From assembly GCF_027625995.1 (NCBI RefSeq), contig NZ_CP115396.1, positions 3,162,001 to 3,226,000 on the forward strand: 64,000 bases of DNA, in the 5' to 3' direction. Made by a program: the position numbers and the translations under genes. Shown here one piece after another: positions 1 to 64,000 of this stretch. Positions within the stretch are counted from its first letter, which is position 1; each line of letters opens with the position of its first letter. Source of the stretch: Hymenobacter yonginensis. Its GTDB lineage: Bacteria > Bacteroidota > Bacteroidia > Cytophagales > Hymenobacteraceae. The notes under the pieces were generated by a model that was given only the letters and a program-made list of their open reading frames with translations, made no database searches and was not told the origin of the DNA.

Positions 1-1
1 A

Positions 2-361
2 ATTTCCACGCTGCAGGTGATGTCCAGCACCAGCACCTCGGCGCTAGAAGAACAGCTGAATGCGCAGAACCCGCTGTCGGTGCAAATCACGCAGAAGGCG
101 TTTGCCAAAGGCGACAACAAAGTGGTAGACGAGCTGATGGGCCGCGGCCCCGGCTCCTACGACGTGCAGAAAGACGGCCGCTTCTACTCCGTCATGATCG
201 ACAAAGTGCTGCCCGCCGGGCCCAAAACGCTGGCCGAGGCCCGCGGCCAGGCTACCTCCGACTACCAGAACTACCTGGAAAAAGAGTGGATAGCCCAGCT
301 CAAAGCCAAGAACCCGGTGCAGATCAACCAGGCCGAAGTAGACAAGCTGGTCACGAAATAA
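2..361 (+). CDS. Peptidyl-prolyl cis-trans isomerase, C-terminal fragment
   Basis: The reading frame is open from base 2, so the 5' part of the gene lies outside the window and only about 119 C-terminal residues are visible. The segment (QITQKAFAKGDNKVVDEL, then GSYDVQKDGRFYSVMIDKV, then EARGQATSDYQNYLEKEW) resembles the C-terminal tail of long Bacteroidota PpiC/SurA-type periplasmic foldases, where a last PPIase-like unit is followed by a helix containing the SDYQNYLEKEW-like stretch. The second PPIase gene directly downstream supports this, as such pairs are common in the phylum. A strong terminator follows the stop. The catalytic domain is not visible, so the family call comes from the tail and the context. 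Confidence 0.7.
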   Translation: MSTLQVMSSTSTSALEEQLNAQNPLSVQITQKAFAKGDNKVVDELMGRGPGSYDVQKDGRFYSVMIDKVLPAGPKTLAEARGQATSDYQNYLEKEWIAQLKAKNPVQINQAEVDKLVTK

Positions 362-364
362 GGA

Positions 365-393
365 AAAAGCCCGGCCCCGGCCGGGCTTTTTTT
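365..393 (+). terminator. Rho-independent terminator after the PPIase gene
   Basis: A GC-rich stem (AGCCCGGCC / GGCCGGGCT) is followed by seven T residues, starting 4 bases after the stop codon. Confidence 0.9.
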
Positions 394-650
394 GTGGCCC
401 GGATTTCCGCCCGGCACCCGGCGGCACCGGGCCGCCAGTGCAGTATAGAAGGGCCTTGGGCTGAAGTCCGGGCTGCGGCCGGGCGCGTGCAACTTCCAGC
501 CTGGTTTGCGGCTCTGTAGCGTGTGGCCTGGCCGGCGGGGGTTGTTTTTGCCGGATAAGGGATTTATGTTGAAATTTACCGGCGGTTTTGTGCGTTCAGC
601 CAACTACCGGGGCCCGGGCTTGCGCGCGGGCCATACCTATTATTGCTTCC

Positions 651-2039
651 ATGATTCAGTTCTTTTCCTTGCCCAAGCGGGCTGCCCTGCTGACTGCCGT
701 GTTGCTGGCGGGCACCATCACCTCGGGTTTTGCCCAGCTCGGCATCGGCCGGCCGGCTGGCCGCCAGGTCGTTGACGGCATCATCGCCAAAATCGACAAC
801 CAGATTGTGCTGCGCTCCGACCTGGAGGCCATCTACGCCCAGGAAGTAGCCCGGGCCGATGGCAAGCCGCTGCCGCCCGACCTGCAGTGCCGCATCATGC
901 AGAGCTTGGCCCTCAACAAGCTGCTGCTGGCCAAAGCCGAAACCGACTCGGTGGTAGTGGAAGATGCGCAGGTGAAAAGCGAGCTGGACCGCCGCATGAA
1001 CTACTTCGCCCAGCAGATCGGGTCAGAGAAGAAGCTGGAAGAGTACTACAATAAGCCCATCAAACAGCTCAAGGAAGACCTGCGCCCGCAGGTGCGCGAG
1101 CAGCTCACGCAACAGAAGATGCAGGAGCAGATTGCGGGCAAAGTAACCGTGACGCCCCGCGAGGTGCGCCAGTACTTCAGCCGCATTCCCAAAGACAGTC
1201 TGCCCTACTACTCCACCGAGGTGGAAGTGGGCCAGATCATCAAGTACGCCAAGGTCAACTCGTCGGCGAAGCAGGCCACGCAGGCCAAGCTCAACGAGTT
1301 GCGCGCCCGCATTCTGGCCGGCGAAAGTTTCGAGGAGTTGGCCAAGAAGTACTCCGAAGACCCCGGCTCGGGGGCGCAGGGCGGCTACCTGGGCTTCTTC
1401 AAGCGCAAGGAGCTGGTGCCCGAGTACGAGGCCGCCGCGCTGCGCCTGGAGCCGGGCGGGTTGTCGCCGGTAGTGGAGTCGCAGTTCGGCTTTCACCTCA
1501 TCCAGCTGATTGAGCGCAAGGGCGAGCAGTACAGCACCCGCCACATCCTGCTCAAGCCCGCCACCGGCACCACCGATGCCAACGAGGCGTCGCTGGACCT
1601 GGCCAAGCTCCGTCGCCGCATTCTGGCCGACAGCATCACCTTCGCCAAAGCCGCCAAAGACAACTCCGACGACAAAACCAGCGGCGCCAACGGCGGCCTG
1701 ATTTCCAACCGTGAAGACGGCAGCAGCTACCTGCCCCTCGACAAGCTGGACCCCGCCATCTTCTTCACCATCGACACAATGAAGGTGGGCCACATCACGC
1801 CGCCCATGCCCTACCGCACCGACGACGGCAAAGACGCCGTGCGCATCATCTGGCTGAAGTCGAACACGGCCCCGCACCAGGCCAACTTCAAGGACGACTA
1901 CCAGAAACTGTCGCAGGCGGCCCTGACCGAGAAGAAAAACAAGGCGCTGGATGGCTGGTTCCGCGAAAACCGCGGCAGCGTCTACATCGAAGTAGACCCG
2001 CAGTACTCCGGCTGCAACCTGCTCGACGCCACTAATTAG
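651..2039 (+). CDS. SurA-like periplasmic peptidyl-prolyl isomerase
   Basis: This 462-residue protein has the SurA layout. A signal peptide (residues 1-28, ending SGFAQ) is followed by an N-terminal chaperone region (about 40-165, starting VVDGIIAKIDNQIVLRSDLE). Two parvulin rotamase units come next: about 185-285 (GESFEELAKKYSEDPGS, GGYLGFF, FGFHLIQL) and about 287-390 (YSTRHILLKP, then FAKAAKDNSDDKTSGANGG). SurA proteins escort unfolded outer-membrane proteins across the periplasm. I chose ATG 651 because it starts exactly at a signal peptide; the frame stays open upstream to a TTG at 588, which would add an unlikely leader. The second rotamase unit looks more divergent and may serve binding rather than catalysis. 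Confidence 0.9.
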   Translation: MIQFFSLPKRAALLTAVLLAGTITSGFAQLGIGRPAGRQVVDGIIAKIDNQIVLRSDLEAIYAQEVARADGKPLPPDLQCRIMQSLALNKLLLAKAETDSVVVEDAQVKSELDRRMNYFAQQIGSEKKLEEYYNKPIKQLKEDLRPQVREQLTQQKMQEQIAGKVTVTPREVRQYFSRIPKDSLPYYSTEVEVGQIIKYAKVNSSAKQATQAKLNELRARILAGESFEELAKKYSEDPGSGAQGGYLGFFKRKELVPEYEAAALRLEPGGLSPVVESQFGFHLIQLIERKGEQYSTRHILLKPATGTTDANEASLDLAKLRRRILADSITFAKAAKDNSDDKTSGANGGLISNREDGSSYLPLDKLDPAIFFTIDTMKVGHITPPMPYRTDDGKDAVRIIWLKSNTAPHQANFKDDYQKLSQAALTEKKNKALDGWFRENRGSVYIEVDPQYSGCNLLDATN

Positions 2040-2159
2040 CGCAGAAGTGAGCTGACCGCCCCCCGGATTCCACCGCCGACGCCGTCCGTTTCCGTATACT
2101 GGCCTGCGCCGGCTGCCTGCCTGGCGCAGCTATACTTCTCTTCTTCTGTCTCTGTCTGC

Positions 2160-3131
<972 letters not shown>

Positions 3132-3212
3132 TCAACATTTAACCCAAGATGTCAGGCCAAGGCGGGCAAATTTCTCCCGGTTCCTGAACTGACAATTTCT
3201 CTACTACCTCCC

Positions 3213-3653
3213 ATGGAAGTCCCCGGCTACTATCAGCAGTTTGAGCGCAACCTCGACATTGTGCTTGATGCCCTGCAGGCAGGCCTGAACCTGCGCACTA
3301 CGGCCCTCGAAACGTCGTTGCCGCTGGAAATTTACGTGTTGAGCGAGGTGCTGAACCAGGGCGGCGCCCAGTTCCGCCTCAGCACCGAAGGCCTGGCCCG
3401 CGTGCAGGAATTCCAGACGCAGTTTGTGGCGCAGAAAGCCGAAACCGACGCCATCATGCGCCGGCTGCTGGAAGACAAGCGCTCCAGCATGCGCACCCCC
3501 GAAGGCCGCGTGCTGACCAAGGAAATGCTGATCCGGCGCCTGGAATACTTCAACGAAGCCGCCCGCCAGGTGAACGTGATGCGCAACCAACAGTCCCTGG
3601 GCAGCCCTAACCAGCGCAAGTCCGGCATCGGCGCCGAGCTGCAAAAAGGCTAA
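3213..3653 (+). CDS. Conserved hypothetical protein downstream of MoxR
   Basis: A 146-residue protein I do not recognise. It has no signal peptide or membrane segment and is predicted largely helical and charged (RVQEFQTQFVAQKAETDAIMRRLLEDKR; LIRRLEYFNEAARQV). It lies 81 bp after the MoxR gene on the same strand and may share its transcript, so a cytoplasmic accessory role is possible but unproven. Its TAA stop is the first part of a 47-bp inverted-repeat arm, so the gene's end and the repeat are fused. Confidence 0.75.
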   Translation: MEVPGYYQQFERNLDIVLDALQAGLNLRTTALETSLPLEIYVLSEVLNQGGAQFRLSTEGLARVQEFQTQFVAQKAETDAIMRRLLEDKRSSMRTPEGRVLTKEMLIRRLEYFNEAARQVNVMRNQQSLGSPNQRKSGIGAELQKG

Positions 3654-3713
3654 TCACGGATTACTGCGGATTTTTCGGATTAATCGGATTTTGTGGACGA
3701 TTGACGTTCAATC

Positions 3714-3741
3714 GAGAGAGGCGCGCCAGCTGGCGCGTCTC
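3714..3741 (+). terminator. Hairpin terminator, first copy
   Basis: A GC stem (GAGAGGCGCGCC / GGCGCGTCTC, with a small bulge) is followed by TTTTT. It sits between convergent genes and terminates at least the plus-strand transcript. Confidence 0.75.
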
Positions 3742-3791
3742 TTTTTGTTTTGGAGTAAATGGCTGGATTTGGTGGATGATTGACGTTCAAC

Positions 3792-3825
3792 AAAAAGCGG
3801 CGTGCCAAGTGGCACGCCGCTTTTT
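3792..3825. terminator. Bidirectional hairpin terminator, second copy
   Basis: The stem AAAAAGCGGCGTGCC / GGCACGCCGCTTTTT is perfect and carries A/T tracts on both sides, so it can end transcription from both convergent genes. Confidence 0.85.
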
Positions 3826-3895
3826 GTTCTTGGGGATTGTGAAAGCCGCGCCAGTCGGGCGACGTCCACAAAATCCGATTAATCCGGAAAATCCG

Positions 3896-4789
3896 CTATA
3901 ATCCGTGATTCATGGTGCCAGCAACTTCCTGACGGATTTCGGCGTGGCCGTCTTTGCCGTGTTTGAGCGGCAGGCTGGGCGAGGGCTGCTGCTTGAGGTG
4001 GCTCGGGACTTCCTCGCCGGGCAGGCTCTTGGAGAGCGTTACGCCACCATCCACGAAGTAGGTGGCGCCGGTTACGTAGCTGGCTTCGTCGGAGGCCAGG
4101 AACAGGTACACGTTGGCGACTTCCTCGGGCGTGCCGCGGCGGCCCATGGGCACCCCGTTCACGGTGTTCTTTTCCATTTTGCTGTCCATGGGGCCGGTTT
4201 CCTTATGGGTCCAGGCCGTATCAATCGGGCCGGGACCGACGCAGTTGACGCGCACACCGTACTTGGCCTGCTCCACGGCCAAGCCCTTGCTGAAGCTCAT
4301 CACCCAGGCCTTGGTGCCGCCGTAGGGCGTAATCATCGGGGAGCCCATCTGGCCCGCCTCCGAGCCGGCCGACACGATGTTGCCCTGCGTTTTTTGCAGG
4401 AACGGCAGCGCGGCCCGCGTCATCATGAACGTGGTGTAGATGTTGTTCTTGATCATGTACTCGAACGCCTCCACCGGGTACTTGTCCAGCTCGGCGGTGG
4501 CCGGAAACACACCGGCGTTGTTGACAAGTACATCCAGCTTGCCGAAATCGTCGATGGCCAGCTGCACGCAGTCCTCAGCTTGCTCTTCCACCGACACGTC
4601 GCCGAGGTAGCCGACGGCGCGGCCGCCGCTTTGCAGGATTTCGTCTACTACTTTGCGCACCGGGTCGCTGTCGAGGCCGCACACGACCACGGCAGCCCCT
4701 TCGGCTGCGAATCTCTTGCTGATAGCTTCCCCGATGCCGGAACCGCCACCCGTTACGATGGCAACTTTGCCTTCCAGTCTTCTTTTCAT
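3896..4789 (-). CDS. SDR-family NAD(P)-dependent oxidoreductase
   Basis: A 297-residue classical short-chain dehydrogenase/reductase. The start is ATG 4789 (MKRRLEGKVAIVTGG). The Rossmann motif TGGGSGIG lies near residues 13-20, and NNAGVFP near 92. A catalytic S...YxxxK set follows (VSAGSEAG then YGGTKA), with the PG motif and a C-terminal VTGATYFVDGG. The glycine-rich form and length fit glucose-dehydrogenase-like or 3-oxoacyl-reductase-like SDRs; substrate cannot be told. The last five codons (MNHGL) lie in the 47-bp repeat arm, suggesting the repeat replaced or extended the natural C-terminus, which is unusually long after the VDGG motif. Confidence 0.9.
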   Translation of the reverse strand: MKRRLEGKVAIVTGGGSGIGEAISKRFAAEGAAVVVCGLDSDPVRKVVDEILQSGGRAVGYLGDVSVEEQAEDCVQLAIDDFGKLDVLVNNAGVFPATAELDKYPVEAFEYMIKNNIYTTFMMTRAALPFLQKTQGNIVSAGSEAGQMGSPMITPYGGTKAWVMSFSKGLAVEQAKYGVRVNCVGPGPIDTAWTHKETGPMDSKMEKNTVNGVPMGRRGTPEEVANVYLFLASDEASYVTGATYFVDGGVTLSKSLPGEEVPSHLKQQPSPSLPLKHGKDGHAEIRQEVAGTMNHGL

Positions 4790-5011
4790 GATACAGAGTT
4801 TTAGAGAGTAGAAACCAGCCAACCAAGGGCCGGCCGGGCCATGCGGCCGCCCCTGCAGCAACGGCTGGCGGGGAGCCACACGGCTCAAAAACAAACGTCG
4901 CTTAATGCACAGAGTTATAGCCGGGCTTGGCCTTGGCTGCGCTGCTGGCCGCGTTTTTCAGCCCCGCAGTGCCGTCTGTGCGTAATCAGCAGCAGTCGTT
5001 TCCCCCAAATC

Positions 5012-5584
5012 ATGTACGCCGCGCCTGTGCTGCCTGCCGCTCCTTCCACCACGCCCCGCCACACGGCCCGCCTCACACTCCGCCCCTACCAGCCCACCGA
5101 TGAGGCGGCGTTTTTTGCGGTCCTCGACGAAAACCGCAGCCGGCTGCAGCCGGCCTTTCCGGCCCGCGTGGCCGCCGTGCAGGCCCTGCCCGACGCCGGC
5201 CGGGTGCTTCGGCAGTTCCGCCAGGACTGGCAGCAGGGTCGCCTGTACGTGTTCGGCATCTGGCACACCGCCACCGGCGCCTACCTCGGCGACATTAGTC
5301 TGCGCCCTTCCTGGAGCGCCCCGGTGAGTGCCGAAATCGGCTATTATCTGGCGGCGGCGGCGGAAGGGCACGGCTACGCCCGCGAGGCGCTGGCCGCCGC
5401 CGTGCAGTTCGGTTTCGAGGCGCCGGTGCAGGCCCAGAGCCTCACGCTACGCTGCCGCCCCACCAACCCGCGCAGCATGGCTGTGGCCGAGCACGTGGGC
5501 TTCCGGCCAGTAGTGGCGCGCCGCCGCCTGTGGTCGTTGCGCGGCGCCTCCGACATTGTGCACTTCCGCCTGGAGCGGCCGTAG
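5012..5584 (+). CDS. GNAT-family N-acetyltransferase (RimJ/RimL type)
   Basis: A 190-residue protein with the acetyltransferase_3 pattern: an N-terminal RLTLRPYQPTDEAAFFAVLDEN, then GAYLGDISLRPSW, AEIGYYLAAAAEGHGYAREAL (acetyl-CoA binding loop, QxxGxG-like as EGHGYA) and the end LRCRPTNPRSMAVAEHVGF. This subgroup includes RimJ/RimL, which acetylate protein N-termini, and small-molecule acetyltransferases; the substrate here is unknown. ATG 5012 was chosen over the longer frame from 4841 because the family starts near TARLTLRP. It is divergent from the SDR and its stop is only 5 bp from that of the convergent outer-membrane gene. Confidence 0.85.
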   Translation: MYAAPVLPAAPSTTPRHTARLTLRPYQPTDEAAFFAVLDENRSRLQPAFPARVAAVQALPDAGRVLRQFRQDWQQGRLYVFGIWHTATGAYLGDISLRPSWSAPVSAEIGYYLAAAAEGHGYAREALAAAVQFGFEAPVQAQSLTLRCRPTNPRSMAVAEHVGFRPVVARRRLWSLRGASDIVHFRLERP

Positions 5585-5589
5585 TGGCG

Positions 5590-6753
5590 CTACTCTCCGC
5601 GGATGGTGGTCAGCAGAAAGCTTTGGTTGAAGTTGAAGTACAGCGCGAAGGAAAAGTCGAACTCACTGGTATTGAGATTATACAGCGGCTCCAGGCGGGT
5701 GGTCATGATTAGATTGCCGGGCAGGCGGTAGTCTTTCAGGAAGCGCACGACCACCAGCTGCCGATCCTTTTCCAGGTACTGCGGGTCGCTGACGGAGTTG
5801 GAGATGGAGCGGTAGAGCGGGCCGCCCAGCGGCGAGATGTAGCCGTTGCCGCGCCAGTAGGCCACCTGCACGTTAGAAAGGCGCGTGTCCACGCCCGCGT
5901 TCAGGTACAGGCCGGTGCCGCGCTTGTAAGGCAGTTGATACGTAAAAGAGTAGTCGTGGAAGTAGGTGGCGTAGAGGTCGGCGTGCACGGCCTGGAAAAA
6001 CCGCGACGCCAGCGGCTTGCGCACCCGCACGCCGCTGGCCAGGTTGAACAGCGTCTGGAGCGGCGTGGCCACGGTATCAATCTGACCGCCGCGGTGCGTG
6101 CCCGTGAACTGAAACGGCACCCGCAGCCACCAGCTACTGGAGTCGCCGAGCACGGTCTGCTCCAGAGCCAGCCCGCCGGCCACCTCCTCCTGGAAGTTGC
6201 TGAACCGGTACTGCTGGCGCTGCCAGTCCACCCAGGCATCCAGGTTCAGGCGCGGCTTCTGCAGCTTGTACTGCACGCCTTCTTCCAGGCGCCGCGTCAT
6301 CACCCGCTCGAAGTCAAACATCGGCTCGATGTAGCCGTGGTGCAGGTTGCCTTCGATGTTGCCGAACAGGATGCTGTGCGGGCCGTTCTGGTATTTCACC
6401 GTCAGCAGCGGCCGCACCTGCCGCAGGCGGGGCGTGCCGTAGTCCTTCCACAGAAAAATACCGGCCTCCACCCGCAGGTTGGCGCTGGGAAAGTACACCA
6501 GCCGCGGCAGCAGCTGCGCCCCAAAGTAGGTGCGGCCGTCTTCAATCTTGTTGAAATACTCGTTGTCTTTATTGAACAGGAAGGCCTGCACATCCAGCCG
6601 CAGCTGCCGCGCATACTGCGGGCCCACAGGCAGCGGGTGCAAAAAAGCGCGGTTGTCGAGCTGGGCCCGGGTGGCGCGCGGCAGCAGCAGCCCACCTACC
6701 AGCATCAGTATCAGCGTGGTAGAAAGTCGTATATTTGCCAAATATTTTAGCAC
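5590..6753 (-). CDS. Outer-membrane beta-barrel protein, unknown function
   Basis: A 387-residue secreted protein with a signal-like N-terminus (LILMLVGGLLLPRATRAQ) and a body of alternating aromatic/polar strands (RLVYFPSANLRVEAGIFLW, GLYLNAGVDTRLSNVQVAYW, FDFSFALYFNFNQSFLL), typical of Bacteroidota outer-membrane barrels. The start is a GTG at 6753; an internal ATG 48 bp downstream would cut the signal peptide too short. It is a single gene, convergent with the GNAT gene. I cannot assign a ligand or enzymatic role. Confidence 0.7.
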   Translation of the reverse strand: MLKYLANIRLSTTLILMLVGGLLLPRATRAQLDNRAFLHPLPVGPQYARQLRLDVQAFLFNKDNEYFNKIEDGRTYFGAQLLPRLVYFPSANLRVEAGIFLWKDYGTPRLRQVRPLLTVKYQNGPHSILFGNIEGNLHHGYIEPMFDFERVMTRRLEEGVQYKLQKPRLNLDAWVDWQRQQYRFSNFQEEVAGGLALEQTVLGDSSSWWLRVPFQFTGTHRGGQIDTVATPLQTLFNLASGVRVRKPLASRFFQAVHADLYATYFHDYSFTYQLPYKRGTGLYLNAGVDTRLSNVQVAYWRGNGYISPLGGPLYRSISNSVSDPQYLEKDRQLVVVRFLKDYRLPGNLIMTTRLEPLYNLNTSEFDFSFALYFNFNQSFLLTTIRGE

Positions 6754-6942
6754 AGAAAAAGCAGCTCAGATTCAACGAATTTTTTTAGCATTGCGGGCAC
6801 AAAATATAGACGCGCTGCGTTACCACTAGCCGGCCCGAAAACCACCGGCAACCCCGTTTTCTGAAGCCCCGCTACGGTTTGCGGAGCCCACTGAAAACGC
6901 CTACATTCACCAAACCTAAGCATTTCCTAACAACCCTTCCCA

Positions 6943-8079
6943 ATGGCTGCAAGCACCACTGACAAAGCGGACAAAGCTGAAAAAGCAAGCAAAGGCATGA
7001 CGCTCGGTAACGCCAGTGCCGAGAAAATGAAAGCCCTTCAGCTCACGCTGGACAAGCTCGACAAAGCCTACGGCAAGGGCACCGTCATGAAACTCAGCGA
7101 CAACAAGGTGATGGACGTCGAAGTCATCAGCACCGGTTCGCTGGGCCTTGATATTGCGCTGGGGGTAGGCGGCCTGCCGAAAGGCCGTGTCGTTGAAATC
7201 TACGGCCCGGAATCGTCGGGTAAGACCACGCTCACCATGCACTGCATTGCCGAAGCGCAGAAGCGCGGCGGTGTAGCGGCCTTCATCGACGCCGAACACG
7301 CCTTCGACCCGCTCTATGCCAAGAAGCTCGGCATCGACACCGAAAACCTGCTGATTGCGCAGCCCGACAACGGCGAGCAAGCCCTCGAAATCGCCGACCA
7401 GCTGATTTCCAGCGGTGCCATCGACATCATTGTAATTGACTCCGTGGCCGCGCTGGTGCCGAAAGGCGAGCTGGAAGGCGACATGGGCGACTCGAAAGTG
7501 GGCTTGCACGCCCGCCTCATGAGCCAGGCCCTGCGCAAGCTCACCGGCACCATCAACAAAACCGGCTGCTGCTGCATTTTCATCAACCAGCTGCGCGAAA
7601 AAATCGGCGTGATGTTCGGTTCGCCCGAAACCACCACCGGTGGTAACGCCCTTAAGTTCTACGCCTCCGTGCGCCTCGATATCCGCCGCATCGGCCAGAT
7701 CAAGGAAGACAAGGACAACGTGACCGGCAACCGCACCAAGGTGAAGGTGGTGAAAAACAAGGTGGCGCCGCCCTTCAAGGTGATTGAGTTCGACATCATC
7801 TACAACGAGGGCATCAGCAAGGTGGGTGAAATCCTCGACCTGGGCGTGGACATGGGCATTATTGCCAAGTCGGGCTCGTGGTTCAGCTACAACGGCGACC
7901 GGCTCGGCCAAGGCCGCGAAGGCGTGAAAACCATCCTGCAGGATAACCCCGAGCTGGCTGACCAGATCGAAGCCAAAATCCGGGCGATGGTGAAAGGCGA
8001 ACCGGACGCGGCTCTGGCTGCCATCCCGGAGGACCGCTCCACCGACGACGATGACGACGACGCTGACGAAGCGCTGTAA
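6943..8079 (+). CDS. recA: RecA recombinase
   Basis: A 378-residue RecA that forms ATP-dependent filaments on single-stranded DNA for homologous recombination and SOS co-protease activity. Walker A GPESSGKT lies near residues 88-95, followed by [10 protein letters not shown] and the Walker [16 protein letters not shown]. The L1 loop ([22 protein letters not shown]), the L2 region ([22 protein letters not shown]) and the family end (EIEAKIR-like [13 protein letters not shown]) are intact. A short lysine-rich N-terminal extension and a strongly acidic C-terminal tail ([11 protein letters not shown]), common in RecA, flank the core. It appears monocistronic, ending at a strong terminator. I found no obvious LexA-type box upstream. 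Confidence 0.99.
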
Positions 8080-8101
8080 GCAAAGCAGCACCTGCTGCCT
8101 G

Positions 8102-8133
8102 AAAGCCTTCCCGGTGCGCCGGGAAGGCTTTTT
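8102..8133 (+). terminator. recA terminator
   Basis: Stem AAGCCTTCCCGG / CCGGGAAGGCTT with a TGCG loop and a T tract, 22 bp past the recA stop. Confidence 0.9.
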
Positions 8134-8174
8134 CGTGCCCGGCGTCGTATAGTCTGCCAACGGTGCATTCGCAG

Positions 8175-8182
8175 TATATTTG
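8175..8182 (+). promoter_or_regulatory. Bacteroidota -7 promoter element (TATATTTG)
   Basis: Matches TAnnTTTG, 53 bp before the DUF3108 start and just after the recA terminator. No clear -33 TTG at normal spacing was found. Confidence 0.5.
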
Positions 8183-8235
8183 CTGGCACCGCTTTTGTCT
8201 GGGGTTTCGGGAATACTCCCCGCTTTTGTTGCTTT

Positions 8236-9066
8236 ATGAACCGCCGCTGGCTTCTTTCTCCCCTCCTTTTGCTGCCAGCGCTGGCGTTGCAGGCCTTTGG
8301 CCCGTCGTCTGATACGCTGCGTAAAATTCCCAACACCAGCTTTCAGTCGGGCGAGGTACTGCAGTACAAGGTGCACTACGGCGTCATCAATGCCGCCGAA
8401 GCCACCATCGAAGTAGCCGACGACCTGCACCGCATCAACGAGCGGCCCTGCTACAAAGCCACCGTCACGGGCCGCACCACGGGCTCGTTTGACCTGTTTC
8501 TGCGCATCCGCGACACTTGGCGCTCCTACATCGACACGACCAGCATTCTGCCCCAGAAGTTTTTCCGCAACATCGAGGAAAACCACTACCGCAAAAAGGA
8601 AACCGTGGACTTCGACCACCTGCGCGACGTGGCCGAGGTGGAAAAGCGCGGCAAAGACAAAGACGATGTGAAGCGCGGCACCTACAAAGTGCCCGACAAC
8701 GTGCAGGACCTGGTGAGTGCCTTCTACTACCTGCGCACGCTTAACTACGACCAGCGCCGCATGGGCGAGGTTATCCGGGTGCAGGGCTTCTTCGACGAGG
8801 AAGTGTTTGCTATGGAGGTGATGTACCGGGGCCGCGAGACCGTGACCACCAAGGCCGGCACCATCCGAGCCATCAAGCTGGTGCCCAAGCTGCCCAGCAA
8901 CAAGCTGTTTAAGGGCGAAAACGCCGTATCGGTGTACCTTTCCGATGACCGCAACAAGGTGCCGGTGCTCATTCAGGCCGAGCTGGTGCTGGGCGCCGTG
9001 AAAGTGGATATGTACAAATACAAAGGCCTCAAGAGCCGGCTCAACCTGGTGGCCCGCAACCAGTAG
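8236..9066 (+). CDS. DUF3108 domain-containing periplasmic protein
   Basis: A 276-residue exported protein. A signal peptide (MNRRWLLSPLLLLPALALQA) is followed by the DUF3108 pattern: FQSGEVLQYKVHYGVINAAEATIEV near residue 33, GSFDLFLRIRDTWRSYIDTTS, HYRKKETVDFDH, a central VQDLVSAFYYLRTLNY, and the C-terminal NKLFKGENAVSVYLSDDRNKVPV. DUF3108 proteins are conserved in Gram-negative bacteria and have no firm function; an envelope role is likely. The gene has its own promoter after recA and its own terminator. Confidence 0.88.
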   Translation: MNRRWLLSPLLLLPALALQAFGPSSDTLRKIPNTSFQSGEVLQYKVHYGVINAAEATIEVADDLHRINERPCYKATVTGRTTGSFDLFLRIRDTWRSYIDTTSILPQKFFRNIEENHYRKKETVDFDHLRDVAEVEKRGKDKDDVKRGTYKVPDNVQDLVSAFYYLRTLNYDQRRMGEVIRVQGFFDEEVFAMEVMYRGRETVTTKAGTIRAIKLVPKLPSNKLFKGENAVSVYLSDDRNKVPVLIQAELVLGAVKVDMYKYKGLKSRLNLVARNQ

Positions 9067-9075
9067 CGCCCGCAG

Positions 9076-9101
9076 CGGCTCCCGTAGCAGGGAGCCGTTT
9101 T
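9076..9101 (+). terminator. Terminator after the DUF3108 gene
   Basis: Stem CGGCTCCC / GGGAGCCG followed by TTTTG, 10 bp after the stop. Confidence 0.75.
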
Positions 9102-9155
9102 GCGTTTTGGCGCAGATTAACGAAAACGTAACATGCCGAAGGTGCCGCCCGGCGG

Positions 9156-9163
9156 TACTTTTG
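9156..9163 (+). promoter_or_regulatory. -7 promoter element (TACTTTTG) of the two-component operon
   Basis: Matches TAnnTTTG. Because it lies inside the possible longer reading frame (from 9107), it argues that translation begins downstream, at GTG 9203. Confidence 0.55.
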
Positions 9164-9202
9164 CGGCAGCGTAGTCAGTTTCATCTTAAACGCCCCCGCC
9201 CC

Positions 9203-9904
9203 GTGCAAGCACCCACCAACCCCAACGCCTACAAAATCCTTGTTGTCGATGATGACCCCGACATCGTGGAGCTGCTGGAATACAACCTGCGCAAAGAAGG
9301 CTATACGGTGGCTTCGGCCCCGGACGGACGCAAGGCGCTGGAAGTGGCTCCCCAGTTCGGGCCCGACATCATTGTGCTCGACGTGATGATGCCCCACCTC
9401 GACGGCATTGCCACCTGCCGGCAGCTGCGCGAGCAGCCCAAGTTCAAGGACACCTACATTATCTTCCTGACGGCCCGCTCCGAGGAGTTTTCGGAAGTGG
9501 CCGCCTTCGAGGCCGGCGCCGACGACTTCATTGCCAAGCCCATCAAGCCTCGCGCCCTGCTCAGCCGCCTCGGGGCCTTCGTGCGCCGCGACCGGGACCC
9601 GCAGAGCACCCAGGATACTATCGAAATCAACGGCCTCAAGATTGACCGCACCGCGTTTTCGGTGTACCAGGAAGGCCGCAAAATCACGCTACCCAAAAAG
9701 GAGTTCGAGCTACTAGCGTTTCTGGCTGCCACGCCGCACAAGGTGTTTGGGCGCGAGGAACTACTGCAGAACATCTGGGGCAACGACGTGTTCGTGCTGG
9801 CCCGCACCGTGGACGTGCACGTGCGCAAGGTGCGTGAGAAAGTCGGCGACCATCACATCCAGACCATCAAAGGCGTCGGCTACAAGTTCAACACGGATAA
9901 TTAA
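9203..9904 (+). CDS. PhoB/OmpR-type response regulator
   Basis: A 233-residue DNA-binding response regulator. The receiver domain (residues about 10-128) has the acidic cluster VVDDDPD, phospho-acceptor Asp60 in IVLDVMMPHLDG, the T/S switch (IIFLTARS) and the conserved Lys in IAKPIKP. The C-terminal winged helix (about 140-233) has LPKKEFELLAFLA and VDVHVRKVREKVG..IQTIKGVGYKF. The start is set at GTG 9203 because the TACTTTTG promoter element lies just upstream. It pairs with the histidine kinase 97 bp downstream, from which it is separated by a strong hairpin. The signal sensed is unknown; phosphate control is only one possibility. Confidence 0.93.
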   Translation: MQAPTNPNAYKILVVDDDPDIVELLEYNLRKEGYTVASAPDGRKALEVAPQFGPDIIVLDVMMPHLDGIATCRQLREQPKFKDTYIIFLTARSEEFSEVAAFEAGADDFIAKPIKPRALLSRLGAFVRRDRDPQSTQDTIEINGLKIDRTAFSVYQEGRKITLPKKEFELLAFLAATPHKVFGREELLQNIWGNDVFVLARTVDVHVRKVREKVGDHHIQTIKGVGYKFNTDN

Positions 9905-9914
9905 ATTGTTGATT

Positions 9915-9983
9915 GTTTAATGGTTAAATGGCTGGTCGTTCTATCATATTTTGGTAGAACGACCAGCCATTTAACCATTAAAC
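9915..9983. repeat. 31-bp inverted repeat forming a stem-loop between regulator and kinase genes
   Basis: Arms 9915-9945 and 9953-9983 match over 31 bp with one G-T style mismatch and a 7-nt loop (ATATTTT). The element fills almost the whole gap within the operon. There is no U run after it, so it may be an RNA processing or stability element rather than a terminator. Confidence 0.9.
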
Positions 9984-10001
9984 ACTAACGCCATTAACCT
10001 C

Positions 10002-11105
10002 ATGCGTCTCAACATTTCCTCCCGCTCCATTGCTATTATGCTGTCGTTGCTGGTGGCATGCGTGCTCACCACGCTGGCCTGGGTGGGCCCTACCATGGAG
10101 CTGCAGCAGGGCGTGCTGGCGGCGGGCATTACGGTGGCGGCGTGCTTTCTGCTGCTGTATCTGATGTTTGAGGCCTTGATTTTCCGCGAAATCAACAACA
10201 TCTACGCCGGGCTGGAGCACATCAAGCGCAAGGAACTGCGGCGTATGTCCAGCAAGTTCCTGTTCCGGCCGGAGCCGCTCAAGCGCATGCGCGACGAAAT
10301 CCTGGACATGGCCCAGCGCAAGCAGCAGGAAATCGATGAGCTGAAACGGCTGCAGGCCCTGCGCCGCGAGTTTCTGGCCGACGTGTCGCACGAGCTCAAA
10401 ACGCCCATCTTCGCGGCCCAAGGCTTCCTGCACACCGTCCTCGACGACGACGATGTGGACGACTTCACCCGCCAGAAGTTTCTGCAGAAAGCTGCCAACA
10501 GCCTCGACGCTCTCGATGCGCTGGTGCAGGACCTCGTGACCATCTCGCAGCTGGAAAAGGGCGTGGTGCGCATGCGCCGCCAGGGCTTCGACATCGTGAC
10601 GCTGGTGCACGAGATATTTGAGCAGCTGGAGCGCAAGGCCGCCCTGCGGCAGGTGCAGCTGGAGCTGTTTCCGCCCGCGCTGCCCGCCGGCAGTTTGCGC
10701 GTGCTGGCTGACCGCAACCGAATCCGGCAGGTGCTCATCAACCTCATCGACAACGCCATCAAGTACGGCCGCGAAAACGGCCGCGTGGTGGTGAGCCTCG
10801 TGGAAAGCGGCAAGGGCGTGCGCATCAGCGTGCGCGACGACGGCGCCGGCATCCCGAAACAACACCTCAACCGCATTTTCGAGCGGTTCTACCGCATCGA
10901 CAAGAGCCGCTCCCGCGACTCTGGCGGCTCGGGCCTGGGGCTGGCCATCAGCAAGCACATCGTGGAAGCCCACCGCTCCGCCATCCGGGTGCGCAGCGAA
11001 ATCGGGCAGGGCACCACCCTGGAGTTCAAGCTGCCCAAGCCCAAAAACCCGGCCCCGCCCTCCCACCACGTGCTGGCCCAGCCCCTGCCCGGCAGCGAGG
11101 CCTAG
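10002..11105 (+). CDS. PhoR-like sensor histidine kinase
   Basis: A 367-residue membrane kinase. Two transmembrane helices near the N-terminus (about 9-30 and 38-60) leave almost no periplasmic sensor region, so it probably senses membrane state or a partner protein. A linker (about 65-115) leads to the HisKA box FLADVSHELKTP with phospho-acceptor His130. The HATPase_c domain has the N box NLIDNAIKYG, G1 DDGAGIP, F box FERFYRIDKSRS and G2 GGSGLGLAIS. A proline-rich tail ends the protein. It autophosphorylates and passes the phosphate to the regulator encoded upstream. Confidence 0.93.
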   Translation: MRLNISSRSIAIMLSLLVACVLTTLAWVGPTMELQQGVLAAGITVAACFLLLYLMFEALIFREINNIYAGLEHIKRKELRRMSSKFLFRPEPLKRMRDEILDMAQRKQQEIDELKRLQALRREFLADVSHELKTPIFAAQGFLHTVLDDDDVDDFTRQKFLQKAANSLDALDALVQDLVTISQLEKGVVRMRRQGFDIVTLVHEIFEQLERKAALRQVQLELFPPALPAGSLRVLADRNRIRQVLINLIDNAIKYGRENGRVVVSLVESGKGVRISVRDDGAGIPKQHLNRIFERFYRIDKSRSRDSGGSGLGLAISKHIVEAHRSAIRVRSEIGQGTTLEFKLPKPKNPAPPSHHVLAQPLPGSEA

Positions 11106-11159
11106 CCGCCGCCTGGCCGGCAGGCTTGCTTTTGCGGAAGGCGTTGCAGCGGGGTTTCG

Positions 11160-11167
11160 TACCTTTG
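11160..11167 (+). promoter_or_regulatory. -7 promoter element (TACCTTTG) with very short leader
   Basis: Matches TAnnTTTG and lies only 10 bases before the ATG of the pseudouridine synthase gene, so the mRNA leader would be a few bases at most. A TTTG at 11131-11134 could act as the -33 element, but at a long spacing (25). Confidence 0.6.
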
Positions 11168-11177
11168 CGGCCGCCTT

Positions 11178-11891
11178 ATGAAGCTACCCAATTTCCAAGA
11201 CCTGATTCTGTTCGAAGACGACGACTACGTCGTCATCAACAAGCCCCCGTTCCTGGCCACGCTCGACGAACGGTTTGGCGGCGCGCCCAACATCCTGCGC
11301 CTGGCCCGCGAGCAGTACGACGACGTGCAGGCCTGCCACCGCCTCGACAAGGAAACCAGCGGCTCGCTGGCCCTGGCCAAAAATCCGGCAGCCTACCGCC
11401 ACCTGGCCATGCAGTTCGAGGACCGCAAGGTGAAAAAAGTGTACCACGCCGCCGCCTGGGGCGTGCACGACTACGAGGGCCTGCGCGTAGACCGCAGCAT
11501 CGAAACCACCACCAAAGGCAAAGCCCGCCTGGCCTACAAAGGCAAGCCCGCCGTGACGCTGGTGCGCACAATGGAGGCCTTTGCCAAGCATACGCTGCTG
11601 GAGTGCCAGCCCATTACGGGCCGCATGCACCAGATCCGGCTGCACCTAGCCTACCTGCAGGCCCCCATCATCGGCGACCAGATGTACGGCGGCGAGGATT
11701 TCTACCTGTCGTCGCTGAAGAAGAAGTTCAACATGAAGGAGGGCCAGGAAGAGCAGCCCTTCATCAAGCGCTTTGCCTTGCACGCCGCCAACCTCACCTT
11801 CGCGAAGCTGGATGGCGAAACCGTGACGGTGGAAGCCCCCTACCCAAAGGATTTCCGGGTGCTGGTCGAGACGCTGCGGCAGTACCAGTAA
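11178..11891 (+). CDS. RluA-family RNA pseudouridine synthase
   Basis: A 237-residue enzyme that converts uridine to pseudouridine in RNA. The catalytic motif HRLDKETSG lies at residues 54-62 with catalytic Asp57, matching the RluA/RluC/RluD HRLDxxTSG. Later motifs are AMQFEDRKVKKVYHA and the family end GRMHQIRLHLAYLQAPIIGDQMYGG. It has no S4 domain at the N-terminus, so it is closer to the short RluA-like or YqcB/TruC-type enzymes than to RluD; the RNA target (23S rRNA or tRNA) cannot be told. It is divergently promoted, monocistronic, and ends at a bidirectional hairpin. Confidence 0.93.
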   Translation: MKLPNFQDLILFEDDDYVVINKPPFLATLDERFGGAPNILRLAREQYDDVQACHRLDKETSGSLALAKNPAAYRHLAMQFEDRKVKKVYHAAAWGVHDYEGLRVDRSIETTTKGKARLAYKGKPAVTLVRTMEAFAKHTLLECQPITGRMHQIRLHLAYLQAPIIGDQMYGGEDFYLSSLKKKFNMKEGQEEQPFIKRFALHAANLTFAKLDGETVTVEAPYPKDFRVLVETLRQYQ

Positions 11892-11916
11892 GCGGCGCCT
11901 TGCCGTTGTAAGCGCG

Positions 11917-11974
11917 GCAGAAACAGACAATCCGGACGAAGCCCTTGTGCTCCGTCCGGATTTTCTGTTTCTGC
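11917..11974. terminator. Long stem-loop between convergent genes
   Basis: Arms 11917-11937 and 11954-11974 match over 21 bp with one mismatch (GCAGAAACAG.. / ..CTGTTTCTGC). It sits between the convergent pseudouridine synthase and glycosyltransferase-like genes and likely ends transcription from both sides. Confidence 0.7.
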
Positions 11975-11993
11975 TAGCTACCCGCAACTGCCG

Positions 11994-13445
11994 CTATAGC
12001 CGCTCAAACACGATAAACCGCACGGAATCAGTGGTGGGCTTGAACCGGTTGCGCGGTATGGCTCCGCGCCAGCGCTGCCGGTACTGCGGGTTGCCCTGCA
12101 GCAGCGTGAGCGGCACGCCGTATTCGGTGGGCGCAAACCAGTCGTCCCAGACCACCAGCGTGCCGGCCGGCAGCGGGCGGGTGGTGCGCACTTCGCCCAT
12201 CCGGCCGGTTTGCCGCGCATCAAACGGGTCGAGGTGCAGGCCGTAGGGCACCACCGGGTGGGCGTAGAGCACCCGCGGCCGGGGATTGGGCAGAGCCTGC
12301 GCCAGCTTATCGGCCAACAGCTGGTCGGAGAACCGGGTGAAGTCGCGGTTCCAGCGGAAGCCGGCGCGCAGCCCCAGCAGTACTACCAGCACCGCCACTG
12401 CCGCCACGCCCTGCCGCAGCCGGGTCCGGGCCCGCTCGGTGCGTAGCGCCCCGGCCAGCAGGTACACGCCGTTGAGCGCCACCAAAGCCAGCAGCGGCAC
12501 CACGCCGTTTACCACCCGCATCAGGCCATAAGACGCGAAAATGCCCTTCCACCAGAACACGGAGTGCGCCCCGATGAATACCACCACGCTGCCGTACACC
12601 AGCAGCAGCTCAGTGGTAAACAGCCGCGGCTCCCGGCGCCGCAGTGGCTGTGCCCAGGCCCACAGCATCTGGGCGCCCCCCAGCCCCAGCAGCCCAAACT
12701 GCACCCAGCCGATAACTTCGGGGAGGTTGCGCACGAAGTGCAGCAACTCGCCGTGGCCGTACTGCGGCGCCACCAGCGGATACGCGTTGCGCGTGAACAC
12801 CCACCAGAAGTCGCCATACACGAACAAGCCCACCACGCCATACACGACGTAGCCCAGCAGCAGCCCCGGCAGCGCCCGCCACTGCCGCGCCCCCAGCAGG
12901 TACACCCCGAACACGCCCAGCAGCAGAAACCCCTCGGAGCGCACGAAGGGCAGCCACGACACCAGCACCGCCGCCCACACCGGCCGCCGGGCTACGGCCA
13001 GCGCCACGCTGCCCATCAGCACTACGCTGAACAGCGGCTCGGTCATGCCCGAAAGCTGAATCCGGAAGTAATCGGGCGCGGCGTAGATGAACAGAATCAC
13101 CAGGGCCGGCCAGGGCAGCCGCAGCCGCCGGGCCACCCCGAAGGCCAGCCACGCGGCCACGGCGGCGCACACGCACTGCAGCAGCATCACGCCGCGCAGG
13201 CCAGCCTGGGCGGGCAGTGCGTGCACCAGCACCACCAGCGGCTTCGACCACGACTCCGCGAAGTTGGCCGGGTGGCGGAAGGCGTAGCGGGCGTACAGAA
13301 AGTGGTTGAGACTGTCGCTGGTATCGTAGGTGCTTTCGCTGAGAAAGGCGAAAACGACCGAAACACCGAAGAAAAACAGCAGCAGCAGCAGCGCCGGCCG
13401 CCGGGCGGCCAAGGCAGGAGAAAGGGTACCGGGCATATCGGGCAC
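11994..13445 (-). CDS. Multi-pass membrane protein, glycosyltransferase-like (GT-C)
   Basis: A 483-residue polytopic protein with roughly ten or more hydrophobic segments. The first segment (ALLLLLFFFGVSVVFAFLSES) is followed by an acidic periplasmic loop containing STYDTSDSLNHFLYARYAF, resembling the first loop of GT-C (PMT/ArnT-like) transferases that use polyprenyl-phosphate sugars. The soluble C-terminal part (about 395-483) has VLYAHPVVPYGLHLDP and VVWDDWFAPTEYGVPL. I infer lipid-linked sugar transfer in the inner membrane, with acceptor unknown. ATG 13445 is taken as the start; an ATG nine bases later is equally possible. Confidence 0.6.
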   Translation of the reverse strand: MPDMPGTLSPALAARRPALLLLLFFFGVSVVFAFLSESTYDTSDSLNHFLYARYAFRHPANFAESWSKPLVVLVHALPAQAGLRGVMLLQCVCAAVAAWLAFGVARRLRLPWPALVILFIYAAPDYFRIQLSGMTEPLFSVVLMGSVALAVARRPVWAAVLVSWLPFVRSEGFLLLGVFGVYLLGARQWRALPGLLLGYVVYGVVGLFVYGDFWWVFTRNAYPLVAPQYGHGELLHFVRNLPEVIGWVQFGLLGLGGAQMLWAWAQPLRRREPRLFTTELLLVYGSVVVFIGAHSVFWWKGIFASYGLMRVVNGVVPLLALVALNGVYLLAGALRTERARTRLRQGVAAVAVLVVLLGLRAGFRWNRDFTRFSDQLLADKLAQALPNPRPRVLYAHPVVPYGLHLDPFDARQTGRMGEVRTTRPLPAGTLVVWDDWFAPTEYGVPLTLLQGNPQYRQRWRGAIPRNRFKPTTDSVRFIVFERL

Positions 13446-13501
13446 GAAGGTAGCCGGGCACCAAACAAGGTGCTAATCAGGCACAAATATTAGCCGGGGC
13501 C

Positions 13502-13531
13502 TTGCAATTAAGGCGAAAGGCGGTAACTTTG
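13502..13531 (+). promoter_or_regulatory. Complete Bacteroidota promoter of the ribosomal protein operon
   Basis: TTG at 13502-13504, then 19 bases, then TAACTTTG at 13524-13531. This is the best full -33/-7 match in the window. It leaves a leader of roughly 58 bases before rplM, long enough for autoregulatory structure. Confidence 0.75.
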
Positions 13532-13595
13532 TGTCCGTTTTTCCCGGACCGTGTGCCGGTTTCTCCTCATTTCCAAACGCTTACCCTCCTCCCCA

Positions 13596-14048
13596 ATGGA
13601 TCATCTGAGCTTCAAGACGGTATCCGTCAACAAAGCCAACGCCGATAAGGCCTGGGTCGTGGTTGATGCCAGTGTTGCGCCGCTGGGCCGTCTGGCTAGC
13701 CAGATTGCCAACATGCTGCGTGGCAAGCACAAGCCCTCGTTCACGCCGAACTCCGACTGCGGCGACAACGTTATTGTTCTGAACGCTGACAAGCTCTACG
13801 TTACGGGCAAGAAGCTGACCGACAAAATCTACATCACCCACTCGGGCTACCCCGGCGGTCAGAAGCGCATCAACCTGCGCGACAAGAAAGCCAAGGATTC
13901 GACCCGCGTGATTGAGCACGCCGTGAAAGGCATGCTGCAGGGCAACAAGCTCGGTGCCGAGCAGTTCCGCAACCTGTATGTGTACAAGGGCGACCAGCAC
14001 CCCCACGAAGCCCAGCAGCCGAAAGCTGTTGAACTGACTAACCTCTAA
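13596..14048 (+). CDS. rplM: 50S ribosomal protein L13
   Basis: A 150-residue L13, an early-assembly protein of the large subunit that binds 23S rRNA. Family motifs are visible: WVVVDASVAPLGRLASQIANMLRGKHKPSFTP, GDNVIVLNADKLYVTGKK and HSGYPGG, and the end has VKGMLQGNKLG and LYVYKGDQHPHEAQQP. The start is ATG 13596 (MDHLSFKTVS), typical for Bacteroidota L13; the frame is open upstream but would add a non-family leader. First gene of rplM-rpsI-rpsB-tsf. Confidence 0.98.
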   Translation: MDHLSFKTVSVNKANADKAWVVVDASVAPLGRLASQIANMLRGKHKPSFTPNSDCGDNVIVLNADKLYVTGKKLTDKIYITHSGYPGGQKRINLRDKKAKDSTRVIEHAVKGMLQGNKLGAEQFRNLYVYKGDQHPHEAQQPKAVELTNL

Positions 14049-14087
14049 GCCGATTTCGGCGTCTTTTTTCTTTAATCCCTCCACTTA

Positions 14088-14474
14088 ATGGAAATCTCCA
14101 ATACCTCTGGTAGAAGAAAAACCTCGGTGGCCCGCATCTACATGCAGGCCGGGCAAGGGAATATCACTATCAACGGCCGGGAAATGAAGGCGTACTTCGC
14201 CAACGAACTCCTGGAAAACATCGTGAACCAGCCTCTGGCGACGGTCGAGCAAGTCGGCCAGTACGACATCAAGGTGAACGTGCGCGGTGGTGGCATCTCG
14301 GCCCAGGCTGAAGCCATCCGTCTGGCCATCTCGAAAGCCCTTGTAGGCGACAACTCGGAAGTTCGTCCGGCCCTCAAGAAAGAAGGCTTCCTGACCCGTG
14401 ACCCGCGCATGGTGGAACGCAAGAAATTCGGCAAGCGCAAAGCTCGTCGCTCGTTCCAGTTCTCGAAACGCTAA
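14088..14474 (+). CDS. rpsI: 30S ribosomal protein S9
   Basis: A 128-residue S9. It shows GRRKTSVARIYMQAGQGNITING, LLENIVNQPL, VRGGGISAQAEAIRLAISKAL, LTRDPRMVERKKFGKRKARRSFQFSKR. The basic C-terminal tail ending SKR reaches the ribosomal P site and touches the tRNA anticodon stem. It lies 39 bp after rplM, the usual L13-S9 pairing. Confidence 0.99.
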   Translation: MEISNTSGRRKTSVARIYMQAGQGNITINGREMKAYFANELLENIVNQPLATVEQVGQYDIKVNVRGGGISAQAEAIRLAISKALVGDNSEVRPALKKEGFLTRDPRMVERKKFGKRKARRSFQFSKR

Positions 14475-14492
14475 TCCCAGAGGAAACTTATC

Positions 14493-15260
14493 ATGGCTCA
14501 GTCCACCACCTATAAAGAGCTGCTCGACGCCGGTGCCCACTTTGGTCACCTTACGCGCAAGTGGGATCCGAAAATGGCGCCGTACATCTTCATGGAGAAG
14601 AACGGCATCCATATTATTGACCTGAACAAGACGCTGGTTTCGCTCGACCAGGCTGCTGCGGCTATCCGCAACATCGCCAAGAGCGGCCGCAAGATCATGT
14701 TCGTGGCCACCAAGAAGCAGGCGCAGGAAATCGTAACGGAAGAGGCTACCCGCCTGAAGATGCCGTTCGTGACCGACCGTTGGTTGGGCGGTATGCTCAC
14801 CAACTTCGCTACGGTGCGCAAGTCGCTGAAGAAAATGAGCACCATCGACAAGATGGTGAAGGAAAATACGGCTTACGCGGCTCTGGCTAAGCGTGAGAAA
14901 CTGATGATGTCGCGCGAGCGGGAGAAGCTGGAGCGTGTACTCGGTGGCGTTGCCGACCTGAGCCGCCTGCCCGCTGCCCTGTTCGTGATTGATGTGAAGC
15001 GTGAGCACATTGCCGTGAAAGAAGCCCAGAAACTGGGTATTCCGGTATTCGCTATGTGCGACACCAACTCCAACCCCGAGCTGGTGCAGTTCCCAATTCC
15101 TGCCAACGACGACGCCTCGAAGTCGATCCAGCTCATCGTGAGCGTGATGGGCAAGGCTATCGAAGAAGGCCTGTCGGAGCGCAAAGTCGACAAAGAAGAC
15201 GCCGACAAAAAGCAGGCTGAAGACGAAGGCATCCAGGAGAAGCAGAACGCCGACGAATAG
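14493..15260 (+). CDS. rpsB: 30S ribosomal protein S2
   Basis: A 255-residue S2 with AGAHFGHLTRKWDPKMAPYIFMEKNGIHIIDL, FVATKKQAQEIV, RWLGGMLTNFATVRKS and FAMCDTNSNPELVQFPIPANDD. It is a late-joining small-subunit protein that binds S1. The C-terminus is an acidic/lysine-rich tail (KVDKEDADKKQAEDEG). The gene begins 18 bp after rpsI and precedes tsf, the conserved S2-EF-Ts pair. A hairpin lies between them. Confidence 0.99.
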   Translation: MAQSTTYKELLDAGAHFGHLTRKWDPKMAPYIFMEKNGIHIIDLNKTLVSLDQAAAAIRNIAKSGRKIMFVATKKQAQEIVTEEATRLKMPFVTDRWLGGMLTNFATVRKSLKKMSTIDKMVKENTAYAALAKREKLMMSREREKLERVLGGVADLSRLPAALFVIDVKREHIAVKEAQKLGIPVFAMCDTNSNPELVQFPIPANDDASKSIQLIVSVMGKAIEEGLSERKVDKEDADKKQAEDEGIQEKQNADE

Positions 15261-15279
15261 GCTCATCGCCCCTCCATTG

Positions 15280-15325
15280 AAAAGGGAACATGCGAAGCAC
15301 TCGGCTCCGGTGTTCCCTTTTCTTT
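15280..15325 (+). terminator. Intergenic hairpin between rpsB and tsf
   Basis: A perfect 11-bp stem AAAAGGGAACA / TGTTCCCTTTT with a 20-nt loop, followed by CTTTTG. It could be a partial terminator that lowers tsf output, or a regulatory structure. Confidence 0.6.
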
Positions 15326-15392
15326 TGTTGGCGCGGGCTCTGCCCCTGCCAACCCTCCAATAAAACCTCTCAACCCCCACATACTCACAACA

Positions 15393-16229
15393 ATGGCAGC
15401 AATTACCGCCGCAGACGTGAACAAGCTGCGCACCATGACCGGTGCGGGCATGATGGATTGCAAAAAAGCGCTGACCGAAGCCGATGGCGACTTCGAGGCC
15501 GCTCGCGACATTCTCCGCAAGCAGGGCCAGAAGATTGCTGACAAGCGTTCGGACAACGAAACGTCGGAAGGCTTTGTGGCCGTAGCCGTGAGCGAAGATG
15601 GCACCACCGGCAAGCTGGTGGCCCTGGCCTGCGAAACGGAGTCGGTAGCCAAAGTGGCTAACTTCCGCGAGCTGGTACAGCGTATCCTCGACGCCGCTGT
15701 GCGCATCAACGCTACCTCGAAAGAGGAAGTGCTGGCCGCCAAGGAAGAAGATGGCCTGACAATTCAGGAGCACATCACCGACCTGATGGGCAAAATCGGC
15801 GAGAAGCTGGACCTGACTTACGCCACGCTGACCGCTGAGAAAGTAGCCTCCTACATCCACTCCGACAACAAGAAAGGCGTACTCGTAGGCCTGAAGAACG
15901 TGGGTGATGCTGACACCGCCGCCGTAGGCCGCGACGTAGCTATGCAGATCGTAGCCATGAAGCCCGTAGCCGTTGACAAAGACGGTGTGGACTCGGCCGT
16001 TACGGAGCGCGAAATTGAAATCGGCAAAGAGCAGGCGCGTGCCGAAGGCAAGCCCGAGGCTATGCTGGAGAAAATCGCTCAGGGCAAACTGAACAAGTTC
16101 TACAAAGAGAACACCCTGCTCAACCAGGAATTCGTGAAAGACAGCTCGATGACTATTGCCCAGCTGCTCGACAAAACGTCGAAAGGCATGACGGTAACGG
16201 ACTTCAAGCGCGTTGCTATCGGTGCCTAA
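15393..16229 (+). CDS. tsf: Elongation factor Ts
   Basis: A 278-residue EF-Ts, the nucleotide exchange factor of EF-Tu. The N-terminal UBA-like domain has VNKLRTMTGAGMMDCKKALTEADGDFEAARDILRKQG, then the KRSDNETSEGFVAVAV core entry, the CETESVAK motif, a dimerisation region and the C-terminal KLNKFYKENTLLNQEFVKD. The full length fits the standard two-subdomain enzyme. Last gene of the operon, ending at a strong terminator. Confidence 0.99.
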   Translation: MAAITAADVNKLRTMTGAGMMDCKKALTEADGDFEAARDILRKQGQKIADKRSDNETSEGFVAVAVSEDGTTGKLVALACETESVAKVANFRELVQRILDAAVRINATSKEEVLAAKEEDGLTIQEHITDLMGKIGEKLDLTYATLTAEKVASYIHSDNKKGVLVGLKNVGDADTAAVGRDVAMQIVAMKPVAVDKDGVDSAVTEREIEIGKEQARAEGKPEAMLEKIAQGKLNKFYKENTLLNQEFVKDSSMTIAQLLDKTSKGMTVTDFKRVAIGA

Positions 16230-16250
16230 GCTTCCCGTTTAGCCGCTTTG

Positions 16251-16289
16251 AAAAAGCCCCGCCGGCATTGTGCCGGCGGGGCTTTTTTT
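16251..16289 (+). terminator. Operon terminator after tsf
   Basis: Stem AAAGCCCCGCCGGCA / TGCCGGCGGGGCTTT followed by a T7 tract. It also faces the convergent DUF6624 gene. Confidence 0.92.
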
Positions 16290-16301
16290 GTTGCTGAGGC
16301 C

Positions 16302-16925
16302 TTAGTTGCCGGGTTTCGGCTTGTTCATTTCCAGGTGCATGTTGGTCATCATCTCCAGATAGGTTTCCAGAGGCTCCATGCCAATTGCGGCCCGGCGCTT
16401 GTTCACGTTTGCAGGGTCGCGCAATGATTTGGGAACGGCTTTGCCAAGCCCAGGCCCTTCATACACGACCTGTGTGCCGTATTCCTCGGGCTGGCCGGAG
16501 TTGATGGCTACCCTATCGGCCAGGTAGGCGTAGTTGGTTGGGCTGGCGTTGCGGCGTTTCACTTCCACCAGCATCAGTTGCAGCATCTGCCGCTGAAACT
16601 TCGGGTAAGCGTCGGCGTGCTGCACGAGCAGCCAGAAGTTGTTGGCGCTTTGCTCGCCTACCTGCCGGAAGCCCGGGTAGCCAAACCGTTTTACAATGGC
16701 TTCCAGCACGGGCTGATGGCGGGCAAAGTTGTCTTTTTCGACTTTGTATAAGTCACGGCCGGCGCTGTCGGGTTGCTGCTCCATAAGGCGTTGCATGGGC
16801 CATTGGTCCACGTAAGCCAGGCTATCGAGCGTCTTGCTCAACTTCGGATATAAGACGGCAGCACGTTGGGCGCAAGCGCCTATGGGCAGATACAGCAGGA
16901 GCGCAACCAGCAGTTTTCTCATCAT
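16302..16925 (-). CDS. DUF6624-like secreted protein
   Basis: A 207-residue protein with a lipoprotein-like signal (LVALLLYLPIGACAQ). The body carries the DUF6624 hallmark order: a D..R..n stretch, IVKRFGYPGFRQVGEQSANNFWLLVQHAD, FQRQMLQLM, YAYLADRVAINSGQPEEYGTQV and the C-terminal RRAAIGMEPLETYLEMM. The family's function is not established. Two adjacent ATG codons (16925 and 16922) fit the start better than the longer frame to 16961. Convergent with tsf. Confidence 0.75.
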   Translation of the reverse strand: MMRKLLVALLLYLPIGACAQRAAVLYPKLSKTLDSLAYVDQWPMQRLMEQQPDSAGRDLYKVEKDNFARHQPVLEAIVKRFGYPGFRQVGEQSANNFWLLVQHADAYPKFQRQMLQLMLVEVKRRNASPTNYAYLADRVAINSGQPEEYGTQVVYEGPGLGKAVPKSLRDPANVNKRRAAIGMEPLETYLEMMTNMHLEMNKPKPGN

Positions 16926-16994
16926 GTAGGGTTGATACCGGACAGCACATATACTTTGCATGCGTGCCGTGGCTGTGGCGTACCGGAGTGCTAC

Positions 16995-17150
16995 TTAGCG
17001 GAGCGCGGGCTTCCCTCCTGGCCTCTGGACTGCGGTAGTGGCTTTGCTGCTCTTGCGGCTGAATCCTCCTATCAGGTTTTTAGCCAGTACCGATAGCAGT
17101 ATCAGCACCAGCAGCCCAATCAGGACGCGGGGCCAGTTAATCTTTTTCAT
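16995..17150 (-). CDS. Small single-pass membrane protein (51 aa)
   Basis: A short gene that starts MKKINWPRVLIGLLVLILLSV, has one hydrophobic helix (about residues 9-26) and a basic tail with RKSSK and RPGGKPALR. The start follows the DUF3089 gene by only about 9 bp on the same strand, so they are probably co-transcribed and translationally linked. The longer frame reading upstream overlaps the DUF3089 gene and is rejected. Function unknown. Confidence 0.6.
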   Translation of the reverse strand: MKKINWPRVLIGLLVLILLSVLAKNLIGGFSRKSSKATTAVQRPGGKPALR

Positions 17151-17158
17151 AGGGCAGT

Positions 17159-18202
17159 TTAAGGGCGTGGGGGCTGTTTGGTGAAGGCCTGCACCCGCGC
17201 TACGGCGTTGCGGCGCACGTTCAGGTAGAACAGGCCGTAGTCGGCGAGGTGGAAGGAGTGGCGCAGTTCGGGGCGGCCGGGCAGCAGGAAGCGGGGGTAG
17301 CCGCTGGCTTTGGGCGGGTGCACCCACAGCACGCCGTTGTGCACTTTGGCAGCCGTGAGGGTGGTGTCAATCCGGTCGAAGCTGGATGGGACGCTGCCGC
17401 GGTTGAGGGTGGCGGGGGCCGTGACGGTGTCGGTTTTCCAAGTGAGCGGGTTTGTGGCGAGGGCGCCGTGGTAGGGCGGGTAGTCATAGCCCCACTCGGC
17501 CGTGTTCCAGCTCACGTAGCAGCCGGTCTGCAGCGAATCCTGGCAGGGGCGCAGCATCTTGTACCGCTCGGGGCGCACCTCGAAGCCTACCAGGTAAGCT
17601 GCCACCAGCTGGCGGCGCAGGGCAGAGTCCTCGTCGAAAAACTCCTGGAGCAGGCGGCGGGCATGGTAGGCACCCTGGCTGTGCCCGGCCAGAATGATGG
17701 GCCGGCCCTGGTTGTAGTGCGCCAGGTAGTAGCGGAACGACGCCTTCACGTCCTGATACGCCAGTTCCAGCGCCTGGGAGCTGTTGGCGGTGCTGTCAAA
17801 GAAGGCGTAGAGCGTGGCCTGCCGGTAGTGCGGCGCGTAGATTCGGCCGGCGGCGTTAAACACAGACGCCTGCCGCATGATGCTGAGCTTGTCGGTGAAC
17901 TGGTTGAGGCTGGCGTCGGCGGGGTCGGCGTTCCAGCCTTTAGGCAGAATAAGGGTGGTCAGGTGCAGGAAGAACACGTCGGCCGGCGCGGTGGCCTGCT
18001 GGTCGCGCAGGGTGGAGTGGAGCGGCACGGCGTCGGCCGAGTCGCGGGTGGTGGGCAGGGCGGCCCAGTTGGCGGCCAGCGCGTAGTCGGGCACGGGCGG
18101 CTCCTTGGTGGCGGCAAATTCGTGGCGTGGCTTGATGAGCTTGATGCAGGAGCCCAGCAGCAGCGGCAGCAGCCACACGCTCAGGCGCCGAAAAAAGGAC
18201 AT
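17159..18202 (-). CDS. DUF3089 alpha/beta-hydrolase-like lipoprotein
   Basis: A 347-residue protein starting MSFFRRLSVWLLPLLLGSC, a lipoprotein signal with a lipobox cysteine (LLGSC), so it is likely membrane-anchored. The DUF3089 signature is clear: ADVFFLHLTT, the segment ending RIYAPHYRQATLYAF, then YLAHYNQGRPIILAGHSQG with the nucleophile elbow GHSQG, and a C-terminal HLADYGLFYLNVRRN with the likely catalytic His/Asp region. Members are predicted serine hydrolases; the substrate is unknown. The small membrane protein follows directly. Confidence 0.85.
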   Translation of the reverse strand: MSFFRRLSVWLLPLLLGSCIKLIKPRHEFAATKEPPVPDYALAANWAALPTTRDSADAVPLHSTLRDQQATAPADVFFLHLTTLILPKGWNADPADASLNQFTDKLSIMRQASVFNAAGRIYAPHYRQATLYAFFDSTANSSQALELAYQDVKASFRYYLAHYNQGRPIILAGHSQGAYHARRLLQEFFDEDSALRRQLVAAYLVGFEVRPERYKMLRPCQDSLQTGCYVSWNTAEWGYDYPPYHGALATNPLTWKTDTVTAPATLNRGSVPSSFDRIDTTLTAAKVHNGVLWVHPPKASGYPRFLLPGRPELRHSFHLADYGLFYLNVRRNAVARVQAFTKQPPRP

Positions 18203-18281
18203 GGGAAAAACCATAGCACGTAGCCGTCAAACAAAAATGCGCGCTGCCGGGCCACGGCAGCACGCATCCGGCAGGCGGGCG

Positions 18282-18289
18282 CAAAGGTA
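18282..18289 (-). promoter_or_regulatory. -7 promoter element (TACCTTTG, minus strand)
   Basis: Reads CAAAGGTA on the plus strand, 80 bp upstream of the DUF3089 start. Confidence 0.55.
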
Positions 18290-18296
18290 CGGCACC

Positions 18297-19433
18297 TTAG
18301 TCGGTGAACGTGTTTTCGAGCAGCTTTTCCTGCCGCAGGTAAATGATTCTGAAGTTCTTGTCGAGGCGCACCCGCACCTGTGCGGCCGTTTGCTGGCGCT
18401 TCTGCATCGACTGCCGGAAGGCCGTGCTCCGCTCCCGGTACGTCACCACCCGCGAGCCGTCGCTGACGGCGGGGCTTACCTGCAGGCTGCCGGGCTCAAT
18501 CCGCGACTCTGCCTCCGTAAACTCGGGGAAGTGCGTGCGGTTCAGCTCGGCCTCAATGGCGGCCGGCGTAGTGCCGGAAAGCGTGTAGAACCGCTCGACG
18601 GTAGGCGCGAAGTGCTGCCCGGCACTGAACGGCGCGGCCTGCAGATCGGCGTAGTACGACTCCAGCACCTGCTGGGCCCGGGCCGTAGCAGCGTTGTCCG
18701 ACATGGCCGGGGCGGTTTCGGCGGGCACCTCAACTGGCGCTTCTTCCGCCGTGTCGGGGTTGGTGGGGGCAGCCGCGGGCGGCAGGGCCGGCGCTACCCG
18801 CACAGTTTCGGGCACAGCCGCCGGGGGCAAGTCAATCTGCTCGGCCTGCGGGCCTTCCTCGGGCGTAACGGCCAGCGAGTCGGCGGCGGTGCGCGAGGTG
18901 CTGGTCAGCCGCTCCGACTCCTGATTGCCCAGCATCAGGTAGGCCACCAGCGCCAGCAGCGCCAAGATGCCGCCCACGATGAGAATGGTGCTGAGCGGGC
19001 TTTTCTGCGGCGCCACATACGGCATGTCTTCCACGTCTTCCACCTGCTCCTGCTCGTAGCCGGGCGCAGGAACGCTATACTGCGCGGCGGCCGGCACGGA
19101 AGGCGAGGCCTCGGGCCGACCCGCCACGATGGGGCGGCTCAGCGGCTCGGCCGGCGAGGCTGGCATGGGCGGCATCGGCACCACAGGCTCCGGGGCCGCG
19201 TGGTGCGTGACCGGGGGCAGCAGCGGGTCGGCTACCGGCGAAACGGTGGTGGGCTCGAAGGCCGGCGGGGCCGGTGCCACGGGCGGCTGTGTTGCCTCGG
19301 GGGTTGGGGCCGCACTTTCGCCGGATAGCAGCTTCTGCTTCAGCGTGGTGAATTCCTGGGGCGTGATGATGCCACTGTCGAGCCATTCTTTCAGCTGCCG
19401 CAGTGTTTCAAACGTCGATGAGTCTTTTTCCAT
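18297..19433 (-). CDS. SHOCT-domain membrane protein with proline-rich linker
   Basis: A 378-residue protein. The N-terminus (residues 6-40, LRQLKEWLDSGIITPQEFTTLKQKLL) is a SHOCT motif, a short helical module often found at protein ends and linked to oligomerisation. A Pro/Ala/Val-rich linker (about 45-140) leads to one transmembrane helix (LSTILIVGGILALLALVAYLML, about 150-170) and a second low-complexity linker. The C-terminal domain (about 250-378: QQVLESYYADLQAAPFSAGQHFAPTVERFY) resembles an NTF2-like or SnoaL-type fold seen after anchors. Probably an inner-membrane protein facing the periplasm; function unknown. Confidence 0.7.
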   Translation of the reverse strand: MEKDSSTFETLRQLKEWLDSGIITPQEFTTLKQKLLSGESAAPTPEATQPPVAPAPPAFEPTTVSPVADPLLPPVTHHAAPEPVVPMPPMPASPAEPLSRPIVAGRPEASPSVPAAAQYSVPAPGYEQEQVEDVEDMPYVAPQKSPLSTILIVGGILALLALVAYLMLGNQESERLTSTSRTAADSLAVTPEEGPQAEQIDLPPAAVPETVRVAPALPPAAAPTNPDTAEEAPVEVPAETAPAMSDNAATARAQQVLESYYADLQAAPFSAGQHFAPTVERFYTLSGTTPAAIEAELNRTHFPEFTEAESRIEPGSLQVSPAVSDGSRVVTYRERSTAFRQSMQKRQQTAAQVRVRLDKNFRIIYLRQEKLLENTFTD

Positions 19434-19515
19434 GAGGGGAGAGCAGGCGGGAAATGAGGTGCGGCCGGCCCGGCCAGCCTTCTACGGGCAAACGCCCGCC
19501 ATGCCGCACCAGCTG

Positions 19516-19523
19516 CAAACTTA
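19516..19523 (-). promoter_or_regulatory. -7 promoter element (TAAGTTTG, minus strand)
   Basis: Matches TAnnTTTG, 83 bp upstream of the SHOCT gene start. Confidence 0.5.
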
Positions 19524-19547
19524 CGCAGACCGCGCTAGGCAAGTCGC

Positions 19548-20273
19548 CTACTTCTTGTCGAGGGTGGACAGCCGGTCGCGGCGGCGCTGCAGCCGGACTT
19601 TGCGCAGCTCCATCTGCTGGGCATTTACCACGAGCTGGGCCGAATCCTGGCTGGATTTGAGCTTGTTCTCGATATTCTGCTTTTTGAGGGCCTCGATTTT
19701 ATCGAGGTTGTTCTGGGTGTTGTTACTCAGGCTGACGCGCTCCTTCTCAAGGCGCTCCTTCTCCTTTTCGGTTTCGCGCAGCTCTTTCTCGGCAGCGGCC
19801 AGCTGCTCGCGGTAGGCTTTCAGGCGGGCGGCGCTGGCAAAGTTGGTGACGATGTTGCGCAGGGCGGCGTACTCGGTGGGCGTCTTGTCGGCGTCGAAAT
19901 AGGTATCGGCGTTGAAGGCCGCGAAAACCGCCAGCTCGGTGGTGGAATCGGACGGGGCCGTAACCATGCCGTAGAGGTCAATCAGCTTGCCCGAGATGCT
20001 GGAGGCCGGCACCTGCTTGGCCACCATAATGTCGCGCTTGCCCACGCCAAAGGTGCCATTGCCTTTCACCTTGATGTTGTAGGTGTCTTTCAGCCAAGAC
20101 TGCCAGAAGTCGCGCGTCCATTCGGGCGTGCCGTCCACCTGCACTTTCAGCGCCGAACGCTCGCGCTTTTCGTGGTTGACGGAGCTTTGGCGCACTTCGT
20201 AGAGTTGGGCCGAAGCGGCGGGGCCAGCCAGCAGCGAGGCCAGCAGCAGCAGAAGGGAGAAGGTCTTTTTCAT
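19548..20273 (-). CDS. Secreted coiled-coil protein, unknown function
   Basis: A 241-residue protein starting MKKTFSLLLLLASLLAGPAASAQ, a clear signal peptide. The middle (VKGNGTFGVGKRDIMVAKQVPA, FAAFNADTYFDADKTPTEY) looks globular; from about residue 150 a long charged helix (REQLAAAEKELRETEKEKER, NLDKIEALKKQNIENKLK) should form a coiled coil. I do not recognise the family. Start at ATG 20273 rather than upstream 20303 because the signal peptide begins there. Confidence 0.65.
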   Translation of the reverse strand: MKKTFSLLLLLASLLAGPAASAQLYEVRQSSVNHEKRERSALKVQVDGTPEWTRDFWQSWLKDTYNIKVKGNGTFGVGKRDIMVAKQVPASSISGKLIDLYGMVTAPSDSTTELAVFAAFNADTYFDADKTPTEYAALRNIVTNFASAARLKAYREQLAAAEKELRETEKEKERLEKERVSLSNNTQNNLDKIEALKKQNIENKLKSSQDSAQLVVNAQQMELRKVRLQRRRDRLSTLDKK

Positions 20274-20326
20274 ATCGGAAGCGAAATACGCAGAGCGGAA
20301 CAAGGAGTTAGCCGAACTTCGCTCAA

Positions 20327-20572
20327 CTACAGGTCGTGCCGGTCGAAGGCCGCCTGCAAGTCGTTGCGCATGTCGGTGAAGCGGGCCAGCGCCGCCTGCA
20401 GAAACTCGCTGTCGAGCAGGGCCCGCACGTCGTCGTCGCTGGTGACGTCCAGCTCGCTCACCTTGTAGGTCTGCTCCAGCGGGCCCTTCTCCAGCTTGAT
20501 CAGGTACTTCCCGTTCCAGGAGAAAAGCGTGATTTTGGCTTCAGGGTGCGGAATATCGGCGAGCTGGCGCAT
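20327..20572 (-). CDS. Small conserved hypothetical protein (81 aa)
   Basis: A cytoplasmic 81-residue protein (ITLFSWNGKYLIKLEKGPLEQTYKVSELDV then DDDVRALLDSEFLQAALARF). The beta-strand-then-helix pattern with a late FTDMRNDLQAAF looks like a genuine small domain seen across Bacteroidota; no function known. It precedes the coiled-coil gene by 53 bp on the same strand and may be co-transcribed. Confidence 0.65.
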   Translation of the reverse strand: MRQLADIPHPEAKITLFSWNGKYLIKLEKGPLEQTYKVSELDVTSDDDVRALLDSEFLQAALARFTDMRNDLQAAFDRHDL

Positions 20573-20611
20573 AGCAGGGGAAGTGAGCTTAAGATGGGCG
20601 AAGATACGGTA

Positions 20612-20820
20612 ACTGGGGTGATGTGATTTTTTGTGATGAGGTGATGAGGTGATGAGGTGACAGGTAAAGAAAGAACGTCATTCCGAGCGGAGCGAGGAAT
20701 CTTGCCAGTGTGGTAAATGATTCTACCACGCTGGCGAGATTCCTCGCTCCGCTCGGAATGACGTTCTGTTTGCTTCGCTTTACCTAACCGCTCATCCCCC
20801 CATCACCTTATCACCCCAAC
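20612..20820. repeat. Composite nested palindrome: GTGATGAGG arms around a 42-bp inverted repeat
   Basis: The inner arms 20674-20715 and 20724-20765 match over 42 bp with 2 mismatches (contains CATTCCGAGCGGAGCGAGG). Outer sides carry GTGATGAGGTGATGAGGTG (about 20635-20660) and its complement-like CATCACCTTATCACC (about 20804-20818). It fills the 238-bp gap between two minus-strand genes, touching the stop of the YeiH gene. No gene is seen in the gap. Confidence 0.9.
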
Positions 20821-21809
20821 ATAATCACGTACAGCGACACGCAGGAAATCACCACCCACAACAGCACACCTAGCGTAAACGGCTTCGGCCCGACGGATTT
20901 GACAGCCTGCCACGACAGGCCCGCCCCAATGAAGAACAGCGTAACCGTGAGGCCCAAGCGGGCGGCCTGCACCAGCCAGAGGCCTACCGTGTGCGTAGCC
21001 GGCACGTAGGTATTGAGTAGCATGGCCCCGATGAAGCCCAGAATAAACCAGGGCAGCTTCACCTTCACATCCTGTTGCTTGAACACCACGGCCGTGCCCA
21101 GCGCCACCGGAATAATCCAGAGGGCGCGGGCGAGCTTGATGGTGGTGGCCACTTCCAGCGCCTCCTTGCCGTAGGCTGCCGCCGCCCCCACTACCGACGA
21201 GGTATCGTGGATGGCAATGGCGCACCAAAGGCCGAACTGCTGCTGGCTGAGGCTAAGCGCGTGGCCGATGGGCGGAAAGGCAAACAGCGCCAGGGCATTG
21301 AGCACAAACACCGTGGCCAGTGCCACCGACATTTCCTCGTCGCGGGCGCGCAATACTGGCCCCACCGCCGCAATGGCCGAGCCCCCGCAGATGGCGGTGC
21401 CGCAGGAAATGAGGTGCGTAACAGGCCGGCCCAGCTTCAGCCAGCGGCCGGCCACGTAGCCCAGCACCAGCGTGCCCGCAATGGAAGCCACCGTGAACAG
21501 GATGCCCTGCCGGCCCGCCTGCACCGCCGCGTGGGCGTTCATACCAAACCCCAGCCCGATGACGGAGAACTGCAGCAGCTTGGCGGTGTACTTCTTGGTA
21601 AGGGCCGGAAACGGGTTGCCCACCGTTTGGGCCAGCACCAGCCCCAAGGCCAGGGCCACCGGCGGCGAGGCCCAGGGCGTGAGGCAGAACGCCAGCAGCG
21701 CGGCAAACACCACGCGCGGCAGCCAGAGGTTGGGGTGGGCAGTAGCAGGGGCGGAATCGACGGCCAGCGTGGGGGCGCTGGAACGCGGCAAGGGTAACGT
21801 GGATTTCAT
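20811..21809 (-). CDS. YeiH-family (UPF0324) inner-membrane transporter
   Basis: A 332-residue polytopic protein of about 9-10 helices. Typical YeiH/UPF0324 stretches are FALLAFCLTPW.., LGLVLAQTVGNPFP, LQFSVIGLGFGMN, LISCGTAICGGSAIAAVGPVL, WCAIAIHDTSSVVGAA and the end ..LFFIGAGLSWQAV. Members are putative sulfate (or other anion) exporters. The ATG at 21809 (MKSTLPL) is preferred, because a -7 element lies at 21834-21841, upstream of it. A LysR-type regulator sits next to it, as E. coli YeiE sits next to yeiH. Confidence 0.9.
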   Translation of the reverse strand: MKSTLPLPRSSAPTLAVDSAPATAHPNLWLPRVVFAALLAFCLTPWASPPVALALGLVLAQTVGNPFPALTKKYTAKLLQFSVIGLGFGMNAHAAVQAGRQGILFTVASIAGTLVLGYVAGRWLKLGRPVTHLISCGTAICGGSAIAAVGPVLRARDEEMSVALATVFVLNALALFAFPPIGHALSLSQQQFGLWCAIAIHDTSSVVGAAAAYGKEALEVATTIKLARALWIIPVALGTAVVFKQQDVKVKLPWFILGFIGAMLLNTYVPATHTVGLWLVQAARLGLTVTLFFIGAGLSWQAVKSVGPKPFTLGVLLWVVISCVSLYVIMLG

Positions 21810-21833
21810 ACTCGGGAAGTGGGTGCTTCGCCT

Positions 21834-21841
21834 CAAAAGTA
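21834..21841 (-). promoter_or_regulatory. -7 promoter element (TACTTTTG, minus strand) of the YeiH gene
   Basis: Reads CAAAAGTA on the plus strand, 25 bp before ATG 21809, between the LysR gene and the YeiH gene. Confidence 0.6.
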
Positions 21842-21882
21842 CGGTTCTCCCTCCCCCACCGATAATCCAAAATAGTTATGCG

Positions 21883-22788
21883 TTATTCCTTTAGGTTATA
21901 CTGTAGCTGCACGTAGCGCAGGAACCGCTCGGCCGGGCGCGTGAGGGGCTGGCCCTGCACCCACAAGGCCTCAAACTGCCGGGGCAGCCGCAGCCCCCGG
22001 ATGGGCACTTCCTCCAGCAACCCGGCGGCCAGCTCCCGCGTGAGGGCCCGCCTCGACACAAACCCCAGCGCTTCGGGGGCGGCTTCGAGGTAGGTTTTGA
22101 TGGCCTCGGTGTTATCGAAGTAGAAGGCCACGTGCAGGTTGGCAAGCTTGATTTTCTGCTCGCGCAAGGCAAATTCCAGCACTTCCAGCGTGCCCGAGCC
22201 CCGCTCGCGCAGCACCAGCGGGTGAGCCAGCGCCTCGGCCAGCGGCAGCGGCTCGGGGGGCGGACCGGCGGGCGTGGCCCGGCGCACGGCCACCAGCTCG
22301 TCGGCCAGCAGCGGCTCGTAGTGCAGGTCGCGGCTTTTGGAGCGGCCCTCCACGAAGCCCAGATCGAGCTGGCCGCTGAGGATGGCTTCGGCAATCTGCT
22401 CGGAGTTGCCGTTGAGCAGGGTCAGCTCCACCTGGGGGTAGCGGTGCCGGAAGCCGGGCAGCACGGCGGGCAGCACGTACTGGCTGAGGGTGGTGCTGGC
22501 TCCCAGGCGCAGGCGGCCGGCCGCCTCGCCGTGCAGCTGGTGCAGCTTTTCGGTAAGCGTTTGGTGGAGCAGCTCCACTTCGTCGGCGTGGGCCAGCAGC
22601 AGGGTGCCGGCTTCGGTGAGGCTCACGCGGTTGCCGCGCCGCTCGAACAGCCGCTGCCCGTAGGTGCGCTCCAGCTCCCGCACGTGCTTGGTAATGGCCG
22701 GCTGGGTGATGTACAGCTCCTGGGCCGCCCGGGTAAAGCTCAAATGCCGGGCCACCGCCTGAAACACGCGTAATCGAAAATCAGGCAT
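21883..22788 (-). CDS. LysR-family transcriptional regulator
   Basis: A 301-residue LysR regulator. The N-terminal winged helix (residues 1-60) has FRLRVFQAVARHLSFTRAAQELYITQPAITKHVRELERTYGQRLFERRGNRVSLTEAG. The C-terminal part is the LysR substrate-binding domain (LRLGASTTLSQYVLPAVLPGFRHRYPQVELTLLNGNSEQIAEAI and DLGFVEG), most like CysB/CbbR/YeiE-type members. It sits beside the YeiH gene, so it probably controls that gene and possibly the divergent peptidase. ATG 22788 is chosen from the domain start. The inverted-repeat arm begins just before it. Confidence 0.92.
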   Translation of the reverse strand: MPDFRLRVFQAVARHLSFTRAAQELYITQPAITKHVRELERTYGQRLFERRGNRVSLTEAGTLLLAHADEVELLHQTLTEKLHQLHGEAAGRLRLGASTTLSQYVLPAVLPGFRHRYPQVELTLLNGNSEQIAEAILSGQLDLGFVEGRSKSRDLHYEPLLADELVAVRRATPAGPPPEPLPLAEALAHPLVLRERGSGTLEVLEFALREQKIKLANLHVAFYFDNTEAIKTYLEAAPEALGFVSRRALTRELAAGLLEEVPIRGLRLPRQFEALWVQGQPLTRPAERFLRYVQLQYNLKE

Positions 22789-22789
22789 A

Positions 22790-22931
22790 GTAGCGCATGC
22801 TTTAGCTTGCAAGAAGAGGAACGGCCCGGCCGAAGTACCAGCCAGCGGGTAGCAGTCAGGCGCGGGGAAAGTACCTTTGCCCTTCTCCCACCCTTATTGC
22901 CCTTGCCTTCGCAAGCTAAAGCATGCGCTAC
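22790..22931. repeat. 21-bp perfect inverted repeat supplying leaders of two divergent genes
   Basis: Arms 22790-22810 and 22911-22931 are perfect reverse complements. Each begins right at a start codon: the plus arm ends at ATG 22932, and the minus arm is one base from ATG 22788. Both genes therefore have the same last 21 leader bases (core GCAAGCTAAAGCATGC). Confidence 0.92.
22872..22879 (+). promoter_or_regulatory. -7 promoter element (TACCTTTG) of the S9 peptidase gene
   Basis: Matches TAnnTTTG, 52 bp upstream of ATG 22932 and inside the interarm spacer. Confidence 0.6.
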
Positions 22932-24986
22932 ATGAAACGAAACCTATTGACCGCGCTGGCGCTGCTGCCGCTGGCCGCCGCTGCCCAAACCGGCAGCACC
23001 TACACCCCCGAGCTGCTCTGGAAGCTAGGCCGCCTGGGCGAAATGCAGGTGTCGCCGGACAAGAAAACCGTGGCCTACACCGTCACGCGCTACAACCTGG
23101 CCGATAACAAGGGCCAGTCCGACATCTGGCTGGTGCCCGTAGCCGGCGGCCCGGCCCGGCAGCTCACCAACACGCCCGCCGTCTCGGAAAACACCCTGAA
23201 CTGGCGGCCCGACGGCAAGCTGACCTTCCTGAGCGGTGAAAGCGGCACCGACCAGCTCTACGTGATAAGCCCCGACGGCTCGGGCAAGCAACTGCTGAGT
23301 GAGTTCCCCGACGAGGGCCTGAGCAACCTGAAGCTGGCCCCCAAAGCCAACTTCGTGCTGTACACTCAGGACGTGAAAACCGGCAAATCGGTGCAGGACT
23401 GGTACCCCGACCTGCCCAAGGCCGATGCCAAAATCATCGACGACCTGAACTACCGCCACTGGAACGTGTGGGACGACTACAAGGCCTCGCACGTATTCTT
23501 CCAGCCCGTGGGGGCCGATGGCAAGCCCACCGGCTACGGCAAGGACGTCATGGCCGGCGAGAAGTTCGACTCGCCGCTGCAGCCGCTGGGCGGCTCCGAG
23601 CAGCTCAACTTCGCGCCCGACGGCTACCGGCTGGCTTACACCTCGCGCAAGCTCACGGGCAAGGCCGAGGCCGAAAGCACCAACTCCGACATCTACCTCT
23701 ACGACGTGCGCTCGGGCCAGACCCAGAACCTGAGCGAGGGCCTGGGCGGCTACGACACCGAACCGGTGTTTTCGCCCGACGGCTCGAAGGTGGCCTGGCT
23801 GAGCATGGCCACGCCAGGCTTTGAGTCGGACCGCAACGGGGTGGTGGTGTATGATTTCAAGACCAAGAAGCGCGAGGACGTAACCAAGGGTTCGGAGCAG
23901 AGCGCCGCCAACCTGCGCTGGAGCCTTGATGGCAAGACGCTGTACTTTGTGAGCCCGCTGGAAGGCACCGAGCAGCTGTTCAGCGTACCGGCCAAAGGCG
24001 GCAAGGTGCAGCAGCTCAGCAAGGGCGCGTTCAACTACAACAGCTTCGAGCTGGCCGGTCCCGGCGTGGCCATCGTCAGCAAAACCACCCAGGCCAGCCC
24101 CGCCGACCTGGTGCGCGTAGACCTGAAAACCGGCCGCGAAACCGCCCTCACCACCATCAACCAGCAGGAGCTGGCCGGCGTGAAAACCGGCAAGACCGAG
24201 GCCCGCATGGTGCGCACCACCGACGGCAAGCAGATGCAAGTGTACGTCATCTACCCGCCCGATTTCGACCCGGCCAAGAAGTACCCGGCGTTGCTGTACT
24301 GCCAGGGTGGCCCACAGAGCCCCATCACCCAGAGCTTTTCGTACCGCTGGAATTTCCAGCTGCTGGCGGCCCAGGGCTACATTGTGGTAGCGCCCAACCG
24401 CCGCGGCCTGCCCGGCTTCGGCACCGAGTGGAACAACAGCATCTCGGGCGACTGGGGCGGCCAACCCATCCAGGACTACCTCTCGGCCATTGATAACGTG
24501 AGTGCCGAGCCTTACGTGGACAAGGCCCGTCTGGGCTGCGTGGGTGCCTCCTACGGCGGTTACTCGGTGTACCTGCTGGCCGGCAAGCACGAGGGCCGCT
24601 TCAAGACGTTTATTGCCCACTGCGGCCTCTACAACCTCACCAGCTGGTACCCCAGCACCGAGGAAATGTTCTTCGCCAAGCACGACATCGGGGCCGCGCC
24701 CTGGGAAACCCCGCTGCACAAGAGCTACACCGATTTCAACCCCCAGCAGTTTGCCAAGAACTGGGATACCCCTATCCTGGTGATTCACGGCGGCAAGGAC
24801 TTCCGGGTGCCCGAGGACCAGGGCATGGAGGCCTTCGGCACGGCGCAGCTGCGCGGTATCCCGAGCCGCTTCCTGTACTTCCCCAACGAGGGCCACTGGA
24901 TCGGCAAGCCCCAGAACTCGGTGCTCTGGAACCGGGTGTTCTTCGACTGGCTGGGCCGCACGCTCAAGCCGGAAGTGGCGAAGTAA
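22932..24986 (+). CDS. S9-family prolyl-oligopeptidase-like peptidase (DPP-like)
   Basis: A 684-residue exported serine peptidase. A signal peptide (MKRNLLTALALLPLAAAAQ) is followed by a WD40/beta-propeller-like region with repeated DGK..L.. blades. The C-terminal alpha/beta hydrolase has GASYGG (nucleophile Ser540), HGGKDFRVP (Asp623) and EGHWI (His655). Such enzymes cleave N-terminal dipeptides or acylated residues from peptides in the periplasm. The start at ATG 22932 leaves the inverted-repeat arm as its leader; an in-frame ATG nine bases earlier lies inside the arm. Ends at a strong terminator. Confidence 0.95.
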   Translation: MKRNLLTALALLPLAAAAQTGSTYTPELLWKLGRLGEMQVSPDKKTVAYTVTRYNLADNKGQSDIWLVPVAGGPARQLTNTPAVSENTLNWRPDGKLTFLSGESGTDQLYVISPDGSGKQLLSEFPDEGLSNLKLAPKANFVLYTQDVKTGKSVQDWYPDLPKADAKIIDDLNYRHWNVWDDYKASHVFFQPVGADGKPTGYGKDVMAGEKFDSPLQPLGGSEQLNFAPDGYRLAYTSRKLTGKAEAESTNSDIYLYDVRSGQTQNLSEGLGGYDTEPVFSPDGSKVAWLSMATPGFESDRNGVVVYDFKTKKREDVTKGSEQSAANLRWSLDGKTLYFVSPLEGTEQLFSVPAKGGKVQQLSKGAFNYNSFELAGPGVAIVSKTTQASPADLVRVDLKTGRETALTTINQQELAGVKTGKTEARMVRTTDGKQMQVYVIYPPDFDPAKKYPALLYCQGGPQSPITQSFSYRWNFQLLAAQGYIVVAPNRRGLPGFGTEWNNSISGDWGGQPIQDYLSAIDNVSAEPYVDKARLGCVGASYGGYSVYLLAGKHEGRFKTFIAHCGLYNLTSWYPSTEEMFFAKHDIGAAPWETPLHKSYTDFNPQQFAKNWDTPILVIHGGKDFRVPEDQGMEAFGTAQLRGIPSRFLYFPNEGHWIGKPQNSVLWNRVFFDWLGRTLKPEVAK

Positions 24987-25012
24987 GGCTGTACTCCACT
25001 TCTACTTTTCGG

Positions 25013-25051
25013 TATTCCTGATCTGCTTAGCAGGTCAGGAATATTTTTTTA
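25013..25051 (+). terminator. Terminator after the S9 peptidase gene
   Basis: Stem TATTCCTGA / TCAGGAATA flanking CTGC/CAGG, then seven T's. Confidence 0.9.
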
Positions 25052-25205
25052 TCCTGAATTTCAGTCGATTAAAACTTATGTAGAAACATACATATAGTTT
25101 ACCATATGTAAATGGCCCCTTTTTTGAGAAGGCGCTTACAACGCCGGAATGCAGCGAAGGATTCCAAGCGGAGCTACTTTTTTATCCCTTTCTCCTTTCT
25201 GCACT

Positions 25206-25865
25206 ATGAAAAAGCTTGTACTCTCGTTCGTATTGTTGGGTGGCCTGACTACCGCCCGCGCGCAGCAGCAGCCGTCCCTGCAGCAAACTCCCACCGCCCC
25301 GGCCACTACTTCTGCTGCTGCGGCTACCACTGCCGCCCCAATGGGGGCAGTACCTACGGCCCCAGAACGGGCTCATGTACTGAAAACCAACATTCTGAGC
25401 CCCCTATTGGGCTCGGGTACGCTATTCTATGAGCAGGCAATCAACTCCCGGGCTTCGGTGCAGCTGGGCGTGTTTGGCTCTTTTCTGCACGCCGCCGGCA
25501 CCGAATATGATGGATTTGGCCTGACCCCGGAGTATCGCCGCTACCTGACCGGGGAAGTCCTCAACGGCCTGTACGTGGGTTCCTACCTGCGTGTGCAGCG
25601 CTTCCGCCTAGCCGTGGATGTACCCGATAATTCCGGGCAGACGACCAAAGTAACCGGCAAGATGACTACCCTGGGCGGCGGCCTGTTGGTAGGCCGGCAG
25701 TGGATTTTTGGCCAGCGCTTCGTGGTAGACCCCTACCTGGGCGTTGGCTACGATGCCGGCCAGCTGCAGGTAAGCACCCAGGGCTACAGCCAGAATGTAT
25801 TTGGCACCGCCCCCGTCCGTGGCCTGAGCCTGCGGCCCGGTATCAGCCTGGGCTTTGCGTTCTAG
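25206..25865 (+). CDS. DUF3575-like outer-membrane protein
   Basis: A 219-residue exported protein with a signal (MKKLVLSFVLLGGLTTARAQ). A Gln/Thr/Ala-rich linker follows, then a small barrel-like domain (HVLKTNILSPLLGSGTLFYEQAINSRASVQLGVFGSFL, PEYRRYLTG, LRPGISLGFAF) that fits DUF3575 barrels. Its own promoter is unclear: TACTTTTT lies about 30 bp upstream, one base short of consensus. A 7-bp inverted repeat TACATAT/ATATGTA at 25089-25110 lies between the peptidase terminator and the gene and might bind a regulator. Function unknown. Confidence 0.7.
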   Translation: MKKLVLSFVLLGGLTTARAQQQPSLQQTPTAPATTSAAAATTAAPMGAVPTAPERAHVLKTNILSPLLGSGTLFYEQAINSRASVQLGVFGSFLHAAGTEYDGFGLTPEYRRYLTGEVLNGLYVGSYLRVQRFRLAVDVPDNSGQTTKVTGKMTTLGGGLLVGRQWIFGQRFVVDPYLGVGYDAGQLQVSTQGYSQNVFGTAPVRGLSLRPGISLGFAF

Positions 25866-25959
25866 CAACCACGCTAACAGGCTGCACCTACAGCGCCCCG
25901 TACGCTTCCACGCATAGTTCAAACTTCCAACCCTCAGCAGGCCCTGTTCCATCCGATTT

Positions 25960-25992
25960 GCCCCGCTCCACCATTGGTGGGCGGGGCTTTTT
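25960..25992 (+). terminator. Terminator before the M28 peptidase gene
   Basis: Stem GCCCCGCTCCACC / GGTGGGCGGGGC followed by TTTTT. Confidence 0.85.
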
Positions 25993-26026
25993 CGCGTAGC
26001 TTTCCTCTTTCACGCTACTTCCTGCC

Positions 26027-27538
26027 ATGAACCACTTCCGCCATACTACGCTGCGCCTACTGCTGGCCGGCCTTGCCCTCACGGCCCCGCTGGCCGGCCA
26101 CGCCCAGCAGAAACCCGCCAAAGCCACCAAAACGTCTAAAGCCGGCAGCGGCCTTGCTGTCATCAAGGAAGCCGACCTCAAGCGCGACCTGTTTGCGCTG
26201 GCCGACGACAAGTACCGCGGCCGCGAGGGCGGCACCCTCGACGAGCTGCGCGCCTCCGCCTGGCTGGCCGAGCAGATCCGGGCCACCGGCATGGAGCCCG
26301 CCGGCGACGACGGCACCTACTTCCAGTGGTTCAATCTGCAGCGCACGCGCCTCACCAAAACCAGCACGCTCCGCATCGGCACGCGCCAGCTCAGGCCTAA
26401 CCACGACGCCATGGTGGTGGCGCCTACCAACGCCAGCGTGAATGCGCCGCTAGTGTTCGTGGGCCTGGCCACCCCCGCCGAGCTGGCGAAAGTGGACTTG
26501 AAGGGCAAGGCCGTAGCGCTCCAGGTTTCGGGTGCGCCCACCGACGGCATCAGCTACCGCCGCTACCTGTTCGGGAAGCTGCGCGACCAGGCCGCCGAGC
26601 TGTTCAAGGCCGGCGCCGTGGCCGTGGTGTTTGTGTCCGACGACAAGGCGCAGGCCATTTACGACCATTGGAGCCACATCTACGAGCGGGGCCGCTACGG
26701 CCTGCCCGGCGACGCCAACACGGCCGTAGTGAACCAGCCGCCGGTGGTGTGGCTGCCCGCCGAGGCCCTGAGCTGGGCCAAGCAGGCCGGTCAGCAGTTC
26801 AGCGCCGAGCTGAAGGTGGAGAGCTTCGCGTATCCGTCGGTGAACATTGTAGCCAAGATGCCCGGCACTGACGTCCAGCTCAAAAACGAGTATGTGCTCT
26901 TCAGCACCCACCAGGACCACGACGGCGCCCGCGCCCCCGTGGCCGGCGACTCCATCTACAACGGCGCCGACGACAACGCCACCGGCTGCGCGGCGCTGCT
27001 GGCACTCATGCGGGCGTACAAGCAGGAGCCGGCCCGCCGCTCGGCGCTATTTGTGTTTCACGGGGCCGAGGAGCGCGGCCTGCTGGGCTCGCGCTACTTC
27101 TCCGACAAGCCCACCGTGCCGAAAGAGTCCATCGTGGCGGTGCTGAACGCCGAAATGATGGGCCGCAACGCCGCCGACTCGGCCGCCCTGCTGGGCTCCA
27201 CCCCGCCCCACCTCAACTCGTCGGACCTGGTGAAAACCGCCCTGGCAGCCAATCAGGAAGGCCCGAAGTTCAAGTTGGACACCGAGTGGGACAAGGCCAC
27301 GCACCCCGAAGGCTGGTATTTCCGCTCCGACCACCTGCCCTACGCCCGCTTGGGCATCCCGGCCATCATGTACACCTCCCTGCTGCACGCCGACTATCAC
27401 ACGCCCAAAGACGAAGCCAGCCGCATCGACTACGGCAAGCTGCTGCGCATGACCCAGTGGATGTACCGCACCGGCTGGGCCGTGTCCAACCGCACCGCGC
27501 CCCCGGCCCGCGAGCCGGGCTTCAAGCTGGAGCGCTAG
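26027..27538 (+). CDS. M28-family secreted metallopeptidase
   Basis: A 503-residue exported aminopeptidase-like enzyme. Signal peptide to about residue 27 (LLLAGLALTAPLAGHAQ). N-terminal region carries LFALADDKYRGREGGTLDELRASAWLAEQIRATGMEPAGDDGTYFQWF, then a PA-like insert (GLATPAELAKVDLKGKAVAL). The zinc-peptidase core shows STHQDHDG (metal His), NGADDNATG (bridging Asp), FHGAEERGLLGS (general base Glu and metal Glu) and the later SDHLPYARLGIPAIMYTSLLHADYHTPKDEA (metal His). It fits the family's usual length and full metal-site set. Confidence 0.93.
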   Translation: MNHFRHTTLRLLLAGLALTAPLAGHAQQKPAKATKTSKAGSGLAVIKEADLKRDLFALADDKYRGREGGTLDELRASAWLAEQIRATGMEPAGDDGTYFQWFNLQRTRLTKTSTLRIGTRQLRPNHDAMVVAPTNASVNAPLVFVGLATPAELAKVDLKGKAVALQVSGAPTDGISYRRYLFGKLRDQAAELFKAGAVAVVFVSDDKAQAIYDHWSHIYERGRYGLPGDANTAVVNQPPVVWLPAEALSWAKQAGQQFSAELKVESFAYPSVNIVAKMPGTDVQLKNEYVLFSTHQDHDGARAPVAGDSIYNGADDNATGCAALLALMRAYKQEPARRSALFVFHGAEERGLLGSRYFSDKPTVPKESIVAVLNAEMMGRNAADSAALLGSTPPHLNSSDLVKTALAANQEGPKFKLDTEWDKATHPEGWYFRSDHLPYARLGIPAIMYTSLLHADYHTPKDEASRIDYGKLLRMTQWMYRTGWAVSNRTAPPAREPGFKLER

Positions 27539-27763
27539 CACCTGCAGTATAGTGGACAGTAGGGCAGCAGTAGCGCGAACTTTGTAGTTCGCGTCCCCAC
27601 GCCATCACAACGATACTGTCCTATAATACCACGAACGGCGCGGGGGCGCGAACTGCAAAGTTCGCGCTACTGCCGCCGTTCTGAACCATACTGTCCCACA
27701 GTGCCTTGAACGGCGCGGTAGCACGAACTACAAAGTTCGTGCTACCGCGCCGTTCGCTATTTA

Positions 27764-27800
27764 GATATTTTCCAATCAACTATTTAAATATATTCTAAAC
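27764..27800. promoter_or_regulatory. Possible operator upstream of the FecA-like receptor gene
   Basis: An AT-rich stretch in GC-rich surroundings, with the palindrome TATTTAAATA at 27781-27790 and a looser inverted pair TTAGATATTT..AAATATATTCTAA around it. Iron-responsive control is a guess; nothing here matches a classical Fur box clearly. Confidence 0.3.
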
Positions 27801-27805
27801 AGCCT

Positions 27806-27813
27806 TACCTTTG
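27806..27813 (+). promoter_or_regulatory. -7 promoter element (TACCTTTG) of the TonB-dependent receptor gene
   Basis: Matches TAnnTTTG, 42 bp before ATG 27856. A -33 TTG is not evident, which suggests activator-dependent expression. Confidence 0.6.
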
Positions 27814-27855
27814 CGGCAGAATTCAGCCAACCTCCGGCTGATAACCCTGCTGTTC

Positions 27856-30351
27856 ATGCGTCGTTCTTCCCTGCTTCTCTCTTCCCTTCTGCTTGCGGCC
27901 GGCACCACGGCCACTCCGGTGGCCGCCGTAGCCAGCCCACTTCACCTCCGCCACGACGAGCCCGGCAAGGGCGCCACGCTCACCGGCACCGTGCTCGATC
28001 CGGCCGGCAAAGCCGTGGAAGGCGTGCTGGTAGCCGTTGGGGAGCGCACGGCCGTAACGGACGCACGCGGCGCGTTTCGCCTCTACGGGCTGCCCGTGGG
28101 CGAAGCCACTGTGACGGTGAGCGGCCTGAGCATCCGGCCCATCAGCCAGACCGTGACGCTGCAGAGCGGGCAGCCGCTGACGCTCAAGCTCACGATTGAA
28201 GAGGCGGTGCAGCAGCTAGCCGGCGTGACGGTAGCGGCCAAAAGCCTGCGTTTCGCGCCGGAAGTGGATGGCAACACCATCACCGCGGGCAAGAAAAATG
28301 AGGTGGTGGAGCTGGACAAGCTCGACGCCAACCTGGTGGTGAACAGCGCCCGCCAGGTGTTTGCCAAAGTGCCCGGCGTGACGGTGTGGGAAAGCGACGG
28401 CTCGGGCCAGCAGATCAATGTGGCCACCCGCGGCCTCTCGCCCAACCGCAGCTGGGAGTTCAACACTCGCCAGAACGGCATGGACATCAGCTCCGACCCC
28501 ATGGGCTACCCGGAGGCCTACTACAACCCGCCGCTGGAAGCCGTGGAGCGCATCCAGATTGTGCGCGGCGGCGGCTCGTTGCAGTATGGCCCGCAGTTTG
28601 GCGGCCTGCTGAACTACGAGCTGAAGCGCGGCCCCAAAGACAAAAGGATTCAGTTTGAAACCAGCAACAGCGTGGGCAACAACGGCCTGCTGGGCACCTA
28701 CAACTCGCTGGGCGGCACCGTGGGCAAGGTGAGCTACTTCGGCTACTACCAGCAGCGCGTGGGCGGCGGCTGGCGCGACAACTCGGAGTTCAACATCCGC
28801 AACTTCCACGGTAACGTGCAGTTTCAGGCTACCGACAAGCTGCGGCTGGGCGCCGAAATCAGCCACCTCGGCTACGAGATTCAGCAGCCCGGCGGCCTCA
28901 CCGACGAGCAGTTCTACAACGGCGACGTGCGTAAAAGCAGCCGCGGCCGCAACTGGTTCAGCACGCCCTGGACCATCCCGGCCTTCACGGCCGACTACCA
29001 GTTTTCGGAGCGCACGCGCCTGAGCCTGAAAACCTTCGGCTTGATTGGCGAGCGGAACTCTATCGGGCTGCCCAGCAGCGTGAGCGTGGCCCTGCCCGAC
29101 AACGAAAACCCCGCCACCGGCCAGGCCGCTGCGCGCCAGCTCGACCGGGACCGGTACCGCAACCTGGGCTCAGAGCTGCGCCTGCTCACCGACTACGACC
29201 TGCTGGGCCAGCAGCACACGCTGGCCGCCGGCCTGCGCGTAGCGGCCGCCAACCTGGGCCGCCGCCAGCAGGGCAAAGGCGACACCGGCTCCGACTTCAA
29301 CCTCGACCTGCAGGCCGCCCGCTACGGCCGCGACCTGAGCTTCCGGACCCGCAACTACGCCGCCTTCGTGGAGAACATCTTCCGGGTGGGCTCGCGCCTG
29401 ACCTTCACGCCGGGCGTGCGCCTGGAGGTGATTGATAACCAAGGGCGCGGCTACCTCAGCCTGAACGCTGATGGCTTGGAGAACCAGATCCGCCAGGACT
29501 CGCGCCGCAAGGTGCTGCTCTACGGTGCCGGCGCCGAGCTGCGCGCCACCGACCAAACCAGCTTCTACGCCAACTACTCGCGCGCCTTCCGGCCCGTCAC
29601 GTTCGGCGACCTGACGCCCCCGGCCACGTCCGACGTTATCGACCCCAACCTGCAGGACGCCCGCGGCTTCAATGCCGAGCTGGGCTACCGCGGCAGCTGG
29701 AAAAATATCCTCACCTTCGACGTGGACGGCTTCTGGCTGCGCTACGACGACCGGATCGGCACCATCCGCCGCTTCGTGCCGGGCAGCAGCACCGCCACCC
29801 AGCAGTTCCGCACCAACATCGGCACGAGCGTGCACAAGGGCGTGGAAGCCTACGTGGAGCTGGATCTGGTGCACGCCCTCACCCAGAATTTCGACCTGCC
29901 GCACTTTGATGTGTTTGCGTCTTCGTCCTTCGTGGATGCCCGCTACACCCAGCTGCGCACGGCCACGCTCAGCGGCAGCAACCTGCAGGAAGGCGACCTG
30001 AAAAACAACCGCGTGGAGTACGCTCCCAAGTACACGCACCGCTTCGGGGCCACGTTTGCCCACAAAGGCTTCTCCACCACGGCGCAGCTGACGCGCGTAT
30101 CGGAGGTATTCACGGATGCCAACAACACCGTAGCGCCGAATGCTGCCGGCACCACCGGCCGCGTGCCCGGCTACTCCGTCACCGACTTGTCGGCCACCTA
30201 CCGCTTTGCCAAGCGCTTCACGGTGCGCGGCGGCCTCAACAACGTATTCGACAAGAACTACTTCACGCGTCGCTCAGGCGGCTACCCCGGCCCCGGCCTG
30301 CTGCCCGCCGACGGCCGCACATGGTTTGCCTCCTTCGGCGTGAAGTTGTAA
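27856..30351 (+). CDS. FecA-like TonB-dependent receptor
   Basis: An 831-residue outer-membrane receptor. Signal peptide (about 1-27), then a carboxypeptidase-like regulatory domain (GATLTGTVLDPAGKAVEGVLVAVGERTAVTDARGAFRLYGLPVG), the plug (about 130-280: QVFAKVPGVTVWESDGSGQQINVATRGLSPNRSWEFNTRQNG, then VERIQIVRGGGSLQYGPQFGGLLNYELKRG) and a 22-strand barrel. The plug closely resembles FecA (iron-dicitrate) receptors, as does the YPEAYYNPPLEAVE stretch. A C-terminal ..GRTWFASFGVKL closes the barrel. It imports an iron or other chelate with energy from TonB. Ligand not proven; no FecR or FecI partner is adjacent. Confidence 0.92.
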   Translation: MRRSSLLLSSLLLAAGTTATPVAAVASPLHLRHDEPGKGATLTGTVLDPAGKAVEGVLVAVGERTAVTDARGAFRLYGLPVGEATVTVSGLSIRPISQTVTLQSGQPLTLKLTIEEAVQQLAGVTVAAKSLRFAPEVDGNTITAGKKNEVVELDKLDANLVVNSARQVFAKVPGVTVWESDGSGQQINVATRGLSPNRSWEFNTRQNGMDISSDPMGYPEAYYNPPLEAVERIQIVRGGGSLQYGPQFGGLLNYELKRGPKDKRIQFETSNSVGNNGLLGTYNSLGGTVGKVSYFGYYQQRVGGGWRDNSEFNIRNFHGNVQFQATDKLRLGAEISHLGYEIQQPGGLTDEQFYNGDVRKSSRGRNWFSTPWTIPAFTADYQFSERTRLSLKTFGLIGERNSIGLPSSVSVALPDNENPATGQAAARQLDRDRYRNLGSELRLLTDYDLLGQQHTLAAGLRVAAANLGRRQQGKGDTGSDFNLDLQAARYGRDLSFRTRNYAAFVENIFRVGSRLTFTPGVRLEVIDNQGRGYLSLNADGLENQIRQDSRRKVLLYGAGAELRATDQTSFYANYSRAFRPVTFGDLTPPATSDVIDPNLQDARGFNAELGYRGSWKNILTFDVDGFWLRYDDRIGTIRRFVPGSSTATQQFRTNIGTSVHKGVEAYVELDLVHALTQNFDLPHFDVFASSSFVDARYTQLRTATLSGSNLQEGDLKNNRVEYAPKYTHRFGATFAHKGFSTTAQLTRVSEVFTDANNTVAPNAAGTTGRVPGYSVTDLSATYRFAKRFTVRGGLNNVFDKNYFTRRSGGYPGPGLLPADGRTWFASFGVKL

Positions 30352-30370
30352 GACAAAGTCAGCTCTTAGC

Positions 30371-30408
30371 AAAACTGCCCGCCTGGCTTGCGCCAGACGG
30401 GCAGTTTT
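30371..30408 (+). terminator. Terminator after the TonB receptor gene
   Basis: Stem AAAACTGCCCGCCTGGC / GCCAGACGGGCAGTTTT, near perfect, with T tract. Confidence 0.88.
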
Positions 30409-30419
30409 GCGTTGCGGCT

Positions 30420-30590
30420 TTTCTTCAAGGATTGAGTTAGCGAGGTTGAGACGCAATATGTTGCGTCTAATCGTTGCCAGATGTGCGCCAGAAGATGTGC
30501 GCTGCCGGATGTGCGCTAGCGGAGCAACATCAGCAACGGCGAGACACAACATATTGTGTCTCTACATTCCGCGCCAGCCTGATAACTGCA
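30420..30590. repeat. Palindromic and tandem repeats
   Basis: GAGACGCAATATGTTGCGTCT (about 30449-30469) and GAGACACAACATATTGTGTCTC (about 30540-30561) are two related palindromes. Between them, GATGTGCGC occurs three times about 14-16 bp apart (30480-30520). No gene is seen in the 264-bp gap. Confidence 0.8.
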
Positions 30591-30615
30591 CTGGCAGGCC
30601 CGCCCGGCCTATGCC

Positions 30616-32763
30616 CTACCCCAGCACTTCCTCGGTGAGCTTGCTGATGTCGCCGCTGACTTTCTGGATGAACTCCAGCTGCTCGGTGAGCTGGGCGTCG
30701 GGGGAAGCGGGGTCGGGGCGGCGCGGGATGGGCTCGGGGGCGGACTCGGCAGCAGCTTCGGGCTCGGCGGGGTCGAGGCGGCGCAGGCTGCGGTGCAGGG
30801 CCTGCCGGGCCTGGCGCAAGGGCCGCAGCAGCACGTTGGGCTGCTCGGGGCGAGTGCTGCCAGCCAACAAACCCGACGTAATGGAAGCCACGTTCGACGA
30901 CAGAATGTGGTTGAGCACCACAAACTCGTGCACCTCGGTGGGGCGGTGCTGCTTGCCGCGCGGCTCCGAGAGCATGCGCTGAAACGCCGCCGCCAGGTTG
31001 GCCGAGCTTACATACACTTCCTTACGGGCCAGCTTGTAGTCGAGCACGGCCACGGGCGAGCCCAGCAGGCTTTCCTGCAGCGTTTGGAGGTAGCGCAGGT
31101 TGGCGCGCAATACCGCCCGCATGTAGTCCTGCAGCTGGTCGGATTCCCAGCGCGGAAACAGCAGGTAGCTGGCCGCAAACGCCAGCAGGCAGCCCATTAT
31201 AGTGTCGAGCACGCGCTCCTCTACCACCTGCAGGTAGCCCAGGCCCATGAAGTTGAACAGGATCAGCACGAAGGGCGTCATGAACGTAACGGCCACGATG
31301 TAGTTGCTGCGCGTGAAGCTGAACGAAATCAGCATAAACACGCCCAGCAGCGCCACCAGCACCATCCGGTCGTCAATCAGCCAAAGCACCAGCCCGCCAA
31401 TCACGCCACCCAGCAGCGTGCCCAGCACGCGGTTGATGTTGCGCTGCTTGGTGAGGCTGAAGGCCGGCTTGAGCATGTAGGTGATGGTCATGATGATCCA
31501 GTAGCTGTGGTGGCCGGGCAGCAGCACCTTGGCCACCACAAAGCCCGCCAGACAGGCCAGCATCATGCGCACGGCGTGCCGGAACACCCCGGAGCTGAGC
31601 GTCAGATGGTCGCGGAGCTGGGCCAGGCCGAACTGCTGGTGCCCCACGAAGCGCCCGAACTCCAGTTCCCGCCCGGTAACGGTGGGCGCGGCCGGCGCCT
31701 GGGCATCGAAGTAGGCCAGGATGTCCTGCAGGCGCTGGGTGAGGTTGCGCAGGTTCACCAGAATCTTTTTCAGCACCAGCGTGTGGCCGGGCTGGGTGGG
31801 ATCTTCGAGGGCGTCGATGCGGGCCTTGAGCTGCTCCAGGCCAGCCGTGAGATTCACGCGGGCCGTATGGCCGTGGTTGGCTTCGATGGCCAGCCCAATG
31901 CTTTCCAGCTCGGCGGCCATCTGCTCCACCAGCCCGGCAATGGCATCGAGCACCCCGGTGGCCTCGAAGCGGGCGTGCAGGGCAGCGTAATCGAAATACG
32001 ACACCGTGATATGCTCATACAAATCCACGGCATCCACGAAGGTGAGCACCAGCCGGCGGCCCGTGCCGGTGGACTCCTTCACCATCTGACGGGTTTTGAA
32101 CAGCAGCTCGCGCACGGCATCCTGCTTTTCGCTCACGGTCACCTGCTGGGCCATCAGGCGGCGGAAGTCGTCGTCGAGCTTGGTGCCGGTGCGGTAGAAC
32201 TCGGCCTTGAGGCGCAGGAAGCCGGCAATAGCCTGCACACACTCGCCCAGCGCCTGCTGGGCCGGGCGGTAGGGCCGGATCTGGTACCAGAGCAAGCTCA
32301 CCAGCAGATACCACACGCCGCCGGCCGTCACCTGCAGGGCATACTCTACCAGTTGGCGCAGCGTGAGGCTGCGGTCCATCATCAAGATGACAAGCAGCAG
32401 CCCGGCCGAACCGACGGAAGCCGCCCGGTTGCCGTAGGCCAGAAACAAGGTAAACACAAAGCTCAGCACCCCGATTTCCAGGCCCTGCAGCCAGATGTAG
32501 GGCTGCAGCAGGCCGGTGAGCAGGGCCAGGCCCGGCAGCAGCAGAATGCCCGCCAGCATGCCGTTGCGGCGGTGCACCACCGGCCCCGGCGAGTCGGTGA
32601 TGCTGATGCAGAGCGCGCCCAGCGCCACTTCCACGCCGGTGCCCAACTGCCCCAGCCAGCCCAGCACTACGCCCGGCAACAGCACGGCCAGCGTGATGCG
32701 CAGCGCGTCGGAAAAATCCTGGCTGAAGAAGAAGTAGCGAACCTTGCGGGCTTGGGCGTTCAT
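30616..32763 (-). CDS. FUSC-family inner-membrane transporter (YccS-like)
   Basis: A 715-residue protein with two membrane blocks. The N-terminal one (residues 20-160: ITLAVLLPGVVLGWLGQLGTG.., GALCISITDSPGPV, RNGMLAGILLLPGLALLTGL) and a second (about 390-520: SYWIIMTITYMLKPAFSLTKQRNINRVLGTLLGG, FMLISFSFTRSNYIVAVTFMTP) are separated and followed by cytoplasmic domains. The second block motif SYWIIMTITYMLKP..T..RN..RVLGTLLGG fits FUSC/aromatic acid exporter proteins such as YccS. It probably exports small organic acids or lipophilic compounds. Next gene downstream on the same strand is absent; bestrophin lies upstream. Confidence 0.88.
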   Translation of the reverse strand: MNAQARKVRYFFFSQDFSDALRITLAVLLPGVVLGWLGQLGTGVEVALGALCISITDSPGPVVHRRNGMLAGILLLPGLALLTGLLQPYIWLQGLEIGVLSFVFTLFLAYGNRAASVGSAGLLLVILMMDRSLTLRQLVEYALQVTAGGVWYLLVSLLWYQIRPYRPAQQALGECVQAIAGFLRLKAEFYRTGTKLDDDFRRLMAQQVTVSEKQDAVRELLFKTRQMVKESTGTGRRLVLTFVDAVDLYEHITVSYFDYAALHARFEATGVLDAIAGLVEQMAAELESIGLAIEANHGHTARVNLTAGLEQLKARIDALEDPTQPGHTLVLKKILVNLRNLTQRLQDILAYFDAQAPAAPTVTGRELEFGRFVGHQQFGLAQLRDHLTLSSGVFRHAVRMMLACLAGFVVAKVLLPGHHSYWIIMTITYMLKPAFSLTKQRNINRVLGTLLGGVIGGLVLWLIDDRMVLVALLGVFMLISFSFTRSNYIVAVTFMTPFVLILFNFMGLGYLQVVEERVLDTIMGCLLAFAASYLLFPRWESDQLQDYMRAVLRANLRYLQTLQESLLGSPVAVLDYKLARKEVYVSSANLAAAFQRMLSEPRGKQHRPTEVHEFVVLNHILSSNVASITSGLLAGSTRPEQPNVLLRPLRQARQALHRSLRRLDPAEPEAAAESAPEPIPRRPDPASPDAQLTEQLEFIQKVSGDISKLTEEVLG

Positions 32764-32779
32764 GTGGGGGCGGAACCTG

Positions 32780-32895
32780 AGAGTATCGAGTATTTAGTAG
32801 TGAGTATGTAGTAATTGAAAAAATGCTGCAGCACATTCGTTTGCTTGAACTACCACCCGCTGCTTACCAGCTACTCCATACTTACTACCAGACAC
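32780..32895. repeat. Imperfect inverted repeat between FUSC and bestrophin genes
   Basis: A GAGTATTTAGTAGTGAGTATG-like left side (about 32783-32805) and TACTCCATACTTACTACC-like right side (about 32873-32890) are loosely complementary. The arms look like degenerate short tandem units. The right side abuts the bestrophin stop. Confidence 0.5.
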
Positions 32896-33864
32896 TTAAT
32901 ACAGAATATCGTCGATGGGGGCCAGCTTGGGCGGCAGGTGGGTTTCGCCCAGCATTTCGCGCAGGTCGATTTCGATGGTGCGGCAGATGGCCGTCATGGG
33001 CACGTCGTTCATCTCGTTTTCAAACGGATTCTCGCTGCTGTGGCCCACCATCTCGATGATGTAGAACACCCACGACACCAGCACCGAAAACGGCACGGTC
33101 AGCCAGATGTGGTCGGGGCCCATCTTCACAAACTCGCCGATGAGGCCCAGCGGCAGCAGCGCCGCAAAAATCCACACAAACATGAAGCTGTAGAAGGCAT
33201 ATTGGCGCGGAAACGGCGTGTTCTTGATTCGCTCGCAGCCGCCTTGCAGGTTGTTGAACTGCTCGATGCTGGTCATCATGTTCACGTGCTGGAAGTCGTT
33301 GAGCAGGCCGCGCTCCTCGCGCAGCACGCGCAGGTCGGCGGCCTGCTGGCGCAGCAGGTGCGCGGAGGGGTTCTGCTTGCGCTGCATCTCGCGGGCCTCG
33401 GTGGGGTCCAGAAACGGGGCCACCTGGGTTTCCCAGAGGTCGGGCTGGCGGCGCAGCTGCAGGCGCAGGGCGTTGGCCCAGGCTATCTGGCGGTACACGA
33501 GGCGGCGGTGGCGCAAACTCAGCTCGGCGTGTGAGGCCGCCGGCGCCTCCACGCCCGGCGCATCCACCACCGACGTCACGTATTCCAGCGCCTGAATGGC
33601 CCAGGTGCGGCTGTAGTTCACGATGCCGCCCCACAGCTGCCGGCCCTCCCAGAAACGGTCGTAGGAGCCGTTGTTTTTGAAGCCGATGTAGAACGACACC
33701 GCAATGCCCAGCGTAGCCACCGGTTGCCACGGAATCGACAACGAATGGAAGCCCAGCGGCCCATACACCAGGCAGATCAGCAGCGAATACAGCGTAAATG
33801 CCAGCAGCCCCTTCCAGGAGAATTTCCAGATGACGCGCCAGCGCAGATTGTTACGAACGTACAT
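32896..33864 (-). CDS. Bestrophin-family ion channel
   Basis: A 322-residue bestrophin/UPF0187 protein. It starts MYVRNNLRWRVIWKFSWKGLLAF and shows the family features: the bestrophin neck LGIAVSFYIGFKNNGSYDRFWEGRQLWGGIVNYSR (GFKNN and RFWEGR), two pairs of helices, and the DHIWLTVPFSVLVSWVFYIIEMVGHSSENPFENEMNDVPMTAICRTIEIDL tail with GxSxENPFE..NDVP. Bacterial members form pentameric cation or anion channels. It is 132 bp upstream of the FUSC gene. Confidence 0.95.
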   Translation of the reverse strand: MYVRNNLRWRVIWKFSWKGLLAFTLYSLLICLVYGPLGFHSLSIPWQPVATLGIAVSFYIGFKNNGSYDRFWEGRQLWGGIVNYSRTWAIQALEYVTSVVDAPGVEAPAASHAELSLRHRRLVYRQIAWANALRLQLRRQPDLWETQVAPFLDPTEAREMQRKQNPSAHLLRQQAADLRVLREERGLLNDFQHVNMMTSIEQFNNLQGGCERIKNTPFPRQYAFYSFMFVWIFAALLPLGLIGEFVKMGPDHIWLTVPFSVLVSWVFYIIEMVGHSSENPFENEMNDVPMTAICRTIEIDLREMLGETHLPPKLAPIDDILY

Positions 33865-33868
33865 GAAA

Positions 33869-33985
33869 GAGTAGCTGAGTAAGGGAGTAGCTGAGTAAAG
33901 AGGAACGGGGGAATTGAGTGACTGAGTGGAGCAGGCATTCTGCCTTACGAAGACTTTACTCAGTTACTCAACTACTCAGCTACTC
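33869..33985. repeat. 32-bp inverted repeat covering the MutS-like stop codon
   Basis: Arms 33869-33900 (GAGTAGCTGAGTAAGG..) and 33954-33985 are complementary with about 4 mismatches. The right arm includes the last codons of the membrane MutS-like gene. Arms consist of loose GAGTAGCTGA tandem units. Confidence 0.8.
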
Positions 33986-35935
33986 GATTTCAATGCCCAT
34001 CAGCTGCATGAGCTGGCTGGCGTTGAAGGCCTGGCAGGCGCCGGGCGTGAGGTGGTAATCGAAGTGGATTTCGCCCTCGCTGAACGTGCTATTGAAGCTG
34101 AAGTTGCGCACCTGCCCGGGCCACTCGCCTTCCAGGGCGGCCAGCTCCAGGTCGTGGGTGCTGATGAGGCCGGCGGCGCGGCGCTGGTGCAGCTGCCGCA
34201 GCAGCGCCCGCGCCCCGCGGTGCCGGTCCAGCGAGTTGGTGCCCTTCAGAATCTCGTCGAGCAGGTAGAAAACGGGAAGTTCGTTGTTGGTTGTTGGTTG
34301 TCCGTTATTCGATTTTGGCTGGTTGCTTGGGGCCGAGAAGCTTGCGCCGGCAGGCTCCTGCGTCATATGAAGCTCTTCATTCCGCGTTTTCACGCCCGAA
34401 GACATGTCCAGCAGCAGCTTGAGGCGCTTGAGTTCGGCGTAGAACGAGGACGTGCTTTCGGCGAGGTTGTCCTGGGTGCGCATGGCCGAGAACAGCTGCG
34501 CCGGGCTCAGGCGCAGGCGCCGGGCGCACACCACGCCGCCGGCCAGCGCCAGCACCATATTCAAACCCACGGTGCGCAGAAACGTGCTTTTGCCGGCCAT
34601 GTTGGAGCCCGTAATGACGGCCGTCTGCCCGTAGCCGATGGTCTGGTAGTCGTTGGTGATGCGCTGGGCCGCGAAGATGAGCGGGTGGCCCAGGGCTTCG
34701 GCAGCCACTTCCAGCGGGCCGGCGCTCAGCTCCGGCGTGGTGTAGGTGGGGTTGGCGAACTGCCAGCCGGCCAAGCTCACCAGCGCCTCCAGCTCGGCCT
34801 GCACTTCCAGCACGGTGGTCAGCTCCGGGCCCAAATCACGCTTCCAGCGCTCCAGCTGCCACATGGCGTGCAAATCCCAGAGCAGGAAATTGTTCAGCAG
34901 CAGCGCCCCCAGCGGATGCTCACGCCCCCGGAACAAACCCGCCACGGTGGTGAGCTGGCCCAGGCGGCGCGTGGCGGCGGTGCCGTGGCTGGCGGCGCGC
35001 AACGTGGCGCGCAGCCCGCGCAGCCGCGGCGCCTGCCAGTCGGGCGCGGCTTCATCTTCAAATAGCGCCAGCTGGGCCTGAGTGGCGCGCAACGCATCGT
35101 GCATGGCCAGGGCCTGGGCGGCGTATTCGTTGCGGGCGTCGGCGAGGCGGCCGTTGAGCAAGCTCACCACCACCTGCGCGCCAATCAGCCAGAAGTAGCC
35201 CTGCCCCAGCACCCAGGCGGCGGCGCTGGCCAGCACCAGCAGCGGCAGCAGCACCAGCAGCGGCTTCAGCCAGGCTTTATCTTGGAAAAAATCGGGGCGG
35301 GCCAGCCAGGCGCTGAACTCGCGGGGGTCGGCTTCGTGCTGGCGCGGAAAGTGGCGGGCGCGGGCCTGCCACTCCTGGGTCCAGTTGAGGTCGGGGGCCA
35401 GGGCGGCGGCGGCCTGCTGGCGGGCGCGCACCTCGTCGGCGAGGGCCGGGCGCAGCAACCAGCCGGCCAGCCAATCGTGGCCGAGGCGGGTGGAAGCGCG
35501 GTTGAGCAGCTGAAACAGCGAGTGGGGCCCGAATACGTCAAGGTCGGCGGCGTACGGGTGCTGGGCGTCGAGGTAGCGCAGGCCGGCATCGAAGCCGCCG
35601 AGCTTGCCGGCGAGGCGGTCCAGTTCCTGCTGATTCAGTTGGGCCAGCAGCCGGTGGTGCTCGCGCTGGTAGCCCACGGCCGCGTGCCAGCGCACCATGC
35701 CCCAGAAGGCCAGCAGCACACCCACCACAAACGCCAGCCCCGGCAGCACGAACCCGCTACTGAACAGCCACCACGCTCCGGCCACGCCACCCCCAAACAG
35801 CAGTACACGCAGCCAGCCGCCCAGCTGATGCCGCCGGGCGTAGTGCTGCTCCTGCGCGGTGTGCGTGGTCAGGTTCTCCGCAAATACCTCGGCGGGCAGA
35901 ACGGTAATCGGGCGAAAATCGGCGGAAACGGGCAC
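33980..35935 (-). CDS. Membrane-anchored MutS-family protein with an in-frame insertion
   Basis: A 651-residue MutS-related ATPase with TM segments. N-terminal helices (residues about 40-85: LRVLLFGGGVAGAWWLFSSGFVLPGLAFVVG) and a second pair (about 225-260) are unlike classical MutS; this Bacteroidota group is probably membrane-bound. The P-loop is TGSNMAGKSTFLRT, followed by MRTQDNLAESTSSFYAELKRLKLLLDM and the Walker B VFYLLDEILKGTNSLDRHRGARALL, then STHDLEL. No mismatch-recognition domain is present. Between LLLDM and VFYLLDEI there is an extra stretch of about 40 residues (with SNNGQPTTNNEL) from a repeat-like DNA insertion. Biological role unclear. Confidence 0.85.
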   Translation of the reverse strand: MPVSADFRPITVLPAEVFAENLTTHTAQEQHYARRHQLGGWLRVLLFGGGVAGAWWLFSSGFVLPGLAFVVGVLLAFWGMVRWHAAVGYQREHHRLLAQLNQQELDRLAGKLGGFDAGLRYLDAQHPYAADLDVFGPHSLFQLLNRASTRLGHDWLAGWLLRPALADEVRARQQAAAALAPDLNWTQEWQARARHFPRQHEADPREFSAWLARPDFFQDKAWLKPLLVLLPLLVLASAAAWVLGQGYFWLIGAQVVVSLLNGRLADARNEYAAQALAMHDALRATQAQLALFEDEAAPDWQAPRLRGLRATLRAASHGTAATRRLGQLTTVAGLFRGREHPLGALLLNNFLLWDLHAMWQLERWKRDLGPELTTVLEVQAELEALVSLAGWQFANPTYTTPELSAGPLEVAAEALGHPLIFAAQRITNDYQTIGYGQTAVITGSNMAGKSTFLRTVGLNMVLALAGGVVCARRLRLSPAQLFSAMRTQDNLAESTSSFYAELKRLKLLLDMSSGVKTRNEELHMTQEPAGASFSAPSNQPKSNNGQPTTNNELPVFYLLDEILKGTNSLDRHRGARALLRQLHQRRAAGLISTHDLELAALEGEWPGQVRNFSFNSTFSEGEIHFDYHLTPGACQAFNASQLMQLMGIEIE

Positions 35936-35939
35936 TGGT

Positions 35940-36143
35940 TGGGTGAATGGTGATGAGGTGATGAGGTGGATTGTGATGAGGTAAAACGCATTACCTCACA
36001 GGCCGGGAGCCAAAGGTAGAGAGTTATAAAGGCCCTTGCCGTTTCCGTCACCTCCTCACAGTCTACGACCTTTCAGCTTCCCCTGTCACCATTCGCCTCA
36101 TTACTTCATCACGATTCATCTCATCACTATTCACCCCATCACC
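35940..36143. repeat. GTGATGAGG-type imperfect inverted repeat
   Basis: Left GGTGATGAGGTGATGAGGTGG (about 35948-35968, plus GTGATGAGG at 35973) and right TTCATCACGATTCATCTCATC/CACCCCATCACC (about 36106-36143) are related complement copies, but less perfect than the 20.6- and 50.5-kb elements. The right side is the 3' end of the RidA gene. Inner part lacks a palindromic core. Confidence 0.65.
36011..36018 (-). promoter_or_regulatory. -7 promoter element (TACCTTTG, minus strand) of the MutS-like gene
   Basis: Reads CAAAGGTA on the plus strand, 76 bp upstream of 35935. Confidence 0.55.
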
Positions 36144-36610
36144 GCAATACACTTCAGCTCGATGGCAATGGGTGTGGGCAGGCGGTTGACTTCCACTGTG
36201 GTGCGGCAGGGCTGGTTGGTAGCGAAATACTCGGCGTAAAGGCGGTTGTAGGTGTGGAAGTCGTCCTGCATGTTGGTCAGGAACACGGTCACGTCCACGA
36301 GGTCTTCCCAGCGGGCGCCGGCTTCCTCCAGAATGTAGCGCACGTTCTGGAACACGGCGTGGCATTGGCTCTCGAAGTCGTAGGCAAGGATGTTGCCGTC
36401 CTCGTCCAGCTCCACGCCGGGCACGTGCTTCTGCCCCCGCTGGCGCGGCCCCACGCCCGACAGAAACAGCAGGCTGCCGGCGCGCCGGGCGTGCGGGTAC
36501 AGCCCCACCGGCTCGGGCGCGCGGCTGGAGTTGTGCGCCTGCGACGACGACGACGAGGGCGACGGGGTGGCCGGAGTGCCGGCCGATGCGGAAGGAGTGT
36601 CAGGTGCCAT
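36131..36610 (-). CDS. RidA/YjgF-family protein
   Basis: A 159-residue Rid protein. A Ser/Pro-rich N-terminal extension (about 1-35, with SSSSSQ) precedes the Rid domain: RRAGSLLFLSGVGPRQRGQKH, a central DFESQCHAVFQNVRYILEEAGARWEDLVDVTVFLTNMQDDFHTYNRLYAEYF, and the end PCRTTVEVNRLPTPIAIELKCIAV. RidA proteins remove reactive enamine/imine intermediates; the motif set RTTVEVNRLP and E near the end is compatible with the active subgroup. The start is ATG 36610, giving 159 residues in frame with 36131. Confidence 0.9.
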   Translation of the reverse strand: MAPDTPSASAGTPATPSPSSSSSQAHNSSRAPEPVGLYPHARRAGSLLFLSGVGPRQRGQKHVPGVELDEDGNILAYDFESQCHAVFQNVRYILEEAGARWEDLVDVTVFLTNMQDDFHTYNRLYAEYFATNQPCRTTVEVNRLPTPIAIELKCIAVMG

Positions 36611-36736
36611 ACGGTAAAAATAGCCGATTTTCGGGCTTGCTGCGTAGAGGCTGAACCCGGGCGGCCCCTGGTGCGGTTGTTGAGCAGGGCCCCGCCGTTC
36701 CGGGCCCGCTGTTTCCTGGTTTTTTTCGTCGCTGCT

Positions 36737-37531
36737 ATGCATTCCACTCTCCGCCGCCTGGTCCTGGTGGCTGCCCTGGCCCTGCCGGCCGCCGGGCAGG
36801 CCCAGCAGAAGCTCAAGTACCCCAAGGCCCCGCCCGCCGACCAGATCTACGACGCCGTAGCGCAGCCTGCTGTGCCCGTTGGTGGCCTCGATGCCTACGC
36901 GCAGTACCTGGCCGACAAGCAGCAGTACCCCACGGCGGCGCTGCAGCGCGGCGCGGCCGGCACCGTCACGGTGACGTTCGTGGTGGAGAAAAGCGGGGCC
37001 GTATCTAGTGCCGAAGTGGCCGCGCCCCTCGACCCGGAACTGGATGCCGAGGCCCTGCGCCTCATCAAGGCCGGCCCGCGCTGGACCCCGGCCATGCACA
37101 AAGGCGGCAAGGTGCGCCAGCGCGTGACCGTGCCCATCACGTTCCAGATTCCGGCCGGCGCCGATGACGCGGCAGTTACCGGCACAGCCTTCGTGGCCCC
37201 GGGCGCGGCAGGCGGCGGCACTACCACCGTCAAGGCCGACCAGCCGGCGCGGCCAGTGGGCGGCACGGAGGCGTTTTTCGAGTGGATTCAGCAAAACCAG
37301 AAGTACCCGGCACTGGCCCGGCAGCGCAAGATTGAGGGCCGCGTGATGGTGGAGTTCATCATTCAGAAGGACGGCTCGCTCACCGACGCCAAAGTCCTCA
37401 AGCCACTCGGCTCGGGCCTCGATCAGGAGGCACTGCGCCTCATCAAGGCTGCGCCCAAATGGACCGCCGCCACCTACAAAGGCGAACCGGTCCGACAAAA
37501 AATGGTATTGCCTGTTCTGTTTCAGCTGTAG
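36737..37531 (+). CDS. Periplasmic protein with two tandem TonB C-terminal domains
   Basis: A 264-residue exported protein. Signal peptide (LRRLVLVAALALPAAGQAQ, about 1-20). Two TonB_C-like units follow: about 48-133 (YAQYLADKQQYPTAALQRGAAGTVTVTFVVEKSGAVSSAEV) and about 165-264 (FFEWIQQNQKYPALARQRKIEGRVMVEFIIQKDGSLTDAKVL, ending VLPVLFQL). Each unit has the usual YP.. + G.V.V.F.V...G plus the closing P+W pattern. No transmembrane anchor of classic TonB remains, so it may not be energised by ExbBD. It may be a periplasmic adaptor. Start at ATG 36737 chosen from the signal peptide. Confidence 0.82.
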   Translation: MHSTLRRLVLVAALALPAAGQAQQKLKYPKAPPADQIYDAVAQPAVPVGGLDAYAQYLADKQQYPTAALQRGAAGTVTVTFVVEKSGAVSSAEVAAPLDPELDAEALRLIKAGPRWTPAMHKGGKVRQRVTVPITFQIPAGADDAAVTGTAFVAPGAAGGGTTTVKADQPARPVGGTEAFFEWIQQNQKYPALARQRKIEGRVMVEFIIQKDGSLTDAKVLKPLGSGLDQEALRLIKAAPKWTAATYKGEPVRQKMVLPVLFQL

Positions 37532-37540
37532 ACTTCCGTA

Positions 37541-37645
37541 CAGTGGCGCGAAAATCCGTTTCACGACGAGCACCCCGAGTTCCCACGCGGCAGTAGTCGG
37601 CAGATACTCGTACTGCTCGTCGCGAAACGAATTGTCGCGCCACTG
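37541..37645. repeat. 32-bp inverted repeat
   Basis: Arms 37541-37572 and 37614-37645 (CAGTGGCGCG.. / ..CGCGCCACTG) match with 3 mismatches. Lies 10 bp past the TonB-protein stop. Nothing else is seen in the 222-bp gap. Confidence 0.85.
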
Positions 37646-37753
37646 AATGCTTTTTAAAATACTTGCTGGGGTTATGCGTCTATCCAGACGGCCCCGGCCT
37701 CGTTGCCGGGCGGTGGTGCTTGCTACCGGCCCTGCTTTTCCTACCGTACTCGC

Positions 37754-39313
37754 ATGCTTTCCCCGCTCCCGCTGCTTTCTGCGCCTCCCGTAGCGCCCAC
37801 TTACGAAGCCCCCGTCTCGGATGCGTTCCGGGTGTGGCCCCACCAGGCCCGGTTCCGGCAGGTGGCGCAGGTGCTGGCCGACGGCCTGTTCAGCGCGCTT
37901 GATGAAGATCTGGAGCCCTACGTGCTGCTGCTGGCCCTGCCCACGCAGCCCGGCTCGGCCGCACCCGCAGCCTGCCTGGAGCCCGCCCTGTGCGGCCTCG
38001 ATGCGCAGCAGTTTGAGAACGTGGTGGCGGAAGGACGCATTCTGCAAAGCCAGACCGCCCCGCCCTTCGCCGGCCGCGACGACGTGAGCCCCGAAATGGT
38101 GCGCCGCCGCCACGAGGGCCTGGGCGTGCGCAAAGCCGTGCAGGCCGTCCTCGACAAACTCGACGAGCACACCCAGCACCAGCACGTGGCCGGCTGGCCC
38201 ATCGAGATTCACGGCTTCTTCGTGATGACGGTGCTGCGGGTGCAGCGCAAGCCCCTGCGCGGCTACCCTTCGCTGCGCGCCAACCGGTTCTACACCGATG
38301 GCCGGCCGCTGATGCCTTCGCTGCTGACTTCGGCCATGCAGCGCTTCCACGAAGAATGCGTGAAGCTGCTGAGCGAGCCGGAGCCCGGCTCGGGCCTGCT
38401 GGTGCGCCCCCGCGAAACCGAGGAACTGCTGCGCGCCGCCGGCAAAAGCCTGCTCGACACGCCCGCCCAGGCCCTTGGCGCCGAGCCAGGCGCGGCGCGG
38501 CTGTTTCACACGCTCAACACTATTTCCAGCCTCCGCTACGAAGGGGCCGAGGGCGTGGGCAAGGTGATTCTGGCGCGGCGGCACCACCCGAATCTGGAAG
38601 AGGTATTCGCCCTCACCTGCCCCACCCCGCTCACCGACTACCGCGCCGTGCGCAAGCTCCTGGAGATGACCACGCCCGACGTGAGTCTGCTGGCCGACAG
38701 CGAAAACGTGTACGCACTGGGCCGCCTGGTGGGCACCTATGACCCCGCCCGCGAAGATGTGTTCGTCATCAACTTCATCAACCACTACGCCTGGGAGTTT
38801 CAGCACGATGGCAAGGTGCTGATGCGTACGATTTACAGCCAGCCGAGTTTGCCGCGCTTCCGCGTGAACCGGAGCCGCTTCCGCAAAGACCTCAAGCGCA
38901 CTTTCCAGCTTACCGACCCGGCCAAGATTGAGCGCCTCTGGGACGTGGTACTGGAAGCCAGCCGCCAGAAGCACGGCACGCTGCTGGTCATCACCACCGA
39001 GGCCCTGGCCGAAGCCGACCGCCTCAAGCTGCAGTGCACGCTCATCGAGCCGGTACCGCTCACGCCGCTCATCACCCGCCTCGTCACCAGCATCGACGGC
39101 GCCGTGCTCCTCGACCCCGACAGCTACTGCTACTCCATCGGCGTGATTCTGGACGGCAAGGCCTCGGGCCGCGGCACCAGCACCCGCGGCGCCCGCTACA
39201 ACTCGGCCATCCGCTACGTCGAAACCTCGCCGTATCCGTGCCTGGCCATCGTGGTGAGCGAAGACGGCATGGTGAACGTCATCACCAAAGAGCGGCTCGG
39301 CGAGGAGGATTGA
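37754..39313 (+). CDS. DisA_N-type (DAC) nucleotide cyclase with variant motif
   Basis: A 519-residue cytoplasmic protein. Residues 1-400 form a large N-terminal region with no motif I can name (a probable sensor, with QHVAGWPIEIHGFFVMTVLRVQRKP and NVYALGRLVGTYDPAREDVFVINFINHYAWEF). The C-terminal part (about 400-519) resembles the diadenylate cyclase domain: HGTLLVITTEALAEADRL, then SIDGAVLLDPDSYCYSIGVILDG (with the DGA motif), then STRGARYNSAIRYVE in place of the usual GTRHRxA, and CLAIVVSEDGMVNVI. Canonical enzymes make c-di-AMP using DGA and RHR. Whether this one is active is open. Start at ATG 37754 (MLSPLPLL); an in-frame start upstream at 37703 is less likely. Confidence 0.75.
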   Translation: MLSPLPLLSAPPVAPTYEAPVSDAFRVWPHQARFRQVAQVLADGLFSALDEDLEPYVLLLALPTQPGSAAPAACLEPALCGLDAQQFENVVAEGRILQSQTAPPFAGRDDVSPEMVRRRHEGLGVRKAVQAVLDKLDEHTQHQHVAGWPIEIHGFFVMTVLRVQRKPLRGYPSLRANRFYTDGRPLMPSLLTSAMQRFHEECVKLLSEPEPGSGLLVRPRETEELLRAAGKSLLDTPAQALGAEPGAARLFHTLNTISSLRYEGAEGVGKVILARRHHPNLEEVFALTCPTPLTDYRAVRKLLEMTTPDVSLLADSENVYALGRLVGTYDPAREDVFVINFINHYAWEFQHDGKVLMRTIYSQPSLPRFRVNRSRFRKDLKRTFQLTDPAKIERLWDVVLEASRQKHGTLLVITTEALAEADRLKLQCTLIEPVPLTPLITRLVTSIDGAVLLDPDSYCYSIGVILDGKASGRGTSTRGARYNSAIRYVETSPYPCLAIVVSEDGMVNVITKERLGEED

Positions 39314-39324
39314 GGTGGCGCTAG

Positions 39325-39538
39325 CTATTCCAAGCTGCGGACTACGATGTTAGAGCTATAGAGCTAGTTCCCCTGCTTGGAAAGGAGGGGTTAGGGGTGG
39401 TTGATACCGTCAGAACGATGATTAGAGCTAACCCTAAAGCCGTTCAACGATTGTCAACCACCCTTAGCCCCTCCTTTCTAAGGAGGGGAACTATCTTTTT
39501 AACTCTAGCTCTTGTTCCCCGCAGCCTGGAATGGCTAG
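39325..39538. repeat. Long inverted repeat with 39-bp inner arms
   Basis: Inner arms 39366-39404 and 39454-39492 (AGTTCCCCTGCTTGGAAAGG.. and complement) match with about 5 mismatches. The flanks also pair loosely (AGCTATTCCAAGCTGCGG vs CCGCAGCCTGGAATGG). The gap lies between the cyclase gene and a convergent gene. Confidence 0.85.
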
Positions 39539-40065
39539 CTGGCCTTTGCTAGCTTCCGCAGCTGCTTCAGCTCCGTGCTTTTCACCTGGCTCAGCTCCTG
39601 GCTGCGGTTGCACAGGCTGGTTTCGTAGTAGGGCGTGATATTTCGTAACTCCCCGCCGTAGGGCGACTCTTTCTGGCTTACGAGGTAAGCATACACCAGT
39701 TGCTCGGAGCCGACCTTGAACTGCTTGCCGCACATGGAGCTGGATGTTTCACTGGCAATCCATACCGTCGGGCCCGTAGCCGCCCCTTTCAGCTGCTGCG
39801 CCACGGCAAAGGTGTAGCGCAAGGTTTCGCGCCGGACAAGCTGAAACTGCTTTTCCACCGGCCCGGTGTCCGAAACCCGCACGGAGTCAGTCGTCACGAC
39901 GGTTTCCACGCTTACCACCTTGCCCACGAATATCAGGGCGTCGCGCTGATAAGCAGCCGCAATCTGCTGTTTCTCGGAGACGCGGGCGCCGCTGACACAA
40001 GAACAGGCTTGTGTCGTGGATATGCGGATGACAAGGAGCAACACGGCTAGCAGAATCGTTTTCAT
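39535..40065 (-). CDS. Secreted CSC-type protein, NTR/TIMP-like
   Basis: A 176-residue exported protein. Signal peptide (about 1-19) ends at ..TTQACSC, so the mature form starts at or near Cys20-Ser-Cys. Later cysteines (MCGKQF and LCNRSQEL) give a pattern like the NTR/TIMP fold, with KQFQLVRRETLRYTFAVAQQLKG, TVWIASETSSSMCG and YLVSQKES. Such small secreted bacterial NTR-like proteins have unclear roles; protease inhibition is possible in TIMPs but unproven here. The gene's stop lies at the repeat edge. Confidence 0.6.
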   Translation of the reverse strand: MKTILLAVLLLVIRISTTQACSCVSGARVSEKQQIAAAYQRDALIFVGKVVSVETVVTTDSVRVSDTGPVEKQFQLVRRETLRYTFAVAQQLKGAATGPTVWIASETSSSMCGKQFKVGSEQLVYAYLVSQKESPYGGELRNITPYYETSLCNRSQELSQVKSTELKQLRKLAKAS

Positions 40066-40124
40066 CGGGAAACAGTAACGGGGTGCAGTTGATGCAATAT
40101 TGAAGTCAGTATAACCGCCTGAAA

Positions 40125-40206
40125 GTAGCGCGAACTTTGTAGTTCGCGCCCCAGAACGACAAGCCCCGGAACAGCGTGGGGACGCGAACTACAAAGTTCG
40201 CGCTAC
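40125..40206. repeat. GCGAACT-type palindrome pair
   Basis: Copies at 40125-40152 and 40178-40206 are inverted partners (GTAGCGCGAACTTTGTAG.. and complement). They match the 27.5-kb copies over about 28 bp and fill most of the gap before the M1 peptidase gene. Confidence 0.9.
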
Positions 40207-40215
40207 AGAACCGCG

Positions 40216-41460
40216 CTACCGGCTCAGTTCGGCCAGCAGCCAATCGCGCGTGGGCTGGCCGGCCAGCTGGCCCACTACTTCCAGAAAGCCGGCCGTGGTG
40301 GACACTTTGCGGGCGGCTGTGGCAGCCAGTACCGCATTGAACGGCTCGGCTCCCAGCCGGTCGTGCAGGGCCGCGAGGATTACCGTGCCTTTGTTGTACA
40401 CCACCCGGCGGAAAACGGCCGGCTCGTGCTGGTAGCGGTTAAAGCCCAGGACCGGCGGCGCACCGGCGGCCGAGGCAGCCAGCTTCGCCAGCTCCTGCCG
40501 GTAGCCTTCGGCATCCCCGCTTGCTTGCAGGTACAGCAAGCTGGAATAGGTGGCGAAGGCCTCGTTCAGCCACGCGCTGTCGTCGTGGTACGAGCCGTAG
40601 GCCCACCATTTGTGGCTTATCTCGTGGGCCAGAATCAGCAAATCTCCCCGCTTGGCCACGTCAAAATCAGTGTAGGTGATGACGGCGGCGTTGTCGAGCA
40701 GGCCGTAGGCTTCGTGGTTGGTGCCGGGCAGGAACACCGTGAACTGCGTAACCGCGTCTTGGCGGCCGATGCTGCGGTTGTAAAACGCCACGATGTCCTG
40801 GGTTTTCTGCAGCAGCACCGAATCTGGCCGCCCCGGCGCAGCGGCGGCTTTCACCACCGTGATGCGCGGCGCGCTGCCGGCCACCAGCCGCTCGAACTGC
40901 CGCGCCACAATAGCCGTCAGCTCGGTGGCGCTGGTGCTGCCGCGGAAAGCGTAACTGCCGGCCCGCTGCCGGCGCGGCGCGGCGGTGCTCAGCACCTGAT
41001 AGCCGGCCGGCACCCGCACGGCCAGCTCGTAGTCTACCATCTCATACTCGGCGTAGGGCCGGAACGGCAGCCAGTTGGTGTGGCCGCTCAGCACGTTTAC
41101 GTCGGCAGTGAAATTGCCTTTGGCCAGGGTGCCAGCATACGTCAGCTCCACCTGGCGGCGGGCCGGGCCGTTGCCGAAGCGCACCGTCACCTGCTGCAGC
41201 GTATCCCCGAAAAACGGGTAGAACAGACGCGTGGTGCGCGGGCGCGCGGCGCCGGTGCTGCGCACCTGCTGCAGCTCAAACTGCCGGTTGAGGTTGAGCT
41301 TTAGTACGGAGCTGGTGTCAGAGGCCGGCAGCCGGAACGTGTAGTGGCAGGTGAAGCGGTGCGTAGCCGGTTCCAGGTTTAGCTGCACCCGCACCAGCGG
41401 CCGGGCCTGGACTGATGCCAGCACGATACAACACAGTAATCCGGTAAGGAATAGCTTCAT
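40216..41460 (-). CDS. M1-family (gluzincin) metallopeptidase-like protein
   Basis: A 414-residue exported enzyme. Signal peptide (MKLFLTGLLCCIVLASVQA) then a beta-rich region (VRVQLNLEPATHRFTCHYTFRLPA). The metal site HEISHKWW has zinc ligands His279 and His283 with base Glu280, and NEAFATYSS supplies the third ligand Glu. The usual GAMEN exopeptidase motif is replaced by AYGLLDN, so it may not be a typical aminopeptidase. The C-terminal helical ERAP-like domain is short. ATG 41460 fits the signal peptide. The downstream repeat at 40125-40206 abuts its stop. Confidence 0.85.
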   Translation of the reverse strand: MKLFLTGLLCCIVLASVQARPLVRVQLNLEPATHRFTCHYTFRLPASDTSSVLKLNLNRQFELQQVRSTGAARPRTTRLFYPFFGDTLQQVTVRFGNGPARRQVELTYAGTLAKGNFTADVNVLSGHTNWLPFRPYAEYEMVDYELAVRVPAGYQVLSTAAPRRQRAGSYAFRGSTSATELTAIVARQFERLVAGSAPRITVVKAAAAPGRPDSVLLQKTQDIVAFYNRSIGRQDAVTQFTVFLPGTNHEAYGLLDNAAVITYTDFDVAKRGDLLILAHEISHKWWAYGSYHDDSAWLNEAFATYSSLLYLQASGDAEGYRQELAKLAASAAGAPPVLGFNRYQHEPAVFRRVVYNKGTVILAALHDRLGAEPFNAVLAATAARKVSTTAGFLEVVGQLAGQPTRDWLLAELSR

Positions 41461-41496
41461 AAAAACTATATAGAACACGCATAGCTCGCCCGGGCC

Positions 41497-41991
41497 TTAC
41501 TTCGCCCGAAACGACCACGTAATCCGGAAGGTAGCCACCACGTCGCCGGCCTCGTCTATGCCGGTGCTGGTGCAGACTACGGTGCGGCCCTCGCCACTGG
41601 CGCGGCTGTCGGTAATGGCTTGGGCGATGCGCGGGCCGTCTTGGGAGGTGAAGGCAATCAAACCCACGGCTTTTTTGGTGAACTCCGCTTCCAGCCCCAC
41701 CACCAGCATCGAGACGCGGCCCTGGCCCTGGATGTGCATCATGGCCAGCATGCCGCTGGCCATTTCGGCGGCCATGCTCAGGCAGGCAAAGTAGATGCTG
41801 CGAAACGGATTCTGGGTGAGGTACTTGAACGGCACCGTAATGACGGCCCGCTCCGGCGTGATTTCGCGCAGCCGCAGCCCCGCCAGATACGCCATCGGCA
41901 AACTGCGCAGCATGAACAGGCGCAGCTTCAACGGACTGGAAATGGTGCGGCGGAAAGCGGCGGCCGCGGGCGTGTCGGGGAGGGTGTGCAT
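41497..41991 (-). CDS. DUF4442 hotdog-fold protein
   Basis: A 164-residue protein with DUF4442 features: FMLRSLPMAYLAGLRLREITPERAVITVPFKYLTQNPFRSIYFACLSMAAEMASGMLAM, KKAVGLIAF and a C-terminal VVATFRITWSFRAK. The family has a hotdog fold and is thought to be thioesterase-like. Start ATG 41991 (MHTLPDTP); longer frame rejected. It lies 36 bp upstream of the M1 gene's start and may share a transcript. Its promoter is not clear. Confidence 0.85.
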   Translation of the reverse strand: MHTLPDTPAAAAFRRTISSPLKLRLFMLRSLPMAYLAGLRLREITPERAVITVPFKYLTQNPFRSIYFACLSMAAEMASGMLAMMHIQGQGRVSMLVVGLEAEFTKKAVGLIAFTSQDGPRIAQAITDSRASGEGRTVVCTSTGIDEAGDVVATFRITWSFRAK

Positions 41992-42071
41992 GGTAGTAGC
42001 AGGCTGAAGGCGAAGCACTACAAAGAACAGAAAATATTCGGCATGCCGAACAGTGGCGGCACGGCCAGCTG

Positions 42072-42250
42072 TGGCACGGACTTCAGTCCGTAGCCCGCCG
42101 GCACCGGGCAAGAGGCGCAGGCAGGTTTGGGCTACGGACTGAAGTTCGTGCCAAGGCCAGCCATCCTGCGTTAGCCGGCTTGCAGTCGGCAGCCCTTAGG
42201 CGAAGGCAGGCGGCCCGGTGCCGGCGGGCTACGGACTGAAGTCCGTGCCA
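42072..42250. repeat. 38-bp perfect inverted repeat with third internal copy
   Basis: Arms 42072-42109 and 42213-42250 are perfect complements (TGGCACGGACTTCAGTCCG..). A third copy, 42131-42153 (GCTACGGACTGAAGTTCG..), sits between them in the right arm's orientation. All contain CGGACTTCAGTCCG. Fills the 265-bp gap to the next gene. Confidence 0.93.
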
Positions 42251-42256
42251 CAGGCA

Positions 42257-44242
42257 TCAGCCTTTCTTTTCCAGCACCAGCACCACTTTGTTGAAGTTGG
42301 CGGCGGCGTTTACCACGTCGCGGAAGGCTTCGAAGTCCTTTTTGGGCCAGCGGATCTGGCGGTAGGCTTCCGTGATGGTGACCGTGACTGTCTGGCCCTG
42401 CACGGCATACTTCGAGGTGAAGTAGTAGAGCGGGTCTTTGGCGTCGGGGCCGGCCTGCACGTTGGCGTTCAGGTCTTGGAGGTTGCGGATCTGGTATCCT
42501 GCGGGCAGCTCCAGCGTGATGGTGCGGTTGTAGCGGCGGTTGAAGTCGTTTTCCACGTCGTACTGCCGGGCTTCGGTCTGGTACAACTCCGACTGTGGCC
42601 CCAACAGCTCTCCGACTTTGAACAGGTAGCGCTGGCCTGCCTTGTTGAGCAGCGCCGATGATTCCACGCTGGCATCCACCAGAAACGGCTTGCTGAGCGG
42701 GCTTAGGCCGGCCTCACCGTTGGTGGCTTTCAGGCTCTGGAAGGTGGCGTCGGGCACGCTGCCTTTCACCAGCTCCTGCAGCACTTCGGTGCGCTTTTCT
42801 TCCGGAATCAGCGAGAAAAACGGCTGAATCACCTGGGCATGGTAGCCGCCCAGCACCTGGTGCACCTTCACGAAAGCCTTGTCGAGCTCGGGCGTGAACT
42901 TCACGCTGATGTCGAGGTCGTTGGGGCTTTGCTCGGCGGTCAAGGTCGGGATGTCGCGCACGGTGCCCACGGCCGACTCGGTGGAGCCCAGCTTCACGGT
43001 GCGCACGAACAGGCCCTTGTTGGCCGTCCAGCCGGGGGGCAGCATGCCGTAGCGGAAATCGGGCCGCGACGGGGCCAGCAGCTGCTTGGTTTCGGGGAAG
43101 TAGAAGGCGTAGTTGTCGAGGTAGTTCCAGGTGTCGAAGGTGTCGTCGAACACGACGTCGGAGCGGTCGGAAGTAATTACCAGCTCGTGCTCGATGCCCT
43201 GGCGGCGCAGCAGCGCGGCAAACAGGCGGGTAAGGCCCAGCTCGGAGGCGTTTTTGGTGGCCGCAATGCGCTGGATGTTGCTTTCGCCGTCTTCGGCCAG
43301 GTTGAAGCTGGTTTTGAGGTAGTTTTCCAGCGCCTTCACGCGGGTTTCGGTGTCGCCGCTGGCGGGCAGCTTCGCGTCTTTCAGCACCTTGTCCACGGCC
43401 TTGGTTTCGTCTTTGCTGAGCGAGTACACGGTGCCGTGCAGGTACTGGCTGGCATCGGCCCAGGTGAAGAGGCGCGTGCGGCCGCGCTGGGCGGTGTAGG
43501 CCAGCTTGTACTCCAGGCGCATGCGCTCGGCGTTGCCAGAGGCAAAGGATTCCTCGCGGGCAGCGGCCACGTCGGGCAGGCGCAGGCGGATGATGCGCTT
43601 GCCGGCCACCACGGTATCGGGGCGGGCGGCGGGGCCGTGGTACACGCGCGCCTCAAAGGTGAGGGCCTCCGGCGAAATCAGCTCAAACGACACGTCGTGG
43701 GCCGGCAGGCCGCTTTGCAGGTACTCGCGCCCGAAGAACTTGGCGGGCCGCTCGCGCAGAAACACGTACTCGATTTCCGAGCCTTTCTCCACGCCTTCCA
43801 CCGCAAAAATCTTGAAGCCCCGGCCGCCGTCCTGGTCCTTGAGCTCCTTCATGTTGCTTTCGCTCACCTCCACCACCTCGCCGCGCGGGCTGATGGTGCG
43901 GGCCTTCAGGTACACCAGCCGGCCGCCGTCCTGCGGGATGTAGATTTTGTTGAACTGCTCGATGCCGTCGGAGGTGTTGACGCGCAGAATCCGGTGCTCG
44001 GTGGAATAGATCTGCAGCTCCTTGTCGCCGGCGCTGAACTCGTGGGCCGTGAAGTCGCGCAGAATCAGGGCCGGCAGCTTGGCTTCGGCCTCCGTCACGG
44101 GCAGGCGCTTGGTGCGCTTGGCGTCCCAGGTGTAGGTGGCGTACTGCAGGGTTTTGGGCGCCTGCTGGGCGTGGAGCGGCGCGGCGGCCGTGAGCAGCAG
44201 CAAAGAAGCAGCAGTGGCGCGGGCAACGGAAAGAAGAGTCAT
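42257..44242 (-). CDS. DUF3857 protein with degenerate transglutaminase-like domain
   Basis: A 661-residue exported protein (signal ..LLLLTAAAPLHAQ). N-terminal DUF3857 (about 60-230) shows EHRILRVNTSDGIEQFNKIYIPQDGGRLVYLKARTISPRGEVVEV and GSEIEYVFLRERPAKFFGREYLQ. The region (about 305-390) aligns with the transglutaminase domain of its neighbour, but the three catalytic positions differ: NASELGLTRLFAALLRRQGI at Cys, LDNYAFYF at His, KQLLAPSRPDFRYG at Asp. So it is likely a non-catalytic partner. Last gene of the MORN-transglutaminase operon. Confidence 0.83.
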   Translation of the reverse strand: MTLLSVARATAASLLLLTAAAPLHAQQAPKTLQYATYTWDAKRTKRLPVTEAEAKLPALILRDFTAHEFSAGDKELQIYSTEHRILRVNTSDGIEQFNKIYIPQDGGRLVYLKARTISPRGEVVEVSESNMKELKDQDGGRGFKIFAVEGVEKGSEIEYVFLRERPAKFFGREYLQSGLPAHDVSFELISPEALTFEARVYHGPAARPDTVVAGKRIIRLRLPDVAAAREESFASGNAERMRLEYKLAYTAQRGRTRLFTWADASQYLHGTVYSLSKDETKAVDKVLKDAKLPASGDTETRVKALENYLKTSFNLAEDGESNIQRIAATKNASELGLTRLFAALLRRQGIEHELVITSDRSDVVFDDTFDTWNYLDNYAFYFPETKQLLAPSRPDFRYGMLPPGWTANKGLFVRTVKLGSTESAVGTVRDIPTLTAEQSPNDLDISVKFTPELDKAFVKVHQVLGGYHAQVIQPFFSLIPEEKRTEVLQELVKGSVPDATFQSLKATNGEAGLSPLSKPFLVDASVESSALLNKAGQRYLFKVGELLGPQSELYQTEARQYDVENDFNRRYNRTITLELPAGYQIRNLQDLNANVQAGPDAKDPLYYFTSKYAVQGQTVTVTITEAYRQIRWPKKDFEAFRDVVNAAANFNKVVLVLEKKG

Positions 44243-44320
44243 AGTAAGATAAAACAGGCGCCCAATGGCGCGGGATTTCCCGATGAATAAAACGGGTCTG
44301 GTTTGGTAATCGGCGCGGGC

Positions 44321-44398
44321 GTCCCAAGGCTGCAGCCCTGGGCTACGTGAGTCCCACTGCCCACCACTAACTAACCCAGGGCTTCAGCCCTGGGACAC
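44321..44398. repeat. CCCAGGGCTTCAGCCCTGGG-type palindrome pair
   Basis: Two copies, 44321-44348 and 44373-44398, in inverted orientation. Each is itself a palindrome with CTTCAG (or CTGCAG) at the centre. Confidence 0.85.
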
Positions 44399-44412
44399 CT
44401 GCGCAGCCGTGC

Positions 44413-46383
44413 TCAGACCTTCCGGCGCTTGAAAATGACGGTTTCGCGGTAGGCGGCGTTGAGCTTGTCTACGACGGCATTCCACTGGCCGAACTGCTGG
44501 GGCTGGAGCAGCAGGTAGTTGATGTAGACTTCCTTGTCTTGCACGATTTTGTTGCCCTGGCGCTCGTATTTCACCTTGAAGCCGAACACCGGGTCGCGCA
44601 TTTCGGCGACCGGCGGCAGGTACTCCACGTCGTAGCCGGCCGGAATTTCCAGCTCGGTGCGGGTGTGGTTTTGGCTGGCGTACTCGTTCACGCGGGGCAG
44701 GCGGCGCTTGGCAGCGTCAATCTTATCGTGGGCGTAGGGCTGCTCCAGGTTCAGGTTCACGTAGATTTCGTCGTCGAGCTTCTGCACGTAGTCCTGCAGG
44801 CGGTACTCGTAGTCGATGGTGAGCGGCTTTTCGCGGGTGTCGAGGTGGCTGACGCTGTATTTGTCGACAAAGAACTTGTTGTTGCCGCGCTCCAGCAGAG
44901 CCTTCACGTACTTGGTTTCCTCGGTCTGGTCGAGGCCGTCGAGGGCGTAGCTCTGCATCACTTTGGGGTAGCCCAGCAGCTGCAGGCTACCCTTGCCACG
45001 CAAACCGCCCTTCTCGTCCAGCACCAGCTGCGACACGTCCGAAACCGGGCTGCGCTCCTGGCTCATCACCGGCACGGGCACCACTTTGCAGTTCTTGCCA
45101 TCAATGGCCAGCAGCGCCTCCTTGCCCTGAATGAAGGCCGAGGGCATGCCGAAGGGCATGTACTTGTTGGTGGCATCGAGAAACACGTACTGGCCGGGGC
45201 TGGCCTCGTAGGTGGTTATCATGTGGTTGTCGACGCCGGGCGTGGCCAGCTCGGAGTAGCGGTAGGGCAGGTCGCGGGTGCCAATCCAGGTGAGGTAGGA
45301 CTTGATGCCGGCCATGCGCAGCATCTCGCGGGTGAGGTTGGCCATGTCCTTGCAGTCGCCATAGCGCTTGGTATACACCAGGCCGGCGTCGCGCGGGATG
45401 AAGCCGCCCATGCCGTTTTCGAAGGCCACGTAGCGGATGTTGTCCTGCACCCAATAGTACACGCGCTGCACCTTTTCCTGCTCGGTTTTGGCGCCCACGG
45501 CCAGCGAGTCAACCACGCGGCGCAATGCGGGACTTTCCTGCGGATCGAGCTTGCTCACGAAGCCGGAGTACAAGCTGTAGAGCTCGGGCACGCCGGCCAG
45601 CATGCGGCGGGCCTGCCCGTCGGCGGAGGGCACTTCCTCCACAAAGTACACGAGGTGCGGCAGGTAGTAGGCGGCCTCGGGGCCGTCGTCGTCGCGCGGG
45701 GGGCTGGGCAGGTCGTCGGCGCTCCAGCGGTACGTAACGGTGCTGCCTTTCTCCTGCTTGCTGAAGTTGATTTTCAGGCCCTCGACATGGAACATGCGGT
45801 GGCTGATTTTCACGTTTTTGGGGGCCGTGATGGTCAGCTCGGCGTGGCGCACGGGCACGTAGGAGCCGAAGTAGAACGGCAGCAGAAACCGCGGGTCGGG
45901 GTGGCGCACGGTGTAGTCGGTCACGGTGCGGGCGCCGGGCGTCACGGCCGGGAAGCTCCAGGTGGTGGAGCGGGTGTCGTCGTAGAAAATGCCCGACTGC
46001 ACCTCGAACTTCTCCTTGTAGTCGGTCACCTTCACCGTTCTGTAGCTGTTGCCGGCGGGCACCATGGTGCGGGCATCCAGCTTCTGCACGCGGCTGAAGT
46101 GGGAGTTGAACACCTTGTCGTTGGCGTACATGGCCGACTGCGCATCAAGGTGCAGCATGTCCTGGTGGTGGCGGGCCAGCACCACCACCGAGTCGCCCTG
46201 CACCGCGAAGGTGAGGTCAGTGCGGTAGTCGAGGTACACGGCCTTTTCGCCCGGAAACTTGGCCTGCATTTCGGCCACCAGCTGGGTAGGCTGCTGAGCG
46301 TGGGCCATGTGCGGCGCGGCCACCAGCGTGGCGGCGCCCAAAAGCAGCGCCAGGGCGCCACCAAACCGGTTATTTGCCTTCAT
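44413..46383 (-). CDS. DUF3857 and transglutaminase-domain protein
   Basis: A 656-residue exported protein starting MKANNRFGGALALLLGAATLV (signal to about 30, AHAQ). DUF3857 occupies about 50-230 (RHHQDMLHLDAQSAMYANDKVFNSHFSRVQKLDA). The transglutaminase core (about 320-450) is intact: KRYGDCKDMANLTREMLRMAG (catalytic Cys), VDNHMITTYEAS (His) and YVFLDATNKYMPFG (Asp). A C-terminal barrel-like or Ig-like region ends YRETVIFKRRKV. It overlaps the upstream MORN gene by 14 bp (ATGAAGGCAAATAA), implying translational coupling. Likely processes or crosslinks periplasmic substrates, or cleaves peptides. Confidence 0.9.
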   Translation of the reverse strand: MKANNRFGGALALLLGAATLVAAPHMAHAQQPTQLVAEMQAKFPGEKAVYLDYRTDLTFAVQGDSVVVLARHHQDMLHLDAQSAMYANDKVFNSHFSRVQKLDARTMVPAGNSYRTVKVTDYKEKFEVQSGIFYDDTRSTTWSFPAVTPGARTVTDYTVRHPDPRFLLPFYFGSYVPVRHAELTITAPKNVKISHRMFHVEGLKINFSKQEKGSTVTYRWSADDLPSPPRDDDGPEAAYYLPHLVYFVEEVPSADGQARRMLAGVPELYSLYSGFVSKLDPQESPALRRVVDSLAVGAKTEQEKVQRVYYWVQDNIRYVAFENGMGGFIPRDAGLVYTKRYGDCKDMANLTREMLRMAGIKSYLTWIGTRDLPYRYSELATPGVDNHMITTYEASPGQYVFLDATNKYMPFGMPSAFIQGKEALLAIDGKNCKVVPVPVMSQERSPVSDVSQLVLDEKGGLRGKGSLQLLGYPKVMQSYALDGLDQTEETKYVKALLERGNNKFFVDKYSVSHLDTREKPLTIDYEYRLQDYVQKLDDEIYVNLNLEQPYAHDKIDAAKRRLPRVNEYASQNHTRTELEIPAGYDVEYLPPVAEMRDPVFGFKVKYERQGNKIVQDKEVYINYLLLQPQQFGQWNAVVDKLNAAYRETVIFKRRKV

Positions 46384-49300
46384 ACACGTATTGGTTCCAG
46401 TACACTTCGGTTTTGGTGGGCTTGCCTTGGGCATCGTAATATACCGTCGGGCCGAGCTTTTCGCCACTGCGGTAGGATTCGGTGCGCTCCAGGGTGCCGT
46501 CGGGGCGGAAGTAGCGGCAGCGGCCGTGCAGCTCGCCGTGCAGGTAGGCTTCCTCTTCCATGGGCTTGCCGTCGGCATAAAATCCGGTGAGCGGGCCCGT
46601 CAGCAGGCCGTTCTGGAAGGTCATGCGGCGGAACACCTGGCCCGAGCTGTAGTAGGTGGTGCGGAGCCCGTCCATGATGCCGCCCTTCACGGTTTCGTCG
46701 GCGGCGGGCTTGCCGTTGGCGAAGGTGGTTTTGAGCGGACCGGCCAGCTTCTCGATGCGCTGCCAGGGCTCGGCGGGGTTGGTGCCGTTGCGGAACGCCG
46801 TGAGGTTGCCGTGGTCGTACATCCGCTCCTCCATCAGCTCACCGGCCGGGTTGTAGTAGCGCGACGGGCCTTCGGCGGTGCCGTAGAGGTAGGTCTGCAC
46901 GGTTTCGAGCTTGCCGTTGGGGAAGTAGAACTTGGTTTCGCCCACCCAGCTGCCGTAGCGGTAGTTCACCACCGAATGCAGCTGGCCCGAGGGGTAATAC
47001 TCCTTCCACTCGCCGTGCCGCTCGCCGTTGACGTAGCGGCCTTCGTAGAGCGGCTTGCCGTTGCTGTAATAGGATTTGTAGGGGCCGTGGCGCTGGTCGG
47101 CTTCGTAGCTGAACTCCACTTCCGGCTGGCCATTGGGATGGTACCAGCGGGCCGGACCGCGGTTTTCGTAGCAGGCCACCTGGGTGCGGTAGTGGGGCTG
47201 GCCGCCAGGGAAGGCGAAGGTGAATTCTTTGGTGTCGGGGCGAAGTGCCACGTGGCTGACGGTGCGGCCCAGCGTGTCGTAGGTGGTCAGCTGCAGCTTG
47301 CGCCCGAAGCCGTAGAGGCGCGACTCCGTAAGCTTGCCGTTGGGGGCGAAGCTGCGGGTGGGGCCATTTTTCTGGCCCTGGTGCATTTCGTACTCCTCGC
47401 TCACCTGACCGTCGGCGTAGAACTCGCGCCAGGGTCCCTGCTGCTGGCCGGCGCGGTAGTAGCCGGTCTGGTAGCGCTGGCCGTCGCGCAGGAAGCTTTC
47501 GAAGCTGCCCTCCAGCTGGCCGCCATCGTAGCTGGTTCGCTGCTTGAGCTGGCCGTTGGCATGGTAGTCGAGGGCCGGGCCCTGCAGCTGGCCGTGCTGG
47601 TAGTGCCGGATCTGCTGGAGCAGGCCATTGGCGTAGCTCCAGCGCCACTCGCCTTCCATGAAGCCGTCGATGTAAGCGCCGGTGCCGGTCACGCCGGTTT
47701 CGGCGCCGTAGATCTGCACGGCCACGCGGCCCTTTTTGGGGATGGGCGTATCCTGCAGGCGGCTGCCGGTGGCGGGGTCGAAGTAGCGCTGCCGCGTGAT
47801 ACGGCCGTGCTCGTACTCCACTTCGGCGTAGAGCTTGCCCTGGTAGGTGTAGTCGCGGAAGGTGCCGTGCAGCTCGCCGGCCTCGTCGAAGCTTTTCTCG
47901 TCGCTGGGGCGGCCGTCGGCGAAGTAGCTTTTCCACACGCCGGTCTGCTTGCCGCGGGTGTAGGTGCCGGTGTTCTGCAGCTGGCCGTTGGAGAAGTAGT
48001 CGGTGTAGGGGCCGTGCAGCTCGTCCTGGTCGTAGGTGCCGCGCTTTTCGGGCTGGTTGTCGGCGTAGTTCACCAGGAAAGGGCCCTGCTTCTTGCCGCC
48101 CACGTAGTTGTACTCATACTCCTTGGTGCCGTCGGGGTAGAAGTGGGTCTGGGCGCCCTCCTGCTTGTCGGCGCGCACTTCCACCTGCATCTTGGTTTTG
48201 CCGTCGGGGTACAGCTCCCGGTAAGGGCCGCTCAGGTCGCCGGCCCGGAAGGTGCGGGTGCCTTCCAGCTCGCCGCAATAGCTGAACACCTTCAGCACGC
48301 CCTCGGTCTTGCCGTTGACGTACGTGGCCTCGGTGGCGGGCTGGCCGTTGTCGTGGTAGTCGCGCACGAGGCCGTCCAGTTCGCCATTGCGGTAAGTGGC
48401 GGTGCGCTCCAGCACGCCGGTGGCGTAGTAGATGCGCCAAGGGCCGGTGCGCTTGAAGTTGGAGCCATAAAGGCCCTGCTGCCGGATGGTGCCGCTCTCG
48501 TCCGTGAACAGCCACGGCCCCGTGAAGCGGCGCTCCTCCCCTTCCACCGTGCCTTCGCCGATGCCGTTGAGCACGCCCTTATCATCAAACCAGCCTTTGG
48601 CCAAGCTGGGCTTGCCCTCCAGCACGTAGGGCTGCTGCTCCCGAATCTGCAGCAGCGCCGGCGAAATGGCCGTGTAGAATTTCTCGATGCGGCTCTTGTT
48701 GCCCTTGATCCACTGGGCGGCCTTCTGGTCGTCGGCGGAGGCCAGGGCGAGGTAGGTGGCGGTGGTCAGGTTGTCGTTGAATCGCAGCTGGGCCACCAAC
48801 GGGCCGTAGAGGCGCAGCCAGAAGTCGTCGGCAGAGGCAGCAGCCGGGGCCGGAAACTTCTCCACCAGCAGCTGCAGCTGCTTCACCAGCGCTGCGTCAA
48901 ACTTCACCTTCGACACGTAGTCTTTGCGCAGCGCAATCTTGGAATCGAGCAGGGCATCGAGCTCCGTGAAAGCGGCGTTGGGCGTGAACGGGGCAATCTT
49001 GTCGGCTTCTTCCACCACAGCCGTGCGGGTGGCCTGCTCTTCCAGGGCCACCAGCATGTTGTGGCTGCTGGCCGCGGGCTGCAACAGCAGGTACGTGAGC
49101 ATGCTGAGCATGGCATGGCTGGTGTGGCCCTGCCGGCTGGCCAGGTACGCCAGCTGGTAATGGCTGTTGGCGTGGGTGGGCTTCAGGGCCACACCGCGCT
49201 GCAGGCTAACAAAGCCCGGGGCAAACTGCTTGGTGGCTACCTGAAACACGCCCTGGTTGAACCACAGATTCTGGTTGTAGGGGAAGTGCTTGAGGCCGGT

Positions 49301-49720
49301 ATCGTAGGCGGCCTGCGCCTTTTCGGGGTGCTTGAGTTCCTCCTCGGCCCACGACAGCGCCACATAGGGCTGCGGGTCGTGGAAGTGCTGGGCCAGGGCG
49401 CGGGTGGCCGCGTCTACGGCTTCCTGGTATTTTTCCAGCGCCACGTAGCTGGTGGCCAGCTCGCTCTGGGCGGCGGCATACAGCGTGTCGCCGGGCGTGA
49501 TGCTGCTGTACAAAGCAATGGCCCCAGCGTAGTCGCCCTGGTCGTGCAGTTCAATGCCCTGGTTTACGGCCTGCCGCGAATCGACGAGGGGCGGCAGGGT
49601 GGCCGCGGCCGTAGTAGCAGAAGTGGTAGCAGCGGGGCGTACGGCCGCTTTCTGGCCCTGCGCGGCCAGGGGCGCGGCGGCCAGTAAGGCCAGCACCGCA
49701 CCATAAGAAGGTAGTCGCAT
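46370..49720 (-). CDS. Large secreted TPR and MORN-repeat protein
   Basis: An 1116-residue exported protein. Signal peptide (MRLPSYGAVLALLAAAPLAAQG), a TPR-like region (about 45-340, GIELHDQGDYAGAIALYSSI, YVALEKYQEAVDAATRAL) and then roughly 30 MORN/YwqK-like repeats (G.W..YY..G....T..Y.NG......) from about 350 to the end, e.g. GPWRIYYATGVLERTATYRNGELDGLVRDYHDNGQP. Such repeats form extended beta-rich scaffolds. The start at 49720 is preferred; an ATG ten codons upstream lengthens the signal. It is the first gene of the operon. Overlaps the next gene by 14 bp. Confidence 0.9.
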   Translation of the reverse strand: MRLPSYGAVLALLAAAPLAAQGQKAAVRPAATTSATTAAATLPPLVDSRQAVNQGIELHDQGDYAGAIALYSSITPGDTLYAAAQSELATSYVALEKYQEAVDAATRALAQHFHDPQPYVALSWAEEELKHPEKAQAAYDTGLKHFPYNQNLWFNQGVFQVATKQFAPGFVSLQRGVALKPTHANSHYQLAYLASRQGHTSHAMLSMLTYLLLQPAASSHNMLVALEEQATRTAVVEEADKIAPFTPNAAFTELDALLDSKIALRKDYVSKVKFDAALVKQLQLLVEKFPAPAAASADDFWLRLYGPLVAQLRFNDNLTTATYLALASADDQKAAQWIKGNKSRIEKFYTAISPALLQIREQQPYVLEGKPSLAKGWFDDKGVLNGIGEGTVEGEERRFTGPWLFTDESGTIRQQGLYGSNFKRTGPWRIYYATGVLERTATYRNGELDGLVRDYHDNGQPATEATYVNGKTEGVLKVFSYCGELEGTRTFRAGDLSGPYRELYPDGKTKMQVEVRADKQEGAQTHFYPDGTKEYEYNYVGGKKQGPFLVNYADNQPEKRGTYDQDELHGPYTDYFSNGQLQNTGTYTRGKQTGVWKSYFADGRPSDEKSFDEAGELHGTFRDYTYQGKLYAEVEYEHGRITRQRYFDPATGSRLQDTPIPKKGRVAVQIYGAETGVTGTGAYIDGFMEGEWRWSYANGLLQQIRHYQHGQLQGPALDYHANGQLKQRTSYDGGQLEGSFESFLRDGQRYQTGYYRAGQQQGPWREFYADGQVSEEYEMHQGQKNGPTRSFAPNGKLTESRLYGFGRKLQLTTYDTLGRTVSHVALRPDTKEFTFAFPGGQPHYRTQVACYENRGPARWYHPNGQPEVEFSYEADQRHGPYKSYYSNGKPLYEGRYVNGERHGEWKEYYPSGQLHSVVNYRYGSWVGETKFYFPNGKLETVQTYLYGTAEGPSRYYNPAGELMEERMYDHGNLTAFRNGTNPAEPWQRIEKLAGPLKTTFANGKPAADETVKGGIMDGLRTTYYSSGQVFRRMTFQNGLLTGPLTGFYADGKPMEEEAYLHGELHGRCRYFRPDGTLERTESYRSGEKLGPTVYYDAQGKPTKTEVYWNQYVYEGK

Positions 49721-49878
49721 CAAAAAGAATAGATAAAGAAGGCAATGCATAGCCGCGACCCGCGCGGAGCCGGCAGATATTCCTACAAGTATACGCACGG
49801 AAAAGCGACCCTGAAACAGGGGCCGTCCCGGTATCACAATAAATTTTTCAACCCTATATAGCGGCGTCAGAAGGCCCG

Positions 49879-50445
49879 TTAGCGCGGCGTGGGGCGGGGC
49901 TTGCGGGGCTTTTTCGGGGCCGGGTACACGGTCAGCTCGCGGTAGCCGAACGTGGGGTCGGGCTCGCGCCGGAACTCCACGTCTTCGAGCACGCCCAGCA
50001 CCAGCTCGGCGGTGGTGTAAACAAGGTTGCCATCGAGCAGATGCCCGCCCAGCGTGCGCCCCGTGGAGTCAGACACGGCCAGGTGCAGGTGGCTACCGCT
50101 GGTGGAAAGCGTGCCCACCAGACTCACGATTTCGAAGTGGCCACGGTACACGCTGGGGTTTTCCTGGTTGGCCAGCCGCAGGGTAGCCTGCGTAAGGCTG
50201 CCCACGCACGTCACGATGGCGCCGGCCTTTATCTGCTGCTGCTCCACGAAGGCGTTGAGCTGCTGGCGCAGATCCTGGCCAGGCGTCAGGCGCAGCGCAT
50301 AAGTGCGCATGGCAGAAGGCAACGCGGCAGGAGCCGGGGCAGCGGGCTTAATAGCAGGCATGGCAGCAGGAGTTTGGGCCAGCAGCGGCGCGGCCGGCCC
50401 GGCTAGCAGCAAGGAAAAGAACAAACCGCAGAAACGAGTACGCAT
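49879..50445 (-). CDS. Secreted PPC/DUF296-domain protein
   Basis: A 188-residue exported protein. Signal peptide (about 1-24, ..LLAGPAAPLLAQ), then a PPC/DUF296 (plant and prokaryote conserved) domain from about residue 45: MRTYALRLTPGQDLRQQLNAFVEQQQIKAGAIVTCVGSLTQATLRLANQ, FEIVSLVGTLSTSGSHLHLAVSDSTGRTLGGHLLDGNLVYTTAELVLG. The domain is usually cytoplasmic and trimeric; an exported version is less usual. The C-terminus is basic (PKKPRKPRPTPR). Binding partner unknown. Confidence 0.85.
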   Translation of the reverse strand: MRTRFCGLFFSLLLAGPAAPLLAQTPAAMPAIKPAAPAPAALPSAMRTYALRLTPGQDLRQQLNAFVEQQQIKAGAIVTCVGSLTQATLRLANQENPSVYRGHFEIVSLVGTLSTSGSHLHLAVSDSTGRTLGGHLLDGNLVYTTAELVLGVLEDVEFRREPDPTFGYRELTVYPAPKKPRKPRPTPR

Positions 50446-50460
50446 ACTACAAAGAACGGC

Positions 50461-50653
50461 AGTTGTTGGGTGATGAGGTGATGGAGTAATGAGGTGATAG
50501 GATGTCATAATAGAGGCGCAGCCGAAGCATCTGGCGAGTGTAGTGACTTTACCACACTAGCGAGATGCTTTGGCTGCGCCTCTACATAACGGATGAGCTG
50601 ACTTTAGTTCTTCATTACCCCATCACCCCATCACCTCATTCCTTCATCACTCA
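50461..50653. repeat. Composite nested palindrome: GTGATGAGG arms around a 34-bp inverted repeat
   Basis: Inner arms 50511-50544 and 50551-50584 match with 4 mismatches and include TAGAGGCGCAGCC and the GGCGAGTGTAG core. Outer arms are GGGTGATGAGGTGATGGAG (about 50468-50486) and CACCCCATCACCTCATTCC (about 50625-50643). Ends at the stop codon of the adhesin-like gene. Same architecture as the 20.6-kb element. Confidence 0.9.
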
Positions 50654-51877
50654 CCGATTAAAGCGGACGTTGCCGTAGCGCACTTTGATGTTGACGTTGC
50701 TGGCGGCTGAGCGGCTGCGGCTGGCCACGCCGAAGGTACCCTGCATGTCGCTGGATGCCGGGCCACTTTCCTCGGCCTCTACCCGCACCAGCTTCTTGTC
50801 CACGAGCAGCTTGCCGTGCTGGGTGTTCACGTCGAAATTGAAGCCGGCGTCGTCGGCGAAGTTGAGCAGAATGGTGCTGTAGCCGCCGTCGAGGTTGATG
50901 ACGCGGAAGTTTTTGCCGGTGTTGCGCACCTCGAAGTTGGGGCAGTACTGCACCGTCATGTCGAGGCGGTCGGAGAGCTTGTCGATGCTGAAGCGGGAGT
51001 AGCCGGAGGTGCCGCGCAGGTTCTGCACCGTGCCCAGGGCCACGTCGCCGTACTTGCTGTGCACGGTCAGGTCCTGCACCGTCCCAATGTCGATATCCGA
51101 GTAGTTGTTGCGCAGATCCACCAGCAGGCCGGCATCCAGGCGCAGCCGCGAGTACGAGGCATCAATGCTGGCGCGCTTGGCGTACCCCACCGAGGCCTGC
51201 CCGTTGCCGACGCGCAGCAGGTTCTGCGGGCCGTCGAGGCGGCCGGTGCGCAGCGTGCCGTACTCCACGGCCAGTTCGGTGGCGCCGGTCAGGTCGCCGT
51301 TGATGCTCACGTCGCCGAAGGTGCTGAACACATGCAGCGGCGTGTTGCGCGGCACCCACACCGTGTAGTTCACCTCATAGAGCTTGGTGCGGCTCCAGCA
51401 GCCGTGCGGCATAGCGCCGAAGCGCGAATTAGCCGAAATACCGCCCGTGGTGGGGTCGTTTTCGAGCAGCTGCACCTGAATCATGTCCTGGAGCTGCTGG
51501 GCCTGGGTTTCGGTTTCGGCCCGCGTGATGATGTCCACGTCGGTGCGGATTTCCGGGCGGTTCCACACGTTCACGAGCACGCGGCCGTAGCGGGTATTGA
51601 GAGCAAACGGCTTGCCGTTGGCGGCGCTGAACGTGCGGCTCAGGCGGCGCGTCTTCTCCACGGCCGGGGCCGGCGTGGCCTCATCCTGCGGGCCCTGCGG
51701 CCCTTGCACACCCTGCCCTTCGGCCGGGCCGCCCTGCAGCGGCAGCGGCGCGGCCTCGGGGCCGGCCTGGTAGAAGTGCGCTTCCACCGACTGCGCGCGC
51801 ACGGCGCTGCAGCCGGCCAGCACCAAGCCACCCAGCAGTACCGCCTGGTTCAGAAGCTGGCGTAGGGGCTGGCTCAT
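50651..51877 (-). CDS. DUF4097-like surface beta-solenoid protein
   Basis: A 408-residue protein with a signal ending LAGCSAVRAQ (possible lipobox). A proline/glycine-rich linker (residues 30-70) is followed by a beta-solenoid-like array: FALNTRYGRVLVNVWNRPEIRTDVDIITRAETETQAQQL, VFSTFGDVSINGDLTGATELAVEYGTLRTGRLDG, NNYSDIDIGTVQDLTVHSKYGDVALGTVQNLRG, VDKKLVRVEAEE. The repeated strand pattern fits DUF4097/putative adhesin proteins. Overlaps the anti-sigma gene by ATGA, so it is the operon's effector output. Confidence 0.8.
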   Translation of the reverse strand: MSQPLRQLLNQAVLLGGLVLAGCSAVRAQSVEAHFYQAGPEAAPLPLQGGPAEGQGVQGPQGPQDEATPAPAVEKTRRLSRTFSAANGKPFALNTRYGRVLVNVWNRPEIRTDVDIITRAETETQAQQLQDMIQVQLLENDPTTGGISANSRFGAMPHGCWSRTKLYEVNYTVWVPRNTPLHVFSTFGDVSINGDLTGATELAVEYGTLRTGRLDGPQNLLRVGNGQASVGYAKRASIDASYSRLRLDAGLLVDLRNNYSDIDIGTVQDLTVHSKYGDVALGTVQNLRGTSGYSRFSIDKLSDRLDMTVQYCPNFEVRNTGKNFRVINLDGGYSTILLNFADDAGFNFDVNTQHGKLLVDKKLVRVEAEESGPASSDMQGTFGVASRSRSAASNVNIKVRYGNVRFNR

Positions 51878-52656
51878 GGCTGGGGCTGGTTGGTGGCGGC
51901 CGGCGTGCCCTGCGCCTGATACTCCTGCATCTGCTCCCGGGTGCGGGTTTGCTGGTTGAGGATGTCGAGGCGGATCTGCAGGTTGCGATTCATGGCATCG
52001 AGCACCACAGTGGGCTCGGGGTTGCGGTAGAGCTCCTGCTTGAGCTGCCGGTAGGTCGAGTCGAGGCCGGCCAGCTCGCGCTGCCAGTCGGCGGCGGCGC
52101 CGGCGGGCATGGCGGCTTCCAGCTTCTGCAGCTGGGCCTGGCGCTCTTCAATCTGCACGGCAAAGTAGCTTTCCATGCGGCGCACTTCCTGCGTGAGGCG
52201 CTGGGCCGGCGAGGCCGAGGCCGCCTCTGCTATCGGCTCGGCTTCAAAGCCAAAGGACAGGCCCGCTGGGCTTTCAATACCCGCAGCAGTGGCGGGCGGG
52301 GCCACAGTGGCCGTGGTGGCGGTCCAGGCACCGGAGTGGCTGTTGGTGTTGCTCCAGATGGCGCCGAGGCCGGCCAGCAGCAACGCGGCGGTGGCGGCAG
52401 CCATGGCCGGGCGCGGCAACCAGGTGGCGCGGCGGGCGGCGGGGGCAGGAGTGGCAGGGGCTTCGGCCGCCGGGTGCAGGCGCACCACCCGCAGCGGAGC
52501 AGGCTCCTCGTCGGGCGTGGCGGTAGCAGGGGCAGCGGCGGAATCCGCCAGCTGCGCCTCAATGGCGTCCCACAAGTCCGGGCGCGGCTCAAACACGTCG
52601 AAGTCGGCGCGGTGCCGCTCAACGAAATTTTCCAGTCCGGTTTCTTTGTCGTTCAT
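51874..52656 (-). CDS. Anti-sigma-factor-like membrane protein
   Basis: A 260-residue protein with a single TM helix (AMAAATAALLLAGLGAIW, about 84-102). The cytoplasmic N-terminus (ENFVERHRADFDVFEPRPDLWDAIEAQL) resembles the anti-sigma DF..E.p....W..I... segment in Bacteroidota operons. The periplasmic C-terminus is helical (TQEVRRMESYFAVQIEERQAQLQKLEAAM). No zinc-binding HxxxCxxC motif. It sits between the ECF sigma gene and the adhesin-like gene, with ATGA overlap to the latter. Confidence 0.75.
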   Translation of the reverse strand: MNDKETGLENFVERHRADFDVFEPRPDLWDAIEAQLADSAAAPATATPDEEPAPLRVVRLHPAAEAPATPAPAARRATWLPRPAMAAATAALLLAGLGAIWSNTNSHSGAWTATTATVAPPATAAGIESPAGLSFGFEAEPIAEAASASPAQRLTQEVRRMESYFAVQIEERQAQLQKLEAAMPAGAAADWQRELAGLDSTYRQLKQELYRNPEPTVVLDAMNRNLQIRLDILNQQTRTREQMQEYQAQGTPAATNQPQP

Positions 52657-52742
52657 GTTCGGGGTGGTACTAGGGGCACTATGGGGTTCTGCAGCTGCCC
52701 AAGGGCATTGTCAGAGGGGAAAAGCAAAGCAGGTAGGTGGTA

Positions 52743-53315
52743 TCAGGCCGTGAGGCCGCGCTGGCTGGCCAGTTCCAGCAGTTTCTTGCGGGCCCGGCTG
52801 TACTGCGACTTCGACGTAGACTCCGTGATGCCTAGAATGCCGGCTATTTCGGCGTGGTCATAGCCTTCGAGCAAATACAGAGTCAGCACCACGCGGTAGC
52901 CGTCGGGCAGCTCCTGCACGCAGCGGCGCACCACGTCGGCGCGCCAGTGGGTTTCGTCGCTGTCGGCGGCGTAGTCGGACGGCTCAGGGCCGGCGGCGGC
53001 ATCGTGCTGCTCGCCCAGCGGCACCAGCTGCAGGCGCCGGTTGCGCAGGCAGTTGATGCTTTTGTTGATGACGATGCGCTTCAGCCAAGAGCCAAACGAC
53101 GAGTCGCCTTTGTAGCTGTGCAGCTCCCGAAACGCACTCAGGAAGGCTTCCTGCAGCACATCTTCGGCCTCTGCGTAGTTGCCGGTGATGCGTAGCGAGG
53201 CGTTGAACATGGCCTTGGAGTAGCGCTTGTATATCTCGGCCTGGGCCCGCCGGTCGCCCAGGCGGCACCGCTCTACCAGCGGGGCGTTGATATCGGTATA
53301 AGCAAAAGCTTCCAT
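52743..53315 (-). CDS. ECF-type RNA polymerase sigma factor
   Basis: A 190-residue ECF sigma-70. Region 2 (about 15-80) has VERCRLGDRRAQAEIYKRYSKAMFNASLRITGNYAEAEDVLQEAFLSAFRELHSYKGDSSFGSWLKRIVINKSINCLRN. Region 4 (about 125-185) has VVRRCVQELPDGYRVVLTLYLLEGYDHAEIAGILGITESTSKSQYSRARKKLLEL. The start ATG 53315 fits the family; the longer upstream frame is rejected. It drives the operon and is held in check by the membrane protein downstream. Confidence 0.95.
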   Translation of the reverse strand: MEAFAYTDINAPLVERCRLGDRRAQAEIYKRYSKAMFNASLRITGNYAEAEDVLQEAFLSAFRELHSYKGDSSFGSWLKRIVINKSINCLRNRRLQLVPLGEQHDAAAGPEPSDYAADSDETHWRADVVRRCVQELPDGYRVVLTLYLLEGYDHAEIAGILGITESTSKSQYSRARKKLLELASQRGLTA

Positions 53316-53463
53316 AAGCGAAAAGCGGAAGGTGAAACAGGCGAAAGTCAGCGAATATCCGACTTTCCAAGCGAAGCTGCTACATGCTGGAGGGCAAGCA
53401 GGTGAAAGACAGCCGCGTGGTGCCAGGGTTGCACCTGTCCGCCAACATTGCCGCCCGGCGCGG

Positions 53464-53471
53464 TATGTTTG
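53464..53471 (+). promoter_or_regulatory. -7 promoter element (TATGTTTG) of the lipoprotein gene
   Basis: Matches TAnnTTTG, 45 bp before ATG 53517. Confidence 0.55.
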
Positions 53472-53516
53472 CAACTGCCTTATCTGCTATTCTTTCCGTT
53501 AAGCTATTCTGCCCAC

Positions 53517-54032
53517 ATGAAGTTTCTTCCATTCCTGTTTTTTGCCGCTACCGCCCTCGTCGCCTGTAAAAAGGACACCGACGCCCCCGCCATCGACTTC
53601 GGCCCCAACGGTGGCATCACTATGCGCGACAAGTTCGATAACCCCCAAGGCACTATCGACTCCACCGACTGGACACTGGACGGCATCTGGAATCAGCAGG
53701 AGCAGGATCTGTTCAAGGACTTGGGGCTGGATCTGAACGTCGCTGCCAGCGGCACGATGTCCCTGCTCAGCGCCTACCCCAATCCGGTAGCCTCCCAAGT
53801 AGTGTTCGAATACGAAACGCCGCTAGCCGTGACGTGCAGCTTTGTGATAGTGGATGACAAGTATCGGGTGATCAAACCGTTGAAAACATCCATTGTGCAA
53901 ACCAATACCGGCTTTTACTTCGATATGAGCCAGGACTTTCCACCAGGCAAGCGCTACCGGCTTTATTACGTGTTCCAGAACGGCTCAACGCTCTACTACA
54001 AAGGCCACGGCGACATCAAAGTCGGGATGTAG
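53517..54032 (+). CDS. Hypothetical lipoprotein (171 aa)
   Basis: A 171-residue lipoprotein with signal MKFLPFLFFAATALVAC and an acidic, Ser/Pro-rich start (KKDTDAPAIDFGPNGG). The remainder has FDNPQGTIDSTDWTLDG, LSAYPNPVASQVVFEY and KRYRLYYVFQNGSTLYYKGHGD; no known domain recognised. The stretch SAYPNPVASQVVFEYETP is like the Por secretion C-terminal tail motif (YPNPA...), so it could hold an immunoglobulin-like or T9SS-like fold, but the protein lacks the usual end. Its TAG stop is part of a REP arm. Confidence 0.65.
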   Translation: MKFLPFLFFAATALVACKKDTDAPAIDFGPNGGITMRDKFDNPQGTIDSTDWTLDGIWNQQEQDLFKDLGLDLNVAASGTMSLLSAYPNPVASQVVFEYETPLAVTCSFVIVDDKYRVIKPLKTSIVQTNTGFYFDMSQDFPPGKRYRLYYVFQNGSTLYYKGHGDIKVGM

Positions 54033-54155
54033 CATAGGCTTCAGCCTGTGCCGACTTGCACTTCGAGTAAAAGCAAAAGGCCGCCATCTGGTTGATGGCG
54101 GCCTTTTGCTTTGTGTAACTACGCAGTCTGGCACAGGCTGAAGCCTATGCTACAT
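54028..54155. repeat. 26-bp perfect inverted repeat (TAGCATAGGCTTCAGCC family) around a terminator
   Basis: Arms 54028-54053 (ATGTAGCATAGGCTTCAGCC..) and 54130-54155 are perfect complements. A strong terminator hairpin (54066-54112) sits between them. The left arm contains the TAG stop of the lipoprotein gene; the right arm ends 5 bp from the ALDH gene's stop. Confidence 0.95.
54066..54112. terminator. Bidirectional terminator
   Basis: Stem AGCAAAAGGCCGCCATC / GATGGCGGCCTTTTGCT with A and T tracts on both sides, between convergent genes. Confidence 0.92.
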
Positions 54156-54159
54156 GCAG

Positions 54160-55758
54160 CTAGAAATCAAACTTGATACCCTGGGCCAGCGGGAGCTGGG
54201 TGCTGTAGTTGATAGTGTTGGTCTGGCGGCGCATGTACACGCGCCACGCGTCGGAGCCCGACTCGCGGCCGCCGCCGGTTTCCTTCTCGCCACCGAATGC
54301 GCCGCCGATTTCGGCACCGCTCGTGCCGATGTTCACGTTGGCAATGCCGCAGTCGGAGCCGGTGTGGGCCAGGAAGGCTTCGGCCTCGCGCATGTTCAGC
54401 GTGAAGATGCTCGACGAGAGGCCCTGGCGCACGCCGTTCTGGATAGCAATGGCGTTTTCCACGTCGCCGCTATACTTAATCAGGTACAGAATGGGCGCGA
54501 AGGTTTCTTCCTGCACGGTGTGGTAGGCGTTGTCGGCCTCCACCAGCGCGGGCGTCACGTAGGTGCCGGTTTCATAGCCGGCGCCGCTCAGCACCTCACC
54601 GCCGATGAGCAGCTTGCCGCCTTCCTTCTGCACGGCTTCGAGGGCTTTGGTGAAGGCTTGCACGGCGTCCGTGTCGATGAGCGGACCCACCAGTTTGCCG
54701 TCCTGCAGCGGGTGGCCGATGGGCAGGTTGGGGTAGATTTTCAGCAAGCGGGCCTTCACATCCTCAAAAATAGACTCGTGGATGATGACGCGGCGGGTAG
54801 TGGTGCAGCGCTGCCCAGCCGTACCCACGGCCCCGAACACGATGGCGCGGATGGCAATTTCAAGGTCGGCGTGCTGGGTGAGGATGATGGCGTTGTTGCC
54901 GCCCAGCTCCAGCAGCGCGCGGCCCAGGCGGGCGCCCACCACTTCGCCTACCTTCTTGCCCATGCGGGTGCTGCCCGTGGCCGACACCAGTGGCACGCGG
55001 CCGTCGGCGGCCATGGCCGCCCCAATCTCGGCGTCGCCGATAACCAGGTTGAAGATGCCTTCGGGCAGCTCGTTTTCGCGCAGCACGTCCTGGATGATGT
55101 GCTGCACGGCCACGGCCACCAGCGGCGTCTTCTCCGAGGGCTTCCAGATGCAGACGTCGCCACAGACGGCGGCCAGCATGGCGTTCCAGCTCCACACGGC
55201 CACCGGGAAGTTGAAGGCCGAGATGATGCCCACCACGCCCAGCGGGTGGTATTGCTCGTACATGCGGTGCGCCGGGCGCTCCGAGTGCATCGTGAAGCCG
55301 TGCAGTTGGCGCGAGAGGCCCACCGCAAAGTCGCAGATGTCAATCATTTCCTGCACTTCGCCAAGGCCTTCCTGCAGGATTTTGCCCATTTCGTAGCTCA
55401 CCAGCTTGCCCAGCGGCTCCTTGAACTCGCGCAGCTTGTTGCCAATCTGGCGCACAATTTCGCCGCGCTTGGGGGCCGGCACGGTGCGCCAGGTCAGGAA
55501 GGCTTCCTGGGCCTTCTGCACCACCTGCTCGTAGTCGGCGGCGGTGGCAAACGTAACGCTGCCAATGAGCTTGCCGTCGGTGGGCGAGTGGATGGCGCGG
55601 GTCTGGGCATTGCCCTGGCCGCCCCACACAAGGCCGGTGCTCCAGGCGGCGTTGGTGGCTTCTACGCCCAACTCGCGCAGCACCTGCCGGATGCCGTGGT
55701 GGTCGTGGTCCTGTACGTCGGTGCCGGTGGCGGTAGCTTCTTCGAGGGCTTGTTTCAT
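54160..55758 (-). CDS. ALDH7-type aldehyde dehydrogenase (amino-adipic semialdehyde type)
   Basis: A 532-residue aldehyde dehydrogenase. Motifs include TNAAWSTGLVWGGQGNAQTRAIHSPTDGKLIG at the start, AWSWNAMLAAVCGDVCIWKPSEKTPLVA (cofactor region), GSTRMGKKVGEVVG, LLELGGNNAIIL (catalytic Glu) and GTAGQRCTTTRR with nucleophile Cys318. The GGNNAI and QRCTTTRR forms are typical of the ALDH7/AmaB group, which oxidise alpha-aminoadipic semialdehyde/piperideine-6-carboxylate in lysine breakdown. An N-terminal extension (EATATGTDVQDHDHHG) is unusual. No lysine pathway neighbours are seen, so the substrate remains open. Confidence 0.88.
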   Translation of the reverse strand: MKQALEEATATGTDVQDHDHHGIRQVLRELGVEATNAAWSTGLVWGGQGNAQTRAIHSPTDGKLIGSVTFATAADYEQVVQKAQEAFLTWRTVPAPKRGEIVRQIGNKLREFKEPLGKLVSYEMGKILQEGLGEVQEMIDICDFAVGLSRQLHGFTMHSERPAHRMYEQYHPLGVVGIISAFNFPVAVWSWNAMLAAVCGDVCIWKPSEKTPLVAVAVQHIIQDVLRENELPEGIFNLVIGDAEIGAAMAADGRVPLVSATGSTRMGKKVGEVVGARLGRALLELGGNNAIILTQHADLEIAIRAIVFGAVGTAGQRCTTTRRVIIHESIFEDVKARLLKIYPNLPIGHPLQDGKLVGPLIDTDAVQAFTKALEAVQKEGGKLLIGGEVLSGAGYETGTYVTPALVEADNAYHTVQEETFAPILYLIKYSGDVENAIAIQNGVRQGLSSSIFTLNMREAEAFLAHTGSDCGIANVNIGTSGAEIGGAFGGEKETGGGRESGSDAWRVYMRRQTNTINYSTQLPLAQGIKFDF

Positions 55759-55795
55759 GAGAAAGGTTGGGTGGGAAATGCGGATTGGTATTCAG

Positions 55796-55803
55796 CAAAT
55801 CTA
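55796..55803 (-). promoter_or_regulatory. -7 promoter element (TAGATTTG, minus strand) of the ALDH gene
   Basis: Reads CAAATCTA on the plus strand, 38 bp upstream of the ALDH start. Confidence 0.6.
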
Positions 55804-55861
55804 ATGAATTGGCGCGGGGGCTACTATTTCCCGCGTCCCGCGTTACCGGGTTTCAACGCAA

Positions 55862-55895
55862 AAAAGCTCCTGCTACGAGTGTAGCAGGAGCTTTT
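55862..55895. terminator. Terminator of the HtrA gene
   Basis: Stem AAAAGCTCCTGCTAC / GTAGCAGGAGCTTTT with T tracts on both strands, in the gap between HtrA (upstream) and ALDH (downstream). Confidence 0.85.
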
Positions 55896-55914
55896 CAGAT
55901 ATTTCCGGCCGCTG

Positions 55915-55948
55915 GAATCCTCAGATTCCTCGCTTGGCTCAGAATGAA
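55915..55948. repeat. Degenerate copy of the CATTCCGAG-type repeat
   Basis: AGATTCCTCGCTTGGCTCAG followed by AATGA resembles one arm of the 20.6-kb element (AGATTCCTCGCTCCGCTCGG then AATGA) with several changes. It lies immediately at the HtrA stop; no partner arm seen. Confidence 0.6.
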
Positions 55949-55950
55949 GG

Positions 55951-57456
55951 CTACTCGGCCTGCCCGATGGGGTAGTAGGCTTTGCGGCCGTCGGGGTACA
56001 CGCCTTCTACCAGCGCGCCCTGGCTTTCCTTGGCGGCTTCCAGGTACTGGGCCACGTCCTGGGGCTTGCTCACCTTGTTCTTGTCGATGCGGGTGATGAT
56101 GAAGCCGTCGGCAATGCCGGTTTCGCGGAAGTTGGAGCCCTGGATGCCGCTGATTTTCGCGCCGCCTTCCAGGCCCAGCTTGTTCATTTCCTGCTTGCTC
56201 ACCGGGGCCAGCGTAGCGCCTTCATACTTGATAACCTTGGCCAGCTCTTCCCGAATAATGTCGGTGGTGCCGGTGGAGTTGCGCAGCGTAGCCGAGGCAG
56301 TGCGCGTGTCGGAGCCGCGGAGGTAGGTCACCTTGATTTTGTCGCCGGGGCGGAAGCGGGCTACCTGCTCCTGCAGCTGCGACGAGGTGTTCACCTTGGC
56401 GCCGTTGATTTCCGTGATGATGTCACCTTCCTTCAGGCCAGCATCAGCGGCTGAGCTGTTTTTGCTCAAACCCATCACGTACACGCCGCTCAGCGTGTTG
56501 AGCTTCTTCTCAGAAGCCAGCTGCGCGTCTACCTCCCGGATCTGCACGCCCAGCAGGGCGCGCTGCACCACTTTATATTTAAGCAGGTCATCAATCACCT
56601 TGCTCACGATGGAGCTGGGCACGGCGAAAGAGTACCCCACAAACGAGCCCGTCTGCGAGGCAATGGCCGAGTTGATGCCGATCAGGTCGCCGTTGAGGTT
56701 CACGAGCGCGCCGCCCGAGTTGCCGGGGTTTACCACAGCATCGGTTTGCAGGAAGCTCTCGATGCCCATACCCTGCTGGTCGCGCAGGATGTTGATGTTG
56801 CGGCCCTTGGCCGAGATGATGCCGGCCGTGACAGTGGAGTTCAGGTTGAAGGGGTTGCCCACGGCCAGTACCCACTCCCCTACCTTCACCTGGTCGGAGT
56901 TGCCGTAGCGAATAAAGGGCAGGTTGTCGGCTTTCACCTTGAGCAGCGCCAGGTCGGTGGTGGGGTCAGTGCCCACCAGCTCGGCCTCGAACTTGCGCTT
57001 GTCGTCCATCACCACCTCAATCTTGTCGGCCTTATCAATCACGTGGTTGTTGGTGACGATGTAGCCGTTGGCGGCGATGATAACGCCCGAGCCGGAGCCC
57101 TGCTGCGGCCCGCGCTGGGGCTGCTGGTACTGCTCGAACTCGTCGCCGAAGAACTGGCGTAGGAAGGGGTCCATGCGGGCACTGCCGCCGCCCTGGCCCG
57201 CTTTGGGCGCGTACTCCGTCATTACGTGCACCACGGCCGGCGTCACGGACGCCGCGGCCGCCGTGAAGTTGAGGCCTTCGGGCACCACGTAGTTGCTGCT
57301 GCGCAGCTCACTCGTGTACCGAACATTGGGGTCAGCCGCAATAGCCTGGGGCGCGTTGGGGCGCTCTGGCTCCAGCAGCTTGTACCCACCCACTGCCACG
57401 CCCCCGCCAAGTACAGCGGAACCGAGCAGACCGAGCATCATTTGTTTTGCTTGCAT
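55951..57456 (-). CDS. HtrA/DegP-type serine endopeptidase
   Basis: A 501-residue periplasmic protease/chaperone. N-terminal anchor (LLGSAVLGGGVAVGGYKLL, possible uncleaved). The trypsin-like domain has TNNHVID with His138, TTDLALLKV (Asp, near 168) and PGNSGGAL with Ser247, an intact triad. Two PDZ domains follow: about 300-390 (LLGVQIREVDAQLAS, GVYVMGLSKNSSAADAGLKEGDIITEING) and about 400-501 (EMNKLGLEGGAKISGIQGS.., GFIITRIDKNKVSKPQDVAQYLE). Degrades misfolded envelope proteins under stress. Confidence 0.95.
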   Translation of the reverse strand: MQAKQMMLGLLGSAVLGGGVAVGGYKLLEPERPNAPQAIAADPNVRYTSELRSSNYVVPEGLNFTAAAASVTPAVVHVMTEYAPKAGQGGGSARMDPFLRQFFGDEFEQYQQPQRGPQQGSGSGVIIAANGYIVTNNHVIDKADKIEVVMDDKRKFEAELVGTDPTTDLALLKVKADNLPFIRYGNSDQVKVGEWVLAVGNPFNLNSTVTAGIISAKGRNINILRDQQGMGIESFLQTDAVVNPGNSGGALVNLNGDLIGINSAIASQTGSFVGYSFAVPSSIVSKVIDDLLKYKVVQRALLGVQIREVDAQLASEKKLNTLSGVYVMGLSKNSSAADAGLKEGDIITEINGAKVNTSSQLQEQVARFRPGDKIKVTYLRGSDTRTASATLRNSTGTTDIIREELAKVIKYEGATLAPVSKQEMNKLGLEGGAKISGIQGSNFRETGIADGFIITRIDKNKVSKPQDVAQYLEAAKESQGALVEGVYPDGRKAYYPIGQAE

Positions 57457-57665
57457 GGGTAAGAACAGTGAAAGAAGGGAAAAAGAGGAGAACCGAATTT
57501 AGGAAAGTGTGCGTGAACCAACAATGAAGCGGGCTTATGCAACGAAAGATGCGCGCCCGGCAGTATGAGGTTGCATCCAGCAGCCGAGCCGGGGCTTTTA
57601 GTCGACAAAACTGCCCACGGTGTCTGCCACTTTCCGCTGTCTACTCTAGCAACACGCGGGCCAAC

Positions 57666-57695
57666 AAAAAAGGCACCCGTCTGGATGCCTTTTTT
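57666..57695. terminator. Terminator after the Hsp20 gene
   Basis: Stem AAAAAAGGCA / TGCCTTTTTT, with an inner CC/GG pair, about 16 bp past the Hsp20 stop (minus strand); works either way. Confidence 0.8.
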
Positions 57696-57711
57696 GCAGA
57701 ACTCGCAGTGC

Positions 57712-58155
57712 CTAGCGCACTTCGATGTGATGTTTCGTCACTTTTTTGCTGTCAAAAGGCAGCTGCACGCGCAGAATGCCATCGGTCAGCTCGGCGTTGA
57801 TGGCCGTTACGTCGACGGTGTCGGGCAGGCGGAAGCTACGGGTGAAGCTGCCGTAGCCGGTTTCGGTGCGGTGGAACTTCGGGGCGTTTTCGGCGGCCTC
57901 CGGCGCCTTCCGCTCGCCGCTGATGACGAGCTGGCCTTCCTGGAAATCGATATTGACGGCGTCTTTCGCTACGCCCGGCAGCGCCAGGTGCAGCTCGAAG
58001 CCGGCTTCGCTTTCCAGCACGTCGGCGGCCGGCGCGAAGGATTTGGAGGGTTGGTTCACGGCCGGCAGCGTGTCGCGCAGCATGTCGCTGAGCACGGCAT
58101 TGAAGGCACGCGAAGGACGGAGAGCGGGGCGGTTGTTATACAGCAGAGTTGCCAT
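57712..58155 (-). CDS. Hsp20/alpha-crystallin small heat shock protein
   Basis: A 147-residue sHsp. The ACD (about 50-130) has PAADVLESEAGFELHLALPGVAKDAVNIDFQEGQLVISGERK and YGSFTRSFRLPDTVDVTAINAELTDGILRVQLPF (A-x-x-x-n-G-v-L motif, as AELTDGILRV). The C-terminal end (KKVTKHHIEVR) has a single I-E-V, the usual small ending of Bacteroidota members. Binds unfolding proteins to prevent aggregation. It lies near HtrA but is a separate unit. Start ATG 58155 begins MATLLYNN. Confidence 0.95.
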   Translation of the reverse strand: MATLLYNNRPALRPSRAFNAVLSDMLRDTLPAVNQPSKSFAPAADVLESEAGFELHLALPGVAKDAVNIDFQEGQLVISGERKAPEAAENAPKFHRTETGYGSFTRSFRLPDTVDVTAINAELTDGILRVQLPFDSKKVTKHHIEVR

Positions 58156-58374
58156 GGTATGAGATGATGTAGTTGAGTCAGAAGTTGAATCTGTACCGTC
58201 AGGCACACCCTTACTCTATAAAATCCATACCAGTCGACTTTTAATGACAAAAAGGCATTAAAAGTATATTCGGCGAATTTCAGCCCTATTCATATTTCAA
58301 CAAATACCGGCCATACAACCCATCAAGCCTCCTTTCACCCCAATTCAACTCACGACAAAAAGTCACAAATCAAT

Positions 58375-59184
58375 TTAGTGCTGCGTTGGAAGCTGCCGGC
58401 GCTCGAACACGGAGCCGCCCTTGAAGAGGGTGAAGCGCAGATCCAGGCCCACGACCGGCGTGATGAGGTTGGTGCGGCCGCCGCCAGTGACGTTGCCGTT
58501 GGCATCGGTTTGCACCAATGCGTTGATGTAGGTGGTCTGCGACGCCACCCAGGGCGTGAAATCGAAATGCGGCGACACCCGCACGCCGATTTCGCCGCGC
58601 AGGTTGCCGAAGTCGATTACCCGCTCTTTCTCCTCCAGCTCGTCGCGCTGCAGGCGCAGATAGGCAGCAGCTTCGTAGGAGATGCGCGGGCGCAGGGCCA
58701 GGTTAGTGCCCAGCGGAAACACCCGGTCCAGGTCGAGGCGCAGGCGGGTGATGGCGCGGCTTTCGGCTCCCTCCTCGGTTGGCACGAAAACCTCTACGCC
58801 CAGCCGCTGCCGGAAATTGAAGCCGCCCAGCGTGTTCCAGTGCCGCACGAACAGTTCGGGCGTCAGATTGGTGTAGAGCCCGTTGCGGCTGCCGCCATCC
58901 CGCTCAACCTTATAAAAGTCGCTACGCAGCGTAGCGCCGCCGCTCCACTGCTCGTTCCAGAACCGCTCGTAGCCCAGGTTCAGGCCCACCTGTTCCAGGG
59001 TAGTGCCCTGAAAGGTGCCGGTGCTGATGGGCCCGCGCACGCCTAGCAGTATGTAGTCGTCGCCGGTCAGGGCCAGCTCGGCCTGTACCTCAGGCAGCAG
59101 CAGCGTGCTGCCCACGCTCCGGCGCTGGGCCGTGGCGGCGGTGGCAAGCAGACAGGTGGTGAGCAGTAGAACTTGGTGACGCAT
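58375..59184 (-). CDS. Outer-membrane beta-barrel protein, unknown function
   Basis: A 269-residue exported protein. Signal peptide (MRHQVLLLTTCLLATAATAQ). A barrel-like body: LALTGDDYILLGVRGPIS, LNLGYERFWNEQWSGGATLRSDFYKVER, LRPRISYEAAAYLRLQRDEL, VGLDLRFTLFKGGSVF. Likely about 12 strands. I do not recognise the family. Start ATG 59184; the longer upstream frame is rejected. A REP pair lies upstream in the gap to the M20 gene. Confidence 0.7.
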   Translation of the reverse strand: MRHQVLLLTTCLLATAATAQRRSVGSTLLLPEVQAELALTGDDYILLGVRGPISTGTFQGTTLEQVGLNLGYERFWNEQWSGGATLRSDFYKVERDGGSRNGLYTNLTPELFVRHWNTLGGFNFRQRLGVEVFVPTEEGAESRAITRLRLDLDRVFPLGTNLALRPRISYEAAAYLRLQRDELEEKERVIDFGNLRGEIGVRVSPHFDFTPWVASQTTYINALVQTDANGNVTGGGRTNLITPVVGLDLRFTLFKGGSVFERRQLPTQH

Positions 59185-59195
59185 AAAAAAACAGC

Positions 59196-59326
59196 TGTAG
59201 CACAGGCTGCAGCCTGTGCCTATTGACAAATAGTAGTGTCCCGCGGTGCGAAGTGCCTTTGTGCGGGAGCGGTAAAGCCAGTAGCGCAAGCTTTGGGTTC
59301 TGGCACAGGCTGAAGCCTATGCTACA
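59196..59326. repeat. TAGCACAGGCTGCAGCC-type inverted pair
   Basis: Copies at 59196-59220 (TGTAGCACAGGCTGCAGCC..) and 59302-59326 (inverted ..GGCTGAAGCCTATGCTACA) match with a few differences. The right copy includes the last codons and the TAG stop of the M20 gene. Confidence 0.88.
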
Positions 59327-60510
59327 TTTAGCTCGCAGAGCGTGAGCCAAGCCATCAGGCCGGGGCCGGTTTCCAGGGCTTTGGGCTCGATATCGAAAGT
59401 GGGCGTGTGCACGCTGGAAGCAAAGCGGCCGTCTTCGGCGCGGGTGCCGAGGCGGTAGAAACAGGCGTCGGCGGCCTGCGAGAAGTAGGCGAAGTCCTCG
59501 GCGGCCATCCACTGGTCCAGCTCAATCACGTTTTCCGCCCCCAGATATTGCTCGGCGGCGGCGCGCACACGGGCCGTGAGCTTGGGCTCGTTTTCCAGGT
59601 ACGGGTAGCCGCGCCGGATTTCCAGCTCGCAGGTGGCGCCCATCGAGTCGGCCAGGCCTTCGCAGAGGCGGCGCAGGTGGCCGTGGGCCTCGTCGCGCCA
59701 CTCCTCGTTCAGCGTCCGGAAGGTGCCTTCAATGTAGACCTCGTTGGGAATGACGTTGGTGGCGCCGTTGGCAATGACTTTGCCGAACGACAGCACCGAG
59801 GGCAACTTGGGGTTGGCGCGGCGACTCACAATCTGCTGCGCCGCCACAATGATGTGGGCGGCCACCAGCACGGGGTCGAGGTTCATTTCGGGCATGGCGC
59901 CGTGGCCGCCTTTGCCGCGCACGGTCAGGTAGAGCTCATCGGTGCTGGCCATGTAGCGGCCGGGCCGGATGCCAATTTGGCCGGCGGGCAGCATCGGGAA
60001 AACGTGCTGGCCCAGTACGCTGGCGGGCTTGGGGTTTTCGAGCACGCCTTCCTGAATCATCAGATTGGCCCCACCTGGCAGCCGCTCCTCGCCGGGCTGA
60101 AACATCAGCTTCACGGTGCCCTCAAACTCGTCCTTCAGCGCCACCAGAATGCGGGCCACGCCCAGCAGCGACGACGTATGCACGTCGTGGCCGCAGGCGT
60201 GCATCACGCCGGGGTTCCGGGATTTGTAGGGTACTTCGTTCTGCTCCGTGATGGGCAGCGCATCCATGTCGGCGCGCAAAGCCACGGTGCGGGAAGCTGG
60301 GTTGCGGCCCTCGATGAGGGCCACCACGCCGGTTTTGGCAATGGGCTGAGGCTGCAAGCCCAGCTGCCGCAGCTGCTCAGTCACAAAGGCCACGGTGTTG
60401 TACTCCTCAAACGACAGCTCGGGGTGCGCGTGCAGATGATGGCGTAGGGCAACGGTATCGGCGGCGTGCTCGGTGGCCAGCGCTTTGATGCGGGAAAGCA
60501 GGTGTTGCAT
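59317..60510 (-). CDS. M20-family amidohydrolase
   Basis: A 397-residue peptidase/amidohydrolase. Motifs: LRHHLHAHPELSFEEYNTVAFV (M20D-type opening), VALRADMDALPI (metal Asp), HACGHDVHTSSLLGVA (metal His/catalytic), MFQPGEERLPGGANLMI (catalytic Glu). A dimerisation domain follows (KGGHGAMPEMNLDPVLVAA). The form MAAEDFAYFSQ supplies the late metal ligand. Members include N-acyl-amino-acid and hippurate hydrolases. Its last codons lie in the REP copy. No transport partner seen. Confidence 0.93.
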   Translation of the reverse strand: MQHLLSRIKALATEHAADTVALRHHLHAHPELSFEEYNTVAFVTEQLRQLGLQPQPIAKTGVVALIEGRNPASRTVALRADMDALPITEQNEVPYKSRNPGVMHACGHDVHTSSLLGVARILVALKDEFEGTVKLMFQPGEERLPGGANLMIQEGVLENPKPASVLGQHVFPMLPAGQIGIRPGRYMASTDELYLTVRGKGGHGAMPEMNLDPVLVAAHIIVAAQQIVSRRANPKLPSVLSFGKVIANGATNVIPNEVYIEGTFRTLNEEWRDEAHGHLRRLCEGLADSMGATCELEIRRGYPYLENEPKLTARVRAAAEQYLGAENVIELDQWMAAEDFAYFSQAADACFYRLGTRAEDGRFASSVHTPTFDIEPKALETGPGLMAWLTLCELNVA

Positions 60511-60516
60511 GAAACG

Positions 60517-60600
60517 GGTTGTCAGTGGTTAGTTATCGGTTGTCAGTTGAATACAGATTACCGGTCATTAGAGCAGACCGACAACTATCACCTGACAACC
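60517..60600. repeat. 24-bp imperfect inverted repeat (GGTTGTCAG type)
   Basis: Arms 60517-60540 and 60577-60600 (GGTTGTCAG.. / ..CTGACAACC) match at about 20 of 24 positions. It fills the gap between the M20 and SPOR genes. Similar letters recur in the MutS-like gene insertion. Confidence 0.7.
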
Positions 60601-60607
60601 AACAACG

Positions 60608-61168
60608 CTAGTACGCCGCCTTGTTTAGCACCACCTGCGCCGATTCCAGCTCGGCCTTTGGGGCCAGCGGCCGGATACGGAGCATGGCCTGCTCGGCTTC
60701 GAGGCGCGTGAGGTAGTCGCCGATGTAGAGGCGGAACACCGGCTGCCGGAAGGTCAGGTAGTCGGTTTCGTCGGGGTAGCGGCTAATGACGGCGCGGCGG
60801 ATGCTCATGGCCTGCTCGCGCTCCAGCCCCACGTAGGCCAGAATGCGGAAGCCCTGGGCATACTTCACGTTCTGGTTGGTGAAGGCCTGGTCGCGCAGGC
60901 GCTGCTCAATCTGGGCATTCACCTGGTTGGTGGGCGTTACCGGGGTGCGCGTGGCGGCTGGCACAGCCATTTCCTTGGGCGCGGTGAAGACGGGCCGGTA
61001 GCGGCTCAGGTCTTCGGCGGGCACGGCTGGTGCGGCCTGGGCGGCGCGGGTCTTGGTGGTATCGGCGGGGGCGGCGGGGCCGGTGGTGGCGGGCGCGGTG
61101 GCGGCGCAGGCGCCCAGGGCCAGGAATGCGGGAAGCAGCAGCACGTTACGCAGTAGGGGTTTCATCAT
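60608..61168 (-). CDS. SPOR-domain lipoprotein
   Basis: A 186-residue protein with a signal lipobox (LLPAFLALGACAA), a threonine/alanine-rich linker (about 25-55), then a SPOR-like domain (about 95-185: GFRILAYVGLEREQAMSIRRAVISRYPDETDYLTFRQPVFRLYIGDYLTRLEAEQAMLRIRPLAPKAELESAQVVLNKAAY). SPOR domains bind denuded glycan strands of septal peptidoglycan. Its start overlaps the deoC stop (61146-61168), so the two are probably in one transcript. Confidence 0.85.
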   Translation of the reverse strand: MMKPLLRNVLLLPAFLALGACAATAPATTGPAAPADTTKTRAAQAAPAVPAEDLSRYRPVFTAPKEMAVPAATRTPVTPTNQVNAQIEQRLRDQAFTNQNVKYAQGFRILAYVGLEREQAMSIRRAVISRYPDETDYLTFRQPVFRLYIGDYLTRLEAEQAMLRIRPLAPKAELESAQVVLNKAAY

Positions 61169-61814
61169 GGTCATCAAGCAAAGCCAAGCTGTTGGAGGAG
61201 CCCAGCCGGTCGGCGCCGGCCGCAACCAGCGCCAGCGCAAACGCCCGGGCCCGGATGCCGCCGGAGGCCTTGATACGGATAGTGTCCGGCAACGATTGCC
61301 GCATCAGCGTAATATCGGCCACTGAGGCGCCGCGGCTGGCAAAGCCGGTGGAGGTCTTCACGAAGTCCGCCCCGGCCTCGGCGCACAGCCGGCAGGCCGT
61401 CACGATTTCCTCCTCGGTCAGCAGCGCCGTTTCGATAATCACTTTCAGAATGGCGCCGCGGAAGTGGCACAGCTCGGCCAGCTGCCCGATTTCCTCTTCC
61501 ACTTCGGCCAGCTCGCCGGCCTTGAGGGCGCCCACGTTGATGACCATGTCCAGCTCCGTGGCGCCGTCGGCCAAGGCCAGATGGGCTTCAAAGAACTTCA
61601 CCTTGGCCAGCGCGTAGCCTAGCGGAAACCCGATAACGGTGCACACCGGCACGCCGCTGCCGTGCAGTTCATCGGCCGCCAGGCGCACGTAGCAGGGCGG
61701 CACGCACACGCTGGCAAACTGCTGCGCGGCGGCCTCCTGGCACAGCTGCCGGATCTGGGCGGGCGTGGCATCGGGGCGCAGCAGCGTATGGTCGATGTAA
61801 GGAGCGAGGTTCAT
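61146..61814 (-). CDS. deoC: Deoxyribose-phosphate aldolase
   Basis: A 222-residue DERA enzyme that cleaves 2-deoxyribose-5-phosphate to glyceraldehyde-3-phosphate and acetaldehyde, in the nucleoside salvage pathway. Visible: YIDHTLLRPDATPAQIRQLCQEA, SVCVPPCYV, VIGFPLGYALAKVKFFEA, ELDMVINVGALK, KVIIETALL, FVKTSTGFA (Schiff-base Lys) and RIKASGGIRA (relay Lys). The promoter element TACCTTTG lies only 9 bp upstream, so the leader is nearly absent. Overlaps the SPOR gene by 23 bp. Confidence 0.95.
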   Translation of the reverse strand: MNLAPYIDHTLLRPDATPAQIRQLCQEAAAQQFASVCVPPCYVRLAADELHGSGVPVCTVIGFPLGYALAKVKFFEAHLALADGATELDMVINVGALKAGELAEVEEEIGQLAELCHFRGAILKVIIETALLTEEEIVTACRLCAEAGADFVKTSTGFASRGASVADITLMRQSLPDTIRIKASGGIRARAFALALVAAGADRLGSSNSLALLDDHDETPTA

Positions 61815-61822
61815 AGGGCAGA

Positions 61823-61830
61823 CAAAGGTA
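61823..61830 (-). promoter_or_regulatory. -7 promoter element (TACCTTTG, minus strand) of deoC
   Basis: Reads CAAAGGTA on the plus strand, 9 bp upstream of the deoC start. Confidence 0.6.
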
Positions 61831-61868
61831 GAAGGTATAGCGCGAAACGGACTGGCACCTTACAACAA

Positions 61869-61903
61869 ACGGGCCGCGCTTCCTGCTGGAAACGCGGCCC
61901 GTT
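61869..61903 (-). terminator. Hairpin after secA
   Basis: Perfect 11-bp stem AACGGGCCGCG / CGCGGCCCGTT between secA (upstream on the minus strand) and deoC; weak T tract on the minus side. Confidence 0.7.
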
Positions 61904-61921
61904 CTGTGGCTTGTGGCGGCC

Positions 61922-64000
61922 TTATGCCTCGTCAACCAGCACGCAGCGGTTGTTGAGCAGGTCGTCTTCCACGGTCTTGTATTTCACGTCGCTCACAATG
62001 CGGCCGTCCATGTACTGCACGGTCACTTTCTCGTTGCGGTTGGCCACTTTCTGCGAGCGGGCCGGCATCTGCTTTTCCAGAATCTGCGCGTCGTCGGGGC
62101 CCATGTCCTCGGGGCCGGCACCCAGCGAAACCGACGACACTTCCTTCTCGGCCGTCAGCTTGGGCATCGGGGCAGGCGTGGGCAGCTCGTCTTCGATGTA
62201 GAACTCGGCCTCGTCGGTGCCCTGGGCGCCGCCCTGCACCGGAATGTCGGCGCGGAACAGGAACGACAGGGTGTCTTCGTTCACCTTGCCGATCATGCCT
62301 TTGAACAGCTCGAAGCTCTCAAACTTGTACACCAGCAGCGGGTCTTTCTGCTCGTACACGGCGTTCTGCACCACCTGCTTCAGGTCGTCCATCTGGCGCA
62401 GGTGCTGGGTCCAAGCGGTGTCGATAGTCGACAGCACCACGGATTTCTCCATGCTCCGGATGATTTCGTGGCCACCCGTGGCCTGCGCGCGGCGCAGGCT
62501 GGCTACCGCCGAAACCTGCTTACGGCCATCCGTGAAGGGCACTGCCACGTTCTCGAACGGGGCGTTCTGCTCCAGCAGGCTGTTCACGAGCGGCATGGCG
62601 TTGCCGGCAATGTGGTCGTTCTTGCTGTGGTAGTAGCCCAGGGCCTCGTCGTAGAGCTTCTGCGACAGGGTGCCGGCGGCCATGCCCTTCATTTCGGCTT
62701 CCGTGATGTAGGTATCGTAGCCGTACACGCGGATGATGGCCAGCTTGAAGTCCTCGTAGTCGCCCGAGATTTTGTGGGCGGCCACGATGTCTTCAGCCAC
62801 GTCGTAGATCATGTTCCACACGTCCAGCTCCAGACGCTCGCCGAACAACGCGTTGCGGCGGCGCTTGTACACCACTTCGCGCTGGGCGTTCATCACGTCG
62901 TCGTACTCGAGCAGGCGCTTGCGCTGGCCGAAGTTGTTTTCCTCGACCTTCTTCTGGGCGCGCTCAATCGAGCTGGTAATCATCGAGTGCTGAATTACCT
63001 CGCCTTCTTCCAGGCCCATACGGTCCATGAGCTTGGCAATCCGGTCGGAGCCGAACAGGCGCATCAGGTTGTCTTCGAGGCTCACGAAGAACTGCGAGGA
63101 GCCCGGGTCGCCCTGGCGGCCGGCGCGGCCCCGCAGCTGGCGGTCTACGCGGCGGCTTTCGTGGCGCTCCGTACCGATGATGGCCAGGCCACCCGCAGCT
63201 TTAGAGGTTTCCTTGAGCTTGATGTCGGTACCGCGGCCGGCCATGTTGGTGGCAATGGTCACGGTGCCGGGGTAGCCGGCGGCGGCTACAATCTCGGCTT
63301 CGCGCTGGTTCTGCTTGGCGTTGAGCACTTGGTGCTGGATGCCGCGCAGCTTCAGCATGCGGCTCACCAGCTCCGATATTTCCACGCTCGTGGTACCTAC
63401 CAGCACCGGGCGGCCGGCCTGCACCAGCGTCTGGATTTCCTCGGCCACGGCGTTGTACTTCTCACGCACGGTCTTGTACACCTTGTCGTGCTCGTCTTTG
63501 CGCTGGATGCCGCGGTTGGTCGGAATCACCACCACGTCGAGCTTGTAGATGTCCCACAGCTCGCCGGCTTCGGTTTCGGCCGTACCCGTCATGCCGCCCA
63601 GCTTGTGGTACATGCGGAAATAGTTCTGCAGCGTAACCGTAGCGTAGGTCTGGGTGGCGTCTTCCACGCGCACGTTTTCCTTGGCCTCGATGGCCTGGTG
63701 CAAGCCGTCGGAGTAGCGGCGGCCCTCCATGACGCGCCCGGTCTGCTCATCCACGATTTTCACCTTGCCGTCGTCGGTCAGGATGTACTGGTCGTCTTTC
63801 TCGAACAGCGTGTAGGCCTTCAGGAGCTGGTTTACGGTGTGAACCCGCTCGCTCTTCTCCTGGTAGTCCTGCATCAGCCGCTCCTTCTGGTGCAGCTTTT
63901 CGTCGTCCTTGAGGCTGTTGTTTTTCTCGAGGTTGGCGATTTCCGAGCCGATGTCGGGCATGATGAACAGGTGCGGATCTTCGCCCTGGGCCGTAATCAG
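61922..64000 (-). CDS. secA: SecA preprotein translocase ATPase (partial)
   Basis: The frame stays open to the window end, so the N-terminus is missing; about 692 C-terminal residues are visible. The opening LITAQGEDPHLFIMPDIGSEI continues the family's preprotein-crosslinking region. Then QTGRVMEGRRYSDGLHQAIEAKENV, FRMYHKLGGMTGTAETEAGELW, VPTNRG, GTTSVEISELVSRMLK, ATNMAGRGTDIKL, GTERHESRRVDRQLRGRAGRQGDPGSSQFFVSLEDNLMRLFG, EYDDVMNAQREVVYKRRR and the helical scaffold end. The C-terminus (VQYMDGRIVSDVKYKTVEDDLLNN) lacks the zinc-binding CxCxSGxxYxxCC tail, a form seen in this phylum. It powers protein export with SecYEG. Confidence 0.98.
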   Translation of the reverse strand: MITAQGEDPHLFIMPDIGSEIANLEKNNSLKDDEKLHQKERLMQDYQEKSERVHTVNQLLKAYTLFEKDDQYILTDDGKVKIVDEQTGRVMEGRRYSDGLHQAIEAKENVRVEDATQTYATVTLQNYFRMYHKLGGMTGTAETEAGELWDIYKLDVVVIPTNRGIQRKDEHDKVYKTVREKYNAVAEEIQTLVQAGRPVLVGTTSVEISELVSRMLKLRGIQHQVLNAKQNQREAEIVAAAGYPGTVTIATNMAGRGTDIKLKETSKAAGGLAIIGTERHESRRVDRQLRGRAGRQGDPGSSQFFVSLEDNLMRLFGSDRIAKLMDRMGLEEGEVIQHSMITSSIERAQKKVEENNFGQRKRLLEYDDVMNAQREVVYKRRRNALFGERLELDVWNMIYDVAEDIVAAHKISGDYEDFKLAIIRVYGYDTYITEAEMKGMAAGTLSQKLYDEALGYYHSKNDHIAGNAMPLVNSLLEQNAPFENVAVPFTDGRKQVSAVASLRRAQATGGHEIIRSMEKSVVLSTIDTAWTQHLRQMDDLKQVVQNAVYEQKDPLLVYKFESFELFKGMIGKVNEDTLSFLFRADIPVQGGAQGTDEAEFYIEDELPTPAPMPKLTAEKEVSSVSLGAGPEDMGPDDAQILEKQMPARSQKVANRNEKVTVQYMDGRIVSDVKYKTVEDDLLNNRCVLVDEA

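Follow-up and report, generated by a model that had tools for sequence, protein, structure and literature searches.

GTAG/GTGG-tagged REP hairpins in Hymenobacter yonginensis and the probable partnership of one family with a subclass 1.2 Y1 transposase in relatives

Described REP systems and the hairpins of the window

The closest described elements are GTAG-tagged REPs and REP dimers (Di Nocera et al., 2013; REPINs), which have a GTAG or GTGG foot, a short stem and a short loop, are dispersed in many copies and dimers, and are sorted into families by stem or loop. In the accessible text of Di Nocera et al. (2013), Bacteroidetes are named for CGTC repeats only. The spread of REPs is usually credited to class 2 RAYTs, and the available portion of PMC8266576 gives biochemical evidence that group 3 TnpA-REP enzymes read loop bases and are more tolerant of the stem. 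Another group of Y1 enzymes, TnpAY1 subclass 1.2, is given without REPs in Table 1 of Quentin et al. (2018).

We analyzed 64,000 nt of the H. yonginensis genome (the window). The CTTCAG-centred palindromes in this stretch are GTAG/GTGG-tagged REP elements, short mobile DNA hairpins of an already known kind. All copies named in the first-pass annotation were present (Table 1). The stems form discrete families, A (consensus GTAGCAYAGG-CTTYAG-CCTGTGC), C (GTAGCCCAGGG-CTTYAG-CCCTGGG) and D (GTGGCACGGA-CTTCAG-TCCGTAGCC), which have the loop TTCA/TTTA in common. The loop had been described as fixed; it is nearly constant but can be TTCA, TTTA or TGCA, and the two copies reported with TGCA (44,323 and 59,197) do have it. 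The second constant part is the 5′ tag. It is GTAG or GTGG in 9 of the 11 window copies and TTGG or CTAA in the other two, so that the foot is that of GTAG REPs and not the CGTC of CGTC REPs. In the 12 family D copies read, the tag was GTGG in 11 and GTAG in one. The foot tetranucleotide and the paired stem with a short loop are thus seen in the window itself, and the many dispersed copies, often in dimers, were counted in relatives of its genome.

Table 1. REP hairpins and one associated inverted repeat in the window
Feature	Position	Strand	Remarks
REP, A-like stem, loop TTTA, tag GTAG	22790..22811	+	Left half of dimer; overlooked in first-pass annotation
REP, A-like stem, loop TTTA, tag GTAG	22910..22931	-	Right half of dimer
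REP family D, loop TTCA, tag GTGG	42071..42092	+	
REP family D, TTGG at tag position	42133..42154	-	Single stem mismatch
REP family D, loop TTCA, tag GTGG	42230..42251	-	Within 41-nt perfect inverted repeat with 42,069-42,109
REP family C, loop TGCA, tag GTAG	44323..44346	-	Single stem mismatch
REP family C, loop TTCA, CTAA at tag position	44371..44394	+	Tail-to-tail with 44,323-44,346
REP family A, loop TTCA, tag GTAG	54029..54050	+	
19-bp inverted repeat, terminator-like	54070..54112	+	Between both REPs of head-to-head pair
REP family A, loop TTCA, tag GTAG	54132..54153	-	Immediately 3′ of aldehyde dehydrogenase gene
REP family A, loop TGCA, tag GTAG	59197..59218	+	20-nt perfect palindrome
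REP family A, loop TTCA, tag GTAG	59304..59325	-	Contains stop codon of M20 peptidase ORF

Pairing, covariation and turnover among relatives

The window contains 48 CTTCAG/CTGAAG words. Six of these have at least 4 perfect pairs including the C-G closure, all six inside the intervals of the first-pass annotation, and a seventh palindrome, at 42,139, pairs except for one mismatch in its stem. There were 3 hairpins combining a TTCA loop of 4 nt with a perfect stem of at least 6, compared with a mean of 0.15 in 20 shuffles (TTCA, TTTA and TGCA pooled). The stems had been said to vary with base pairing kept, and this was borne out by two-sided changes at 5 of the 7 stem pairs, a level reached in 0 of 500 shuffles; G-U pairs are tolerated. 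When sites were selected by tag and core only in 864 kb, 20 of the 23 obtained paired at no fewer than 5 of the 6 arm positions (G-T pairs allowed), compared with 4% of 580 untagged cores. The first-pass annotation had taken palindromes with unrelated centres, if equally frequent, as a sign against its reading. Such palindromes do exist, yet as separate families, since GTAG-tagged hairpins with other, unrelated loops lie at 27.6 and 40.1 kb, with a further family at 30.5 kb.

In favor of chance palindromes or ordinary terminators, there were few perfect-stem hairpins with these loops in 400 kb each of the relatives G013 and G001 (TTCA/TTTA counts of 3+1 and 3+0; shuffles 1.6 and 1.4 with TTCA, TTTA and TGCA pooled). 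Among the perfect-stem hairpins with 4-nt loops in the same sequence, TTCA/TTTA was not a leading loop. This census demands perfect stems, and a G-T pair is usual in copies of family A. By contrast, family A has 31 copies in G001 and 46 in G013, and families C and D are present in 21 and 9 of 120 genus genomes, respectively, with reversed-pattern controls at 0 in every genome for all three. This copy number and these controls, together with the outcome of the tag and core selection, refute an origin by chance or as terminators, to which we give practically no credence.

REP sites vary among close relatives. The dimer at 22.8 kb is missing from G001 and is a single copy in G013, the family D site at 42 kb is without REPs in both, the family C pair at 44 kb is inverted in orientation relative to both, and the family A site at 54 kb is present in G001 and decayed in G013. 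No clean empty site was found for the 54 kb dimer; the corresponding stretch of G023 has the terminator and ATGTAG, with no such hairpin seen.

A Y1 transposase among family C hairpins

No RAYT had been noticed in the window, none was seen there by us, and the window contains no transposase. The suggested search for a Y1 transposase was successful beyond it. Of 120 genomes of the genus, 10 encode a 142-aa HUH/Y1 protein (at least 83% identity) that lies amid hairpins of family C and is here called Tnp-C. Family C hairpins adjoin its gene in 10 of 10 genomes. In the 9 of 9 cases tested, the hairpins to its left and right have an identical stem, compared with 0 of 400 random positions used as the control (2-nt loops allowed). 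Some copies near Tnp-C in relatives have the closure T-TTCA-A, so the C-G closure of the loop is not fixed as had been claimed. All 10 of these genomes have just one close copy of Tnp-C, and its locus is the same in the 9 of 9 compared; the copy on a short contig (L102/L129) was excluded from the locus comparison and from the both-sides test. Family C occurs in 9 of the 10 genomes with Tnp-C and in 12 of the 110 others (p = 2.5e-7, uncorrected for kinship). These 12 genomes without Tnp-C require its loss, and Tnp-C is absent from G001, the nearest genome compared.

Like a RAYT, Tnp-C has an HUH/Y1 fold and a single-copy gene flanked by its own hairpins, an arrangement that we found for family C only. 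Unlike a RAYT, it has the motif YIRNQEKHH, that is Y---Q--HH in place of Y---NP, and its score of 30 bits falls short of the NCBIfam cut-off for REP-associated transposases, which is 80. A classical RAYT as the family C partner was ruled out by these two results. The motifs DH[IV]H, WQ and Y---Q--HH of TnpAY1 subclass 1.2 are all found in Tnp-C, which also agrees with that subclass in length (about 145 aa), low copy number and occurrence in Bacteroidetes; this assignment is by motif. HUH, W-Q and Y---Q--HH are invariant in 20 of 20 aligned proteins. The closest solved structures by sequence and fold are of IS200/IS605 (IS608, ISDra2), although in the fold search the TM-scores for IS200 and RAYT are alike and do not separate them. 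According to the available portion of PMC8266576, IS200/IS605 elements also have hairpins with loop T contacts. They differ in being mobile as whole units, gene included, with several near-identical copies, whereas the Tnp-C gene stays at one locus and its hairpins are scattered apart from it. IS200-type genes of the genus have CTTTAG/CTTCAG-centred hairpins alongside.

Together, these data indicate that the family C enzyme is very probably Tnp-C. The first-pass annotation allowed for an RNA or a DNA hairpin recognized by its loop and found the loop consistent with a stable UUCA type. We set an RNA tetraloop aside as the prime reading because the tag is unpaired and a Y1 transposase gene lies amid family C; that same gene, together with the dimers, the number of copies and a GTAG/GTGG foot specific to one strand, favors a single-stranded DNA substrate. 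It could be argued that the hairpins mainly act in RNA, where they protect transcripts or end them as structures at the 3′ end, are selected at gene ends and have their loop bound by an RNA-binding protein. Copies do lie at gene ends, one of them containing a stop codon, G-U pairs are tolerated and one REP pair encloses a terminator-like repeat. However, such a role is improbable given that an unpaired tag predicts pairing, that family C surrounds a Y1 transposase and that sites differ among close relatives.

We consider it likely that the palindromes are tagged REPs moved by an HUH/Y1 transposase, with family C moved by Tnp-C and families A and D either used by Tnp-C as well or left behind by sister enzymes. 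As non-autonomous DNA repeats, the REPs would form hairpins when single-stranded, and the transposase would cleave these and copy or move them as single strands. It would read the 5′ tag and the TTYA loop, and the stem would mainly have to pair.

Families A and D, and the reach of subclass 1.2

A and D may each have, or have had, their own transposase, lost or not yet seen, with Tnp-C serving family C only and the common loop reflecting descent or convergence. We give this slightly less than an even chance. Among the matches listed for relatives (for family C only part of the list, without G054, G055, G060 and some single copies), A and D pairs are head-to-head and C pairs tail-to-tail, and this opposite geometry may mean different systems. 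No inspected Y1 gene is flanked by A or D hairpins (the inspection covered 2 of 2 such genes in G001, 3 of the 4 in G013 and 2 of 2 in G059), a wobble-tolerant flank scan of 9 Y1 loci found no family A copies, and other REP families of the genus adjoin their own class 2 RAYT. Against this, loop and tag spacing are alike in A, C and D, and of the 9 genomes with family D, 4 also have Tnp-C (p = 0.003) and 6 also have family C (p = 0.0009), both values uncorrected for kinship. A 178-aa Y1 gene of G001 (L001) was rejected as the family A partner: its flanks have other 5-bp hairpins (GCCCC-NNN-GGGGC) and no TTYA/TGCA hairpin, and its relatives also occur in genomes without family A.

A wider proposal is a second origin of REP systems, from transposases like those of IS200/IS605. 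Subclass 1.2 would then be a separate domesticated lineage in several phyla that reads a TTYA loop and a foot tag and tolerates any paired stem, so that one enzyme could serve A, C and D in one genome. We regard this as a tentative idea, less likely than not. The tree has 53 chosen rows and long branches. In the both-sides test, 8 of 20 distant homologues passed (stem of at least 6, several with cut flanks), and their flanking hairpins include non-TTYA loops. L001-type Y1 genes passed in 1 of 16 cases; with a stem of 5, 12 of 16 passed, but so did 46 of 400 random positions. Twenty-four Y1 loci were without a motif in the motif search, of which 7 were given hand-set coordinates for the both-sides test and the rest were excluded. 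Because of these results with distant homologues and the L001 type, an extension of the REP partnership to the whole of subclass 1.2 is not proven.

The hairpins thus belong to a known kind of REP, and what is unexpected is the partner. The partnership of family C with subclass 1.2 is the new part: family C surrounds a Y1 gene of this subclass and not a class 2 RAYT, and subclass 1.2 was described without REPs, whereas here REP hairpins lie beside 10 of 10 Tnp-C genes. A REP family around a single-copy, class 1 (IS200-like) enzyme suggests what this orphan subclass is likely to do and offers a substrate on which it can be tested. The families also provide a natural covariation set for asking which part of a hairpin, the foot, the loop or the stem, a single-strand transposase reads.

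Tagged hairpins in the window

The palindromes that the first-pass annotation had described were present at their positions, and replacement of TTCA by TGCA in the loop was also seen, in two copies. The words CTTCAG and CTGAAG occur 48 times in the window, 6 of them within stems of at least 4 pairs (C-G closure counted), and all 6 are inside the intervals of those palindromes. We also found a copy with one stem mismatch and, outside these intervals, a dimer with a CTTTAG core. In total, the window has 11 REP copies with TTCA, TTTA or TGCA loops, located at gene ends. Three hairpins combine a perfect stem of at least 6 with a TTCA loop, compared with a shuffle mean of 0.15 for TTCA, TTTA and TGCA loops together.

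Positions of hairpin features in the window
Feature	Position	Remark
First-pass palindromes	42,072-42,250; 44,321-44,398; 54,028-54,155; 59,196-59,326	
CTTCAG copy	42,139	one stem mismatch
TGCA-loop copies	44,323; 59,197	
Inverted family C dimer	44323-44394	
CTTTAG-core dimer	22,790-22,931	
REP	59,304-59,325	contains stop codon of M20 peptidase ORF
REP	54,029	TAG of its tag terminates an open frame
Second GTAG-REP family, GTAGCGCGAACT-TTGT-AGTTCGCG	27570-27593; 27646-27670; 27718-27747; 40125-40149; 40183-40206	
Third family, GTAGAGACRCAA-TATG-TTGYGTCTC type	30449-30468; 30541-30566	

GTAG or GTGG stands at a constant position 5' of the hairpin in 9 of the 11 copies, a tag that had gone unnoticed; the other two copies have TTGG and CTAA there. 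Selection by GT[AG]G-N6-CTT[CT]AG alone, applied to the window together with 40 stretches from two relatives (864 kb in total), gave 23 sites, and 20 of these were paired at 5 or more of 6 arm positions with G-T allowed. Of the 580 CTTYAG sites without the tag in the same 864 kb, 4% were paired to this extent. In 19 distinct sequences, 92.5% of cells were paired and 5 of 7 stem pairs had changed on both sides. None of 500 shuffles matched these pairing and covariation values, and slid controls reached only 21-38% pairing. These data support the earlier proposal that the stems vary with pairing kept. Because pairing is linked to the tag and the stems covary, the hairpin is a covarying structure joined to an unpaired tag. 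GTAG REPs have been described in the same way, as a paired hairpin and an unpaired tag (Di Nocera et al. 2013, PMC3733652).

Stem families and turnover between relatives

Exact copies of family A (GTAGCAYAGGCTKYAGCCTGTGC) occur in three of 120 genomes of the genus, namely G013 (46 copies), G001, which is the nearest genome (31), and G059 (2); the other 117 have none. Family D (GGNACGGACTTCAGTCCGTNGCC, at most 1 mismatch) was found in 9 of the 120 genomes and family C (TAGCCCRGGGCTTYAGCCCYGGG) in 21; reversed-pattern controls gave 0 for each of the three families. The tag of family D is GTGG in 11 of 12 copies read and GTAG in one. Among the places listed and counted, pairs no more than 250 nt apart are head-to-head in families A (15/15) and D (13/14) and tail-to-tail in family C (32/32). 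This opposite dimer geometry may set A and D apart from C.

Collinearity with G001 and G013 extends over most of the window. The family D trio at 42.07-42.25 kb is missing from both, where a different inverted repeat occupies the site. The family C dimer at 44.3 kb is in all three genomes and is inverted in the window; its outer flanks are the same as in the two relatives, and either an inversion between the hairpins or an exchange could account for this. G001 retains the 54 kb dimer, and G013 has a single, decayed copy of it. Both relatives retain the 59 kb pair, with an interval of 244 nt versus 151 nt in the window. The 22.8 kb dimer is absent from G001 and is a single copy in G013.

The hairpin of the TTGT-loop family adjoins class 2 RAYT genes in relatives (L075, L078, L080, L081), and one resembling the TATG-loop family flanks a different class 2 RAYT, L002, in G001.

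A Y1 gene among family C hairpins

The first-pass annotation had noted no RAYT gene in the window; Pfam was run on 10 ORFs and no Y1 gene was found there. A PF01797 search located Y1 genes in 83 of the 120 genomes. One type of these genes, Tnp-C (142 aa, E 4.4e-24), occurs at 83% identity or more in 10 of the 120 and is absent from G001; in named genomes, every relative at this identity is Hymenobacter, which makes Hymenobacter the most likely genus. Hairpins with a CCCAGGG stem and a TTCA, TTTA or TGCA loop adjoin it in all 10. In these flanks, an inner pair changes from G-C to A-T (GGACTTCAGTCC) and T-TTCA-A occurs as well as C-TTCA-G, so the C-G loop closure is not fixed, contrary to the earlier claim.

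Tnp-C had the same stem of at least 6 on each side within 500 nt in 9/9 cases, compared with 7/9 for class 2 RAYTs from the same genus and 0/400 for random positions. Relatives of Tnp-C elsewhere had it in 8/20, with loops that include non-TTYA. The neighbours of Tnp-C were the same in 9/9 compared (82-94% identity, ~1.3 kb each side). In family C genomes without Tnp-C, these neighbours were kept in 8/8 searched (79-96% identity), separated by 151-617 nt from which both the gene and CCCAGGG hairpins are missing. Family D occurs with Tnp-C in 4/9 genomes (p 0.003) and with family C in 6/9 (p 0.0009), both uncorrected for kinship. Among the Y1 genes inspected (2/2 in G001, 3/4 in G013, 2/2 in G059), none was flanked by A or D. 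G052 has 13 exact family C copies, yet no PF01797 match was listed; REPs seem to have outlasted any Y1 transposase there, or the assembly has a gap.

Tnp-C scored 58.6 with the NCBIfam IS200/IS605 transposase model, above the cut-off of 55, and 30 with the REP-associated transposase model, far below the cut-off of 80. Its motifs are WQ, YIRNQEKHH and DHVH (in one case DHIH), and they match subclass 1.2 in the TnpAY1 classification by Quentin et al. 2018 (PMC6006769). Table 1 of that paper gives no REPs for this subclass, whereas Tnp-C is adjoined by REP hairpins throughout. In a 53-row tree, with long branches flagged, Tnp-C formed one clade (100/99) separate from class 2 proteins. Its structure model (pLDDT 88) had the ISDra2 and IS608 transposases as best E-value matches; E. 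coli TnpA-REP ranked 29, with a similar TM-score. We recognized no open-licence paper on REPs of Hymenobacter or on REPs with subclass 1.2.

A further subclass 1.2-like Y1 type in the genus (L001/L108, L042, L045, L048 and others) has 5-bp flanking hairpins, such as GCCCC-NNN-GGGGC, often paired ~52 nt apart. With a stem of 5, 12/16 of these genes had the same stem on both sides, but so did 46/400 random positions. Y1 genes from Chlamydiales and Planctomycetes MAGs (L134, L136, L140, L143, L144) have CCCAGGG...CCCTGGG hairpins nearby with other loops, an outer stem common to these and family C across phyla.

Possible loop reading

Corneloup et al. 2021 (PMC8266576) showed that group 3 TnpA-REP enzymes require specific loop bases, the stem being less important, and noted that a T in the loop is contacted by the transposases of IS608 and ISDra2. 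Seven IS200-type genes of the same genus (L033-L039) are adjoined by hairpins with a CTTTAG or CTTCAG centre and different stems; an eighth, L040, has none beside it. A relative of Tnp-C at 45-46% identity is flanked by CCCGGCG-CTTTAG-CGCCGGG. Together, loop-base reading in these known enzymes and the hairpins at the IS200-type loci and the Tnp-C relative make it plausible, though not proven, that the Tnp-C branch reads the loop of its hairpin.
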